DNA of 64,000 nt, from positions 7,660,798 through 7,724,797 of the forward strand of contig OZ020260.1 of the NCBI GenBank assembly GCA_963971285.1. The letters are read 5' to 3'. Origin of the DNA: Astropecten irregularis (lineage: Eukaryota > Echinodermata > Asteroidea > Paxillosida > Astropectinidae). Each line of letters begins with the position of its first letter. Positions within the stretch are counted from its first letter, which is position 1. The position numbers were made by a program, and so were the translations under genes. A model generated the notes under the pieces. It saw only the letters and a program-made list of their open reading frames with translations. It was not told where the DNA came from and searched no databases. Below, piece after piece: positions 1 through 64,000 of this stretch.

Positions 1-94
1 ACAACGTCTGTAAGGAAGTTTAAGACCTTCACTTGTGTTTAAGTACCAAATTCAGCCACAACGCACATCTTTGCAAAATCCTTTACGCTATCCT
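1..94 (+). mobile_element. Family R TTAA-type MITE, 3' part, cut by the window edge
   Basis: The segment matches the last 90 bp of the copy at 32457-32822: both contain AAGTACCAAATTCAGCCA and CGCACATCTTTGCAAA. The end, AATCCTTTACGCTATCC, is the complement of the family's left inverted repeat. The remainder lies before position 1. Confidence 0.6.
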
Positions 95-1096
95 ATAATT
101 ATGCTATCATTTACTGTTATATGTTTGTATTTAATAATGTTTATATTGATATTGTTCATGCAATTTGATGGTTACCGGTTTAGTTGGTCAGTTAGTCGAT
201 TTGGTGATTGGTTGACTTGACTTGACTTATCGGTTGGTTCTTTGATTGAGGATGAAGATGTTAGCTGAATTGTTGGTTGCCTTGGATGGATGTTTGTCTG
301 CTTTTCAGTGCAGAGTACTACATCTTCATTGAATGTTTGGTTTCCGGCCTATTGTGATCTTTTCAACGTGTATCAGTTTACTGGAACAAAAGTCCCGACT
401 CTGACCTAACCAAATTGAGCAGGTTGCCACTATACTCCCGTGCCTAGCAACCGGTTGAGTCCGTGTCCAAGCAACTAAGCAACCTGCTGTAATTGCACCT
501 GCACGAGAAGACCTAGCAATTCGTCCGTCCCGTGTATCTGCAATTTCAAAGGCCCGAGTTAATACTATTCCGCCCGAGTTAATAGTTAATTTTGTTTCCA
601 TCTTTCATTTTATTTTCCCCCTTCGATCCCTCCAGTGCATTTGTCATCCTTCCGTTGATGCTTTCAGGGAAGGTGGAGGCTCCTCTCCATTCTCGAAGAC
701 CAAAAGTCATAATTTTGTGCAGTCATAAAAACATGACAATTACTTTGGTGTGTGTCCTCACCTCTCGTTGCCTTGAGACATGTTAGATGTAATGGCCGTC
801 TCTCTCCATCCGCGCTGCTCTTCAAACAAGTGAATTCACAGGTAGCTGTGAGAGGAAGCCTAGCGCTGGTAATCAGGCAGTGCCTGGGACTGCTTGTTTG
901 TCCGGTGCAGTGCCCTTGGAAGTAACGTACTGGCCAGGATCTCCTTATCTGTCATTGCCTGGCCATGCTGGATGGGACACCGTTATCATATCACTTTACT
1001 AAAAAGCAATTTGCCCTGTCATTATGTACGTTTATCTCATTTGTTATTTTGAAATAATAAGACAACACAGAGTAACCTGAAAACCAATTCGACGAT
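95..1096. other. No recognised gene or repeat
   Basis: Short open frames at 326-601 (-) and 592-786 (+) have no recognisable domain, splice context or compositional signal. Confidence 0.3.
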
Positions 1097-1466
1097 TTAA
1101 AGGTACAGTACAGTATTGGTAAATAACCCAAACAGAAATGTTCACAGATTTATGTATAACTTACAGGATATGAAGATGGTGGTGATAGAACCAAACCGTA
1201 AAGATATTTCCACCTGAAATGGTGTATTTATCCAGAAATTAGTCAAGTAAAGACCGAAAACAGTTTTAATCTCGAAGTAAGATCAAAACCATTCTTATAT
1301 TTTCTAAGACAAATTGAGGTGGGTTTTCGCTATTTGTCTCGTGATTCACATGTGCGATTGAGCTTGATTTTCACAGGTTGATTATTTCATGAACATGTTA
1401 GATCAGACAAAGTGTGCGTGCTGTTTTGTGACCTTTACCAGCCATGTATTAGAGCTTTACCTTTAA
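1097..1466 (+). mobile_element. Family B TTAA MITE, full length (about 370 bp)
   Basis: The element begins TTAAAGGTACAGTACAG and ends CTTTACCTTTAA. The left half holds the module shared with families A and C (CACAGATTTA, then GGATATGAAGATGGTGG, then GAAATGGTGTATTTATCCAG). The middle holds GATCTCGAAGTAAGATC, an imperfect palindrome. The right half (GGTTTTCGCTATTTGTCTCG onward) is specific to families B and C. TTAA at both ends fits a piggyBac-type target; no coding capacity. Confidence 0.8.
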
Positions 1467-3035
1467 ACTTGTAGTCTTTTCTGCGGTGCACTACTCTCAT
1501 TCTGTTGTGTACGTTTTATACCCCAACATTGTTAGGCGAGGCTCTTTGACTAATGACTAAGGTTTCTCAAAACGAACGCTTACAAGGAAATAACATTATT
1601 CAGTGATACTGCATTTTTATTTTTAGCTATGCAGTTCTTTTAATTTCATCTCTCGGAAAACCAGATGCTAGCTAAATCTGGTCACCGAATCAGTGTTTGT
1701 ACATGTAATAGAATTAAGTGAATTTTGCAATGAGTGCCAGAAAAAAAAGTCATCAGTTGGGAAACATCTCCTTACGCGCGTGCTCCGGTTCTCATTTGAC
1801 CGTACTCGTCTCTGCGAAATTTGATCCCCGATTTCTTCAATAGTGGGCCAAAGACCCTAAATCCAGGATTGTGTACGAGCGCGGCTATGCAGATATTGTA
1901 TTAGTAATCAATTTAATGTATGCAGCTGCACGCAGTGTAACTATAATACCTTCGTTAAGGTGTGCATAAAACTATAATAGCACTGTGTATAATCGCAGGA
2001 TACTATGAGGATAGTGAATACCTTGCATACTGCATGCTTTTTGCTTCAACAACTACAATGCCCGCACGGGATTAATTCGTCTTCGTGTCTAAGAAATCAT
2101 CTGCTTCAAATGAGAAAACAGTACACTTGTTCACATAGGCAAGTGGGGCATATGATGTTCAGAAGGTTTTTTTTTATTCATAAGCCTTAAGCCCTGTTGA
2201 TTACATACCAGAGAAGTAATCTGCCCCTAACTCTGCTTCATAATGTAAACACGCTAAAGGGTTCCTCACTATATGTTTGATCTTCGAATGCAAATAATAT
2301 ACGCGAAAGTACTCTGTCAGCATTACGATATTTGCATTTTGATGATGTTTAAACAAAACCAAAGTCTGTAACCCTTTTTTTCTGCAGAGTTTCAGAACAG
2401 AACCCTGGATCTTATAATCCTCTGAATATTTCCAGCTGAAATCCTCGACCATTTTTGAGTCTACTACAAATTTGAGGTCTCCTATAGAAATCCAGCATTC
2501 AGATCAGCAGCACAGTTCAATCAATGTTATTATTGCTTCTGTTGTTCATTATACGCACATCGCTATTTTTTTGTTTGGTTGCCGCCATGTTTTTACAGTG
2601 CAGTAACACGAAACATGATATAGAAGGACATTTATATCAAATAACCTTTACAGTAATATATCTTGCTTGATATGTGTTTTCGTAGCAACATTTCATATAT
2701 GCATTGTTTGATTTTAATGATTTATCCATAGAATGTTTGACCCCAATAATGCAAGGGGCTCATGGGGTTCCACACTCTACGTTATATCTCCCTTGAGACT
2801 GACACATTGTACCAGGCGCCATGTGTGTGTGTCAGGAACGGTTTGCTCTTCATGAACTTTCATATATGGTTGCAACATTCTGATTTTTTGTTTACTGCCA
2901 GGACAGTGTCCTGTTCCATCCTGGTTTTTTTTTAAACTGATTTAAAGATGTATTTAAGGTAGCTGCATATAGTTAAACTCTAATTAATTTAGTCATCGAT
3001 TATTATTAGCGTACGTGATCTGAAAGGCTTGTTTT
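1467..3035. other. No recognised gene or repeat
   Basis: AT-rich sequence. Frames at 2005-2190 (+) and 2201-2452 (-) are short and have no recognisable family or splice context. Confidence 0.3.
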
Positions 3036-3296
3036 GAGGTAATATCATACTTATGCCAAAAATATTGAGACGGATACAATAATAGTCATCTGTGAAAATT
3101 TCAGTCCCATACGGTGCCCATTTTTTGAAAAAACAAACCCCCAAAAAACAAAACAGTGAAAAACAGCCACAGTATTTCTTAAGCCTTTTCTCTTAAGCCT
3201 TTTCTAACATCACAATTTTCATACCCTGTAAGTTTGTACGTACATTTGTGAACATTTCTGTTTTAGTTTCTTACCAAAGTATGATACTACCTTTAA
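3036..3296 (-). mobile_element. Family A TTAA MITE, internally shortened
   Basis: The left end is degraded (GAGGTAATATCATACTT without a clear TTAA) and the right end is intact (AAAGTATGATACTACCTTTAA in the family, here to 3296). The copy keeps CAGTCCCATACGGTGCCCA and the CACAGTATTTCTTAAG block but lacks the central palindrome and much of the shared module. Its right TTAA (3293-3296) is also the left TTAA of the next element. Confidence 0.7.
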
Positions 3297-3616
3297 AGGG
3301 CAAGTACGTCATTAGTAATAACAAATGTTCACAATAACAATGTTCACAGATTTACGTGTAACATTCAGAGTATGAAGTTGCTGCGGATGGTGTATTTTAT
3401 CCAGAAAGTGTAAAACCAAACACCTAAAACATTTTTGATCTTTGCAAGATCAAAAAATCTTCTCATGTTTTATCAGACAAACTGAGCCGGGTTTTCGCTA
3501 ATTTCTCGGGACTCATATGTCCGATTGAGCTCAAATGTTCACAGTAGTATTATTTAATGTACATGCTGCGTGAGTGCTTTTCTGTCACCTTAACCAACGT
3601 TGTACATGCCCTTTAA
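3293..3616 (+). mobile_element. Family B-related TTAA MITE, diverged ends
   Basis: It starts TTAAAGGGCAAGTACG and ends TACATGCCCTTTAA. The interior keeps GTTCACAGATTTACG, a GATCTTTGCAAGATC palindrome and the family B right-hand block (GGGTTTTCGCTAATTTCTCG). It abuts the preceding family A copy through a shared TTAA. Confidence 0.7.
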
Positions 3617-3898
3617 CAGACCTTTCGTTTCGTTTGAAATAATATACCCTCTATAGTGCACACAGGCCTATGTAATGAATATTTTCTATACCATGTACCA
3701 GGCCCATATGCATAAGGTTCAGAATTAGGGGCAAAAGAAATCGCACATGTAGATTCGACTCAAATGATAATGAAACTGAAGGTATCTATCAGTGTAAGTT
3801 CAAATGACTAGTAAACGCGTATGCCTTTACTACACGCCTCAAAAAGTTCAAGTATGAGGGATGATATTTATTTGTTACTGAGGCTATGAACGGTGAAA

Positions 3899-4314
3899 CT
3901 GGTATCATTGGAAAGCTCCATTATTCCTCTGTACAATGATGTGCCATCTGTTGTGATTATTATTTTTGTAATCATGGAATGCGCATTTCTCCAGAATATA
4001 GGGCAAAGTGAGAAGTTAATGTTGCAAAATGCAAAACGATTGGAAATTCACTACTGAAAACAACGAATTTTGCAACTTTTCATTTTTGACATTTTATCAA
4101 GGCTGGGCATTCAATGATTACATTAGCATAAAAAATGGCACAAAAGAGATAATACCAACGGTTCTTCTCAGAACCACACACTCTCACAGAAGAGATTACA
4201 TGGTGTCACCGCAAACCTACCTTACTTTTAGTACTTCCACCATGCATAGCTTCAAGTCTTACTTAAATGACACATCATTGTAAAGGAGGATAATCACGTT
4301 TTCCAATGATACCA
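3899..4314. mobile_element. Family W inverted-repeat element containing a K-type sequence
   Basis: About 46-bp imperfect arms face each other: TGGTATCATTGGAAA and TACAATGATGTG at 3899-3946, and their complements at 4267-4314. The interior at about 4131-4262 holds the K sequence (AGAAGAGATTACATGGTGTC, CCGCAAACCTACCTTA, CCACCATGCATAGCTTCAAG), also found at 20793-20880. The short frames across it are by-products. No flanking duplication was settled. Confidence 0.5.
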
Positions 4315-5362
4315 TATCAACATATGATGATGGAGCAATATTAAATTTATTACCTCTCAGACTTGAGTTGTTTGAACCTTTTTGAAGAGTTTCAATAAAT
4401 CCCTTCATGCACGCATTGATACATTTAATAGTGTCGTACGTCATCTAAAGGTCGATGGCAGATTTGTCATCACAATAACGATCAAATTATTTTGTTGCTT
4501 TAAGCTGTTGTGTACAAATGTTAATTTTCACATAGCCGTACATTGCCGAGCCCGTCCCACGAAAATATAAATATTCTGGTTGACTCGAGGATATGTGTCT
4601 AAGATAACGGTCTTTGCTTTGGTGTGTACTCTGTACATGAAGGATGCAGCTGTGTTGTGATCATGGTTAATTAAATACATGTTGTCAGGCGCTCACCGCC
4701 ATGTCTGGCTACACTTAATCGCATATGCACGCACAGGCTTAGGTGGCTGTGATCCGGAAAAAATACATACGAGATTGCAGGCGAGTTTATTTTCATTACT
4801 AGGTCCAGATCCTGAGAAATGTATTATATGGACCGCATTCTCACTTTGACCATGGCCAAGCCGGTTATTGACGGTGGATGCGCTTTATACTCCAATTCTA
4901 GCACACCCATTCAATCAAACTTTACATGCTATGCCTCAAACACAAACACACACAGACATCAATCTATATAGGTCTATGTGATGATAATGTACTCCCATTT
5001 CATTTGACCGGAGGGAAGTTCTGATGCCTCGGGCGCAGCTTGTTTCGTTCATTTGCTATGAAGCACAAACAACAATATTATTGATCTTTCAATTCATGCT
5101 CCGTTGGGTTTGGGGAAAGATCAAGTATACCACAAGTTGTTGTTATTTTCAGTCGGAGTATCTAATAATAAAACATGCCATGGGTATAGCTATAGGAAAG
5201 GGCAAACCCGTATTTAATTAAAAAATAATTTATTCGTGTGGCGTCATTCCTTCGTAACAATATTAGTTTGATTCTTGCTATTATTATACATGTAGGCTAC
5301 ACGTATTGACTGCAAGTCTTACTTCAGGACATGAACTAACCGTGTTTTTCAGTCAATATTTC
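4315..5362. other. No recognised gene or repeat
   Basis: Low-complexity AT-rich DNA with a short CACA tract near 4940. The frame at 5024-5221 (+) is open by chance as far as I can tell. Confidence 0.3.
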
Positions 5363-5793
5363 TTAAAGGTTTACTGTATTCAAAACTCATATGAAGTTAA
5401 ATACATCTATATTGTTATAAAACTCAACCTGTCTATCATTGTTTGTGATAAAAATATTGTACATTGAAAAAGGAGGTGTTTTAGACCCATAATTAAGCAC
5501 CCCACTTTTCGCGACAAAAAAACTTGCTTACGTCACATGCAGAACGCCACGCAGTATATTGTGGTGTAAGCTTTACTAGTTATGTAGGTGACGTCACATG
5601 CTATTGCCGCGTGGATCGGTTCCAATGGGATTTTCTGGTGGTGCGGGGCGTACATGTACTGATTTTGTAACTTTTTGGTCAACACTAAGCACTTACATAG
5701 AAATATAGATTTATATAGTCATTATCTATATATTAAGCAATATTTTTAAGCTCTTTCACCCCTTTCCCAAATTTGATTACGGTAAACCTTTAA
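5363..5793. mobile_element. Family Q TTAA MITE (431 bp)
   Basis: The left end TTAAAGGTTTACTGTATTC and the right end GATTACGGTAAACCTTTAA are inverted copies, and TTAA lies exactly at both boundaries. The interior differs from families A to C and carries a direct repeat of ACGTCACATGC (about 5533 and 5593). No open frame. piggyBac-type mobilisation is inferred from the TTAA. Confidence 0.7.
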
Positions 5794-7189
5794 CTCTCTA
5801 AAAGAATACTCACACAAACACGACAATATGCACCGACGATCAATGCGTCCTGCATATAAAAAAAGGTGTGCAATGTAAGAAAAACTTTAGATATCACAGC
5901 ATATGGCCTTTTGGTATGATTGACATTACGTTCCTGAAACGCATACCACGTGATGTTCTCTTGTCCAATCAGAAGATTCTATGGGACCTTTCGAAACCTT
6001 GGCATCTATGCGGCATCCAAAGCCTACGTCAAATGCAGGCTGCGGTTTTTTGTTGTGAAGTTGAAATTTGTTGTTTTCCTGTTCAAATCTGAAGTAAAAA
6101 TCGAAAGTCACTATTTTGGAAACCTGTTTATACTTCTAAAATGGTGCATGCTGTTGTTTAGAAAAGGACTTGGCTTCTATGAACCACGATTCAAATGAAA
6201 ATCAATGTTGATATTTGTGGCTGTTACTTCTGTGATCAAATATAAATCAAAATTGGACAGATGCCATATTGTGAGGAGGAAAATCAAGAAATCCTTGGTT
6301 GTCACACAATGTTTGCAATGGATTCTGTTCTCCCACTCAATGATGTCATCTTTAATACGGTGGATGATTTTTTTTCTCTCTTTCCCCTTCAGATATCCTG
6401 AGGGGAAGGATGATTTTTTATCTTCGTTGAACGCCTGGGCGTTGAACTCTTCACTCTTTGAAGGATCACGTATAATGCTGAAATCGCTCAGACAGACAGT
6501 CGGTAATTTACATGCTGAATTCTCTACACGCAACATTCTGAAGTGCATTATCCTTGCACTTTACCGTCTGCCGAGCCAAATAATAATTGAATATCGTGGG
6601 TTAATGCTCAGCAGGCCCGGCATATTGGATTCTCAAAATTAAATAAGCATTGTGATTAATAATATCAAGACGGGCCAGTTTCTATTCTAAGACTGGAGCT
6701 ACTTCGGTTGAGCACTGTAGCTGGTACTTCACATCATCCAATCACATTCAGTCATGTGGAAACCATTTCGAATGGAAATAGCAATCAAATATCTTGGGTC
6801 ACAGGTATTCAGATTTTTTTTTTCTCTGAAAAGTCAGAACAAGTCGAGTCATATTTTTCATAACACTAGATATGCAATCCCGTGCTTCTCCAGAGCAAGT
6901 CTGTTCGATTGTAATTAGTCTATTCAATTAGCCGCGTCTTGTATCATTTACAAACGTATGGAGACGTGTTGACTGCATGGTGTCACTTGTATATTGGACC
7001 TCTAGACCTAATTCATGGTACATCCATTTTGTTACCTTCCTTGTATACCCTTTGGAAAATATAATATTAATTCTCAAAGGAAAATGGATACCCGACTATT
7101 TTGAATCCAAGCCTCACTTTGATTGTACTGCCTCGAATGTAGGATGGATGTGCCGTGAATAAGGCGTATACCAAAACAGGTTTGAGTCT
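5794..7189. other. No recognised gene; overlapping frames on both strands
   Basis: Frames of 145 codons (6205-6642, +) and 123 codons (6548-6177, -) overlap antisense to each other. Neither shows a domain, and both sit in AT-rich DNA. I regard them as chance. Confidence 0.3.
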
Positions 7190-7346
7190 AGGCTTGGGAC
7201 CTATTTCGCTACCGAATTTGAGGTCTCAAAACGACACGAAGGGATTGGACCGAGAAAGGCTACAGCTTCGCCTTGTACCCCAAGCCATTTATTTCATTTA
7301 GACTCAAAATCGGTTCAAGTTAAGCCCCAAGCCTATCCCCAAGCCC
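7190..7346. mobile_element. Family J MITE, diverged copy
   Basis: It begins AGGCTTGGGACCTATTTCG and ends CCCCAAGCCTATCCCCAAGC, which are imperfect inverted ends. Interior motifs AAACGACACGAAGGGATTGG and AGCTTCGCC match the copy at 37768-37995. Boundaries are approximate. Confidence 0.5.
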
Positions 7347-7835
7347 CATTTGGTAAATGCACGCAGACTTCCACCATTGGATCGGTGGATCTTGAAGCCA
7401 TCCTCATGAAACTTCTCATATTAAAGCAGGTTAGGTCCATACAGACTTCATATAGGAGTTACCATCATTGCATGGCTGGTGCATAATTCAATTATTACAC
7501 CTCTGGCAATTTCATGTGTCATTTCCAATTAAAGTTCACCTACGCATGGAGTGTGTCTGCTTTTCCCATACGCCCATGATCTGAATAGCTTGTGAAAAAC
7601 TAGATGCATATCAACTCTGAAGTAGGCCTATATATTCGTCTTAGAAAACATTGACCTTGAAATTTTTAGCTTGCTCTTTGTTTCTTATTGTTTTATCGAA
7701 TTTTACTTCGTACATCGACTTTGCGACCTGGTGCGGGTGTTTCAATATTTTGGTTTTGATTTAAAAAAAAAAAATGACCGATTTGGTGGTCATGAACTCT
7801 GCGTCTTGATCAAATCCCAATGGTGTATCCTGCCT

Positions 7836-8118
7836 GGGGCCTTTCTCAAAGCTCGGCTCCGGCTTTGGAATTGGCTCCGGCTCAGGCTTCGGCTCCGGCT
7901 CAGGCTTCGTCTTCATTTCGTGAATCTATTTCAAAATTACAGGTTTCAAAATAGAGGCTCTTGGCTGCAGTTAGGAAGAAGTAGATTCTCTGGTTTGAAA
8001 AGAAAAACAGAGATTTAGCTTCAATGGCAAACAACAATCTATATTTTTAGCGTATGAAAATAGAGACGAAGCCGGAGCCGAAGCCGGAGTCGGAGCCGAG
8101 CTTTGAGAAAGGATCTGG
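7836..8118. mobile_element. Family F MITE with (CCGGCT)-rich ends
   Basis: The left end GGGGCCTTTCTCAAAGCTCGG is followed by repeated GGCTCCGGCTCAGGCTTC units. The right end mirrors it (CCGGAGCCGAGCTTTGAGAAAGG). The interior contains TAGATTCTCTGGTTTGAAAAG, shared with copies at 24439 and 29258. The 115-codon frame crossing it contains an Arg-Leu repeat that only translates the CGGCTC repeats. No clean duplication is visible here, but the 24439 copy has TTA. Confidence 0.7.
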
Positions 8119-9615
8119 GCTTAGCTTGGTTGCCTGTTCTCGATGCATTGATAATTATTGAGCAGTACATCCCAATGTTACCAACAGAGTACAGCGAGCC
8201 ATGGTGTATACTTATAGGCCTATATTCCTACTGTCGTGTTTCATCAAGAAATCTACCTCTTATATCCAACGTATTACCTCAATACCACAAAAGCCATTTG
8301 CCAAACCTTTAAGGAATATCACCGCGAGTAACATGTAAATCCTCGATAGGTTTATTGTCTGATGTATATCATTATGGTATCGGATGCATAACAGACGTTA
8401 ATGCATACGGAATTACTGCATATGGCTTGTCACCGATGATTTGTGCACACCTTTTTGGCCGTTTCCCGCTCAATCAGTGGAAGAAAATAACATTGACAAC
8501 CATTGATATATTATGGGTTGCACACTTGGTAATAATTATGATGATAATGCAAACATCAATGGCAGTATTTTATGAAAGGTGGAAACTACCGCATAATACC
8601 AAAAACGTTTTTAGATTTTTTGCTTCAATTTATAAAGTAACACAAAGCTTTGTAAAACCAAAGGCTGTGTTTAGCTTTTTATAAATCGATACATTGATTG
8701 GTGCGAATGCTGACTTGTTTGACAAATGTATTATGGGAGGGAACTTCACACGTGTGTTATCTTGGACCTTTGCTTCTGTATTGATCGCAACGTGTGTCTT
8801 GTATTTGCACAGTGCCTATACAAATGCTTCATGTTGTTATGGTCAATAATTAAGCTCCATCTTTTTTCAGCTGACACATGCTATGTTTTACCGTGAAACA
8901 TTATGCTAATGTTCTTTTGATCATCCTTGAAGATACACATGCAATCTGAAACAGTACCTATCAAGACAGAAGCAGTCAATTAAGCAGGAACTTCACTCCA
9001 ATTTCAATTTAGGAGGATCATGCATTTCATCCAGTCAAAGATTTATATCTACAAATGACACCTGGCATAAACATGACAATTGCTCACCCACTGCCTTTGC
9101 ACGTGGAAGTTCGCAAGTACATGTGTATTCATTGTTGGGTAGCTGATTGCGTATACGGCAAAAGAAGATAAAATACTGCTTACTCCGTGCGTATCAGTTT
9201 CTCGACCAGAGTTAAGAGTTAATCTTCATGTTGGCTGCATGGCTTATGCCATGCGATTCCTCTGATCAGGGAAAACAGCAATAATTAATTTTCTTTCCCC
9301 ATGATCCGGCGTGGGTGTTGAAGGCATATAACCCATCACCAAGGCCTGTGTCTACCGAGATTGTTATAATCATCCAAGAGGAAGATATATCGGGACGCGA
9401 GGATATTTGTCCGGTAATTGGTGATCGGGTCACCTTGTAGCTTAATACATTTTTCCTGTAGGGTTATTAAAGAGACAAGGATACCTACCCACACGTATTA
9501 ACTGGCTCTCGCTCTCGGTAAAAAAAACTGAAAAAAAACACCCCAAAATCACAGCAGGAACCGTTGTTTTGTATTGAGAAAGTAATTGGCCATATTGGCA
9601 TCCGTGTATTAAGTT
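8119..9615. other. No recognised gene or repeat
   Basis: Frames at 8103-8312 and 8355-8684 (+) have no domain that I recognise. Confidence 0.3.
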
Positions 9616-9873
9616 AGGGTATAACATTTTCGGTACCAGTCTCGGTAGCATGTTGCCCAGGTAACTTGTTCAAAATGTTGTCAGTGTACACAGAGCAAAA
9701 CGAGTTGGGTAACATTATGTCGCAGCAACATCTCCGTAACATGTTAGTCTAATATTGCTAGTGCACACAGGGCCCAAAGTCGTGTTGTCCAGGTGTGTTG
9801 CCCTAACTGGGCAACATGTTACCGAAATTGTTACCGTAGGCTAGTTGTTGACAGTGTGCACTCTGCTTTATTT
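9616..9873 (+). mobile_element. Family G MITE, copy 1
   Basis: It shares AGCAAAACGAGTTGGG, ACACAGGGCCCAAA, GCCCTAACTGGGCAA and the end TTACCGAAATTGTT...GACAGTGTGC with the copy at 59791-60023. Each end carries copies of TTTCGGTAACATGTTGCC in opposite directions, and the CAACATG motif recurs inside. The left boundary is decayed. Confidence 0.6.
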
Positions 9874-10077
9874 GGCAAAGCCGAGACACATAATACAATC
9901 ATCATGAGACAACGAGCGATGAGTACATTGTGCAATGCAGTCCATTTGTGTTTGTCCACCGCATGGATCTTGGGACAGTTTCATCATGTCACTTGTTTGA
10001 AAACCTCGCACGCATCTTGTGCATGTCCAAATTGTTTCAGCGGTGACTTGACGAAAAGGAGAAAACATATTTTAATA

Positions 10078-10350
10078 AATAAATAATAAATAATAATAAT
10101 TACATTAGTAATACAATGTTTCTAAACGCATGGTGTATACAGCCTGTGCTACAGGGCCAATAAATCCACTCAAAGCCATCTCTACCCTCACAGGTACCCA
10201 TTTACACCTGGTTGAAGAGGAGCAATATGCACAAAGCATCTTGCCCAAGGACGCAAGCATCACCCATGGCTGGATTCAAACCCACAATCTGTGGATTGAC
10301 CACAAGACTTTGAGTTCGACAGGCCAGACCACTAGGCCACAGCAACCCAC
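10078..10350 (-). mobile_element. tRNA-derived SINE
   Basis: On the minus strand the head (from 10350) has an A-box-like TGGCCTAGTGGTC and a B-box GGGTTTGAATCC, spaced as in a tRNA with a long variable arm (Leu or Ser type). The body contains TTGGGCAAGATGC and GGTACCTGTGAGGGTAG. It ends in an (ATT)n tail at 10078-10108. This layout is standard for RNA polymerase III SINEs. No flanking duplication was identified. Confidence 0.75.
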
Positions 10351-10353
10351 CTA

Positions 10354-12013
10354 ATTTGTCTATTCATAATTTATACTAAGTCAGATATTCTCCTTATATA
10401 CATGTACATAGATGAGACGCGAATAATTTGACGATGGTTATTCAGTTTTGAACAAGAGAATAAAATAATTCGCTCCAATCCTATATGACGGATTTTGTTG
10501 ACCATATTTGATAACTTATTAGCTGTGAAGAGACGTTACCAGTATGCATAACAGATTGTATTTTCGATCGCTAATGACTAAACCAAATTTTTTGGACAGT
10601 ACAATAATCATCACATATCTAATCTTGCTCCTGCTGGCAACTCTCCCGTCCAGTCTTCCTCAAATTAAATATCGCATTTTTGTTGACAGCAATTTTGAGG
10701 GATCTGTTTCCAAACCTGAGCTGGGCAAAACGTCCCTGTCCGGTGGATCTTATGCCGGACTAGTGTTTCAACTCACTAAGTGCATGTTGACTGCTGAGTG
10801 TTCGGATGACAAGGTCACTTCTAATCGTGTCATTATCTGGCTGTTCCATTGTACCAGGGCCATCCCTATGTTGTACATAAGCCTTAAGGGGAGATATCCG
10901 TATCTCGTAACGGATATCCTTGCTCCGCGTAAATAGGGTTCAGCTAGGTCTAAGCATGCATGGTCTAAGGGTGTTCAGAGCTCGCTTCGGGAGGCAACTT
11001 GAATTTCACGCAGGAAAAATCTCAGTAGCGCATTACTCTCCCACTGCTAGTGTTTTTATCGCGTGACTCGGCAGTGCCCCGCTTATTATAGTGTAAGTCT
11101 CAACGGGACCCATGCTACAGTGCAAAACATGCTCTAATCGGATCCCAAAGCACTGAGATATATTACTTAGCCACGATCTCAAGTTTCGCCATCGGTTGGT
11201 TAGCCATGCAACTGCACTCGTTCCATTAGGTATTGTTTTGACAAGTCTTTTCTGGATATTGACTCACAGTCTGTCTCGTTGCCGGGGCAAGAAACAAGCA
11301 TTAAATCTCTGTCCGAGTGCGTGCCTTGCAAAATGGGAGCGCCAACTTTTAAATTGTGTTTACCGTAGCCGATCCGCAGCCGTACAAGGCGAACTTTTCA
11401 CAAACAAATAAAACCTGTTTATTTCCATTTCTGGCGGTATTGCAATGGGTCACTTCGTGGAATTAGATTTAGTCTTCATGTTTTTATTGTTAGATGGAAT
11501 AACGTTGCATTTTATACAGGCATCTGGTATTATCCAAAACGAGTTAAGTTCTTATACCTTTGCCTATAGACGTAGGAAAAAGACTTGATAACACACCATG
11601 GATCTTATCGAAGATAGGGCAAGACGGACCCAAACGGGGTATGCGCAAAGCATTCTTGGTAAAATTGTTGCTATAGGGCACGGCCTGAGTGATGTACATA
11701 TCCACAAGATTACCCACTGTCCTTTGCGTGCGCAAGCGCCGTGCCGAAATCAGGCTATCTCCGATAAGGTCCATTGACAAAAACAGAAATCCTGTTTGTG
11801 AATTTCTGTGACTTGTTTTGTATTGTAGAAACGATCCCTTGAAACCTTTCGGCCATTGAGAATGTGCGGGGAAAGAAATGTCATTATTAAAAGCGAAATG
11901 ATCTTCTCGCAATGTATATGAATGATGGATTGTACTCCAATTTTCACAGTGTTTGTTTGATCAGGCAATGTATGATTGCCATTCGTTGACCTTTATGGAA
12001 GCTGTCTAAGGCC
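10354..12013. other. No recognised gene; one 130-codon frame
   Basis: The frame at 10544-10936 (+) encodes a hydrophobic stretch (ITYLILLLLATLPSSLPQ) near its start, but no conserved domain, splice sites or coding-like third-base bias. The -strand frame 11912-11544 (122 codons) is likewise unrecognised. Both may be chance. Confidence 0.25.
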
Positions 12014-12250
12014 TTTAAAGGGTCTGTGCAATAGGAATATTATGGCTTGAACTTGTGCAAAAAAGCAGCTGTTTTTATAGGGCCTGTGACTTTACCCACT
12101 TCCACAACTGTTTCAGGGTTTACAGCAAGTTTTTGGTTTGTATGCTAATTAGAATTTACATTTTCATGAGCAAAACTGTGATGTCATCTAGGTAACTGAA
12201 AGCAGTAACCCAAAACGTTGGGGCTTTTTATAGATTTTCTGACAGACCTT
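12014..12250 (+). mobile_element. Family V repeat with a TTAAAGGG start, copy 1
   Basis: It starts TTAAAGGGTCTGTGCAAT and shares AATATTATGGCTTGAAC, TTTGTATGCTAATTAG and GAGCAAAACTGTGATGTCAT with the copy from 45438. The right terminus is not resolved, so a TTAA-bounded MITE is likely but only one end is visible. Confidence 0.55.
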
Positions 12251-12430
12251 TTCCTCCGCAATAGGTTTTATTTTGCCAAATATGGTCATTTCACTCAAAT
12301 GGTGGTGTAATATTTGTTTTGCCGAACCATTTCTGTGGGTGAAGTTTGGCTTTTCAATTTTTTTTTTTTTTTTTTTATATTATTGCTGTTGGTTCCCTAC
12401 ATGAGTATGCATAAAAAATCCCCCATTTTG

Positions 12431-12573
12431 TTAAAGGTAATGTCATACTTTTTTTGTCAAAGAAATACAGATTCATGGGCAAAAATATCAAGACAGAAAA
12501 AGTAAGTTATACGTAAATCTGTGAACATTTCCGCTGTTTTGGTTTCTTACCAAAGTATGAAACTACCTCTAAG
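12431..12573 (-). mobile_element. Family A TTAA MITE, short deletion copy (143 bp)
   Basis: Both family A ends are present: TTAAAGGTAATGTCATACTT on the left and CAAAGTATGAAACTACCTCTAA on the right, the latter with a changed TTAA. The interior jumps from the GGCAAAAATATCAAGACAG block to AAGTTATACGTAAATCTG, so the centre with its palindrome is missing. Confidence 0.8.
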
Positions 12574-12712
12574 CCATTCAAAAGAAAACCAAATGCTGGT
12601 TTGAAACCACATTAAGACTTGTCATTCATTATCTGTCAGTAAATTCTCTGTATGAAGGCAACAAAATAACACGACTGAAAAAAAAAGCAATGCATGAACC
12701 CTTTAAAGGTAA

Positions 12713-13066
12713 TATCATACTTTAGTTTTTTAACAAAGAAATACAAATTTATGGGCACAAATATCAAGACAGATACAGTAACAGTCTTCTGTGAAAATTT
12801 CAGTCCCATACGGTGCCCACTTTTTGAGAAAACAGTGAAAAACAGCCACAGTATTTCTTAAGTCTTTTCTCTTTTATTTTTGATCTTTTAAAAGATCAAA
12901 CAGATTTTCGGTCGTTGTTTTACTAATGTCTGGATAAATACACCATTTCAGGCGGAAATATTTTAACGGTGGTGATACCACCACCATCTTCATACCCTAT
13001 AAGTTATACGTAAATCTGTGAACATTTCTGTTTTGGTTTCTTACCAAAGTATGATACTACCTTTAA
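12713..13066 (-). mobile_element. Family A TTAA MITE, full length (354 bp)
   Basis: TTAA bounds both ends, with ends AAGGTAATATCATACTTTAG and AAGTATGATACTACCTTTAA. The order is complete: CAGTCCCATACGGTGCCCA, CACAGTATTTCTTAAG, central GATCTTTTAAAAGATC at about 12884, then the shared module. It is a good reference copy, only about 140 bp from the shortened copy. Confidence 0.85.
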
Positions 13067-13569
13067 GGCATGGAGGTCGGTGCGCGGCGCGGCTGTACGG
13101 TGCAACGGTTTCTCGAGCTTCAGTACCCGTGACCAAGGTGGAGAGACTCTTGACCGAAGACATGAGCCAATCTGAAATATAACCCTGGTTCGCTAGACAT
13201 GACCGCTAACGTTCCCAGGTGCCATGAACTGCAATCTCAATCTTGGACTAGCATTTTGTTACCTCGATTCCATCAGAATCTTTTGTCTCAGGTTTCACTG
13301 CAGATAGCGCTGGAGATGGCGTGATAACCATTAGGAGACACCTTCACAGAATGAGTCTTGGTTGGGATAACTCGTATCTGAATTTGTGCTACACCATTAT
13401 ATTGAGCCCATGCCAGGCAACGTTTAACACTTGCGTATCCTAGACAACATCACCTATATAGATTTGATAATTGCCACACCAATGATTCCCCTTTTGAAAT
13501 GTATTTTTCATACATGTCGGCGTGAAAACAGAATTTGCTTGTTCATGAGCTAGTGTGTACCATGTCACA
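13067..13569. other. No recognised gene or repeat
   Basis: Unique-looking sequence; nothing supported. Confidence 0.3.
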
Positions 13570-13795
13570 CCATGTTTATCTTTTAAAAGATCAAAAATAA
13601 AAGAGAAGATACTTAAGAAATATTGTGGCCGTTTTTCATTGTTTTTTCAAAAAGAGGGCACCGTATGGGACTGAAATTTTCACAAATAACTGTTACTGTG
13701 GGAATGAAATTTTCACAGATGACTGTTACTGTATCTTCCTTGATATTATTGCCCATGAATCTGCATTTCGTTGACAAGAACCTTGCTCATCATAC
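13570..13795 (+). mobile_element. Family A MITE fragment with an internal duplication
   Basis: The right half of family A starts at the palindrome GATCTTTTAAAAGATC-like sequence. The segment GAAATTTTCACAGATGACTG/TTACTGT occurs twice in tandem (about 13672 and 13707). Both terminal repeats are absent. The 74-codon frame here is not a gene. Confidence 0.7.
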
Positions 13796-13911
13796 TGGCT
13801 CTAGGATGCGGCTTTTAATCAATACAATAATCTTAAACCACAAATAACAATGGCTTCTGACTGCCAAACGAACACAGATAATTGACAATTGGGGTCACCA
13901 CAAACGTAGGG

Positions 13912-13986
13912 CTGGATTAGCTCAGTTGGTAGAGAGCGCATGTACGGTATTCAGGAGGTCGCTGATTCGAATCCCGCTCCAGTCAA
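13912..13986 (+). mobile_element. tRNA-like sequence (SINE head or tRNA pseudogene)
   Basis: About 75 bp with a 7-pair acceptor (GGCTGGA with TCCAGTC, one G-T), A-box TTAGCTCAGTTGG and B-box GATTCGAATCC. The anticodon arm does not form five pairs and the T stem has mismatches, so an active tRNA gene is unlikely. No SINE body was recognised downstream. Confidence 0.5.
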
Positions 13987-14639
13987 CTTTTCTTTGTTCA
14001 CATTTCAATGACTTAAAATTCAATCAGTTTCCCTTGTGGTTATTTTATGATTCGACTGATATCAATAAAGATTCCATAGGATATGTATGTATTTAAAACA
14101 GTTGATTAAAATGTGCATAACGGTTTTGTACAAGAGGTGTATGCAGCAATGTATACTTCCTAGGTTGGGGAAACAATTGTACCAGACAAAATGGCAGTAT
14201 AGGATTAGCACTGTGCCCCGATGGTGTATGTATTTAAACTCGGTGAACTGTCCTAATTTATGTATGGTGGAAACAAGTGGACACATTGAGGGGTTTGTTT
14301 ATCCCTGGCTCTGCTAGCTGTATGTTTACCTTTTCATATTTTGCCACTATACATACATATGCTAAAAGCATGCCACGGCCCTCGGCTGACTCTCGTGTGC
14401 ATAGCGTATAACCGTACTTCAGCTGTATAGTTCTATAATAGGCAGCAACCCGAGGTCTTAGCACACGCTGGAGCCATACAACCTTTTATCGTGATCTAAA
14501 TAGCGATTCTTGTATTGTACTATAATATACTGATGTAGATCTATAATGAAATTGGATCGAGGCTGGTTTTTTTCTTATTCTGTATAGCTCGCGAAAAACA
14601 AATGCAGGCGATGACTGAAAGCGATATGTTAGTAGCATA

Positions 14640-15007
14640 TTAAAGGTACAGTTTCTGTACAGGTTTGGTAACATCACCCAAACAGAAATGATCACAGATT
14701 TACTTATAACTTTCAGGATCATGAAGATGGTGCTGGTAGAAACATACCGTTAAAATATGTCCGTCTGAAATGGTTTGTTTATCTAGAAATAATAAAACAA
14801 TGACCGAAAACAGCTTTGATGGCCGGGGAAAGATTAAACCCATTCTTTGTGTGTTATACGAAAAACTGAGTTTTTACTATTTTCTCGTGACTCAGATATC
14901 TGATTGAGCTTAAATTTTCACAGGTTTTTCATTTCATGTACCTGCTGGATCAGGCAAAGTGCGAGTGCCGTTCAGTCACCTTTACCAATCATTTATTATA
15001 GCTTTAA
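14640..15007 (+). mobile_element. Family B TTAA MITE, full length (368 bp)
   Basis: TTAA lies at both ends (14640-14643 and 15004-15007). The left end TTAAAGGTACAGTTTCTG and the shared module (TATAACTTTCAGG, GAAGATGGTGCTGGTAG) are followed by the B right half (TTTTCTCGTGACTCAGATA). The left flank (14500-14640) and right flank (15090-15210) resemble each other. Confidence 0.8.
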
Positions 15008-15338
15008 AGGAGTAATGACTGAATATTAGAATGATAAGTAACATGCAGAGCATAAGCAGTGGTTTATATGCTAATTTATATGAGTACGCTAATATCGATT
15101 CTTGCATTATACAGATACTATAATTATGATAAAGGACCGAGACTGGATTTGTATTCACTAAATGGAATGCATTGATGGCTGATGGCTGAAAGCGATAAAA
15201 AATAGCATCGGAGGAATGACCCGGTGTTATGTAACTGGATATTGAAATGATAAATAACTTTCAGTGTATAGAGGCCTATAGCTTCGTTTATTATGCAAAT
15301 TATAATTTTCATTTGAAGTCTTTACTATAATTACAAAT

Positions 15339-15602
15339 GGGGTATTAGGGAGACACAATGTGTTTGAAAGTGGACATTAAGGAGGCATCAGGACTTAGGG
15401 AGACTTTTCAATGTCTCCCTAAGGTACCAGCTACCTTTTAAAGACATATTTTTGTTGTCCATATTTTAATAGAAGACATAGAATGCTCTCAATATGAACA
15501 TATGTCAATTTGAAGTTCATTGGTTTGGAGGATGTTTAGAAATAGGTAACGTTTGTGCACGACCCTATGGGAAAGTCTCCCTAAGGTCCCATCCTCGGTT
15601 AA
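15339..15602 (-). mobile_element. Family I repeat, copy 1
   Basis: It is the reverse complement of 19541-19820: both have GGGGTATTA next to GGGAGACA, GAATGCTCTC, ATATGTTCA motifs, and end in CATCCTCGGTT. AGGGAGAC motifs recur at both ends and inside as partial inverted repeats. The superfamily is not assigned. Confidence 0.6.
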
Positions 15603-18247
15603 GTCTATAGGCCCTATCTATTCCTTTTTTTTTGCTGTTACTTACAAAACGTACGGGTTGAAATATTGGTCATACCCTTCGTATTTCAGTATCATGACCT
15701 TGAAAGTATTCTCTCTTTCTGAAGAGCGAAATTGGCGTAATTGTAAAATGGCCTCTAAAGGCACAGGCTCGAAATTCTTTACATATCAAACTGAAGTCTT
15801 TTGGTTTGCGGCTGCTCTGGAAGTCGATATCTTGAAGCTATAGTTGTTTATAGGCCCATGCTGCAGCTCCTGTGTCATATGCCTGTGACTGACTGTATTA
15901 AATTGATGTTAAACATCCTGCTACCTTCTCAAATGAAAGTATCATAGAAAATAATACATTGCTATTCTATACATTTCCTGCAGATTCAAATACATGATGC
16001 AGTTTTCATATGAACAAGCCCGTAGCAGTCTTTTTGTGCCGTGTAAAGCATGTTCCATACAAACATTCTTCAACAGCTCTTAACGGGTTTTTTTTTTGGT
16101 CAAACCTCATGCGAGCCTCAGAAGTGGCGTAGCCTCAGGCTGGCACAAGTCAGTTCAAGACGCATTATTTTCAGTTTTGTCCAAGTCAAGTCAGAAAGTC
16201 AATTTCCTGAAGTCACATGAGACAATTGACACTCCCCGTCATTCTCCATAAAGGAACACCTTTATCGCTTTTAAATCTTGGCATAATATTCTCTATAGAG
16301 TCTAAATTCATTGCCATTACAAAAATGTGGATGTTGTGTTCAAGTATTCAGATGCACATTTTCTAGCTGCGTTCAGCATCTTGTGGTTTAGTCAATGCAA
16401 AGAATGTTAATTGACGGCGTGTACAATAATTCGTTCGTCTAGACTTCGCACGTGTGTCTAAGTCATGTCACGAGAATATAATTATTGATTGAAGTCAATA
16501 AATTTACAAGTCAAAAGAGAAATGTGAGTCGACGTGGACTCGACTCCAAATACTATTCAGACGTAAGGTTAAACCTTGAAACTGTCTCAATGGGGCCTGC
16601 TATGGCGCTATTAAATGCATTTGGACGGCGTTGGAAAGCTACTCGAAAAGTTTGACTAAACATAGGGCAGAATAGGCAAGGGTATCATGTCTTTATTATC
16701 AGCCCGCGTAAACGCAGGGAGGCAGTTTGGTTTTTGGTGGACGAGATTTTAACACCTGCGACTGCGGGCTAGGATAGCCACTGGCTGTAGAAGCAACCCA
16801 CGGGGGATCCTTCAGTTTCATTCACAGGATATGACGTCATTATCCCCACCCCTAAGGAAATAAAGACTCTTCCTCATTGAAACCCGATCGCTTTGTCCAT
16901 TCCTTTAATCACTCCAAATTTTCCGCAGCAAATTTACCCTGGAACCCATTCGCTGAATGTACCCCCAAGGCTCAGTATTCTTGTTGTTGTGGGGATGTTC
17001 TCTCTTCATACATTCAGCGTGGAGTGTTATTGAGATTGGCTTTTTGCACGACGGAAGCATCTCTACTGAATCAGGGCATGGAGCTATGATCTGACCAGAT
17101 AATAGCAGGCCCAACAATCACCATGGATACAAACATCTGCGTCATTATGGCGAATCGCCGCTAAAGTGTTGTGTTGTTATTCATCAGCGATTTTGTTGGG
17201 CGTTTGGGGAAAAGAGAAGTTGGAATCGATCACGGATGTTAGGCCGGAGAGCCCCTGTCACTGCAATCAAGCATGCTTTGCTGACAATTCACCGTCTCAA
17301 AGGAACCGGTCCGTAAGTGACTGAGACAAAACACACGCACAAAAAATTCCCATGGATAAGTGCGCCCGAAAATGCCACGTGCATTACGCGTACAAACCGC
17401 TCGATTCAAGAAGATTAATTGACCGATATTTTTTCTGACATCTGTGCATTAGAATTAGTGTCTCGACATAGTCTGCCGCCAGTTCTTATCTAGATATCTA
17501 CACGCTGGGACGATATTTCTCCCTTTGATCAAGTTAAGGAGTTTGATGTCTATCTGTCAATTTGGACATTTGCCAAATATGAGGTCACCTAGGTCTCATC
17601 GGACCATGAGCACGGCCCGTGTTCAATATTCTCTTACAAAGTCCAAACAAAAGATCGTGTTGCCTCAATGAAACATCTACTGTGGATTCACCTCCTGTCA
17701 TCACTGTGTATTTTATGTATTATGTACAGGCTCGATTCGTTCGCATTGTTGGCTGCACAATTTTACCGGACCTGGAAGGACACTAATAAAATGCCACACA
17801 AAAGCTCAATATAATTCGGTACGACTGATCGTTACAATCGAATTATCTTTGATTTTTTTAAGTGGAACTTATGAACAAATTGCTGTTTTTCCCTCATGAA
17901 AAACAAAACCCAAGCACCGCCAGGTTGTATCCATCGTTGATGCTTTTCCATTCGAAAACACTTAAGTTGCTTCTAACCACTTCTGTTGATTTGACAAGTC
18001 TTGACAGTTTGGAAGTTGTCCAATGAGAGAAGGCCCATAACATTTTCATCGTGCAAAGGTCCAATAAAGCAATCTGTTCTATACTTACAACATTTTTCAC
18101 GATACTGTATTTTATTTTGTACCTAGCGGTGCGCTGCCATGCATTCATCAAAATAGACCACTGGAATCAATGGCTATAGTTGGGAGTTGGGACTCCGTAC
18201 TTACGCAACTGGCAGAGCTGTCGTTCACGTTATAAAGTTTTAAACTA
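15603..18247. other. 2.6 kb with one small inverted repeat and no gene seen
   Basis: A short inverted repeat (AGCCCGCGTAAACGCAGG against CCTGCGACTGCGGGCT) spans 16702-16774 and may be a tiny MITE. Frames at 15553-15843 (+), 16877-17089 (+) and 18151-17894 (-) have no recognisable domain. Confidence 0.3.
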
Positions 18248-18603
18248 TTAAAGGTAGTATCATACTTTGGTAAGAAACCGAAACAGAAATCCTGAACTTA
18301 CAGGGTATGAAGATGCATGGTGGTGGTAGAAACATACCGTTACAATTTTTCCGCCTGAAAAGGTGTATTTATCCACAAACTAGTAAAACAACGACCGAAA
18401 ATCTTTTTGCTCTTTTAAAAGATCAGAAATAAAAGAGAAAAGACTTAAGAAATACTGTGGCCGTTTTTCATTGTTTCTTGAAAAAGTGGGCACCGTAAGG
18501 GACTGAAATTTTCACAGATGAGTGTTACTGTATCTGCCTGAATATTTCTGCCCATGAATCTGTATTTCTTTGACCAACAACCAAACTATGGTATTACCTT
18601 TAA
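18248..18603 (+). mobile_element. Family A TTAA MITE, full length (356 bp)
   Basis: It starts TTAAAGGTAGTATCATAC and ends GGTATTACCTTTAA. Central TCTTTTAAAAGATC lies at about 18411. The left module is intact apart from a small loss before CTTACAGGGTATGAAG. No coding capacity. Confidence 0.85.
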
Positions 18604-19047
18604 TGGTTAACTTTCTCTTTTAAGAGGACTAGGGTACAACTTTAACCGCTTAGTCGTGGTACATCGTTTGTGATGTTCGTCATAAAATAAAGAACTATTT
18701 AAGTTATAGCAACTTTTACTTGTTTTAAGGTCTGTCGACCTATGTTTCCGTCGACAGAGTAGCGCTCAAGTTATTTGAAAATGTGGGCCCAATTCCATCC
18801 ATCTGTCTGATCGACTATAATGTCATAGTGCCGATTTGTTTGTCAAGTTCAAATCGCTTTATTTGTTCACCGCTCTCCCCGTCTACCTTTGAGTCTGTTT
18901 ACCTGTAGACCTGCCGGTATCCTTTGACCGACATCTGTCGACCTGTTTTCAAAATGACTGTCCACACAGACCTCGTTTACCAAGTAGCACGACAACTTTT
19001 TATTGGCAGAGCCTCTCCTAGATTGACCTTTGCCTAACCCGTTTAAG
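18604..19047. other. No recognised gene or repeat
   Basis: Unique-looking sequence. The -strand frame 19088-18867 has no domain. Confidence 0.3.
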
Positions 19048-19170
19048 GCCAGGGATGGCTCAGTTACTACCGTGCCCGACTGACCCATATTTATTTAGCC
19101 CAATTAGATTATACATGGTGGCAGTTGAACGTATAAGCAGCAGGGTTCGGGTCCAGCACATAACACGATT
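19048..19170 (+). mobile_element. Possible tRNA-like SINE head
   Basis: GGCCAGGGATGGCTCAGTTA resembles an acceptor and A-box, and GCAGGGTTCGGGTCCAGC resembles a B-box, but they are about 80 bp apart. That spacing suggests an insertion or decay. No second copy in the window supports it. Confidence 0.3.
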
Positions 19171-19406
19171 GCTCCTCGGTCGTGTTTCTCGTATTTCAAC
19201 CTTCTTAAGGATCCGATTGGATACTAAAATGCCAGACAGCATGAAGGAGCCCCAGATATACAGAAGTGGAAAGAGTTATGACAGCTTGTGATATGAACCG
19301 TGCTGGAGATGGGAGATAAACTTAATGTTATCAAATCTTACCACACAGGAACGTGTGGCTCAGGTATAATACGTTACCACAGCAGTGTGGTTTATAGCTT
19401 TGCTTT

Positions 19407-19526
19407 GGGCCTGTTTGTTTAATGCCCAGGATCACGAATCTTGAGGATCCGGATCCCATTTTAGCGTACCATGCATAGGACGTGGATCCCTAAATCTGGG
19501 ATCCTTTGCGTTAAACAAACAGGCCC
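19407..19526. mobile_element. Family H MITE (120 bp)
   Basis: The ends GGGCCTGTTTGTTTAA and TTAAACAAACAGGCCC are inverted copies, flanked by TTT on both sides. The interior carries several GGATCC palindromes (GATCCGGATCCCATTTTAGC) shared with copies at 40685 and 51079. A 3-bp duplication suggests a Harbinger-type origin. Confidence 0.75.
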
Positions 19527-19540
19527 TTTGATAATGATAA

Positions 19541-19820
19541 TAACCGAGGATGGATACTTAGGGAGACATACCCATAGGGTTGTGCACAAACTTTACTTAC
19601 CTATTTCTAAACATCATCCAAACCAATGAACTTGAAATTGACATATGTTCATACCGAGAGCATTCTCTGCCTCTAAATATGGACAATAAAAATATGGACA
19701 ATAAAAATATGTCTTTAAAGGGTAGCTGATACCTTAGGGAGACATTGAAAAGTCTTGCTAAGTCTCGATTTCTCCCTAATGTCCACTTTTAGACGCTAAC
19801 TTGTCTCCCTATAATACCCC
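19541..19820 (+). mobile_element. Family I repeat, copy 2
   Basis: It is about 280 bp and the reverse of 15339-15602. It includes a small tandem duplication of AAAATATGGACAAT (about 19674-19705). It starts only 14 bp after family H. Confidence 0.6.
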
Positions 19821-19867
19821 GTGTATAATGGAAAAGTAAAACCATTACTTTTGAGTCTTGTTCCGTT

Positions 19868-20050
19868 TGGAAACATCTGCTTGGGATTCGGGTTCGGGTT
19901 CAGCCTCATTTTTTGTTTTGTTACACATCCAATGAAAACTAACAGGAATCAAAGTAGAGACATTCGGGCTTCGGTTCCGGAGTGGAAATTTGTTTTGAAA
20001 TGGAAAACGAAGTTTCAGTGTCAAACGAAAACCACAACCTGCACCATGTT
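19868..20050 (+). mobile_element. Family F fragment, diverged
   Basis: GGTTCGGGTTCAGCCTC, AATCAAAGTAGAGAC, GGCTTCGGTTCCGG and GAAAACGAAGTTTCAG are degenerate versions of family F end and interior blocks. Boundaries are uncertain. Confidence 0.35.
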
Positions 20051-20097
20051 TGCAGCGGTGTGATGTTGTGTAGCGCCCTCTCAGGAATGTGGCACAT

Positions 20098-20242
20098 GGG
20101 GTCAATTTCACCAAACTCGTAACTTACTATCAATCGTAAGACTTTTGATGCATTGAAGTCCTACGTGGGATGGGCGCCTACGATGGGTTATCCTTCGTAA
20201 CTCGAGTTACGATTGATCGCAGGGCTTCGTGATATCGACCCC
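20098..20242 (+). mobile_element. Family D MITE, copy 1
   Basis: The left end GGGGTCAATTTCACCAAAC and the right end GATATCGACCCC are inverted. The interior has CGTAACTTACTATCAATCG and CTACGTGGGATGG, shared with three other copies. GATCGTAAC-type motifs repeat inside. Confidence 0.7.
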
Positions 20243-20727
20243 GGGGTAGTAGTGCTACGTGCTACGTCCATGAAAAGTGTATGCCACAACACAGTATTCT
20301 TCTACCACTACCCAAGCAATGTACCTGTGTAGTCTCCACGCATGTACCTGTACTTCTTCATTGAAGGTATATACTACTTTCTTGCAGGGATATTTTATTA
20401 GTTATTCGTAAAATTTATATTGTAACACCTTCATTGGGTACACTTCATGTCTGCATTTCGTTTATACAGTTACTATACTTTTAGGTCTACATCTGTAAAT
20501 GCGGATGTATGAACTACCTCCAAGCTGGCACATGCACTTGCATTTATACTATTTCAATGACAATATCTCAACGACATTGTTGCAGATATTTTATACTACC
20601 TTCATGGAAGTATTTGCAATAACAGTATACTACTTCCATGGAGGTATACGTTATCACATGCTACCATCATCATGTATAATATATGCACTACGTACCTCAA
20701 GGAAAAGTTCAGTATGAACGCATTTTC
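20243..20727. repeat. Degenerate TATACTAC-CTTCATGGAAG motif cluster
   Basis: Imperfect copies of a partly palindromic unit (TATACTACCTTCATGGAAGT at about 20591, TATACTACTTCCATGGAGGT at about 20627, a weaker one near 20357) lie in this interval. The rest is unassigned. Confidence 0.3.
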
Positions 20728-20880
20728 AAAATAAGGTAGGTTTGCGGTGACACCATGTAATCTCTTCTGTGAGAGTGTGTGGTTTCTTCTCAGAACCACA
20801 CATTATCACAGAAGAGATTACATAGTATCACCGCAAACCTACCTTATTTTACTACATCCACCATGCATAGCTTCAAGTCA
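20728..20880. repeat. Long hairpin of two K-type sequences
   Basis: Two arms of about 57 bp face each other across a loop of roughly 8 bp. The left arm contains AAAATAAGGTAGGTTTGCGG and the right arm contains CCGCAAACCTACCTTATTTT. The right arm continues into CCACCATGCATAGCTTCAAG, found also at 4241 and, diverged, at 60799. Because the arms are near-identical, both strands translate to similar peptides. It could be a head-to-head insertion pair or a foldback element. Confidence 0.6.
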
Positions 20881-21309
20881 AAGTATTTAACAAAGGTTTC
20901 ATTTGGTTTGTTTTGTCTCTTAGTTTTCTCTTTTATGATGAGGACACAGTGTCATGTTCATAAAAATCGAATTAGATGAATTAAAAGTTAAACATCTTAT
21001 ATAATCTAAACAGATATTTGAAGCGGCAACACAAGGCCTCCGTACGACCCGTATCTTGGCTTTACATGCAGTAGAAATCTTTTTACCATTCCCCTTTTCT
21101 CAGAACACAAGAAAGGATTGGACCCACCCCAAGAGGGCGCTGTGACAAAATCAAGCAAATATTTGGTTGCGTCGCATCAACGTATGGCAGTCGCATTATT
21201 AGGCTTAGGAACACGCTTGTCTAACGGGGTAAATGTTTACTCGAATGATCAAGTTTGCTCTGTCGTCTTCTGAAAACCGACTAAGGGATATGACATTCCG
21301 CCCTTAGCA

Positions 21310-21470
21310 CACTTGAAATATTCACAGACTTACCTATAACTTTCAGGGTATGAAGATGGTGCTGGTAGAAACAAACCATTGAAATAATTTTGCCTGAAAT
21401 GGTGTATTTATCCAGAAGTTAGCAAAACAAAGGCAGAAAACAGTTTTGATCTCGGGGTAAGATCAAAACC
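21310..21470 (+). mobile_element. Family B fragment, left module only
   Basis: Contains TATAACTTTCAGGGTATGAA, GATGGTGCTGGTAGAAAC, GAAATGGTGTATTTATCCAG and GATCTCGGGGTAAGATC. Both ends are missing. Confidence 0.65.
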
Positions 21471-21509
21471 AATGTTTATAAGAAAAGCACTTTTTAGCAC
21501 TTTTCTCTT

Positions 21510-21625
21510 TTAAAGGTAATATCATACTTTGATTTTTGTCAAAGAAATACAGACCCATGGGCAACAATATCTAGGAAGATACAGTAACAGTCATCCGTGG
21601 AAATTTCAGTCTCATACGATCAGAA
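21510..21625 (-). mobile_element. Family A left-end fragment
   Basis: TTAAAGGTAATATCATACTT starts the fragment and homology ends after TCAGTCTCATACG. It stops just before the 2.3-kb element and does not resume after it. Confidence 0.65.
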
Positions 21626-22941
21626 AATGGTATGGACAACGAAAAGGCCCCTTAATCGTAGGCTATAGGTGTAGAGGTTATTTCTGCCCCCCCCCCCCCC
21701 TCAAAACGAGTCCGCGCGGACACATTTACGCCGCTGTGGCCATATACAGCTGTCCGCGGGGACACGTTCACATGGATGAATCTGTCCCCCTCAGATTATA
21801 TCTGTCTCCCTCCAAAGGATAATTGTGTCCCCCGGTTAGATTGGTCCCACACCTCGTGATACGTAACCAGTCTACCACCCAGACTACGTTAGTGCATTTT
21901 ACATTGTTTTAAGGCAGGGTGCGTAGAAGGATGAATTTAATGCTCTTTTAGATCACGTCAAAGATGATGAACTGTGGATTTCTATACGTGGACGGATCGC
22001 GGATCGGCTGTGCGTGATCGGCCATAGTTGGGATAGTATAGTAATGTACATTGTTGTAATAGGCCTACATTAAACTGCTTGGACTACGCGCATTATTCGC
22101 GGTTGAAATGCTGCAACATCAACATAGCTCCAAAGTCCACGATACTCGCGTAATCGGAGAGGGCTATTTTGTGGTTTAGCATGAATCTTTTTCTATTTCT
22201 ACCTCCATGGTTTTACTCTCGATCTCGATTCATGGTTATACTGCTGATGATAGTGTTGGGAAATTACATGTGAGGCCATAAATAAATGTTGATTAGGCCT
22301 ACCGTACTATTTTATTTTTCACTTAAGCCTCAGGCCTGGAAATTAATTCTGAGCTTGGAATTAAAAAGAATTACATAACAGTGTTTGAATCATGTCACAC
22401 GTACACATTAGAAATACTAGGACTAACAAAACTTACATTATTTTTGTTTAATGATTATAAACAACAGTCAATTACATGTAATTTACTAATTAATTCATAG
22501 GAAATATAAATCAGGGCCATATTTCATGACTCTGCAATGTTCCCCATTCTACTCACACGTACGTACACTACTAACAGGGCTAGTGCTGAATTTATGCTAG
22601 TCGAGCATGCAGAAAATCCTTAGTTACACTGACTTCATCTATAGTCATACAACTGAAAATTCCTTGCTAATCCATGAAATAGGATTTATAGGATTAAGTT
22701 AAATTTTACTATGATTCATTTTCATTTTTCTGTGAGTGTAAGCGTCAATTCTATGCTCAGGGTAATTCCGAAGAGCCATATGAAATTAGGCCCCGAGTGC
22801 ATAAGAATGGTGACAAAAGTTAGCTGGGAAAAGCACTGAACATCGTTTTAATTGGTCCAATCATAATTTTATGAATACTAATACTATATATGGCATTTGT
22901 TTGACATCATTAATAAATTAAAACACTAAAGTCAAAAAGGC

Positions 22942-23054
22942 TGGAGGAGTCATCTTGGTTTTAGGATGTCGATCGTCATCACGTGATAAATTATCTGAGG
23001 CTGTCGTCATCTTGATTTTAAGAAGTCAAAATCCCGTGATAAATTATCTCATGA
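22942..23054 (+). repeat. Imperfect 60-bp direct duplication
   Basis: GTCATCTTGGTTTTAGGATG and GTCATCTTGATTTTAAGAAG begin two units that both run into CGTGATAAATTATCT. The duplication is inside the 2.3-kb element. Confidence 0.5.
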
Positions 23055-23107
23055 TGTGCAACAAAAAGCACAGAAAATACGCAGTTTGTGCCCCCCCCCC
23101 CATAAAA

Positions 23108-23185
23108 GGATACAATAATAATTTATTTTTTATAGCGCTCTACATTAAAATCTCCAAACGCTTTACAATTAAAACCATTTAAAAC
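23108..23185 (+). mobile_element. SINE-like fragment (TATAGCGCT motif)
   Basis: ATAATAATTTATTTTTTATAG followed by CGCTCTAC and CCAAACGCTTTACAATT resembles a motif I know from SINE tails in invertebrates. No tRNA head is attached. Confidence 0.4.
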
Positions 23186-23965
23186 ACTACAAACAATGGG
23201 CTCAGCATAATTGCCACCGGAATAAAGTTGTTCTTTAAAAGTTCTTTTCATTCCCCTCCTGTCTCCTTCTTTGCTAACGTTCCACTGACATTATGATGAT
23301 TTTGTATAAATTGATTGATATTTTCTGACTGCTTAAACAGCTTAATACAAGCATGGAGGTAGAAATAGGGGCAGAGGAACACCCCTGTTCTTCTCAGTTG
23401 GAATGTAAGTTAGCTGTTTTCACTACTATAAATCATGTTAGTTCCGCTGGTTTCCTTTCTCCCCACACGCCATCCAAGCACCTTTTATGACAAAACCATG
23501 TGGGCTTCGTGATTAAAACGATTGCATGCGAGGATTTTGTTTATGTGCAATCACGTATCGTGTGAAAGAGCATGATGGGCCGTTTGCTACTGTCTGTACA
23601 CTGTACATGTGGTAAAGCGTATACGATACGTTATGGTTATACGGATACACGCTTTGAGTTTGAGACTAGACACGACTCAGTCGTTGCCGTGACTTTTCTC
23701 ACCTTCAGGTGCACCCACGTGAATTTTATTTCAATCAATGGTTAAAAAGCAGTCAAAATGCATATCTAATTATGGTTTAATTCATTTAATAGCACGGGAA
23801 TATCACATTATCCATGAACAACCAGGGAGGACACAAATTACATGGAGGGGGACAGGTTAAGTGCAGGGGGGACATAATTAACACGGCGGGGGACAATTTT
23901 AGCTGGCTGAATCTGTCCGGGGGGACACGTTTTGAGGGGGGACAGATATAACCTTTACATAGGCC

Positions 23966-24438
23966 CTACATTTGTATACATCTTACACGATCCATCAGCC
24001 CGACAACAAAGTCTAACGTCGTTGCCGCGGATGAGGCCTAAGTTAAGTCAATCAATAATAATAAATTAAAACTGATGAAGATGATTTGTTTAATGAACCT
24101 TACTACATTTGTAAGTACCTTATTGAATGTATTACGATCTTTTTTTTTTATCAGTTTTTCATGATGTGGCATAATTATTGATTACTCTTTGCTCTTTTAA
24201 AGCCAGTTATTGCTGAGTTTGCTAGGTGACAAAGTTTGAATCAGTTTCCGATGTTTTTGTTAAGACTTTCCCTACCTTCTTGTATTGTTACCGTTGATTT
24301 CATTGACAAATCAAATTGAGTACATTTTACAAGGGAATTTTTATTTAACAGCGCCCTCTGTTGATGATTTCGAGTCGGCAAGCTTGGATTTTGGCATATT
24401 AGCACAGCGCCCTCTAGCGTCAGAAGATTGAGTCTTAG
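23966..24438. other. No recognised gene
   Basis: Two CAGCGCCCTCT motifs (24350 and 24407) occur, but no element could be defined from them. Confidence 0.25.
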
Positions 24439-24678
24439 GCCCTTTTCCAAACCTCGGCTCCGGCTCCGGTTCCGGCTCCGGCTCCGTCATCCATATACTG
24501 AAAATATAGGTTTCGGTTTTTCACTGAAGCTGAAGCTCCGTTTTCCCTTTCAAACCAGAGAATCTACTTCCGAACAACAGCCAAAAGTCTATATTTTGAT
24601 ACCCGTTATTTTAAAATTGACTCAAGAAATGGAGCTGGAGCCGGAGCCTGAGCCGGAGCCGAGGTTTGGAAAAGGGCC
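24439..24678. mobile_element. Family F MITE, best copy, TTA duplication
   Basis: The ends GGCCCTTTTCCAAACCTCGG and CCGAGGTTTGGAAAAGGGCC are perfect inverted repeats, extended by (CCGGCT) units. TTA flanks both sides. The 3-bp TTA duplication and GG start fit non-autonomous PIF/Harbinger elements. The Glu-Pro-rich frame is only the translated repeat. Confidence 0.85.
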
Positions 24679-26143
24679 TTACTCTACATGCAAGCGACCT
24701 TATTGACCTCAATCAAACTAATGCTGAATCGTGACTGGGGCACGCAATGATGCAATTAGCCATAAGAGGGAAACATTTCCTAATTAAGACTATCTAGCAT
24801 CGCTGTGTGCAATTTCGGCGACAATCGTAATGAGTGTAATGTGGGCGGGTTTATAATGCAGTTTTTGTAAATGTGGCCTCATACATTTCAGATGAAAATT
24901 GATTTCTTAGAAGTATATTTGTTTCTGTATGGGTTTTATTTGTGATACTTGATTATCATGTATACTACACAGGAAATTCGAACATCGTCTCTCAAGAGGT
25001 GAATGGAATTAATGGAATCCGTTACCATTTAGCTTACCTCTTCGCTTACCATGCCTTATATTTTTGGTTACGGTTTGCGTATTTCACGGGAGAGCTGTCT
25101 TTTTTTCACTACACTAAACAAATATAATCTACAGAATAAACATGACAGAACGTTAGCAGAAAGTTACCACGACGCGTCGTGGTAACCGTCGCGACGGTTA
25201 CCCTAGAAATTCTTCGCTAACCGGAAGAGTTGCTTACGGATTCCATGAAATAGATTTCAATTCACGCCTGGCAGTACCCGTAAGCACGAAAGTATGCCGT
25301 AACGGATTCTATGAAATTGGGCCCAGTACATCTATGGATGTCACTTGGACACCGTCACAAATCATGTCCAACCTGCTTAAATGACCCCTCGTACTATTGA
25401 CGGTAATCACACTGATCATACGCCTTTACAGCAGGGATAAAAAGTGACGATAAGGGGTATTACCTCCGACTTGACTTCTCAAAAAAAGAAAGGAAAATTG
25501 TCAATCACATCTAGCCGAATAAAGCCATTAGACGAGGGGAGCAGATGAGCCTAAAGCCACCTTTTATTTCATTTATAAGCTCTCCCAGTGGTGAAACCTG
25601 TCAAAGCAGAGTTGACCATCGGTCAGGGAATTCTCGTTTGGTCATGATATTCTTGCTTGGCCCGCCGTGATAAGCCTTTGGCTTTCTAACAACTTAAGTA
25701 CCTTTCCATTTGTGTGGATGATAATATAGATGGGTATGAAGTGTGAGGTAAATGGTGTTGCGAAATGCCCCCGGTGCCGTCTTACGTGCTGGCAATTTTA
25801 CACGAAGCTGGGCGTACTTTCAACTAACTATGCATTCTGTCGGAGGTAAGTTACTTAAGGCACACATGTAGCATGACTATACTCGTGCAGATTGTTAATA
25901 CTGCAGCACTCGTCGATGCATTTGCAATGATTTGTGCCAACTTCAGATTGAAACGGATAGAAGTTTTACATTCGTAGAACTTCAAAATTATGGAAAACAA
26001 AAGTAACTACATTTTCAAACTTTATTCCTTTATTTCCGACTATTCCAGGGATTTAAGACTGATTTCTTGTGTTAAACAAATAAAATCATGTATCTGTATG
26101 TATTGGCGTCCGCCGATAAGGGATTCAATTCACTCCGCTGACC
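24679..26143. other. No recognised gene or repeat
   Basis: A short palindromic stretch (ACCACGACGCGTCGTGGT at about 25166) is the only notable structure. Frames are short and unrecognised. Confidence 0.3.
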
Positions 26144-26149
26144 CCAGCT

Positions 26150-26320
26150 AGCTCGGTAGCCTAGCTGTAAGGCATCTGCACTAGTATAAAGCAGGAGGTC
26201 GTGGGTTCGAATCCCACCCGAGCCAGTTGTTCATGTGTGCTCAAAAGGCACCTAGTGAAGTGCTTATCTACGTCGTTGAAGGGCAATAAATTGTTTGCAT
26301 TATAATCAAGTAGCTAACTA
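26150..26320 (+). mobile_element. tRNA-derived SINE, well-preserved head
   Basis: The head folds like a tRNA: acceptor GCTCGG/CCGAGC, D stem GCCT/AGGC, anticodon stem CTGC/GCAG with an enlarged 11-base loop, and T stem GTGGG/CCCAC around TTCGAAT. The enlarged loop argues against a functional tRNA. The body has TCATGTGTGCTC and AGTGCTTATCTACGTCG and an AATAAATTG end, shared with 40000-40160. Confidence 0.8.
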
Positions 26321-27236
26321 TAATTAAGTTATGAAATGTTAGATTTAGGCCAATCCAGTGAATAACTTGTTCTGATCTGAAATACTAAACGGAGCAGGTG
26401 TCACCTATAAAAACCATTTTCTGTGCTAAATGTAATATTTAACAATTTGACATTTGCAAGGAGCGTTGCCCACACAGGTGAAATTGAGTACAGCTGATAC
26501 CAAACTCTGTGACATTACAAGTGCGTCAGATAACAAACAGCATCACTTATAGCGCGTGGTAATATGTAGTTGTTGATCGTGTTATATCTTTTTATGGGGG
26601 GAGGATGCAAATCTTTTCGTAACTGATCATGACGAAGTTTTTAAGGTCTTGCGAGCGAAACCATCTCCTTGCTTTCTTGTCAGCCGCCTGTAAGCGTGTT
26701 TTTGAACAGCTACCCCTGGGAGGGGAAAGTGCACTTATATTTTCACCGGTTCTGAGATGGTAGGCACTATACAAGCTAGATCGTGCGCCTTATCAAGTGT
26801 GATAGTTGCTGATGGCTTGCATCCATCACACTGACTCGCTTTTAGATCGTGGATGAGATGTTTCAACAACATGCGAAACATTATCCATCAATTTGGTTGA
26901 CATGACGTCATAATGACGCCATGACCCTGGCAGAAGCCCAGTAGTATCACATTGGTGACGTGCATATAATCGTATTAGCGTAATGCGTACCATGTTCTGA
27001 GCCACTTGAGGCTGAAACTGCTGTATCGAATAATGTGAGCGAAGTGAACATGACATAAAAGCACAAATATTATGGTAGGTTGGTTCATACAAGTACATTT
27101 CCATGCATATATTGATATGACGGGAATAGAAACAGAATATCGCATTTAGGACAAGTTGACTTAACCATTACATTTTACTCACAATGGAGGAACATACATA
27201 TTTGTCTGCCGATTTCACGAAGCAATAAAATTGATC
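26321..27236. other. No recognised gene or repeat
   Basis: Frames at 26774-26592 (-) and 27104-26826 (-) have no domain. Confidence 0.3.
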
Positions 27237-27607
27237 TTAAAGGTTTATTATCATTTGGTAGCAATCCGAAACAGAAATCATCATAGATTTACCTATTACT
27301 TATATAGGGTTTAAAGATGATGATGGTAGAAACCTACCGTTAAAATGTTTCTGTTTGAAATGCTGTATTTATCCAGAAAATAGTAAAACCATTGACCAAT
27401 TTTTGTGTGTAGATCTTTTAAAGATCAAACGTAACTGTGAAAAAGATTGTTTTAATCGTGGGGGTGTTTTCACTGTTTTCTCAAAACAGTGGGCGCCGTA
27501 TGGGACTGTTTTTTTTTTTTTTTTTTACGGATGACTGTTACCGGATCTTCCTTTATATTTGTGCTCACGAATCTGCTTTTCTTTGACAAAAACCAATTTA
27601 CCTTTAA
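27237..27607 (+). mobile_element. Family A TTAA MITE, diverged, with a poly-T tract
   Basis: It is bounded by TTAA at both ends. The left end is drifted (TTAAAGGTTTATTATCATTT). A run of about 16 T at 27511-27526 replaces part of the right module. The central palindrome is reduced to GATCTTTTAAAGATC. Confidence 0.75.
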
Positions 27608-27697
27608 GTTAAGATTAAGTGTGAATAATCTTAATTGCTAAGCAATTAAAGTGCGATGTCACAGTACAAATCACTATGGTGATTCTGACAACACATC

Positions 27698-28036
27698 TTA
27701 AAGAGGATTTTCAACACTCAACAAACCTCACTTTATTTGTCAGAACTGTAATCCTTGAATTACTTTGCACGAGAATTGTTTAATATCATACACTGAACAC
27801 AGAAAGAGAGTCTGTTTTGATGAATTTTCTCTCAGCCCGCAAGCTCCCCCAAATTGAGATTGTCTGTATTTTGTTAATGGGGGCAGCAGACAAATCTGTG
27901 TGATTTCGTGACGTCAGATATGGGAGTATTTTCTTTTAATGAAAAGGCTCCCATTGTATATTATAAGCAATTTAAGGATTATTGTTCAAACAAACAAATA
28001 AAGCAAGGTTTGTTGAGCGTTAAACATCCTCTTTAA
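27698..28036. mobile_element. Family P TTAA MITE (339 bp)
   Basis: The inverted ends are TTAAAGAGGATTTTCAAC and its counterpart GTTAAACATCCTCTTTAA. The similarity extends inward through CTCAACAAACCT and CTTTATTTGT on the left and their complements on the right, about 40 bp. TTAA lies at both boundaries. The interior is unrelated to families A to C. Confidence 0.75.
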
Positions 28037-29099
28037 GATTAATCTTAGTATATTAATGGTGATATCCAGCCCACAACTTTCATTATACATAAAACGCTAA
28101 TACATCATTGCACCCTCATAATGACTCTGGTTTGGCAACCTGATTCATATTCCACCAAATTCGTAACAGAACCATTCATCAATTAAGTTGTCACTGTATG
28201 ACTGTGTTTTTGCCGATGGTCTCTATGAGTTCGTAAACTGGCCTATATCTGAGTATTTTCTTAGATAGTTGTTGATGTAAGTCAAATATCCCCGGCCTTG
28301 ACCGTGACCGTGACTTGGCAAGGTATAATCGGTCTGCCCTGTGCTCTGTATTATATGGCTATCTCGTGGCCTGGTGATCAGTCTGCGGTGGAAATGCATA
28401 TCTGTTCAACCCGTAGCTTAATCACCGTACCCGTGCCAGGTCACCGAGTTAGGGTGACGCCTTGTTCTTGTTAACATGACTAATTGCATGATTTCTATGC
28501 AATGTTTTGATAGAGAATGTTTGTTTTGTTCGAATTCACTGCAGTGGGCTTGTGTATCCCACAAATTCCCCAAACAGCCCGCCATATTTCAACGGTATCT
28601 GATAGGGTGCCACCGCCTTCTGCGTATTATCTTCTGAAGAATTGTACGGAGCTCTGAACGTGCCTTTTGACCTTCTGGCCTTTTAATAATCTAGGTTTTT
28701 ATTTTATTTATGGTAACATTATGTTACAAATTTACAATCGATGCCACCATTACGTCTGACTCATGAAAAAACCCTCCGTGGTGATTTCTGAATCAGTTTC
28801 ATTTCTTCATCATGACGTAATGTAATGAATGATCCGAATTCCCCCGTGCATGTCTGTTATATCGTCATGAGATAAATAATTATTGGCATCTCAATAATTT
28901 CGATGGCACCTCCAGATCTCCGTAGATCTTTAATGATACAACGCACACTGATGTTGGCCCTTGAGTAACAAGACATGTTCCCAACAGCTCGCAACTTTTT
29001 CCGCGTTCTGTGATGCTGGATAACTTGGTTGAATTTAAATTAGGATTTGAGTATGTTTTGTTTTTCTTTCCTTAAGATTGTGATGGATAGTCAGTTTTT
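28037..29099. other. No recognised gene or repeat
   Basis: AT-rich; nothing supported. Confidence 0.3.
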
Positions 29100-29257
29100 T
29101 TAGTGCCACAAAACATCAAAATCACTGCTGCTGTGGCTGGGATTTGAACTAGTCCCGCCTCTTATAAAAATGTCGTGGGTTCCGTTGAATTGAGTCAGTG
29201 AATTGGAAACGTCCTGAAACACGGCCTCAGTGGCGTCAGTGGCGCACCACACGTTTC

Positions 29258-29663
29258 CAAAGGCTCCGGGTCTATTTCGTGAATCCATTATAAAATTACT
29301 GAATTATAAAAATAGTGGCTTTTGGCTGCGGTTCGGAGATAGATTCTCTGGTTTGAAAAGGAAAACAGAGCTTCACGACAAAATGACAAAATACAATCAA
29401 GATGCCAGAGAACTGTTAATGTCATGCCAACATGACTTGTGTTTGATGATTCAGTTTTAAGCAAGACTATTTGTGTTTTAATTTTAAGCAAATGTTGGTG
29501 CTTAAGTATAGCTCTATCTTGACTCAGGGTTTTGTATGCACGAATTTGAAGTAGGTACTCTGCAATGAACATGAGAACAGCGTTTCAGCTTCAACAGGGA
29601 ACAACAATGATGTACGTACGTTTTACATGATGGATACGCCAGCCGAAGCCGGAGCCTTAGCCC
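29258..29663 (+). mobile_element. Family F MITE, enlarged and diverged copy
   Basis: AGGCTCCGGGTCTATTTCGTG, TTGGCTGCGGTTCGGAG and GATTCTCTGGTTTGAAAAGG match F, and CCGAAGCCGGAGCC marks the right end. About 130 bp of extra sequence lies between TGACAAAATACAATC and AGCTTCAACAGGGAAC, relative to the 7836 copy. Confidence 0.55.
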
Positions 29664-29899
29664 TTTGACAAAATGCCTTTGGTTCTTAAATCATACATGT
29701 AGTTGCTAGGTCATGCCGGGCAATAAGTCATGCACGAATGAACCCGGGGTGATAAGAAGATCTTGATTTATTCATATGTGGAAATCAATTATTATTTCCT
29801 AATTACACAGGCGACTTGTCTGCCGCTATAGGAATATGGGGTCTGTGCAATGTCTAGATTCCTTCTCGGAGAAAGACCAAAAATACAGGGACCATATTA

Positions 29900-30271
29900 T
29901 TAAAGGTATGTACTGGATTGGTACCATACCCAAACAGAAATGTTCACAGAATTACGTATAAATTTCAGGGTATGAAGATGGTGCTGGTTGAAACATACCC
30001 TTCAAATATTCAAAACGCCTGAAAAGGAGTTTTTATCCAGAAACTATTAAAACAAAGACCATAAACAGCTATCTCGAGGTAAGATCAAAACATAAAAATA
30101 AAAGAGAAAAGACTTAAGAAATACTGTGGCTGATTTTCACTGTTTTCTCAAAAAGTTGGCACCGTGTGGGACTGAAATTTTCACAGATGACTGTTACTGT
30201 ATCTGTCTTGATATGTTTGCCCATAAATTTGTTTTTCTTTGATAAAAACCAAAGTATGATATTACCTTTAA
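29900..30271 (+). mobile_element. Chimeric TTAA MITE: B left half, A right half
   Basis: The left end (AAGGTATGTACTGGATTGGT) and the centre (ATCTCGAGGTAAGATC) are family B. From AATAAAAGAGAAAAGACTTA onward, including GAAATTTTCACAGATGACTG and the end AAGTATGATATTACCTTTAA, it is family A. Both boundaries are TTAA. Confidence 0.8.
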
Positions 30272-30716
30272 GTCAGTCATGAAAATTTAACATCCTCAGA
30301 AGATTTTCTGACAAAATGATAATATACTTGAGGTCTTGCCCTTTCATCAGTTCAGATGTTTTACCTTACTCGAGGTCAATCATGTTACATTTTGTTCTTT
30401 TCTTGTGGTGTCTATGGGGGACTGCGTGACAGGATTTAATGGATCACGCCTTGTTTAGCGGGAAATACGACACATAAATATTTATGTCTCTGCTCAGAAC
30501 TGGCTTACGTCACCGTTAAGGTCTATTGCTCTGTTGTATAAACTGTTTGTCTGGAATTGTTGTTTGCAAATGTTTTGTATTGCGGATTGCATGCAGTTCC
30601 TTTTCGTTGAATTCAATAAAATATTTATGACCAATTACTACCCCACTTGTGTAGTATTATACTCCAAGTTCGAAGAATGGCGCAGAGAAAAATCAATTCC
30701 AATAGCTTAATGTTTA
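30272..30716. other. No recognised gene or repeat
   Basis: Nothing supported. Confidence 0.3.
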
Positions 30717-31079
30717 TTAAAAGTAGTATCATACTTTGGTAAGACACCAAAACAGAAATTTCACAGATTTACGTATAACTTTCAGGATATGAAGATAGTG
30801 GTGGTAGAAACATACCGTTACAATTGTTCCGCATGAAATGGTGTATTTATCCCGAAATTAGTAAAACAACGACCGAAAATCTGTTTGATCTTTTAAAAGA
30901 TCAAAAATAAAAGTGAAAAGACTTACGGTGGCCGTTTTTCACTGTTTTCTCAAAAAGTGGGCACCGTCTGCAACTGAAATTTTCACAGATGACTATTACT
31001 GTATCGTCCTTGATAGTTTTGCCCTTGAAGTTGAATCTGTATTTCTTTGACGAAAACCAAAGTATGATGCTACCTTTAA
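30717..31079 (+). mobile_element. Family A TTAA MITE, full length (363 bp)
   Basis: TTAA lies at both ends, with the GTAGTATCATACTTTGGTAAG left end and the AAGTATGATGCTACCTTTAA right end. Central GATCTTTTAAAAGATC lies at about 30887. It is about 450 bp after the chimeric copy, in the same orientation. Confidence 0.85.
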
Positions 31080-31110
31080 GAAAATGCCTTCATTGTGCAG
31101 TTCTCCGATC

Positions 31111-31358
31111 AGGGGCCAACTTCACGGCCCTGCTTAGCACAACAATTTGCTTACCATGAAATTTCTGCCTTATTGAAAACAGGATTAACAACCAAATGTC
31201 CATGCGTTGTGTATGACTTGTGATTGTTCTTTTGCTGTTGTTCGCTGACCATGAATACCAAATGGAATTATTTTCAATGGTGGTTTGTTTTATTGGGCAA
31301 GACATTTCTGTGCTAAGGAAATGTTTCTGCTTAGCAGCTCCGTGAAATTGGCCTCTGG
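31111..31358. mobile_element. Family E MITE, copy 1
   Basis: The left end AGGGGCCAACTTCACGG and the right end CCGTGAAATTGGCCTCT are inverted. CTGCTTAGCA lies just inside both. The interior matches the copy at 48559 (GGTTTGTTTTATTG and its complement). The 106-codon minus frame is not a gene. Confidence 0.7.
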
Positions 31359-31641
31359 TATACAAGATAAATATCATGAATGATTTGTAACAGAGCTTGA
31401 GTTTCTTCATATTGATATTAATGCTATTGTATTGACATAGGCCTACATATTTGAATTATGTAAACCCGAAACTGCTGACTTTTCTACGTATACATTATTA
31501 ATAGGCAGTCTAAAGAAATGATAGCTACATGCATTATATACGAACACAGTCAGTTGAGTTAAAAGGTTTGTGACTTTGATAGTACTTTTGTCATGTTCTT
31601 CACCTGAATAGTGTAGGCAGTATCGCGCACTGACCCAGTCA

Positions 31642-31725
31642 TTAAGTGCGTTCACACACACCAAAAACAAAGCGAGATTATTCGCGTCGCGATTGAAATA
31701 ATCGGTGTGTGTGAACGCACCTAAT
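31642..31725. mobile_element. Small palindromic MITE (about 84 bp)
   Basis: The arms GTGCGTTCACACACACC and GGTGTGTGTGAACGCAC are perfect inverted repeats, with TTAA on the left and CTAA on the right, suggesting a TAA or TTA target. The centre has TTCGCGTCGCGA. Confidence 0.6.
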
Positions 31726-32456
31726 ATCAAGCTGAAGTCCAGAGTACGTTAACTTCAAAGACTCAGGATTTTAATAAACCCGTCTTATGTCCATGATGCA
31801 TCTGTGATTAAATAGCATTAATTGCTTATGCTGGTCGCGGTGGGTGAGTAGTTAAGTTCAGACCAAAAGGAAATTATCATGTTTCCCGGATAGCTTCGGT
31901 CACAGACCCAAAACCAATTTGGAGTAGTTTCTTTTTAATCATGTACGTCTGCGCGTATACAGACGGCACGTTGCAGCGCGACTCAACTACATGCCGTTGA
32001 CTGTAACCAAATAGCCAGATAGTACATACCAGGTGCGTGTATTTTGTCAACGTCTTCAGTGTATGTGTTCTTGGAAAACGAGAGAGCAAGATAAGACCTT
32101 AGACATTGGAGAGTGTCAGACCAGCCTCGTTTATTCTCACCTTGTCACACGACAAGCATATTTCCTGTACTTTATAATCAACACTCATGATGATACTTTT
32201 ACAACTGTTTATGCAATATACTTTATATTAACCACAATAATGTAGGCGCTATTCTGGTGACGAACAGTATACGGCGTAACGCTATGAATGCGTGATTGAT
32301 GTGGCTGCCTCCCCGGACTGCGACATTCTCGGAAATGGCTGCAAAAGTCATGCATCTTTCAATATTTCGTAGCAGAATGTGTATCTTATACTTTATGTAG
32401 TTGGATGCTGGCCAGTTCTAGGCTTGTACAGGCTTATTGTATTTCAGTGTATCTAC
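31726..32456. other. No recognised gene or repeat
   Basis: Frames at 32089-31877 (-) and 32033-32245 (+) are unrecognised. Confidence 0.3.
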
Positions 32457-32822
32457 TTAAAGGTAGAGTACAGGATTTGCAAGGCCTCCAAAAACCCCCA
32501 GAATTTTGAGTTTGAGACAGAAAATGGACTCAACAGTTCGTGAATAGTGCAAACAGTCAACATGGGAAATCTTGGTTCATCAGATGCTGGGGTTTTCAAG
32601 GAAATCAATATTTATTGTCTTTTTAGTTGCATTTCGAAAGCGTGGTGTAACCGTGAAGGATTCAGAGGGGGCAAGATTATTTTGGCCGTATTTCTGCTAT
32701 TCAGATGAACAAAGCGTAAAAAGGTACACGAAACAACGTCTGCAAGGAAATTTAAGACTTCTGTTTAAGTACCAAATTCAGCCAAAACGCACATCTTTGC
32801 AAATCCTAAATGCTCCGTTTAA
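32457..32822 (+). mobile_element. Family R TTAA MITE, full length (366 bp)
   Basis: The left end TTAAAGGTAGAGTACAGG and right end GGATTT-complement (AAATCCTAAATGCTCCGTTTAA, 3' part) are inverted, with TTAA at both boundaries. The long plus frame (from 32572) includes a peptide GVTVKDSEG also encoded by the reverse copy at 57357. The overlap lies wholly inside the repeat. Confidence 0.7.
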
Positions 32823-33495
32823 CATCATCATGGCCGTCTTTATGCTTAACCAGCGGTTAGGAACTGTTTATGGGCAAAAAAAACCCCCACTTTTGGTGAA
32901 TTGTATTTTTCTTGTGGTCTTCTTCAAGATTGCCTGGAACTGGTTGTTAAATATACAGCCCCGTGTGACATGCCATTATGTGCATGGTTATGTGACACGT
33001 ACCAGTAGGACACATGGGGATAGACTTCACGCCTAACAGTCCGGACTGCTATCAATCCTGACCTACCCTGATGAAATTAATCCTGCCAAGATGCACTTTA
33101 CATCAACCCATAGCTTAATATCTCTAATAGAAATATACACCAGTATACTTTTAAATTGATTTCCCTAGAAATTGGTGAGGAGAAGAAATAATTCCGTGTG
33201 TTGTCTTCGAAATTGGAAATGATAATTTGTAAGATGTAGCTGCATGGGTTGTTAATGTCAGGATTACATTTGCTGCTATCCTGGGAACTTCGGGGGTGGC
33301 CCTGTTTAGCCTTACTCGGGGAATTGTATACGGTTTAGTCTGGTGACTGATGCTGCAAGCATGGTGAAGGTACCCAGACTCCCTCCCATGAGAAGAGATA
33401 GCATTCAGATCATTGCCGTGTCAAGGTACTTGCACCGTCGATGACGCGTGCAACTTCCAAGGACCAAGAGATAAATAGTCAACAATGACGCCATC
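32823..33495. other. No recognised gene or repeat
   Basis: The frame from the family R copy continues to 33036 without a recognisable domain. Confidence 0.3.
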
Positions 33496-33744
33496 GTGGT
33501 CCTCACACGGAGGCGCATTCGTTGCACGGAGTCCTCAGATACTTCTATTCTGAACCAGAACCCACCAACAGACGTTCAGTGGTCCTCGCAAGGAGATACT
33601 TTCGTAGCACGGAGTCCTCAGACTGTTCTTTTCTCTACCAGAACCCGCCAACAGACGTTCAGTGGTCCTCGCACGGAGATACTATCGTTGCACGGAGTCC
33701 TCAGACTCTTCTATTCTCTATCAGAACCCGCAAACAGACGTTCA
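33496..33744 (+). repeat. Three tandem 83-bp units
   Basis: Units begin GTGGTCCTC at 33496, 33579 and 33662 and end GACGTTCA. Each contains GCACGGAGTCCTCAGA and CCAGAACCC-like blocks. Because 83 is not a multiple of three, each unit is read in a different frame, which explains three overlapping frames with the same peptide pieces. The units are highly similar, so the amplification is probably recent. Confidence 0.9.
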
Positions 33745-34343
33745 AAAGACAATGCTTTGTATACGGGTCGTTCTGTACGAACAAGTTATTACAAAACGGC
33801 ATATTGTTAGCTACACACATAATTTCCCCCCCAAAAAGCAGTTGCATAGCTACAGTGATATTCGATTCAAGCCCTCCAAAAAAAGGTCGTCACCGCATTT
33901 ACACACCAAGAATTGAACTTGCTATATACCGTTTCTCTCAAAGTGCCCCTCCAAAACGTATGTGCTTCTTCACTTTCCCTGTAAGTGGTAACAAAATGAC
34001 AATTCCGTGTAGGCTGTGTAAGAGCATTGTACTATTTTGCAGTAGTCTGAAGTTCGAAGTGAAACAGTCGTCCGCGTTTCTGCGAACTATGATTTTCCAG
34101 CCCTTTACTGTTTCTAATTTCGATTTCAATCAAGAAATGGATTGCGGATTTCTATCTCTTGTTTCCAATCCCGGGGACACCGTATTAAATGTGAAGGGAT
34201 CGGGTAGAACTCGGGACATCGCCGGCAAATTAAAATCACTGGCATGTGGGAGTAACATCTCTTGGTCTGCCGCAGGTGCCGTGCTGGTCAAGGGGGCTCG
34301 TAATTGCTTGCCCTTGCCCCGGACCACGAGGGCCGAGTTATAG
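33745..34343 (+). other. Open frame continuing from the tandem repeat, unrecognised
   Basis: A 273-codon plus frame (33522-34343) passes through the 83-bp repeat and stays open for 200 further codons. The part after the repeat has no recognisable domain, and no donor or acceptor was convincing. Its length is unusual for this AT-rich window, so a transcribed unit cannot be excluded. Confidence 0.2.
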
Positions 34344-34392
34344 ATAGAAATGCCCCTTTTTGAAGAACACGCGCAATGCATGATATAGCCTA

Positions 34393-34633
34393 CTGAGCCA
34401 CAAAAGAAACGCAAACGATGGATCCATTCAATTTGTCTCAACACGCATAACAGACCCTCTCTGTGACATTCGTGACACGTTACCACTTTTTGGTTGTGAC
34501 TACAAGAGCAAGACTCAAGTTAGAAACTTTGTACACAATTTGGTTGAATTAGATTAGTTTAAACAGCCACAAGGAAATATCATGACAATAAATATTGAAT
34601 GAACCCATCGTTTGCGTTTCTTTTGTGGCTCAG
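34393..34633. mobile_element. Tc1/mariner-like MITE (241 bp)
   Basis: The ends CTGAGCCACAAAAGAAACGC and GCGTTTCTTTTGTGGCTCAG are perfect and extend inward through AAACGATGG. TA flanks both sides. The interior has no coding capacity. Perfect ends suggest recent activity. Confidence 0.85.
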
Positions 34634-34696
34634 TATACTACTAGAGCGCAATTGCATGTTACTGTGTATGGCAGGATTGTAGTAACTAACCATTCA

Positions 34697-34832
34697 GGGG
34701 TCGATTTAACGAAGCCCTACGGTCAATCGTAAGTCGAGTTACGAAGGATCGTATGATCTACGTAGGGCTGCAATGCTTTCATAAATCCCACGATTGATAG
34801 TAAGTTACGATGAGTTTGGTGAAATCGACCCC
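34697..34832 (-). mobile_element. Family D MITE, copy 2
   Basis: The ends AGGGGTCGATTTAACGAAG and GGTGAAATCGACCCC are inverted. The interior has CAATCGTAAGTCGAGTTACG and GATAGTAAGTTACGATGAG. It is opposite in orientation to copy 1. Confidence 0.75.
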
Positions 34833-36064
34833 AGGAAAGTAAGAAAAAGATATCTTTTCCGCAGAGATGTTTTAACTTTAAAAAATAAAACGTGCAGTTG
34901 GAGTTTTACACAATCCAATCATTTTTGTTTCTTTGATTATTTTCGTGTTTTATGATGAAAGCAGTTACTCTCTCTTCATTTGGCAAATCGGCAATCAGGT
35001 GGTGTATTTTAGGTCTATACTCGTGAAAAACAAAAACAAAAACAACCAAGCAGCCAAAAAAAAATAAAAATAATTAAATGAGCAAAAAAGAAAGCAAATG
35101 ATGCAGATCATTAGTGTAATATTCATGGCTTAGCGGTGCGTGACTTTTCATCAGGGCCAAGTCCCAATGGGGAGGGGAGGTCTTACGTGTCGGAGGCCGG
35201 AGCCGTCTGCCCCTTACCATCCCTACGTAGTATATGCATGTACATTCTAACCGTCCAGCATATAAATTATGATGATGAGAGCTCTGGAGAAAATTCTTAC
35301 ACGGTCATATATGCAGAACACACGCACATGAATCAAGTCACGTGGAGTGTATTGTCCATTGACGGCTAGTTTGATTTTGTTGGAGGTTGCATGAGTTACA
35401 GAGCCAGTCTTGTATAGGTGTGAGACGTGGATGCATCCAATCTGTAATATTCATCGCTGAGTTTCCCTCATTCAACTTGCGTGGGAAAGCAATCGGATTG
35501 ATCATACAAACGTCATTGAGTTGATACACACACGCGTGGTTGTGAATCAAACCAAATGTACATGGGTGTGTACGTATGTGGAGGCGTGCAGTGAACAGAG
35601 AACCCTGGTTGTCATAACGCGCTGTATGTGTGCTCATACTGCCTGGATTTAAGCAAAGGTTAACATGGATTGCATGTGCGTCCAGCATCATCATTGATTG
35701 CGAAACCTTAGATAGAGGATTCATCGAGTATTCTAGGTCTGCTGTAGCGAGCAAGCTGCCTGATGATTGCATGGATATAAAAAACAGCTCATATAGCCAC
35801 CTATATAGACAATCATCATGATATAGCTTAGGGGGGAACCACGTGTGCAGCAGGATTGTGCGTCGAGCAAGCACGAAGCTTGGTTTTCTTCAGGAAATCC
35901 ATAACCGAAGCTCTCATATTCTGCACAGGCATCCGTTAGACGGAGGCCGAGGTGAGGGACTTACCGTAATCACGATCGATTGTAGTGAGAGGATACTTTA
36001 GTTTCTTCCACCCAGACTGTCTATACAACCGGTCTCTTGAATGTTCACCTGTGGGTTAGCAGGG
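34833..36064 (+). other. Mostly unique sequence upstream of the candidate exon; possible promoter and 5' UTR
   Basis: This 1.2-kb stretch is one of the longer parts of the window in which I see no repeat family. A TA-rich cluster lies at about 35776-35825. The minus strand is open from 35874 to 35338 (178 codons), but its translation shows no domain and runs antisense to the proposed gene. I read it as a chance frame. Promoter function is inferred only from position. Confidence 0.25.
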
Positions 36065-36288
36065 ATGGCAGCGACATCGTCATCACTCCTTCCGGACAAG
36101 CCTCAACAGCAACACGGCCGGCAAAAGGGATTGCTGGACACGCCGGACACCTACGATCCGCGCGGTCAAGTCTTGACCCGCAAAGCTGGTTCCTTCAAGA
36201 TACCCTCCAGTCGTAAAACCGGCCTGCCTACCATCAAAGAAACACTCCGGCCAGTTCTCTCAGACCCGACGTCTCTCGGTCGATATGG
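36065..36288 (+). CDS. Candidate first coding exon of an unrecognised host gene
   Basis: The ATG at 36065 has G at -3 and G at +4, a favourable start context. An in-frame ATG also exists at 36041. The frame stays open for 74 codons and reaches a good donor (GG|GTAAGC) at 36288/36289, leaving phase 2. The stretch is GC-richer than its surroundings, with many C/G third positions, as coding sequence tends to be. The peptide begins MAATSSSLLPDKP and is rich in Pro, Ser, Thr and basic residues, with a segment SSRKTGLPTIKETLRPVLSD. It looks like a disordered leader; no domain, signal peptide or membrane segment is visible. No partner exon was recognised within the remaining 27.7 kb, so the next exon may lie far downstream or outside. 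A chance open frame is the alternative. I do not recognise the protein. Confidence 0.5.
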
Positions 36289-36655
36289 GTAAGCAACAGA
36301 CCATGCAATCTGTGTTCCAAACGTAGACCTCTCCTGATGTTGCTAAAACACCGATAGACATTGTATAGCAGTTCTCATGGGATCTCATTTTTTTTGTTTC
36401 CTAATGAAGAATCTCTGTGCCAATTACTATATAACATAACATGATGCATCGGGAGTTAAACGTATCATACATGATTGGTCACAGAACAGCGAAAAACCAA
36501 CTAAATTATTCTTCTAAAATATAAATGGATTGCATGGACTAAGCTGATCATTTTGAGGTGTTGAAGTACTGTTTTAGTGGCCCAAACACAGCACAGCGCT
36601 TTGTAACCGAAAGGAAAAGGCGCTATACTGAACGACTATGGACTGGATAAGGAAT
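36289..36655. other. Sequence after the candidate exon; possible intron start
   Basis: Begins with the donor GTAAGC. No repeat or further exon seen. Confidence 0.3.
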
Positions 36656-36849
36656 GGTTTTGATCTTTTGATCAAAACTGTTTTCGGTCGTTTTTTTTTT
36701 ACTAATTTCTTGATGAATACAGCATTCCATGTGGAAATATTTTAATAGTATATGTTTCTACCAGTACCATCTTCATACCGTGAAAGTTATACATAAATCT
36801 GTGAACATTTCTGTTTTGGTATGTTACCAATCCTGTACTGTACCTTTAA
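36656..36849 (-). mobile_element. Family B half copy
   Basis: Starts at the central palindrome (TTTGATCTTTTGATCAAAAC) and carries the shared module to a complete end CCTGTACTGTACCTTTAA. The other half is absent. Confidence 0.75.
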
Positions 36850-37767
36850 GGTTGGTTAAATGTGCATTAGCCTCCTGCTCGTTCATGGGCTAGCATTATT
36901 TAATAGGCCATGTAAACTCTGCATGCATATTAAGAGCAAGTCCTAAAGCGTCTGGCTTATCTAGGCCTAAGTGAAGAGCGCTAATGTTTTGGTCACGATG
37001 CAAACTGATATGAGTTAAGTATCCCCCAGTGCCTAAGCGTTGCTGCTTTGCAGTAATAATATCAGCGATGGCACTCCATGTCCAAATGCTAGCACATCAC
37101 GACTAGATTGAAACGAATGGTCGTGTTGATTACAGGCATGACAGACGCTTCTCCATATTTCCTTCTTTGACGTTTCGTTTTGTTTGAAAACTTCATAAGC
37201 ACCGCACAGGAGATACTGCCAGTGAAGTATACTGTCATGATTGATGGCGTAGCAGCTGCTACTGCTTGAACCCGAAGCTTTCGCCATTTTCACAATTTCA
37301 ACAGCGATTACCATGCGCGGTTATCACCATGCGGTCAATACCTACGTCACAGCGTCGCTGTTCGTAGCATTCTTTACCAAATAGTATTACATGGCACCAA
37401 CAGATACACTGTGGTAGAACTTTCGACGTCATGCAACACTGAATGCTCATTGCCCCACCTCATGTCATGTGGATGTGTTGGTATTTTTCCACAGTTTGTA
37501 CCGATTTATGGCCGTGCTTTCGCCCACGTTCACGGCGCCCGTTTTTCCCGGCCGAGATTATTGTTTGGCCCCCGTAGAATTAACAGAGACAAGATTGCAT
37601 ACAGAATTAACCCCTCTTCAAAGTGGCAGTTTAGAGTTGATCCACAAGCATATTATTTGAAATGCATTTAAAATACACAAGCCAGTTCTCTGCACGTGAC
37701 ATGCACAGTGCGCATGCGGTGTACGTCATACGGTAGACGTTGGGGCTTTACGGAACCAAGCAGGGGG
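36850..37767. other. No recognised gene
   Basis: Frames at 37314-37033 (-) and 37411-37671 (+) show no domain. The -strand frame includes a poly-Ser run only. Confidence 0.3.
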
Positions 37768-37995
37768 CCCAGCTTGGGACTTATTTAACTCCAGCCATTT
37801 CAGGCTCCCAAAACGAAATGAAGGAATTGAGCCACATGAATTTCGCTGCCGCCATTTGAGGCCCACAAAACGAAATGAAGGGATTGGGCCACACGACGAA
37901 GCCGAAGAAAGACTCCAGTTTCGCCATGTTATCCATGCCCTTCATTTCCTTTAGGACACAAAATGGCGGTAGCAAAAATAATAAGTCCCAAGCCC
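37768..37995. mobile_element. Family J MITE, copy 2
   Basis: The ends CCCAGCTTGGGACTTATT and AATAAGTCCCAAGCCC are inverted. CCCAAAACGAAATGAAGG occurs twice in tandem in the left half (about 37808 and 37864). Matches 7190-7346. Confidence 0.65.
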
Positions 37996-38291
37996 AGACA
38001 TGAACGTCGTGATATAAAATGAAATTAATCACCCTTTTTCTCCCAATTAACATGAATTTGATGTTTAAAATTAAGTACACAAAATGAATAAAACGAAGAA
38101 AAACAACGACGTCTTGTTTATTTTGCTGGAATATTAGATCTTAAAGAGTTTGAATTGCTGAAGCAAATACCCAAAAGTGTCGTAACAATCGTGTAGAGAT
38201 ATTGTCTGAAAAGTATCGCCTATAGAATAGCACTATTTGATCAACTGGCTTTACATCCTCTTCACTCATTCGCTTTTAGAATAGCATATGT

Positions 38292-38600
38292 TTAAGGTAG
38301 TATCATACTTTGGTTGCAAAGTAAATCTTCACAGATTTACCTTTAACTTACAGGGTAAAAAGATGGTGATGGTAGAAACATACCGTTCAAATATTTCTGC
38401 CTGAAATGCTGTATTTATCGAAAAAAAGAGTAAAACCAATGACCTAAAACTATTTTGATCTTTCAAAGATAAAAAATAACGACGAAAAGACCTAAGAAGT
38501 ACTGTGGGCACTTTTCACTGTTTTCTTAAAGAGTTTGCTTGGCCTGAGACTGAAAATCTCACAGATGACTGTTATTGTATTCTCCTGTGATATTACTTCA
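38292..38600 (+). mobile_element. Family A MITE, right end lost
   Basis: The left end TTAAGGTAGTATCATACTTT and both internal halves are recognisable through CACAGATGACTGTTATTG. The right terminal repeat is missing. The palindrome is drifted (GATCTTTCAAAGAT). Confidence 0.7.
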
Positions 38601-39763
38601 TGGTGTACATAGCCTGAAATCAAACAAGAAGAGTTTCCAAGCCAAGAAACAGGCAAAAAAAAGCAAACGGCGGGTAAATTTACACCAAAACAGTACCACT
38701 TCTAGGAAAACGAAAAAACGAAATGCCAGCAGCAGCGACACCAACGCGTTGCAACGGCAGCAACAAATCTGTAAAAGAAAAAAGGAAAGAAAATGAAAAA
38801 AAAAAAAACCTTATCAGACAAACAATATCGGGCTTATACGCTGAGATCATTTTATGCAAGACTATGCGGTTTTCCCTCAGTTGATTCCAACTAATTTCTC
38901 GGTGCATTGTGCAGTTCTAAGTATCTTGTATCAAGATTTGCAAAAGATACAAAAGCCCGATTCGTATAGATTAATACAGGAACCACTTTGCTTGTTATTG
39001 TAATGTATACTAATTCCATAGAGATGTATAATGTAATTACGCCATGCTAAATACATCGTTACAGTCCTATATTCTTTGTCCTCAAACTGGCACCCTGAAG
39101 CCATGTATACCTGGAACAACCTCACAGCAACAATAGTTAGAATAGCAGCCGTAGGCAGTGACTCTACCGAAACGTTGAAACGTAGATTGCTGAAGTCGGA
39201 TCAATTTCATTTGGTTGGCGTTTCTTTTATTATTGGCGTGACGATTTCCTGTTGAAGATGACCAAAGCACACTGGCTCAACCGTCCAACTAGCCCCTGGG
39301 GTTCAATTTTTTTTCCCGAACCACGACTCACCGTGAAGTTCTCTCACAAGGCCTGGTGAAACCCAAAACCACCTCAATTGTTCACCGTGCAGATCCTTTA
39401 GTTTACTTTCAATTTCCCAGTTTCAAATCTAAATCATACATACGTGTTAACAACTTTTGCAGTTTTAATACATAATTCATGTATATCGTTGGTTAAATGA
39501 GTATTTTTCTGTAGTGTTGGATGTTATTCACCCTTTCCCTCCGTCTCCAGTTTTCCAGTCGGCTTTTTATTGATGTATCATCGCCTCTTGAAACGATCGT
39601 TTGAGTGGTCGTAAGTGTCTGCGATGTCATTAAGAACGAAAGGCTTATGGATGGGCAAAGAAATGTGCGCGCTCCTTTGTCATGGATTTGAAATTGCGAA
39701 CAAATGAAATGATACATTTGACAACAAGTGAAATTAAAACGAGACAATATGGGGGTTCGACTT
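38601..39763. other. No gene; a purine-rich tract and two GAAACG/GAAGATG motifs
   Basis: A purine-rich tract lies at about 38630-38812. At 39160-39290, CCGAAACGTTGAAACG and GTTGAAGATGACC resemble hammerhead-like repeat motifs described elsewhere in this window, but no clear core forms. Confidence 0.25.
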
Positions 39764-39995
39764 AAGCCCACCGCACACTATACGATCCGACATTCCGACT
39801 AGGACCCGACTGGTTTTTGGAAGGATCGCAAAGCATTCTGGGAGTCTTAACCGTGATTGTTCCCAGTCGCAGACCCACTCTGATGGCCAGTCGGCAAGAT
39901 TCGACTGTCGAATCACAGTTAAGACTCCCAGAATGCTTTGCGATCCTTCCAAAAACCAGTCGGGTCGTAGTCGGATCGTATAGTGTGCGGTGGGC
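39764..39995. mobile_element. Family L palindromic MITE, TTA duplication
   Basis: The ends AGCCCACCGCACACTATACG and CGTATAGTGTGCGGTGGGCT are perfect. Arms extend inward for about 75 bp through GGAAGGATCGCAAAGCATTC. TTA flanks both sides, fitting a Harbinger type. Because it is a near-palindrome, both strands carry mirror frames. It sits immediately before a SINE head. Confidence 0.85.
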
Positions 39996-40160
39996 TTTAC
40001 GCTGTTGGCACGAGTGGTATGGCATATGTCAAAGCCGAGAGGTCGTGGGTTTGAATCCCACCTTAGCCAGCGCATGATATTTTCATGTGCACTCAGAAAG
40101 CACTAGTGTAGTGCTCATCTACGTCGGTGATGGGGAATAAATATTGTGCATAATTCTTTC
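39996..40160 (+). mobile_element. tRNA-derived SINE, copy 2
   Basis: B-box GGTTTGAATCCCACC and the body (TCATGTGCACTCAG, AGTGCTCATCTACGTCG, GGGGAATAAAT) match 26150-26320. The first part of the head (A-box side) is diverged or displaced next to family L. Confidence 0.7.
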
Positions 40161-40557
40161 TCCCCGACGAAAACATCACTAATGAGACAACCTATCACTC
40201 GAAAGTCCTGGTTGGTTTTCTACATATTGGGCTAACGTGAGGTTGTTCAACTCCACAGACATAAATGTCACTTTCTATCCCGATATTTTTTTAGCTCGAG
40301 CGACTGCATATCCTGCCTGTAGACCGTACCCCAGAAAAGCCTCGCCGGTGTTTATTTCAATATTCTCCCTATCTGCGGGTTACACCTTTCGGGGTGTCAC
40401 TCAGCTGTCTTAGGGTAAAGTTCAGTGACACCATGCGGTAGGCATTGAACATGCACGGCGGCAGGACCACTGTAGCAAGGAACCGAGATCCTATGCTGAA
40501 CAAGCGTATGTATGATTTCGTATGTTGAAGAAAATACACCCACGATGTTCTTACATT
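40161..40557. other. No recognised gene or repeat
   Basis: Nothing supported. Confidence 0.3.
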
Positions 40558-41107
40558 GTATGGTGCTCCTGGAGCGCCATTTCGCTTATCCTAATAACCA
40601 CATTATCATATCGCCAAGTCGACATATTAAGCCCTAAATGTCGACTTATAGAGATGAGATACTTTATCCCGGTCAGGTGACTTAGGGCCTGTTTGTTATG
40701 GCGAATCCTGCGGATCCGGATCCCGTTTTAGCGTACCCTTGGATCCCAAAATCAAGGATCCTTTGCATTAATCAAACAGGCCCTTAGTGAAACCTAAAAT
40801 GTCGACATGTCCCTCTATTTCATCTCGCCAAGACAACTTACTCAAAACAAGATGTCGACAGATTCTGATAGTTACCACGCCACTTGCTAAAAGAAGGATG
40901 TCGACTTGTCCTGATAGTTTAACTTGCAAAGACGACTTTATATAGTACGTGCAACTGACTAATCTTCAGGATAAGAATATTATTTTAAATGCACTAATTA
41001 TTGAAACAAAACAACCTATACCACTACAAATGTCGACTTCGCTCCGTCGATAAATATTAGTATGTGGTTGCGTGGATAAGTTAAATGGCACTCATGGAGC
41101 GCCGTAC
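40558..41107. mobile_element. Family U element with repeated TGTCGAC motifs, hosting family H
   Basis: The ends GTATGGTGCTCC and GGAGCGCCGTAC are inverted, extended inward by GCCATTT, CTTATCC and AACCACAT matches. ATT flanks both sides. Inside, TGTCGAC (or GTCGACA) occurs at about 40617, 40640, 40802, 40853, 40902 and 41033. A family H copy with its own TTA duplication is inserted at 40685-40783. No coding frame. Confidence 0.65.
40685..40783. mobile_element. Family H MITE nested in U, TTA duplication
   Basis: The ends GGGCCTGTTTGTTA and AATCAAACAGGCCC are inverted, and TTA lies on both sides. GATCCGGATCCCGTTTTAGC is shared with 19407 and 51079. It is younger than the host element U because it interrupts it. 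Confidence 0.8.
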
Positions 41108-42111
41108 ATTTGATCAGCAAAAAGTGTACGCTACTATGGCGGCCCACTCTTCCAATGCAGGCAGATCACAATAATATCGCTCATATGCTTTGATTTGACT
41201 TCGTGCAGATTTCTAGGTCTGGTACGCACTTTAGAAAAATAGCATGCATGAAATAAAGGCTTAGGGGATTAGATGTCACGATGCACGTATGCTGTAATGC
41301 TGAAAGTGGGACCAGTTCGTTTATTCCATATGTTGATTTCAGTAGAACCCCGGATTTAAAAAGAATTACTTGATTTAACTTCAAACAGAAACGAAATGTC
41401 AAATATTGCATATGCTATTATGTAGCCTCCTACTTTGAGTGCAGCTCAAAATGATCTCGCAGTGTTCTATAAAAGGACCATGTGTAAAGAAATGGGAAAA
41501 TGTTCTAGCCAACCAGCTTCAGAGACTCCAAAAATGAAGAAATGTATGATTTTCATCTGACAAATCTAACAATTCAATAGCCTGGCTACACATTCCTGGG
41601 CTTTGTAAGAGGACCGCTGACAGGTCAGTCGGGATTCGAACCAGTAACCATTTTTCCTGGTTAGTCACAACACATCAGCCATATGAAATGATATCGTTAA
41701 GCATGATGCAGCTTAGGTTCGACTTTCAATGTGACCATTCATTTCTTTTTTGCATTCTGAAAAGTCTTTCCTTTGCATAAAATATTGTGTCTTTAGTTGT
41801 GAACTTGTGTCAGGCACCACCCTCGTGTATTAGCGACACGGTATTCAAAGGTGTTCAACTGCAACATTTATACTGAGGTATTGCCTCATTGGGCGGGAAA
41901 GAGCTTTCTCCTGGTATGTGCTTTGTCTGTTGAAACATGAGACACGCAATAACAAGTCGAATATTGCCTTTATGCTACCTATTATGGCCACCGAATGACT
42001 GTTGTATGGCTACTGACTGGCTACCAAAAATGCATTGCTATAATAAATGGCAACCGAATGCGTGCCGGACTGGCGACGTAACGACTAATGAATTGCCGCC
42101 GAATGAAATAA
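41108..42111. other. No gene; weak tRNA-like B-box on the minus strand
   Basis: At 41628-41650 the minus strand has CTGGTTCGAATCCCGACTG, like a B-box, without a convincing A-box. Confidence 0.25.
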
Positions 42112-42345
42112 TAGTTGCCCAATGATTGCCGAATGGTTGCCGAATAACTTCCGAATTGTTGCCGAATTGCTGTTGAATGGCTGCCGAATGGATGCCGAAC
42201 GACTTCTGAATGGTTGTCGAATGGTTGTCAAATTGCTTCTGAATGGCTGCCGAATGGTTGTCAAATGGCTGCCGAATGGTTGCCTGAATGGTTGTCGAAT
42301 GGTTGCTGAATGGCTGCCGAATGGTTGCTGAATGGCTGTCGAGGC
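42112..42345 (+). repeat. 11-bp minisatellite (CGAATGGTTGC-type)
   Basis: About 20 imperfect copies of an 11-bp unit (CGAATGGTTGC, CGAATGGCTGC, TGAATGGTTGT). Because 11 is not a multiple of three, every frame reads an 11-residue cycle (for example NGCRMVAEWLP on plus, and NHSATIQ-type on minus), so both strands stay open. Sparse related units extend from about 41980 to 42380. Confidence 0.9.
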
Positions 42346-42606
42346 TATCTAATGGCTTCCAATGGCTACCAAAATTGAAACTGAACAAATTAAAAATGAG
42401 CAGTGAAAGGCTACTGAAACATCGTGCCAAAGTCCAGAACATTTATTTTGTTCCCACAGTTGTATTTACTCGTAAAGAATAGGGTTCTTATTTATCATTT
42501 TGTGAATAGCACATCTGCAGTTTGAGGAATAATGCAACTGTCAGTGATGGGAATAATGTTGGATTCAATTGTTCTCGTCTGGACATGCTATTCAATCGCA
42601 CAGGTG

Positions 42607-42810
42607 CTAATCAAGTCGGGCAATTTTTAGTCTGGGATCGATGGCTCGCCAAAGGAGACGACCGTCTAACCCTGTTAGCTCACGGTCAGTGAGCCGCATA
42701 TTATGGCAGCCTACGCACAATACACCGTATCGGTTTGCCTGGCAGGTCCCATCCGGACGCTCAAGGTAAATAGCACCCGTCTTGAGCACACTCGATAGGA
42801 CGCTATGCAA
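42607..42810 (-). other. GC-richer 67-codon open frame, unrecognised
   Basis: The minus frame contains LERPDGTCQANRYGVLCVGC and is GC-richer than its neighbours. No splice boundaries or family match are evident. Listed only because its composition stands out. Confidence 0.15.
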
Positions 42811-44224
42811 ACAAACCAGAGGTCCTACTCCATAGGTCTATATTATTGGCTGTCGTCTGAAGGTGTGTAGGAGTCTGTACGAGACATGAGATTCAGAGTG
42901 TGCTGTTCAGATCTTAAAGAAATATAATTATTGTGTATCTTTTATGGAGTGATGTTTCGAAATGACGGTATAAAACTGCCAGGTGGCATTAAGCTGTACT
43001 GCTTAGAGTATATGCTTATCCAGTTCAAATCTCCTGAATAATGTAAGTGGATGATGGTGGTTGGAATATGGAAAGCTCTTTGATTGCTCGGCTCATTTCA
43101 CTCATAATAACATCACAGTTGTTATTATTTCATATTATTCCGCACAGATTCTATTTTTTGTATAACGTTAACATGATATAAATTGATGCGATTTGTTTTA
43201 GCTATCATTATTGTTTGTGCGGTCATCCTCATTTTTAAAACACTATATGGAAGCTGGAGTGTTTTTAAACGAATATGAAAATGATGTTATTGACTTAATT
43301 GTTTGTTTTGGGAAAAGATGCTTTATTTTGATCTTTGATTTTTGCAAACTGCAGATCATACAACTAACCTGAAAATTCCATCAAAATTTGTCTTCAAATT
43401 TGCGGTGGAAAAACAAAAGAAAACAATAATAGACGGCAGTTTTTGGTATATTGTTTCTGCTGAATCATGTACATGTTAGACCAGAATTAGTAAACGTATC
43501 CAGACGTTTTTTTCTCAATTTCAAAGAAAAATTGGTATTGATTATAAAATCAACTTTGCTATTATCACCTGCCTCCTGCTACCAATGGGAGACTTTTGAG
43601 ACGTTGGCGGCAGCAGACCGAAGTCTCTTTTTGCTAGCTCTGAGCATGCGCACGCAATTGTGAGCATGCGCGTGTTGTTGTGCGCATAGGTGCGCGTGCA
43701 CTATCAAGTTGAAGACCTAGCTCCAAAGTCTCGCCTTGAACTGACTTCTTTCCAATACCAATTATAAACTATACCTTGAAAGAGATGAATTCGTCGTATA
43801 GTCTGGAGATAGATTTATCTTCAAAGGACGGATGTTTCATTAATTTCCTTTCATAATTAAACATTTCAAGTCGCAATTAGAGCCAATATAACTGCTCGGG
43901 AAGTGTGTAGATTTCGTTTTATACTTTCGTGCCTGCAATAATTAAGAAGTAATGTTTCCGTCCTTGTGCTCATCTGTTACGGAGTGCTGCCAGCATTATA
44001 TTGGAAAGATTATTTTGCTACACAACCTTCGTTTCAGACATATGACATGGGTTGGATGAGTGATGGTACGGTATTGTATTGAAGGCCGTTGTGAATTAAT
44101 TGAAGTGAGACGATTTTTGACAATTCAACTCGGTCAATTATTGTTTTTCAGTGCATTGTGGACAATGTTGACGTACAACTACTTATTGAACGTGAAAATT
44201 ACATTAAACAACCATTAATTTGAG
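42811..44224. other. No recognised gene or repeat
   Basis: A GAGCATGCGC-type motif recurs at about 43643-43675. Nothing else supported. Confidence 0.3.
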
Positions 44225-44290
44225 TTAAAGGTGATGTCATACTTTGTGTTTTGAGAAAGAAATGCAACCAAAGTATCGTAGTACCTTTAA
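44225..44290. mobile_element. Minimal family A copy (66 bp)
   Basis: Only the two ends remain: TTAAAGGTGATGTCATACTT and CAAAGTATCGTAGTACCTTTAA (last 20 bases family-like), joined through AGAAAGAAATGCAA. TTAA lies at both boundaries. Confidence 0.85.
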
Positions 44291-45300
44291 GATTGTTGTT
44301 TTTCAGGGGTGCATGTTGAAATACCTGTATACGCATATCACATTTTGCATACATATTCCTGTATACCATGTTAATGCAATGCATACGTGGCTGTTTAATT
44401 TGCAGAGTATGTATAGCCAACGGGCCGAGCCATAATTAAATCGTACAGAACCGCCTCTGAAACCTGTCATGCAGAATAATCATGTACGTGATTTCAACCT
44501 ACGCACCAGCAGCTCACAGACACGGTTAAAAAGCGCTGGTTTCTGTTCTTCTATTTCTCATGGAAATCGTTTAGTTAGTTAATCACCAGCATACGCGTGC
44601 CAACATCAACCAGAGATTTCCCATCATCGATTGCTCGATTGCTTAGGGCGAGGTGAATGTTTCCGTTATTTTTTTTGCGCGGGATCCCCAACAGGCCTTG
44701 TTTTTTCTAACCGTTTAAAGTCAATATTTTCAATACCAGTAACCTGGTTATTAAAATCCCTATTTCCTCATAGGCGATATGAATAAACGTGTGGATCATA
44801 AAATAAGAGATAAAAACCTGCGCCCTGCAGGTTTCAGCGCTGCATGCGACAAAAATTCCCCTGTAATCATTTATGTGATGGTATGGATTATATCATTGGA
44901 GTTTCACATTGGTGATGTGGTTTTCAGTATACATTGTGCCGAGTGACAACATGTAATACATGTCTTGCTTGGGAAATAACAGGCTCCTCCCCATCTCCAT
45001 ATGTTGTGAGACACATAGGATATTAATGAAGACAACCAATATAGACGCTGTGTGTGTAGACACCTTGTGTGGCCTTACTGGGAATGTATAATGACGTAGA
45101 GTAGTGCAAAAAATCAATACTGTCCGTGAATGCATCCTATTGCTGTTCTCTGGCAAAACTTGGCGCCAATTATTTCATTATTTCCATCCGATGATACAAA
45201 CCACGGGCAATGTGCATGGTAATACAAATGTCATATAGTGACAAATGTAACCGAATCAGTTCGCAAAAAAGAAAAGAAAAAAAAAGATACTAGAAGCAAA
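44291..45300. other. No recognised gene or repeat
   Basis: Frames at 44244-44435 (+) and 45156-44893 (-) are unrecognised. Confidence 0.3.
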
Positions 45301-45352
45301 GCAGATTGTACACTGTCAACAATTTCGGTAACATTTCGGTAACAGTGCGAAA
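45301..45352 (+). mobile_element. Family G end fragment
   Basis: GCAGATTGTACACTGTCAAC followed by AATTTCGGTAACATTTCGGT matches the left end of the 59791 copy, then stops. Confidence 0.6.
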
Positions 45353-45437
45353 GTACGAACGAATATTACATGGTGTTTCCTCAAACCGATCCACATATAC
45401 CAATTGTCACCTTGCAAAGCCTCCAATCTTTCTTAAG

Positions 45438-45650
45438 TTAAAGGGTCTCTGCAATGGCAATATTATGGCTTGAACATGTGCCAATAAAACAACTGTACAT
45501 GGGGACTGTGGTTTTACCCACTCCCTCACACTGATTCAGGGTTAAAAACAGGTTTTTTGTTTGTATGCTAATTAGCATTTCCATCATATTCATGAGCAAA
45601 ACTGTGATGTCATCCGGGGAACTGAGAGCAGCAACCCAATTGATTTGTGC
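45438..45650 (+). mobile_element. Family V repeat, copy 2
   Basis: TTAAAGGGTCTCTGCAATGG starts the copy. It shares TTATGGCTTGAAC, TTTGTATGCTAATTAGCAT and GAGCAAAACTGTGATGTCAT with 12014-12250. The right end is unresolved. Confidence 0.55.
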
Positions 45651-45726
45651 ACAAAAAGTTGAGGTGATACAATAATAAACTGGTGCAAACTGCTCATCAG
45701 CCAAAATTACCTGAAATATATCAAAT

Positions 45727-45852
45727 GCTTAGAGTAATAGGAGGGACTGACGCGTTTCGATCCTAACAGGATCTTTCTCAAAGGCTATACATGTATAACA
45801 TTTGAGAAAGATCCTGCTAAGATCGAAACGCGTCAGGCCCTCCTTACTCAAA
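45727..45852. repeat. Inverted repeat with a GATCGAAACGCGTCA motif
   Basis: The left arm TGACGCGTTTCGATCCTAAC and the right arm GATCGAAACGCGTCA, flanked by GAGAAAGATCCTG on each side of a short centre, form arms of about 55 bp. AAATGCTTAGAGTA and TACTCAAAGCATTT mark the ends. GATC-GAAAC resembles the GAAA strand of hammerhead-like repeats, but no complete core is visible. Confidence 0.6.
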
Positions 45853-45856
45853 GCAT

Positions 45857-46317
45857 TTAAGTTTATGATTGGTAAAGGTCAAAGGAGAGCACTCATGCTC
45901 TGTCTAATCCAGCATGTACATGAAATAATAAGGATGTGAAAATACGAGCTCAATCGGACATCTGAGTCACAAGAAAATAGCGAAATCCGACTCATTTTTT
46001 CTTATAAAACATAAAGAAGGTTTTTTTTTTTATCTTGCTAAGATAAAACATGTTTTTGTGTTTGGTTTTTCTCTTTCTGGATAAATACAAAGAACATTAA
46101 GGTAGCACTTAAAGACTAACTAGGAGAAAAACTACATAAGCTTTCGTAGTAATAACTACTTCATCATTTTTTATTTGGATAAATACAACATTTCAGGCGG
46201 AAGTATTGTAATGGTATATTTCTACCAGCACCATCTGTTTGTAACAGCACCGCGTAACCCTGAAATCTGTGATCATTTCTGTTTGGGGATGTTACCAAAT
46301 CCCGTAGTTACCTTTAA
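45857..46317 (-). mobile_element. Family B MITE interrupted by an 85-bp insertion
   Basis: The left portion starts TTAAGTTTATGATTGGTAAAGG and contains the reverse of the B right half (GAGCTCAATCGGACATCTGA). The shared module and end (GTAGTTACCTTTAA) follow. The module is split at TGGATAAATACAA, which appears on both sides of an 85-bp foreign piece. Confidence 0.75.
46091..46175 (-). mobile_element. 85-bp insertion with a 13-bp target duplication
   Basis: TGGATAAATACAA is present at 46078-46090 and 46176-46188, and family B has it only once. Read on minus, the insert begins AATAAAAAATGATGAAGTAG, then TTATTACTACGAAAGC. TGATGA, a stem AGTAGT/ACTAC and GAAA are in the order seen in hammerhead ribozymes. 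The long target duplication fits target-primed reverse transcription of a truncated element. Confidence 0.65.
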
Positions 46318-46904
46318 AAGCTCCATTATTCATTATACTGAATAGTACAACGTCATGTATCTCTTGGGTCATGTACTCATTATGCTGCAGCCATTCTTAG
46401 TGTGTCTACTCCCTAAGTTGATTCAGAAAAAGCAAAGGCACGCCATCAAATACTGACGTCAAGAGCAAGGAATCTATGGAGCCTGCCTAATTCTTAAGAA
46501 AACAGCCTATTGTACGTATGTCAACTAGAGTTTATTGTCATCAAGGGACGGAGAAACCGAAGGAAAGCATCAATGCAAAGCACAAAGAATATAATGGGAG
46601 TTTATCAAAATATCTCACAAATATTCAAAGGAAGGATATTGACTTTGTTGGGGAGAAAACCCAACTACATGTAATTATAGAATACGTTTAGGATATAAAG
46701 TTTGCCCAAAATGTTGAATCGATTGGCGACGTCCAGTCTAATACAGGATAGAATCTTTGCTTTGAGATATTTTGGCCTTCCACAGAAACCATCGCGGCTT
46801 GTTCATCAAATAAGAAGATCCTAAAATCTTTCAAGAAGAACAGTTTCTATTCTTTACGAGATTCACGCTGGCAACCGTTACTGAATGATCATTCACATGT
46901 CTGG
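46318..46904. other. No recognised gene or repeat
   Basis: Nothing supported. Confidence 0.3.
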
Positions 46905-46912
46905 ATAAAATG

Positions 46913-47225
46913 CAGGCGCGGTTCTACGGGGGGCTAGGGGACTTCTGTAGCCCCCCAAATTGTTTTGTCTAGCCCCCCCCCCCCCCCCCCCAAAAAAAAT
47001 GCAAGTGAAAAAATACTTGAAAATACTGGATTTTTTTCAGTTATTAAGCGCCAATTACATAAAAAACGCGCTGTGTGGCCTATAATGTGCATGTTTTCGA
47101 CCCCTAATAAGACATAGCAGAAGCGAGTGTTAGAAGAACCCAAAATATTGGGTCTTCTAGCCCCCCCAAAAAGTATGGCTCTTCTAGCCCCCCCCCCCCA
47201 AATTTCGGCTCTAAAACCGCGCCTG
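46913..47225. mobile_element. Family M hAT-like MITE, 8-bp duplication
   Basis: The ends CAGGCGCGGTTCTA and TAAAACCGCGCCTG are inverted. ATAAAATG is duplicated exactly at 46905-46912 and 47226-47233. CTAGCCCCCCC tracts line both subterminal regions. The 8-bp duplication and CAG start indicate hAT. Apparent minus frames with poly-Gly are translated C runs. Confidence 0.85.
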
Positions 47226-47289
47226 ATAAAATGTCTTTATAGAAATCAAAGAATAGGTTACGCAGTATATAGCAACATTCCAAAGGCTT

Positions 47290-47434
47290 CTGGGTCAATT
47301 TCACGAAGCCTTACGATCGATCTTAACTGGAGTTACGAATGATAACCCATCGTATCATGTGTAGGGCTGCAATGCATCATAAGTATGTCTTACGATTGAT
47401 AGTAAGTTACGATGAGTTTGGTGGAATCGACCCC
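47290..47434 (-). mobile_element. Family D MITE, copy 3
   Basis: The ends TGGGTCAATTTCACGAAG and GGTGGAATCGACCCC are inverted. The interior has AGTAAGTTACGATGAGTTTG and GTAGGGCTGCAATGCAT. Confidence 0.7.
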
Positions 47435-48289
47435 TGAACTGATAGAACTCATGTACAATTTACATTTAGGTTACCCACATAGGTTATATACTTATTTATT
47501 GGATTGCATCACCATAATTTGTCTTTAGCGTTAGGTTAATCGAAAATGACGTTGACTTTGAGCAGTTGGTACACATTCCCAGCTGAAATAGGCTCCGTCT
47601 TGCATTAAACCTAAAAATCTGTTCAAGAAAACCTCTCTGCATTTGACTTCTTTAGTTGACCTTATTCTCTGACGTCATTGTTTAGTAGGGCGCCCTCATA
47701 TCGAGGTCAAACAAGGGTAGCATATTGGCACAGCTGATGGTGTCTCTTTGTTTTGCAGTCTAAGATGGCGGCATATGACGTCAATGCGTAAGGCTTGTAC
47801 TACAGCAAGCATGCAAATTGCACACACATTAATCTGTGCACTAGATCCATGCCGTCAAAAGACCAGCACCATGGATGATTTTATGGGAATATTCTATTAT
47901 CCACTGGCGAAGGCTCAAATTTAATTAATACATTTCTGGATGGTAGAATTTGGTCTCTATGGCATTTTCGTGTAGTGTGGCTTTAGAGGTGCAGATATAA
48001 TTGTGTGGCTGTAATGTCAAACGTGCACCGGTTTCATATCACTGTGCATATATAACACGGCGTGACATTGAATAAATCTGTACATGTAGGTAGTATACCC
48101 TGCATTTGTCCTTCGACTGCGTGTTCCAAATGAATATTCATGAAGTTTGTTGTGTTGCTCGCCAGTTGGGTTTTCTTTTCTTTGATCATGCAGTTATTGG
48201 GGAAATATTTCACTGTACATTTAACTACATGTAAATGTGGTCCTGGCTTTACAGAAGGAGGTGAAAAATACGAAATTTTCCCACGGTAT
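47435..48289. other. No recognised gene or repeat
   Basis: Nothing supported. Confidence 0.3.
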
Positions 48290-48557
48290 TTATTATTATT
48301 ATTTATTTCTGGTAACCAAGGATTCCTCAAAAGCGCCCCAGGCACTGTACCTCATTCAGCCCGATGAAACCCTTTATGGAAAGGTGATCATAGAAGAAGA
48401 TACAGTTTTAGATTTGGGAGGAAAACCCCAGAGTAATATTCTGGGTAAAACCCACAGAATCAGGTAGGGACTGAAAACCCAATCCACTTGTGGACCGAGC
48501 CGGACTCGAACCTGGTCCACCAGAGGTGAAAGGCGAGGAAAGATTCGCTATGCCAAC
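48290..48557 (-). mobile_element. tRNA-derived SINE, second type
   Basis: On the minus strand the head has GTTGGCATAGCGAATC and B-box AGGTTCGAGTCCG. The body has GGTTTTCCTCCCAAATC. An (AAT)n tail reaches 48290. Its head touches the next family E element directly. Confidence 0.65.
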
Positions 48558-48801
48558 CAGGGGCAAATTTCATAGAGATTCTTAGCACACAACATTTGCT
48601 TAGCACAAAAATGACCTGCGCAATAAAACAAACCACCATTGAAAATTCGATTTTATATTCATGGTCAGCGAACAACAGCCAAAGAACAATTGCAAGTGAT
48701 ACACAACACATGGACATTGGTTGAATCCTGTTTTTATGAAGACAGAAATGCAATGCTTAGCGATTTTATGTGCTAAGCAGCTCTATGAAATTGGCCCCTG
48801 G
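48558..48801. mobile_element. Family E MITE, copy 2
   Basis: The ends CAGGGGCAAATTTCATAGAG and CTCTATGAAATTGGCCCCTG are inverted. CTTAGCACA lies inside both. Interior ACCACCATTGAAAATTCG and GAACAACAGCCAAAGAACAA match copy 1. Confidence 0.75.
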
Positions 48802-49252
48802 CATGACTATTGGGTTATGCATTACTTGGACTACATGTATGTCATGTGTATATTGTTTTCATTTTACTCGCGTGGTTCCTCGTTTATAGTTATAACAAGC
48901 TCATTAAACCAAGGCATGTACTTGCCTACGATATTGGCGATGCATCAACAGCAGCCCCGGTCGGGCTTATTTTATTAATCCCTTGGCTGTTATCCCAAGA
49001 CGGACGAGCTAAGAACACTTAATTAAAGCTATAGGCGATTAACATCACATAAACAAAGTACAGGTGACCAACTGTCTAGTCGGTGGTTGTGTACAGGTAA
49101 CTGTGCAATAATTAGAGATGCTACCAGTCATTAGGATAGATGGGAGAAATCATGAAATATTTAGACCTCCCATGGTGTCATATCATGCATGGCCCCTGGA
49201 GAATAGAAGTCACCAAGCAACCCACATATTACACATGCTGTACGTTAATACG
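48802..49252. other. No recognised gene or repeat
   Basis: Frames at 48721-48978 and 48810-49022 (+) overlap in different frames and have no domain. Confidence 0.3.
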
Positions 49253-49619
49253 TTAAAGGTAGTATCATACTTTGGTTTTTGTCAAAGAAATACAGATTCA
49301 TGGGCAGAAATATCAAGGAAGATACAGTAACAGTCATCTGTGAAAATTTCAGTCCCATACGTTGCCCACTTTTTGAGAAAAAAAGTTAAAAACGACCACA
49401 GTATTTCTAAAGTCTTTTCTCTTTTATTTTTGATCTTTTAAAAGATCAAAAAGATTTTCGGTCGTTGTTTCACTAATTTATGGAAAAATACACCACTTCA
49501 GGCGGAAAAAGTTTAACGGTAGGTTTCTACCAGTATCATCTTCATACCCTAAAAGTTATACGTAAATCTGTGAACATTTCTGTTTTGGTCTCTTACCAAA
49601 AGTATGACACTACCTTTAA
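49253..49619 (-). mobile_element. Family A TTAA MITE, full length (367 bp)
   Basis: TTAA lies at both ends, with AAAGGTAGTATCATACTTTG and AGTATGACACTACCTTTAA ends. Central GATCTTTTAAAAGATC lies at about 49432. All modules are in order; a good reference copy. Confidence 0.9.
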
Positions 49620-49945
49620 GATATGGTCCAATCTTGCGCATGACATTTTTTCCGTGTCTTCTGTCTTCTATCTTCTTGATATGGCGCCTGCAAATTTCAA
49701 CACGACCTCTCCGTTTCCAATTTGTGTTGTGAATTCCCAATAAACCAAGGGATTTGGTATTCAATACATCTACATCAACAATGTTTGAAGATAGTGGTTC
49801 TGCGCTTGTGAATGAAGAACTTTCAGAGAAATGCATTACTGCGTAGGGCCTACTAATTATTTCATTGATGGATGATCGCACATTAACCTTGAAGAATTTC
49901 TGGATCATATTGTATTATTATAACAATGACGGGGTAATGCCACCA

Positions 49946-50077
49946 GGGGTCGATTACACGAAACCCTACGATCGATCGTAAGTCGAGTTACTTAGGATAA
50001 CCCATCGTAGGGGGCCATCCCACGTAGGGCTGCATTGCATCATAGTAAAGTTACGACGAGTTTGGTGAAATCGACCA
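49946..50077 (-). mobile_element. Family D MITE, copy 4
   Basis: The ends AGGGGTCGATTACACGAA and TTTGGTGAAATCGACC are inverted. It lacks part of the right interior (the GATTGATAG block) seen in other copies. Confidence 0.7.
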
Positions 50078-50175
50078 CAGTGGGCAAGATATGCACTTGA
50101 TGTGTCTGTTGTATTCTACATTGGAAAATACGCCATCTTCTGTCATGACTTATAGTGTGAAGGGGTTAGAACTTC

Positions 50176-50422
50176 TGGGGCCAATTTAATAGAGCTGCAA
50201 GCACAAAACTTGCTTAAGCATGAAAAGTCTTCCTTGATCAAACAGATCAAACCAACAACATTTTCACGTGAGGATTACTGCTTATGAATTGTATTCGACC
50301 ATTATATGCGGAGCATAACATTCACAAGGAGTTTCGGCTGGTATATACTGATTTTAGTTACCAAGGGTTTTGGTGCTTAGAGCAGATCTTGGTGCTTAAG
50401 CAGCTCTATGAAATTGGCCCCT
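50176..50422. mobile_element. Family E MITE, copy 3
   Basis: The ends TGGGGCCAATTTAATAGAG and CTCTATGAAATTGGCCCC are inverted. CTTAAGCATGAAAAGTCTTC and TTCACAAGGAGTTTCGGCTG are shared with copy 4. Confidence 0.75.
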
Positions 50423-51078
50423 GATCGTGGTACAAAAATGTACGATGTCAATATGAATCACAGAACACCAATGTACGCTAGTGACCAAGGACTCCGTAGT
50501 AACTAGATCTAGTGTCACTATAGGGCACATTATGATAGAGACCTTCTTTGAGTATGCGGTTGACCCCGAAGTCTTAATTGCTCTTTTGTCACTTACCTGG
50601 TTTATTTATTGCCTATTTCCTCCCCAAACCCGCTACACCATTAACCGCAAAGATGTCCCAAAAATTAATAATGATAAAATTCACGTCAGTCAACGAGTCA
50701 TAAATCCCATCCATCATTCGCCTTGCGTCATTGCGGTTATTCACAGAGCTCACATCACAAGAACGATATAAAAAAATACGGTAGAACCTTGATTACTATT
50801 ATTGAATAATTTAATTTCATCGCCAATGAATTCAACTCGATGAGACCTTAGCGAGATGACGTCATACTCTCGATACAACGGTGAAAGATCCAAAGGAGGG
50901 GGGGGGGGCGAGTTACTTCGTCTTAACCAATATGAATGAAGGGGATTTCAGCCCAAATGATGAGATTTCAATCCGGATTGTCAAATTGCTTTCTAATAAT
51001 CACAAATTCTAAATTGTCCTAGCAGGGATTGTGTACGTAATCGAATCATTGAACCTCTAGAATGGGTCCACTTTGAAG
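50423..51078. other. No recognised gene
   Basis: The 96-codon frame 50481-50771 (+) shows a hydrophobic stretch LIALLSLTWFIYCLF but no domain or splice context. Confidence 0.25.
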
Positions 51079-51180
51079 TTTGTCCGTTCAACGCACAAGA
51101 TCCGGATCCCATTTTAGCGTACCCTGCATAGGACGTGGATCCCCATATCTGGGATCCCGTGCGTTAAACAAGCAGGCCCT
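51079..51180. mobile_element. Family H MITE, left end decayed
   Basis: GATCCGGATCCCATTTTAGC and the right end GCGTTAAACAAGCAGGCCCT match H. The left terminal repeat is not recognisable. Confidence 0.65.
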
Positions 51181-52001
51181 GTGTATTTTAGGCAGCGTGT
51201 TTACTGTACTGTACGAAGATTTCACAGATTGTGCACGAAAAGGAAGCCGCGCATGTAAGCAAGCATGTTGTGCGATATTGTTTGTCATTCGCTAGGTAAC
51301 ATTGTTTAACTAGTTGTGAGTTTTTCAGTGGAAACGACTAGCAATTTGGCGAAATAACGTCGAAATAATGACCACAATGTAAAACTGCCGACTGAATTGC
51401 GAGATACATGGGAGAGTGTCTTTTTCCTGGTCGTAGTGATAATTCAGCAAGTAACTTAAGCTGTTACCATAACTACCGCGAATGTAAATATAGAAAATCC
51501 ATTCAAGATTACGCATGGCTTTTTCTCAGTGTGCATCTTGCTAGCGAGCTGGAATGAAATGTGCAATGTATGACTTACCGTAAATCAATTGTATCCGGTT
51601 GAACTTGACACCATATATAGCCATCCGCTCTGTTAATACCATACGTGGGTGTAACTCGTGTTGTATATTGTATTGAGTCTTGCCATTGCTCCATCATGCA
51701 GGAAGTGCCCGGATGTGCGTCCCAGGATTAAGCTGTCTCGCCGTCTCGCAACTTGTAGATACTTCGACATTTATCATGGAGAAAGAAATGCCTCTAGCAA
51801 TAATCGTATCGTATCGATAAAACCCGCCTTGCAATCCCACTACGTTCTGCTCCATTGCGTTTTTTTCCTCAAATACTTTGGTATTTTCGTTACTGTTGCG
51901 ACCACTGCGTACGCCATGCGTACAGAGGGGGAGGGGGGGGGGGTTCCAAAAAGTTGGCATTTCGTGCGTACGTACTTTATGGACGGCCCCTTAAACAGAA
52001 T
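51181..52001. other. No recognised gene
   Basis: The 144-codon frame 51658-52092 (+) crosses into family N and a poly-A tract; no domain. Confidence 0.25.
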
Positions 52002-52238
52002 CGGGGGCGGATCCAGGGGTACGCCCCCTTTTCTTCCCGCAAAAAAAAAAAAGGAAGAAAGAAAGAAGGGGAGAGGGAAAACAATAATATAGGGAGGGAG
52101 AAAGACTCAAATGGAGAAGACAAAAGAAGGGGCAGACACTATTAGCTAGCTTTGATCGCCCCGAAATGCATCCGTCGCTATTAAATTGGCGCGTTTTATT
52201 TCCATGCCCCGCTTTGGAAAATCCTGGATCCGTTCCTG
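52002..52238. mobile_element. Family N MITE (237 bp)
   Basis: The ends CGGGGGCGGATCCAGG and CCTGGATCCGTTCCTG are inverted. AGAAT is repeated directly on both sides (51997-52001 and 52239-52243). The interior is purine-rich. The superfamily is uncertain: the TIR resembles hAT types but only 5 bp of duplication are visible. Confidence 0.6.
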
Positions 52239-53036
52239 AGAATACACATATAAGAGTAAAGGTCACCATTCAAATGACATGCGTTGTTTATATTAAATGC
52301 TTTCCACATACAATTTTTTATTTGAAAACCCAAAATGAAAGTTATCAAATGAAGCAGGTTAAACCGCAGGGTTATAGTGGCCATGGAGACGGATTATTAT
52401 ATAACGCGCAATATTCATGGTGCAGCTATAGGTCATGCATTGCTTCAGTGCTGTAGTTTTATTACGTTGGTTTACCATGCGTGGCCAACCAGGGCTTTTG
52501 GAAATTACAATAAAGGTCTTTGGCTTGGAAAAGGTAGGGCAACCTTAAATTCTGGTGTCTGGAAACTACTTCCAATATCAGTAAATTGTCCTCGATGTAG
52601 CTGAATTCTGTTGGGGCGACCTAGTATCGAACGTGTAATATCTGAAAGAGACATTTAACTTTATTCAATAATGCCCGTGTTTGTTAAGTTCCGATCGCAG
52701 CGAAGATGTTCCCAGGCACGTTCGTACTTAAAAGCCATTGAAATAGATGGATCGTTTATCATAAACCATTTTGAGTACAATAGTAATCCTTCAGTTGAAC
52801 CTGATGTATGTGCGTATGGCATGGCCTTGAAGCCAGCTTTCGCTGTCTCGAACAGACAATGAAAGAATAATTGTATTTCATGGGAATAAACATCTCACTA
52901 CGTGTTTGTTCTTTTCATTTATGATTGTTTGTTTTTCATTTCTTTGTTTGTTCTTCATTTCTGTTTTTTCTTTGGTGATTTACATTGTTGTCGTTGCTGC
53001 TTTTGATGTCACTGTATTATTTTTCTAATCTATTCC
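52239..53036. other. No gene; a GTTTGTT-rich low-complexity tract at its end
   Basis: The tract at about 52900-53020 (TTTGTTTGTTCTT, TTGTTGTCGTTGCTGC) resembles 53215-53300. Confidence 0.3.
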
Positions 53037-53205
53037 TTGGAGTTTTGATCTCACCCCGAGATAAAAACTGATTTTGGTCATGTACTCTTTTGTGGAAAAA
53101 AACGTACATTTCAGGCAGACAAATTGTAACTGTGTGTTTCTACCAACACCATATAGGTAAATCCGTGAAGATTTCTGTTTTGGTACGTAGCTACCAAAGT
53201 GTGAT
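53037..53205 (-). mobile_element. Family B half copy
   Basis: Contains GATCTCACCCCGAGATAAAA, ACATTTCAGGCAG, GTGTTTCTACCAACACCAT and TTTCTGTTTTGGTACG. Both boundaries are decayed. T/G-rich similar tracts flank it on both sides. Confidence 0.6.
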
Positions 53206-54745
53206 AGTAAAATAATTGTGTTTTTTATTTTGTCTTTTTTTGGCGATTTTGTTTGTCGCGTTGCTGCTTGTGTTTTTGCTGATGTTGCTGTTTGTTTGAC
53301 CGTGTTTTATATCTCGTCTGTTGGTTTCTTGATATGTTCCTTTGTCTGGTTGTATGTTTATTTGGTTTTGGCGTGTATACGGCCGTTGTTTTTTTCACAG
53401 TTTGCCTTTGCACTATATGCAATGCCTGAACAAACGCGGCTTCCATAAGTCACCTTATTCCTACGGGAATCGTTACCTCAGCAACGCAACATTATCCATG
53501 AACTGTATGGTGAATAATACATGTTTGTTCGCTTTTTGTATTTGCCGAAGTGACTTGGTTACCCTTTAATTTTCTCTCTCAAAAAGCGGTCGGAAAATCA
53601 TCTAACATTTTGTTTCAATACGTATGTAGTAAAACCTCTTGCAACTGTAAAGATATATTTCTCTAACTTGATAGGCAAATAAATTATTGTACTCATTTTG
53701 TAGTACCCTGTCTACTTATGAATTATGGCGTATAGGATTTTAGAAAAGGTATTCGTTTTGAACTCGGCCCGAAGCCCGCATTCACAATTGGTCACATAGC
53801 AAGGATGTTACAATAAGTGCGCGGAACCTCTACTGATGGAAAGGCCGTAAAACCCAACCCATCAATTCTAAAGCGTTATTTCATCCTATGAATTTTTGAA
53901 GACAGTCTGTAATGAAGACGGCTTCAAAGATTTGTTGATCTTATTTCCGGAGGGTAACACACTTCTCTTGATGTTTGTCAATCATTCGTGAAAAGCACCG
54001 TTTACAAAAAAAAAAAGAGTCAGATGTTTTTTTTTCCCGTAGTGCTCTGAATAATAGGAGAGGAAACCACGTGCAAGTCCATTTACTTCAGCCCAGACAC
54101 ATTGGGCCTACACAAAATAAATAAGTATGTTACTTGCATTGGAATAGTGTGCCATTTATACATACGCCACCTGCGTCGGATAGGCCAAGTTTTTTCGCAT
54201 TGCATAATTATTGGGTAAATGCCACAGTCACTTTATAGTCGGGCTGTGTCAGTTTCAATACGTTCAGTAGGGGAGCAAGAGTTGTCAGCTGTATTTAGTT
54301 CAGTTTTCTTTCTTAAAATGTGTTGATGATTTGCACAAAATCTGTTGCTTTTAGGCACCTAAAACGCGGGAAAGTACACGTGAACGCTGCAGTGTTTAAG
54401 AAATAGGTCGTCTGAATTAGTTGACTTAAGTTGACCGTCGTGGTGGCACACAAATTGTTAATATTGTCTTTGCTTTTTTGATGGGCGTAATTGCTATAAG
54501 GTAACCGCACAGATGCTGTTCAATTGCCTCCTAACACCCAATGCACACAAGAGGGCGCCCTCGGCTAGAAGTCAGTTGAGTCCTGTTTAGTCAGAGAAAG
54601 TGTACATTGAGATGGAAGTTGGTCACATTATGGCCAATGAACCATCAGCGCACACAAAAAATATGATTAAAACACTGCACAGCATTAATAATGCCATCCA
54701 TTTTGTGACCACATTGAGAAGCTGTAGGTACTATCATTTTGAAAA
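53206..54745. other. No recognised gene
   Basis: The frame at 53218-53448 (+) is a translated T/G-rich tract. Nothing else supported. Confidence 0.3.
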
Positions 54746-55100
54746 TTAAAGATAATATCTGTACTCTGGTTTTTGTCAAAGAAATGCAGATTCATGGGCA
54801 AAAATATCAAGACAGTCATCTGCGAAAATTGCAGTCCCATACGGTGCCCACTTTTTGAGAAAACAGTGACAAACGGCCACAGTATTTCTTAAGTCTTTTC
54901 TCTTTTATTTTTGATCTTTTAAAGATCAAAAAGATTTTCGGTCGTTGTTTTCCACTTTTCTGGATTGATACACCATTTCAGGCGGAAAAATTTGAACGGT
55001 ATGTTTCTACCGCCACCATCTTCATACCTTGTAATGAATACGTATAAATCTATGAACATTTCTGTTTTGGCTTCTTACCAAAGTATGATACAACCTTTAA
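54746..55100 (-). mobile_element. Family A TTAA MITE, full length (355 bp)
   Basis: TTAA lies at both ends. The left end is drifted (TTAAAGATAATATCTGTACT), the right end is AAGTATGATACAACCTTTAA. Central GATCTTTTAAAGATC lies at about 54914. Confidence 0.8.
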
Positions 55101-55389
55101 TGTGCTCTAGAAGTCAACAGAGGGCAGTACGACTTTAGCTGCGGTACGATTTCTCGTTGTGTCATCCTCTTTAAGATGTGCCTCTATTAAGATAACGACG
55201 TTATGACGTCAATGCATAAGTACAATGGTTGGTTGGTTAGTCGATTGTTGGCTTGGCTGCCTAGTCGGTCATTTGCCCGTAGTCAATGCCCTTAATATAC
55301 ACACGATTGCGCAGGCACCGCCGATGTATCAAATAGAACGTCATTGGAAATAATGTGTTATAAAAGGTTATGGCTAGCTGATGACCTCT

Positions 55390-55723
55390 TTAAAGGTGCA
55401 TGTAGTATCATACTTTGGTATCATACCGAAACAGAAATCTTCACAGATTTACCTATACATGGTATAAAGATGGTGATGGTTAAAACTTACCGTTCAAGTT
55501 TGTTATGCCTGAAATGCTGTATTTACTATAAAAAGAGTGAAAACCAATTCACCGAAACAATTTTGATCTTTAAAAGATAAAAAATAACGGTGACAAGATT
55601 TTTAAAATACCGATGGCATTTGTCACTGTGTTTCACAGATGACTTTTATTGTGTCTTTCTTGACATTTCTGACAATGAATCTGAATTTCTTTGACAAAAA
55701 CCAAAGTATGATTCTACCTTTAA
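55390..55723 (+). mobile_element. Family A TTAA MITE with an altered left end
   Basis: The left end carries an extra GCATGTA (TTAAAGGTGCATGTAGTATC). The interior is somewhat shorter, and the TGTCACTG block runs directly into TTTCACAGATGAC. TTAA lies at both ends. Confidence 0.8.
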
Positions 55724-56276
55724 GAGTGAAATGTCCTTGGTGTGTCAGTGCTACAATCCCCAGGGGACTTACCCGTGGGGGAGGGGAGGGGAGTCTATCG
55801 ACCTCACCGCATTGGAAGATACCGTCACGTGTAAATAATTCATTCCTAAGCATTTAACGTGAGACTGGCTACCTACGTCAGATTCTGAGATCCAAGTGTA
55901 CCGTGCATAACGTACGTATTAAAAATAAATGCGCTGACATCAAACCAAATACAAGGAGCATAATGTATACACATGGTGTGTAATCGAAGCAGTCTGGCGT
56001 GAGACTTGCTAACCTTGTGGAATTTCACTGTTCATTTGGCATATCCTTTGCTGTTACATTGCGGTGTCGTGTTACGTCTGTTATTGAGTTTGTCATTTGA
56101 AAATTATATTATGTGCCTGATGTCATTAAGTTAAGTTCTTAATGCATTCACGAACCCTTATGGTAACTTGGTCTACGGCGTGGCATAATCACAAAAATGA
56201 GCAAATTACGGTTTTGTTTTCAACATTTTTATTGCAATCATAGTATTACTAATAGGGTTATTCATCGCTGTGGATA
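55724..56276. other. No recognised gene or repeat
   Basis: Nothing supported. Confidence 0.3.
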
Positions 56277-56900
56277 CTCTCTAAATGCAAAAGAGTGAAA
56301 GGGCAATTTTTGAAGAGTCATACGAGGGACAACTCTTTATCGAGCTGCCGTCCACTCCTTAAAGGGATGGTACAGAATTGGTTTTTGCTACAAAACCGTT
56401 GCTGACAGTGAAAGCACATTATGTAATCCATCATATACGGTACCTTAACTGACAAACCTGTAGAAGTTTGAGGTCAATCAGCCATCTGGTTCACGAGAAA
56501 ATAGTGAAAACCCGTGTACAGAGAACTGTACACATTTCAACGAATGAAAAAAACGCTTCGAAGCGATTTATTCCGATCGGAAAATAGTTTCATTTATTTC
56601 TCAACGAATATGGCATTTCAGACAAAAACATTTCATGGGATGTTTTTCCCTATCATCACCATTATATTGTGTAAGTTTTATGTGAATCTGTGATCATGAA
56701 GTGTATTTTGTCTTACCATTTCTGTACTATCCCTTTAAGAGTGAGTTTTGCATCGTTTTGAGTGATGTTTCACTCTGACCCAGACGGTGAATACCACTCC
56801 AAAAGAGTTAAATAGCCACCACTCTTTTTGAAGAGCCATTATTAAGGACAACTCGATTCTAACAGACATGGTATTTTTTCACTCTTTTGCATTTAGAGAG
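56277..56900. mobile_element. Tc1/mariner-like MITE hosting a family C copy
   Basis: The ends CTCTCTAAATGCAAAAGAGT and ACTCTTTTGCATTTAGAGAG are perfect inverted repeats, and TA flanks both sides. Without the nested element (56359-56738) the host is about 248 bp. GAAGAGCC/GACAACTC motifs occur near both ends. Confidence 0.8.
56359..56738 (-). mobile_element. Family C TTAA MITE, nested
   Basis: The ends TTAAAGGGATGGTACAGAAT and TTCTGTACTATCCCTTTAA are inverted, with TTAA at both boundaries. The central palindrome is CGCTTCGAAGCG. The right half contains the diverged shared module (CATTTCAGACAAAAACATTT) and the left half the B/C block (TGACAGTGAAAGCAC). Confidence 0.85.
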
Positions 56901-56909
56901 TACAGATGA

Positions 56910-57050
56910 GGAAAAAGGTGTCACACGATGTCGTGTTGCTGGTAGCGACGTTTCGTCTGCCGTTGATGCCTGATGAAGGCTAGCAGTACCAGCAGTCGAA
57001 ACTTCGCTACCAGCAACACGACATTGTGTGACTTTGATCTCCTTTTTCCT
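56910..57050. repeat. Inverted repeat with a hammerhead-like core
   Basis: Arms GTCGTGTTGCTGGTAGCGA and TCGCTACCAGCAACACGAC, extended by GGAAAAAGG and CCTTTTTCC, enclose CTGATGA (56970-56976), a GGCT/AGTC stem and GAAA (56998-57001). CTGATGA, stem and GAAA match the order of the hammerhead core, but an unpaired A after CTGATGA and no clear third helix make activity doubtful. Confidence 0.5.
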
Positions 57051-57357
57051 AATCATAGGATTATTTAATATTCTTGTTTGAGTTTCAACGTTCCTGTTAA
57101 CCGGAAATCCTTCAAGGTCCTTAAAGTGAACATATTTGTATGTAAATTGTATTTGAAGGGAGGTAATTATTTGTGGATGGTAGTGTCAACTTTCCATTCT
57201 TAAACACATTAAAATCATAATTAGCTATACATTTGAAATAATGCAACCGGCCTTCATTAAAACCTGCAATGCTGCCACAGAACAGATCCATGACGTCATC
57301 ATTGGTACCCGACATTAGTGCTTGGTTGTAGCTGTGTCGGATAATAATATGCATAAT

Positions 57358-57626
57358 TAATTTCGTATCATATAGAAATACGGCCGAAATAATCTGCCCC
57401 CCTCCGAATCCTTCACGGTTACACCACGCGTCCGCAATGCTACTAAATCGTTCGGACGAACGATCTTTTTAAAAGACACTAAATCTTGATTTCCTTGATA
57501 AACCCAGCATCTGATGAACCAAGATTTCCCATGGTGACTGTTTGCACTCTTTACGAACGGTTGAGTCAATTTTCTGTCTTAAACTCAATAATTTGTTTGG
57601 AGGCCTTGCAAATCCTGTACGCTGCC
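57358..57626 (-). mobile_element. Family R MITE, 3'-truncated
   Basis: On minus it starts GGCAGCGTACAGGATTTGC, continues GTTCATCAGATGCTGG, and contains a palindrome ATCGTTCGTCCGAACGAT absent from the 32457 copy. It shares the GVTVKDSEG coding stretch. No TTAA is visible at its left end. Confidence 0.65.
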
Positions 57627-58017
57627 AATAGTAGGCATTTCTTCGAGACATTCCTTCAAAACAAAAATGATGAAAAGGGTATATATTATTAGTTAACGCT
57701 AAAATTAATACTTCCTCTTGCCAACATTTCCATTCTGTTTTGTCGAACCTTAGCTACCTCTTTAAAACAGTTTTAATATTCTCCATAGCAATAAACATGA
57801 AAGTGATCGTGTGGACTATTGAGAGAAATCTCTACTGCGAAAACTCTAAAACGAAAAAGAGCTCACCCATCCCCAAGCAAACGCCCCAAGCCCTAACACC
57901 CCTCCAAAAACAAAATTAAGTGTTAAACAGTTTTTCGTAATGAAGGTGTCGATGTTTTCCAAATGTTAATTTGATTTTGCCAACTTGAATTCAGTCTTGA
58001 TTTTTACCATAGAGCCC
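57627..58017. other. No recognised gene or repeat
   Basis: Nothing supported. Confidence 0.3.
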
Positions 58018-58383
58018 TTAAAGGTAACATCATACTTTGGTAAGACACCAAAACAGAAATCTTCACAGATTTACGTTTAACTTACAGGGTATGAAGATGA
58101 TGGTGGTAGAAACATACCGTTAAAATTTTTCCGCCTAAAATGGTGTATTTATCCAGAAATGAGGCGAACAACGACCGAAAATCTTTCTGATCTTTTAAAA
58201 GATCAAAAATAAAAGAGAAAAGACTTAAGAAATACTGTGGCAGTTTTTCACTGTTTTCTCAAAAAGTGGGCACCGTATGGGACTACAATTTTTACAGATG
58301 ACTGTTACTGTATCTCTTTTTGTTATTTTTGCCCATGAATCTGAATTTTTTTGATAAAAACCAAAGTATGATACTACCTTTAA
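58018..58383 (+). mobile_element. Family A TTAA MITE, full length (366 bp)
   Basis: The left end TTAAAGGTAACATCATACTT and right end AAGTATGATACTACCTTTAA are intact. Central GATCTTTTAAAAGATC lies at about 58190. Its right TTAA is shared with the following family C copy. Confidence 0.9.
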
Positions 58384-58744
58384 AGGGATGGTACAGAATC
58401 GGTAAGACAAAATACACTTCAAGATCACAGATTCACATAAAACTTACACAGTAAACTGGTGATGATAGGAGAAAACATCCCATGAAATGTTTTATGTCTG
58501 AAATGCCATATTTGTTGAGAAATAAATGAAACTATTTTCCGATTTGAATAAATCGCTTCGAAGCGTTTTATTGAATTCGTTGAAATGTGTAAATGGGTTT
58601 TCACTCTTTTCTCATGACCCAGATGGCTGATTGACCTCAAACTTCTACAGGTTTGTCAGTTAAGGTATATAATGGATTATATAATGTGCTTTCAATGCCA
58701 GCAACGGTTTTGTCGCAAAAACCAGTTCTTTACCATCCCTTTAA
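58380..58744 (+). mobile_element. Family C TTAA MITE, full length (365 bp)
   Basis: The ends TTAAAGGGATGGTACAGAAT and CTTTACCATCCCTTTAA are inverted. The central palindrome is ATCGCTTCGAAGCG. The right half (TTTTCTCATGACCCAGATGG) is homologous to the B right half. Confidence 0.9.
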
Positions 58745-59006
58745 ACTTTAGCTTACCATATCTAAGCTGCGTGGAAGGTATTCAATTAATCAAGACGCTG
58801 CAATAAAACAGTCAAATACAAAACTACTAACCACGCCCGGATAGAAGGAATTAGTGTAAAGCGTCTTGCTTATGGACACTAGAAGCACGAATTTGGTGAC
58901 CCGGGCTTAACCCTACAATCTGTGGAATCATTCATACCAATGACACATAGTCCATCAAGTATAATTCCTCATCAGTCTCGCTGAGAAGAACAAATTAAGC
59001 TCAGCC

Positions 59007-59343
59007 TTAAAGGCATACTGTGGTAGCATACCAAAACAAAAATCTTCACAGCTTTACCTGTACATGGTATAACGATGGTGACGGTAGAAACATGCCGTCA
59101 AAATGTTTTTGAGTGCCAGAAATGCAGTTTTTATCCAGGCAAGAATACAACCGAAGACCAAAAACAGTTTTCAGTGATATCGGGATGAGATCAAAACTCT
59201 TGTGAATAGATTTGAAGAGACTATGGGCGTTTTTCACTGTTTTCTCAAAAAGCGGGCACCGCATGGAAATTAATATTTCACAGAAGACTGTTACTGTATC
59301 TATGATATCTTTGACAAAAACCAAAGTATGAAGTTACCTTTAA
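59007..59343 (+). mobile_element. Family A TTAA MITE, B-like centre
   Basis: The left end is drifted (TTAAAGGCATACTGTGGTAG), and the right end AAGTATGAAGTTACCTTTAA is clear. The centre, GTGATATCGGGATGAGATC, resembles B rather than the A palindrome, so this may be another mixed copy. Confidence 0.75.
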
Positions 59344-59790
59344 TCATAATTCTGTAAGACTCGGTCAGAATAGGAAGAACCATTTGATTTTACGATGGTA
59401 GTCTGTCATGGATGGTCCCACACCACCAGCTACTTAATCAACCTGTCATCGCATGCACGGTCGATCATTATTACTTCACCGTGTTTCCTTTGGTGCCATG
59501 TTTACTTGCATTTTATTACCTCAATTCAAACGAGGCAGGTCATGGTGCGTACTTTCACTGTCCATGTATTCATTGTTTTTTATTTCCATGACTAAGTAAG
59601 AGTAGAGTTTTCAGATGCGTCGTGACACTAACGTCCCCTGTAGTTTGAATATCCGTAGCATCAGTGAAGCTGCCTAGCCTAGAAACATGCTGTAGAGCAC
59701 GGCATATAAACATGGCGAAATACTTACCCAACATTTCAAATTATCCAGTTAACTAAATGCTAACTGTAAGGCCCGGCTTACTTCGTAGAT
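59344..59790. other. No recognised gene or repeat
   Basis: Nothing supported. Confidence 0.3.
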
Positions 59791-60023
59791 AAGCAGAGTG
59801 TACACTGTCAACAATATCGGCCAACAATTTCGGTAACATGTTGCCCAGGTACGTTGCTGTACACAGAGCAAAACGAGTTGGGAAACATGTCGCAGCAACA
59901 TCTTAGCAACATGTTGGCCAAATGTTGCTAGTGTACACAGGGCCCAAAAGTCGTGTTGCCTAGGTGTATTGCCCTAACTGGGCAATATGTTACCGAAATT
60001 GTTGACAGTGTACAGTCTGCTTT
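59791..60023 (+). mobile_element. Family G MITE, best copy
   Basis: The ends AAGCAGAGTGTACACTGTCA and TGACAGTGTACAGTCTGCTT are inverted. CAACATGTTG-type palindromes recur inside. The target duplication is ambiguous. Confidence 0.75.
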
Positions 60024-60498
60024 AATCGGACCATGCCTTGATGTGTTCCTGCTTTTCTGTCTTTCCTGTGATAATTAATCTGGACATATTGATTGCTCAA
60101 TCTCTTCTGCATGGGAAACATCCATGGTAATTCATCTCACGGCGTGAGAATATTCATGATTGCTGCGTTATTTCCATTGAAATACATTGAATGGGGGTAC
60201 TGTCTGGAACAAGAGGTTCAATGAACCTTTATTGTCCCCACAAAATTGCACATTCTGGTACATTTAATACCATCTTGGTTTGCATTCGAATAGATCGGTA
60301 TTTTTGAGCAGACCGCACTATGTGAGTTCCGAACACAGCTGCTGGAACACCGATTATAGTCCGTGTGGAATTAGGATGGTGTCCGGCGGTATTCAAACGG
60401 TATTCAAAGTGTTGTTAACTTCAATGAAACATGACGCGGTCGGAGATCGTTTCGGACTGGCTTCGGGGTTAATTATCCCCAAATCGTAAAATGCAAAA
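60024..60498. other. No recognised gene or repeat
   Basis: The frame at 60280-60489 (+) has no recognisable domain. Confidence 0.3.
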
Positions 60499-60815
60499 AT
60501 GCGACTGGAAAGCAAGTCTAATAGGATGCAATATTTCAACTCTAGATGGCAGCAGACACGTGGCGGATCTCAGCTCAGGATTTGGAGACTACAGAAGCGA
60601 ACCCGTAGTTACCATAGTCCCGTTGCAGTTACCAGGTCTGCAATAGGACTACTAGTCCAGTCTCTTCCTCGCAGCTGCAGCATTCTCCTGAAGACGGCCA
60701 GAGCATACTGGCCGAGACGTCGAGTTAATCCCAAAAGATATATAAATATATGTCACATAATTATGGTGTTACCGCGAATCTATTACTTTACGTACTTCCA
60801 CCATGCATAGCATCA
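60499..60815 (+). mobile_element. Possible retroelement 3' end (GAAGACGGCC...GAGACGTCGAG)
   Basis: CCTGAAGACGGCCAGAGC and TGGCCGAGACGTCGAG (60691-60725) resemble the GAAGA-stem-GAAACGTC motif. The segment runs into the K sequence (ATGGTGTTACCGCGAATC, TACTTCCACCATGCATAGC) to about 60815. That links K to this motif, as if both belong to one element's 3' end. The 103-codon frame over it is not recognised. Confidence 0.4.
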
Positions 60816-61049
60816 AGTTACCAGTGTTTTTCTACAACAGACTAAACAGCCTTAGTTCCACTGCATGCAGTGCTTTGTATACTTACCCGTTCGCATTTCC
60901 TTACAAATCCTAAAACGGATTCCGTGGTTTAATCTACTCGCATTATGACCGTAAAGTAGTAATTGCAATGCGTGCACAATTTCAATTATAACTGTGAGTC
61001 CGTAAAAAGGAAAGGGTTGTTCATCGCGGTAGTAAACAGATAAGGGAAA

Positions 61050-61140
61050 AGGGTGAGCAAAGTCACGCGATGTCGTGTTGCTGGTAGCGACATTTCGGCT
61101 GCTGGTACTGCTGTGACTCGGTACTTAACGGGGATCGGTA
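61050..61140 (-). repeat. Single arm of the 56910 repeat family
   Basis: On minus: CAGCAGTACCAGCAGCCGAA, then ATGTCGCTACCAGCAAC, matching the right arm at 56982-57030. The CTGATGA segment is not preserved here. Confidence 0.5.
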
Positions 61141-61800
61141 AAAGAACACTGCTTTTGATAATTGATTCTTATCGTCAAGTTCCAGCACCGAAGTGAAAGA
61201 TTTAACAAGTTGAAATGTTACCGCGAGTGAAGGTGTCCCTTGTTGTGGCGAAACGTCAAACGGTATCTTGCAGATAAATAGCCGGCTTCTACTGGTCTTA
61301 AGCATCTTCAACGCTGATGCAGTGAACGCGTGTAGAGTTACAGTCAGATAATATCTGTCGTAATACCAGCAGCGCAATAGCGTGGTGTAAACAACTCATC
61401 CATTTTAACATGCAAATTCTACCATCAATCAAGTTTCCCCTTCAATTTTGTTGCAGCCCGTTTCCCACGGTGTGATGCATGTTACATGATCTTATCAAAA
61501 TATCACGTTAAAGACTGCATTCATTTTGATCAATCGGGTAAAAGGTTTTGAATTAGGAAAAGATGGTTGTACAATATCTCAACGGTTTGACTCTTCAGTT
61601 TATAGGCTCAAATCCTCGGCGTACGTAAGTTGATGAGAGTCATATCATACGAATCAATGTTCACATGCAGTACTGTTTGAGTGTGTGTTTATCCAAAAGA
61701 GATGATATCTATCTGACATGTTTTCTATGAATATTATTTTGTTATAGATACCTGTAAGTGTGGAGCGTAATAAGTCACTGTTTTACGTCCTGCTCGCAAT
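61141..61800. other. No recognised gene
   Basis: The minus frame 61377-61063 (104 codons) includes the repeat arm. A GAAACGTC motif also occurs at 61250. No domain. Confidence 0.25.
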
Positions 61801-62034
61801 CTGGGGCCAATTTCATAGAGCTGCTTAAGCATAAAATATGCTTAAGCATGAAAAGTCTTCCTTAATCAAGCAGCATTACCAACCAAATTTTCATGTGCTT
61901 ACTTGTATTCGGCCATTGTTTGCTGAGCATAACATTCACAAGGAGTTTTGGCTGGCATGTTGATTTTATTTACCAAGGTTGTTGGTGCTTAAGCAAATTT
62001 TGGTGTGTAAGCAGCTCTATGAACTTGGCCCCTG
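61801..62034. mobile_element. Family E MITE, copy 4
   Basis: The ends CTGGGGCCAATTTCATAGAG and CTCTATGAACTTGGCCCC are inverted. CTTAAGCATGAAAAGTCTTC and TTCACAAGGAGTTTTGGCTG match copy 3 closely. Confidence 0.75.
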
Positions 62035-62054
62035 GTTATTCAAATCTTTACTTA

Positions 62055-62195
62055 GATTTGATGCATGGTGGAAGCATGTACGGAACGTTGAGTTAAACTG
62101 CTCTTTTTCAGAGCCATGCCATACTCACAAAAAAAAGATCAATACTGTAAATGTCACATGATATTACCGTCAAACCTATATTACTTTATGTTCGA
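62055..62195. repeat. Diverged K-type inverted pair
   Basis: TGATGCATGGTGGAAGCATG on the left is the reverse of the K end, and CACATGATATTACCGTC plus AACCTATATTACTTTATG on the right is a forward K block. Weak. Confidence 0.3.
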
Positions 62196-62565
62196 ATCTT
62201 GAATTGCAAACCACTGTAAATATTGAGCTGTTCACCCAGCAGTTCCCAGTCTTTTTTCATCCATAAACATGTCAGAATTGCAGTTGCTTGCAGACATAGG
62301 TGTGCAGCGATCAAACAGTGGATGTGTATTTTGTTTCGGTAGTCAAGGTGTCTTGCTATAACGATGAACAGGATCGATCTACCAGTATTTCTAAAAATCA
62401 GAAGTACCCTTTTACGTCGACAGAGGGCGCTCGTGGCTTTTATTGTCGAAACACTTGATCTTCAGCGCGCCTGACTTCATTATTTTGACCAATAGAGGGC
62501 TCATGTTTCGCGGTTCTCTTTTTTTTTTCAGGTATGTATCTGCAATCCGAAAAAAAAATGATTGT

Positions 62566-62980
62566 GGGTGCACCACACTAAATAGCTCAAAATCAATTCC
62601 TTGGGCTGATTATTATATTCTGTGTACCATGCACTTCATATATTGTGTAATGATGACGGGTTTTCACAACCTGGGGGTTCAGTGCTTCAGCCTGTTGTGG
62701 AGACTTGAGACATTTTGGTTTAAAATCTGGCCCTACATTGTTTTGAACAATGGAGGGTTGCGTCATAAAAACAACTTTTGGGGGGGGGGGGTGCTCATTA
62801 TCAAAACATTTAATCGGCTAACAAACCAAAAAATGGAAAGAATTGGGTAGATGAGGGTTCAAACTACCATTTACAGTATTGCACCCAAAACTGGGAGACT
62901 CCTGGATGAGGTTTGGTGAACTGTGAAGTTGAGGGATTTTACACTAAAGTCAATGGGAGTTCACTGAGTGTGGTGCACCC
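62566..62980. mobile_element. Family O inverted-repeat element (415 bp)
   Basis: The ends GGGTGCACCACACT and AGTGTGGTGCACCC are perfect 14-bp inverted repeats. A weaker copy (TGTGCAGCACACTAATG) lies just outside at about 62998-63020. A G run is at 62778. Single copy in this window; no duplication found. Confidence 0.45.
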
Positions 62981-63189
62981 AATGACATAATGTAGATTAT
63001 GTGTGTGCAGCACACTAATGCAGCTGCAGACCATGAGTGAATGGTTGAAAATCAGTCAGCGGAACTCAAACGATCAAGACCTTTTTTATAAAAGCATTTT
63101 CTGAACCAATTATAAAAGAATAATGAAAAAATGGATGAAACTCGGGACCAAGGGTTTCGACTTTCACTTTTAGCAATTTTGATGAATTC

Positions 63190-63945
63190 TGAACCTTATT
63201 CACAAAGCCCTCTTATGTATCACCGCTACGAGCTCCCTTAAGTATATGCAAAACATTATCTTAGAGTACGCTTAGGGTTATTCACAAAGCACTTGTTGAG
63301 CACAAGGCTCTTTACAACCTCTTAACAGCCTCTTAACACCCAGGAAGCTTGGGTTGCGCTCAATACTTTGACAGTGATTACATGTATTATGTCACTTACC
63401 TCTGTCGTGTGGTCATATTGAAGTCTGTGGACAATAGACCATTTAAGATGGCCACACCGGCAAAGCGTACGAGAAAAGCCAATTTCTGTCCAGTGGATAT
63501 CAACGAGTTTGTTTTTGAAAACATTGCTAAGATTTGCAAACGAGTGGGTGTGCTTGCGTGCATGCGCTATTAAGTCAGTGTCACCCAAAAATCCTTTAGC
63601 TTTTTCTTTCAAATTCACGTAGTGGAAGTACGCACAGGCGGCATTTATTTTAGTAAGCCAAATGTACTGTTTTCATTTGGTGTGTGATTCTAGCTAATAA
63701 ATAAGAATAATAGGCTTTAATAATGATATTAATAATTCGTTGCTTACTAAAATGGCAGCCGAACGATACGTCATTTTTGCGCTAAGATTCCCCTCAGAGC
63801 ACACGTAATTTTACGAGCATCTGAAGGGTTTTCTTGTGGTATTTTTAGGGGCTTACTTTGAATATCACGTAACTTACAAAGAGTGCGCAACGATGGCATT
63901 AGGTGCTCTTAACCATTTACTTAAGAGAGCTTGATGAATAAGGCC
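63190..63945. mobile_element. Element with CCTTATTCA ends carrying a possible Myb/SANT-like fragment
   Basis: The left end ACCTTATTCACAAAGCCCTC and right end GAGCTTGATGAATAAGG are inverted, with CTCTTA-GTA matching further inside. A second TTATTCACAAAGCACTTG occurs at 63279. The interior encodes a short plus-strand peptide described separately. No target duplication was settled. Confidence 0.5.
63448..63573 (+). pseudogene. Possible Myb/SANT-like fragment (Harbinger-type)
   Basis: From ATG at 63448 the frame reads MATPAKRTRKANFCPVDINE and continues FVFENIAKICKRVG before a stop 42 codons in. A basic start followed by R-K-x-N-F-x-P-x-x-I resembles the first helix of the Myb/SANT-like protein that accompanies PIF/Harbinger transposases. 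The domain is cut short, so this is a remnant if real. The resemblance is by eye and could be chance. Confidence 0.3.
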
Positions 63946-64000
63946 GCGAGGTCGCTGCAATTTAATTGCCATGTTGTGGAATCACCTAATCAAAGTGAGG

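Follow-up and report, generated by a model that had tools for sequence, protein, structure and literature searches.

The short repeats that crowd this 64,000-nucleotide stretch of DNA (the window) are best explained, with a probability of about 65%, as non-autonomous Kolobok/T2-type MITEs of ~365 bp that gave rise to different families by swapping half-element cassettes at a central dyad. The comparisons support a mosaic structure of the families, which are built from a TIR block, a left module and a right half, and the thousands of gene-less elements look like the Kolobok group, not piggyBac. A preliminary description, which reported shared internal modules under differing ends in families A, B and C, was largely right and is partly confirmed here. 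It is not settled how MITE families acquire different ends and pass under the control of new transposases; a set of tens of thousands of copies, with TIRs that match in pairs and a sharp switch point, would make the question testable by recombinant counts and mobilisation assays.

The elements are short, uniform in size (consensus length 364-365 bp for A, B1, B2 and D), flanked by TIRs, present in high copy number and, as judged from ORF lists only, non-coding, as is usual for MITEs. A blastn search of the window with five consensuses gave 45 merged hits, of which 26 were longer than 40 bp; one of these combined an A element with an adjoining C element, which brought the total to 27 pieces (15 A/D, 9 B, 2 C and one B/A chimera). 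The reversed window, searched with the same consensuses as a control, gave zero matches. Because two of the nine B pieces look interrupted, they were counted as about 7 elements, and the census given earlier (A about 15, B about 7, C 2) is borne out. MITEs cover 7,385 of the 64,000 bases (11.5%) without double counting, and GTATGAAGATGGTG at up to three mismatches has 28 matches in the window versus a shuffle mean of 6.75. Genome-wide, the A/B core motif was counted 39,173 times (113 in the reversed control), left ends with the exact core motif 13,758 times and C-type ends 3,447 times. Consensuses were built only from copies of 330-380 bp, and 11 of the 61 sampled copies, in which no right end was recognised, were dropped before the counts. 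Sampling went through a left-module motif and is thus biased toward sets having that motif in common; the sampled copies are also not all independent, since several are near-duplicates from one region of C1 (L055/L056; L057/L058/L060).

Full-length A-type copies lie on the reverse strand at 12703..13066 (95% to the A consensus over 1-365, TTAA at both ends, ends read), 49253..49619 (93% over 1-365, ends read) and 54746..55100 (89% over 1-365, one mutated end), and on the forward strand at 18248..18603 (88% over 1-365), 30717..31079 (89% over 1-365, left end TTAAAAG) and 58018..58383. The right-hand TTAA of the last (58380-58383) is common to an adjoining full-length C-type element at 58380..58744 on the same strand, which has dyad arms at ~58547-58572 and a perfect CGCTTCGAAGCG at 58554-58565. 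The other C-type copy, also full length (56359..56738, reverse strand, 380 bp), is 88% identical to it and has a perfect CGCTTCGAAGCG at 56554-56565. Two B1-type elements were found on the forward strand, at 1097..1459 (88% to the B1 consensus over 1-364, with a mutated right end, AGCTTTA) and, full length, at 14640..15007 (86% over 1-365). Family D, an additional family with an A-like TIR and its own left-module variant, had been pooled in the preliminary description. Its forward-strand copies are at 27237..27607 (77% to the D consensus, TTAA at both ends, ends read), 38291..38580 (82% over 1-295, match incomplete on the right), 55402..55723 (diverged, 75% over 7-364) and 59014..59343 (diverged, 73% over 14-364). 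In the last of these, the stretch directly behind the dyad is B2-like by eye; mosaic decoding calls a single D.

Comparison of the consensuses refines the earlier picture. The left-hand module, described as the same in A, B and C, is indeed shared by A and B1 (130 of 139 sites alike), but in C it is only about 60% identical (84/139 to A, 80/139 to B1); shuffle z values of 10.4 and 8.9 show it to be homologous, though diverged, and of the three strings formerly quoted for it only CACAGATTCA is found within one mismatch in C. The terminal repeats, said to be different, do differ at TIR positions 10-20, where A and B1 agree at 2 of 11 sites, but TTAAAGG opens the consensus of every family (A, B, C and D), and the A, B and D ends are colinear there. 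A right half common to B and C and different in A was likewise half correct: B1 and C are closer (93/148 alike, z 10.5), but A is still related to B1 (66/145, shuffle z 4.6). Each family had also been assigned its own central palindrome; the string quoted for B is most like the palindrome at 30070-30086, inside the chimera, and the centre of the B1 consensus is GATCTCGGGGTAAGATC.

Three lines of evidence support module exchange, as formerly suggested: changepoints between families at the central dyad, individual chimeric copies, and cross-combinations throughout the genome. Identity between families switches at the dyad edges, at positions 161-178 or 190-195 of 365. The changepoints for A/B1 (163-177), A/B2 (162-178), D/B1 (161-177) and X/A (162-166), as well as for B1/B2 (190-194) and X/B1 (190-195), were each reached in 0 of 1000 permutations; X stands for one copy, L108. 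For A/D the switch can be placed only loosely (37-214), and the changepoint test gave no clear switch at the dyad for B1/C, B2/C or X/B2. Patterns of TIR and right half were counted 6,919, 112, 492 and 29 times in the genome (controls 0), so that 141 of 7,552 patterned copies combine the TIR of one group with the right half of the other; within a copy, TIR type and right half are tightly linked (odds ratio 1048). Decoding of 62 copies gave four counted chimeras, namely L064, L108, L111 and the window element at 29900..30271 (forward strand). The latter, whose sequence was read, is B-type from its left end through the left module to the dyad and A-type in the right half that follows, with TTAA at both ends and a mosaic gain of 26 nats. 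Its junction string occurs once in the genome, only there, and the chimera is thus not amplified. In L069 and L074 the decoding placed C segments on deletions, and these were rejected as artefacts, and the D copy at 27237 was not counted, its gain being only 3.

Two other readings were weighed against this one. Plain descent of one lineage, with the right half evolving faster than the left, would agree with the homology of the families over their whole length, with the low number of clear chimeras (4/62) and with the uniqueness of the one in the window. It is nevertheless quite unlikely, as A and D show the reversed pattern (right half 148/150 alike, left 127/138; Fisher p 0.009), and as 112 copies genome-wide have A/D-type TIRs with RB right halves; among the 63 of these that were read, about one third (21 by eye) carry the left variant TAGGAAACC, as expected of an amplified recombinant family. 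According to the other reading, the left module serves as a functional core that binds transposase or a host protein, or forms a fold, and is held by purifying selection, with the TIR block and right half diverged around it. The contrast between left module and right half in A and B1 speaks for such a core, as does a direct repeat that resembles a subterminal binding site: its two units in A are ACAGAAATGTTCACAGAT (left half) and ACTGAAATTTTCACAGAT (right half), and none of 500 shuffles reaches its score in A or in B1. The repeat is, however, not significant in B2 or C (129 and 56 of 500 shuffles reach the score), C has its 3,447 end matches despite a diverged left module, and near-complete likeness over 139 bases exceeds the need of binding sites. 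Furthermore, 27 A copies match their consensus with an identity of 0.933 over the left module and 0.938 over the right half, against 0.968 over the TIRs. The even decay of the two internal parts (p 0.59) gives no evidence of constraint on the core, and the ends rather than the core are the best-kept part. A core kept for function, proposed in the preliminary description, is therefore unsupported at the level of copies, and we regard this reading as unlikely.

Only for the central dyad is a kept function plausible. In the A copy at 49253..49619 it spans 26 bp (49427..49452; TTTTTGATCTTTTAAAAGATCAAAAA) with TTAA at its centre. Its letters are replaced wholesale between A and C and in matched pairs between A and B2, and its symmetry and mid-element place stay. 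It is possible, if doubtful, that the dyad works in cis for these transposons: as a hairpin, a cruciform or a binding site for a dimer, it would take part in transposition and at the same time be the hinge for exchange. New combinations of TIR and body would then arise repeatedly and could follow changing transposases. Covariation gave no compensatory signal in the dyads of dead A-type copies: among 31 ungapped copies, 11 dyads are intact, 60 changes are one-sided, and the two-sided changes keep pairing in 3 cases and break it in 6. Whole-strand DNA folds (z -5.9 for A, -2.1 for B1) say little beyond TIR and dyad, since both of these pair in A as well as in B1. An origin of the element by inverted duplication of one end was ruled out; the halves beyond the TIR are not inverted repeats, the score being reached by 386 (A), 330 (B1), 116 (B2) and 276 (C) of 500 shuffles.

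The elements duplicate a TTAA target site. The joined flanks of the D copy L106 match window positions 1-77 gap-free (96.1%, E 6e-31), TTAA marking the junction, and the empty site of the A copy L077, which sits within a B1 element, supports the same duplication. TTAA stands at both ends of 52 of 61 full-length copies, a sample itself chosen for the left TTAA. This duplication is common to piggyBac and Kolobok/T2 and hence not diagnostic; TTAA by itself does not imply piggyBac. The consensus ends are TTAA followed by AGG, with termini AGG...CCT, and all four families start with AG after TTAA, which is the 5'-RR of the Kolobok/T2 type; four sampled B copies (L062, L063, L064, L110) have TTAAATG at the left end. 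As A, B and D have AGGTA and only C (AGGGA) fits AGGRR, the elements are T2-like and are not filed as T2 members. Mobilisation by piggyBac, which had been deduced from TTAA, is very improbable. The genome does contain 90 piggyBac-domain matches, several with open frames of more than 600 aa, and the target is the same, but the MITE termini are 5'-AGG and not CC[C/T]T. Among 22 piggyBac loci, none has TTAAAGG on both sides, two have TTAACCY on both sides and eight more on one side; the two that are readable at both ends (L009, L011) have TTAACCC.

Known systems share individual features with these elements. T2-MITEs of Xenopus, attributed to Kolobok, are similar in TTAA target, terminal AGG, high copy number and several subfamilies, and a THAP/DDE transposase is thought to act on them in trans; their ends are AGGRR, as opposed to AGGTA (A, B) and AGGGA (C) here, and the available part of the report states neither cassette exchange nor a central dyad, unlike the present elements (PMC6004289). 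A conserved core under varied ends is unusual for MITEs, as formerly remarked, but it is already published: in the text available, the CMITEs of Acropora corals are described as families with differing TIRs over a common interior, TTAA duplication and element chains, and are a precedent in this respect (PMC2872659). CMITEs are ~100 bp long, have CC[C/T]T ends and are tied to piggyBac, whereas the elements here, at ~365 bp with AGG ends, are not CMITEs; the likeness is one of description. KolobokP, from the portion accessible, has 5'-RR ends, Kolobok kinship and short units with their own TIRs that are able to move alone, but these LTDRs of ~450 or 660 bp make 3-5 bp duplications without strong specificity (PMC9587614), in contrast to ~365 bp and TTAA. 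In Galileo of Drosophila mojavensis, recombination mixes subfamilies in a similar way, giving copies whose two TIRs do not match or whose interior stems from a different subfamily; it belongs to the P-superfamily, has long TIRs and 7-bp duplications, and no central dyad hinge is described in the excerpts available (PMC3573991). The P-MITEs of Anopheles gambiae are reported, in the part accessible, to derive from internal deletion repaired with ectopic sequence, the TIRs of one MITE being related to two sources; the interiors of different families lack significant identity, unlike here (PMC1562414).

In the preferred explanation, a THAP-type Kolobok transposase would act in trans, recognising the AGG common to the ends together with the TIR block next to it. 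New families would arise when half-element cassettes are swapped between copies. The simplest route would be a template switch at the dyad, which is prone to form hairpins, while a gap is being repaired or the DNA replicated; the TIR block would subsequently be matched at both ends. The likeness of the left module in A, B and D would then reflect relatively recent inheritance or exchange and not per-base constraint.

Candidate loci for the transposase were compared with the MITE ends, for which TTAAAGGTAGTATCATAC, TTAAAGGTACAGTACAGG and TTAAAGGGATGGTACAG are the strings for recognising a partner. None of the fetched loci encodes a transposase within the TIR blocks of the MITEs; they carry other letters behind AGG. 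The PF20700 loci L047-L052 were rejected, since neither a TTAAAGG/CCTTTAA pair nor a TIR pair with TTAA occurs in their 1.5-kb flanks, and L115 and L116 have no TTAAAGG pair. Of the THAP loci, L044, which has DDE_Tnp_4, was rejected, and so were L043 and L046, which presumably resemble P-element transposases. L053 and L054, two Kolobok-type loci, each have a THAP ORF (Pfam E 5.9e-16 and 3.4e-16). Each also has a long ORF containing a DVWH (DxxH) motif, and the ends that we infer on either side of these ORFs read TTAAAGG; L053 contains three TTAAAGG and two CCTTTAA. Their long ORFs have no Pfam match at 1e-3, and part of that of L053 matches PF20700 weakly (29.9 bits versus a cut-off of 26.5). 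Their likeness to the MITE ends is limited to TTAAAGG. The left TTAA of L054 is common to the end of an A-type MITE, and a copy 97% alike to this locus lies in C97.

Site agreement and shuffle z-scores indicate that MITE families A, B (subfamilies B1 and B2), C and D are a single homologous group. Between A and B1, agreement was 4/4 in the TTAA, 5/5 in AGGTA, 2/11 in the TIR block (element positions 10-20, behind the terminal AGG), 130/139 in the left module, 12/25 in the central dyad, 66/145 in the right half and 16/25 in the right TIR. The A/B left-end difference is mainly this 11-bp block, behind a constant TTAAAGGTA. A and D agreed at 10/11, 127/138 and 148/150 positions of the TIR block, left module and right half, and B1 and B2 at 132/139 (left module) and 87/145 (right half). 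For the C consensus, the left-module and right-half values were 84/139 and 64/149 with A, 80/139 and 93/148 with B1, and 79/139 and 78/149 with B2. Against shuffles, left-module z-scores were 28.9 (A/B), 10.4 (A/C) and 8.9 (B/C), and right-half z-scores were 4.6 (A/B1), 6.4 (A/B2), 9.0 (B1/B2), 10.5 (B1/C) and 3.5 (A/C).

To sample copies, 60 loci, mostly of ~540 bp, were taken from ~100 listed motif sites in listing order, with some skipped, and yielded 61 copies, including some near-duplicates from one region. Sampling required the exact left-module motif and TTAA; C-like families were therefore missed. The sample held 30 A copies with the A-type right half (RA), 11 B copies with RB1 and three with RB2 (B-type right halves), three D-RA copies and 11 with no recognised right end. 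The singletons were L064 (B with an A-type right TIR), L111 (D-RB1) and L108 (called A-RB2, termed X, with a left-end variant of its own). Four B-type copies (L062, L063, L064, L110) begin with TTAAATG and keep AGG at the right end, and may form a subfamily in which the left end has changed.

The preliminary description proposed a core better conserved than its flanks, which was not borne out within family A. Comparison of 27 A-RA copies with their consensus gave identities of 0.933 in the left module and 0.938 in the right half (permutation p 0.59); TIRs reached 0.968 (left versus TIRs, p 0.007), a comparison biased in their favour because copies were classed partly by their ends. Columns of the required motif and TTAA were excluded since sampling had demanded them. 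Regional identity in 11 B1 copies was 0.90-0.96. The C left module is only ~60% identical to that of A, despite 3,447 genome-wide C-end matches (two mismatches at most; control 0), a tally that can include both ends of one copy. Given the even decay of the A-RA halves and the abundance of C ends despite a diverged left module, the left module is unlikely to be strongly constrained.

Changepoint analysis of pairwise identity (element positions 27-340, 1000 permutations) supports mosaic families whose identity switches at the dyad. Changepoints fell at the left edge of the dyad for A/B1 (163-177), A/B2 (162-178), D/B1 (161-177) and X/A (162-166), and at its right edge for B1/B2 (190-194) and X/B1 (190-195), each at 0/1000. 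That of A/C lay at 153 (interval 142-163; 9/1000) and that of A/D at 186, with a wide interval of 37-214 (29/1000); B1/C (46/1000), B2/C (146/1000) and X/B2 (219/1000) gave no clear switch near the dyad. When 62 copies (48 from the sample, 14 from the window) were decoded as mosaics, seven showed more than one segment. Four were counted as chimeras: L064 (gain 46 nats), L111 (33), window 29900-30271 (26) and L108 (12); L069, L074 and W27237 were left out of this count. In the window chimera, an A-type right half directly follows a B-type dyad, a junction with a single genome occurrence at up to two mismatches. Exact genome-wide patterns tightly link TIR type to right half (odds ratio 1048): A/D TIR with RA occurred 6,919 times and B TIR with RB 492 times, and the crossed patterns 112 (A/D TIR with RB) and 29 times (B TIR with RA), or 141 of 7,552, with all controls 0. 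By-eye counting found TAGGAAACC in 21 of the 63 A/D-RB matches listed, which suggests an amplified recombinant family. Exchange may have proceeded via template switching or gene conversion, and the two TIR blocks of an element would have been matched later.

The A dyad spans element positions 167-192 (13/13 pairs, centre 179|180), and the C dyad, in letters unrelated to it, has 12/13 pairs centred at 180|181; the chance of at least 12 pairs is 1.7e-6 at a given centre and 5.9e-4 at any of 340 centres. B2 and B1 fold at the same place, with arms of 12 and 10 bp. Between the A and B2 consensuses, two positions changed on both sides with pairing kept (T-A to G-C, T-A to C-G). Dyads of dead A-type copies showed no sign of compensatory change, as one would expect were inserted copies free of constraint. 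TTAA stands at the centre of the A dyad. On visual inspection, L073 and L069 are flanked by sequence similar to the central part of another MITE, as would arise if copies inserted into the TTAA of an A dyad.

TTAA duplication is supported by empty sites among the matches listed. The joined flanks of D copy L106 matched window 1-77 at 96.1%, gap-free (E 6e-31), with TTAA at the junction. A copy L077 interrupts a B1 element; its junction was gap-free, and the B1 consensus itself reads TCAA there. Local repeats of related sequence provided empty sites for A copies L057, L060 and L006, in some cases with small gaps at the junction. Neighbouring elements have one TTAA in common at window 58380-58383 and at L103, L105 and L110.

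Kolobok termini are 5'-RR and piggyBac termini CCYT, according to PMC9587614, PMC6004289 and PMC2872659; the first also names a C/DxxH signature. The AGG termini of the MITEs fit Kolobok and not piggyBac, the mobiliser proposed earlier. Of 30 piggyBac loci fetched, 22 were examined: TTAACCY lay on both sides in two (L009, L011) and on one side in eight, and TTAAAGG on both sides in none. In each of the Kolobok-type loci L053 and L054, one ORF encodes THAP (Pfam E 5.9e-16 in L053, 3.4e-16 in L054) and another, long ORF contains DVWH, matching C/DxxH. No Pfam family matched the long ORFs at 1e-3, and one stretch of that in L053 matched PF20700 weakly (29.9 bits, cut-off 26.5). These ORFs lie between TTAAAGG at 317 and 7626 (L053) and at 1060 and 7731 (L054), with related letters at the two ends; these ends are putative, as TTAAAGG occurs three times and CCTTTAA twice in L053, and once and twice, respectively, in L054. 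An A-type MITE end has the left TTAA of L054 in common, which supports that boundary. The L054 transposase as query gave 68 matches, three long and many fragmentary. The MITE TIR block was absent from the ends of the Kolobok-type loci fetched (L053, L054, L115, L116); a Kolobok transposase would mobilise the MITEs in trans. L053, L054 and L115 each have a further ORF near the end distal to the THAP ORF and on the other strand (L053:707-1186, L054:1516-1953, L115:454-792, all +). Its Cys-rich ECLCC/NCICC core may resemble the P2X7 C-terminal domain; the ORF of L053 had no Pfam match at 1e-3. On contig C11, at ~18.9-22.1 Mb, fragments of piggyBac, THAP and Kolobok-type transposases are dense, many with stop codons.

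Conserved interiors beneath varied TIRs are already known from coral CMITEs (PMC2872659), and between-subfamily chimeras from Galileo (PMC3573991). In the literature searched, mostly titles and abstract openings with few subscription journals, we recognised no account of these elements or of MITEs with a hinge at a central dyad.

In the genome searched (475.7 Mb, 168 contigs; window at C24:7660798-7724797), GTATGAAGATGGTG had 39,173 matches with at most one mismatch (19,571 + 19,602) and the reversed motif 113; the exact motif lay 55-85 bases after TTAA 13,758 times (control 1). Searching the window with five consensuses (blastn) gave 45 merged hits, 19 of which, at most 40 bp, were palindromic dyads and TIRs matching the opposite strand; the reversed window gave none. 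The rest comprised 27 pieces (15 A/D, nine B from ~7 elements, two C and one B/A chimera), close to the ~15 A, ~7 B and two C first counted. Unique MITE coverage was 7,385 bases (11.5%). An 11-bp-unit tandem repeat occupies window 42088-42362. On contig C1, at 0.26-0.86 Mb, five D-type copy pairs in opposite orientation, ~2.54-2.58 kb apart (starts 261121/263699, 426644/429214, 553074/555614, 749427/751967, 858987/861525), may mark a segment that is itself repeated, or a mobile unit of composite structure. Same-strand C-type ends at C1:10839178, 10844405, 10849639 and 10854840, spaced ~5.2 kb, suggest that a larger unit is repeated in tandem there.
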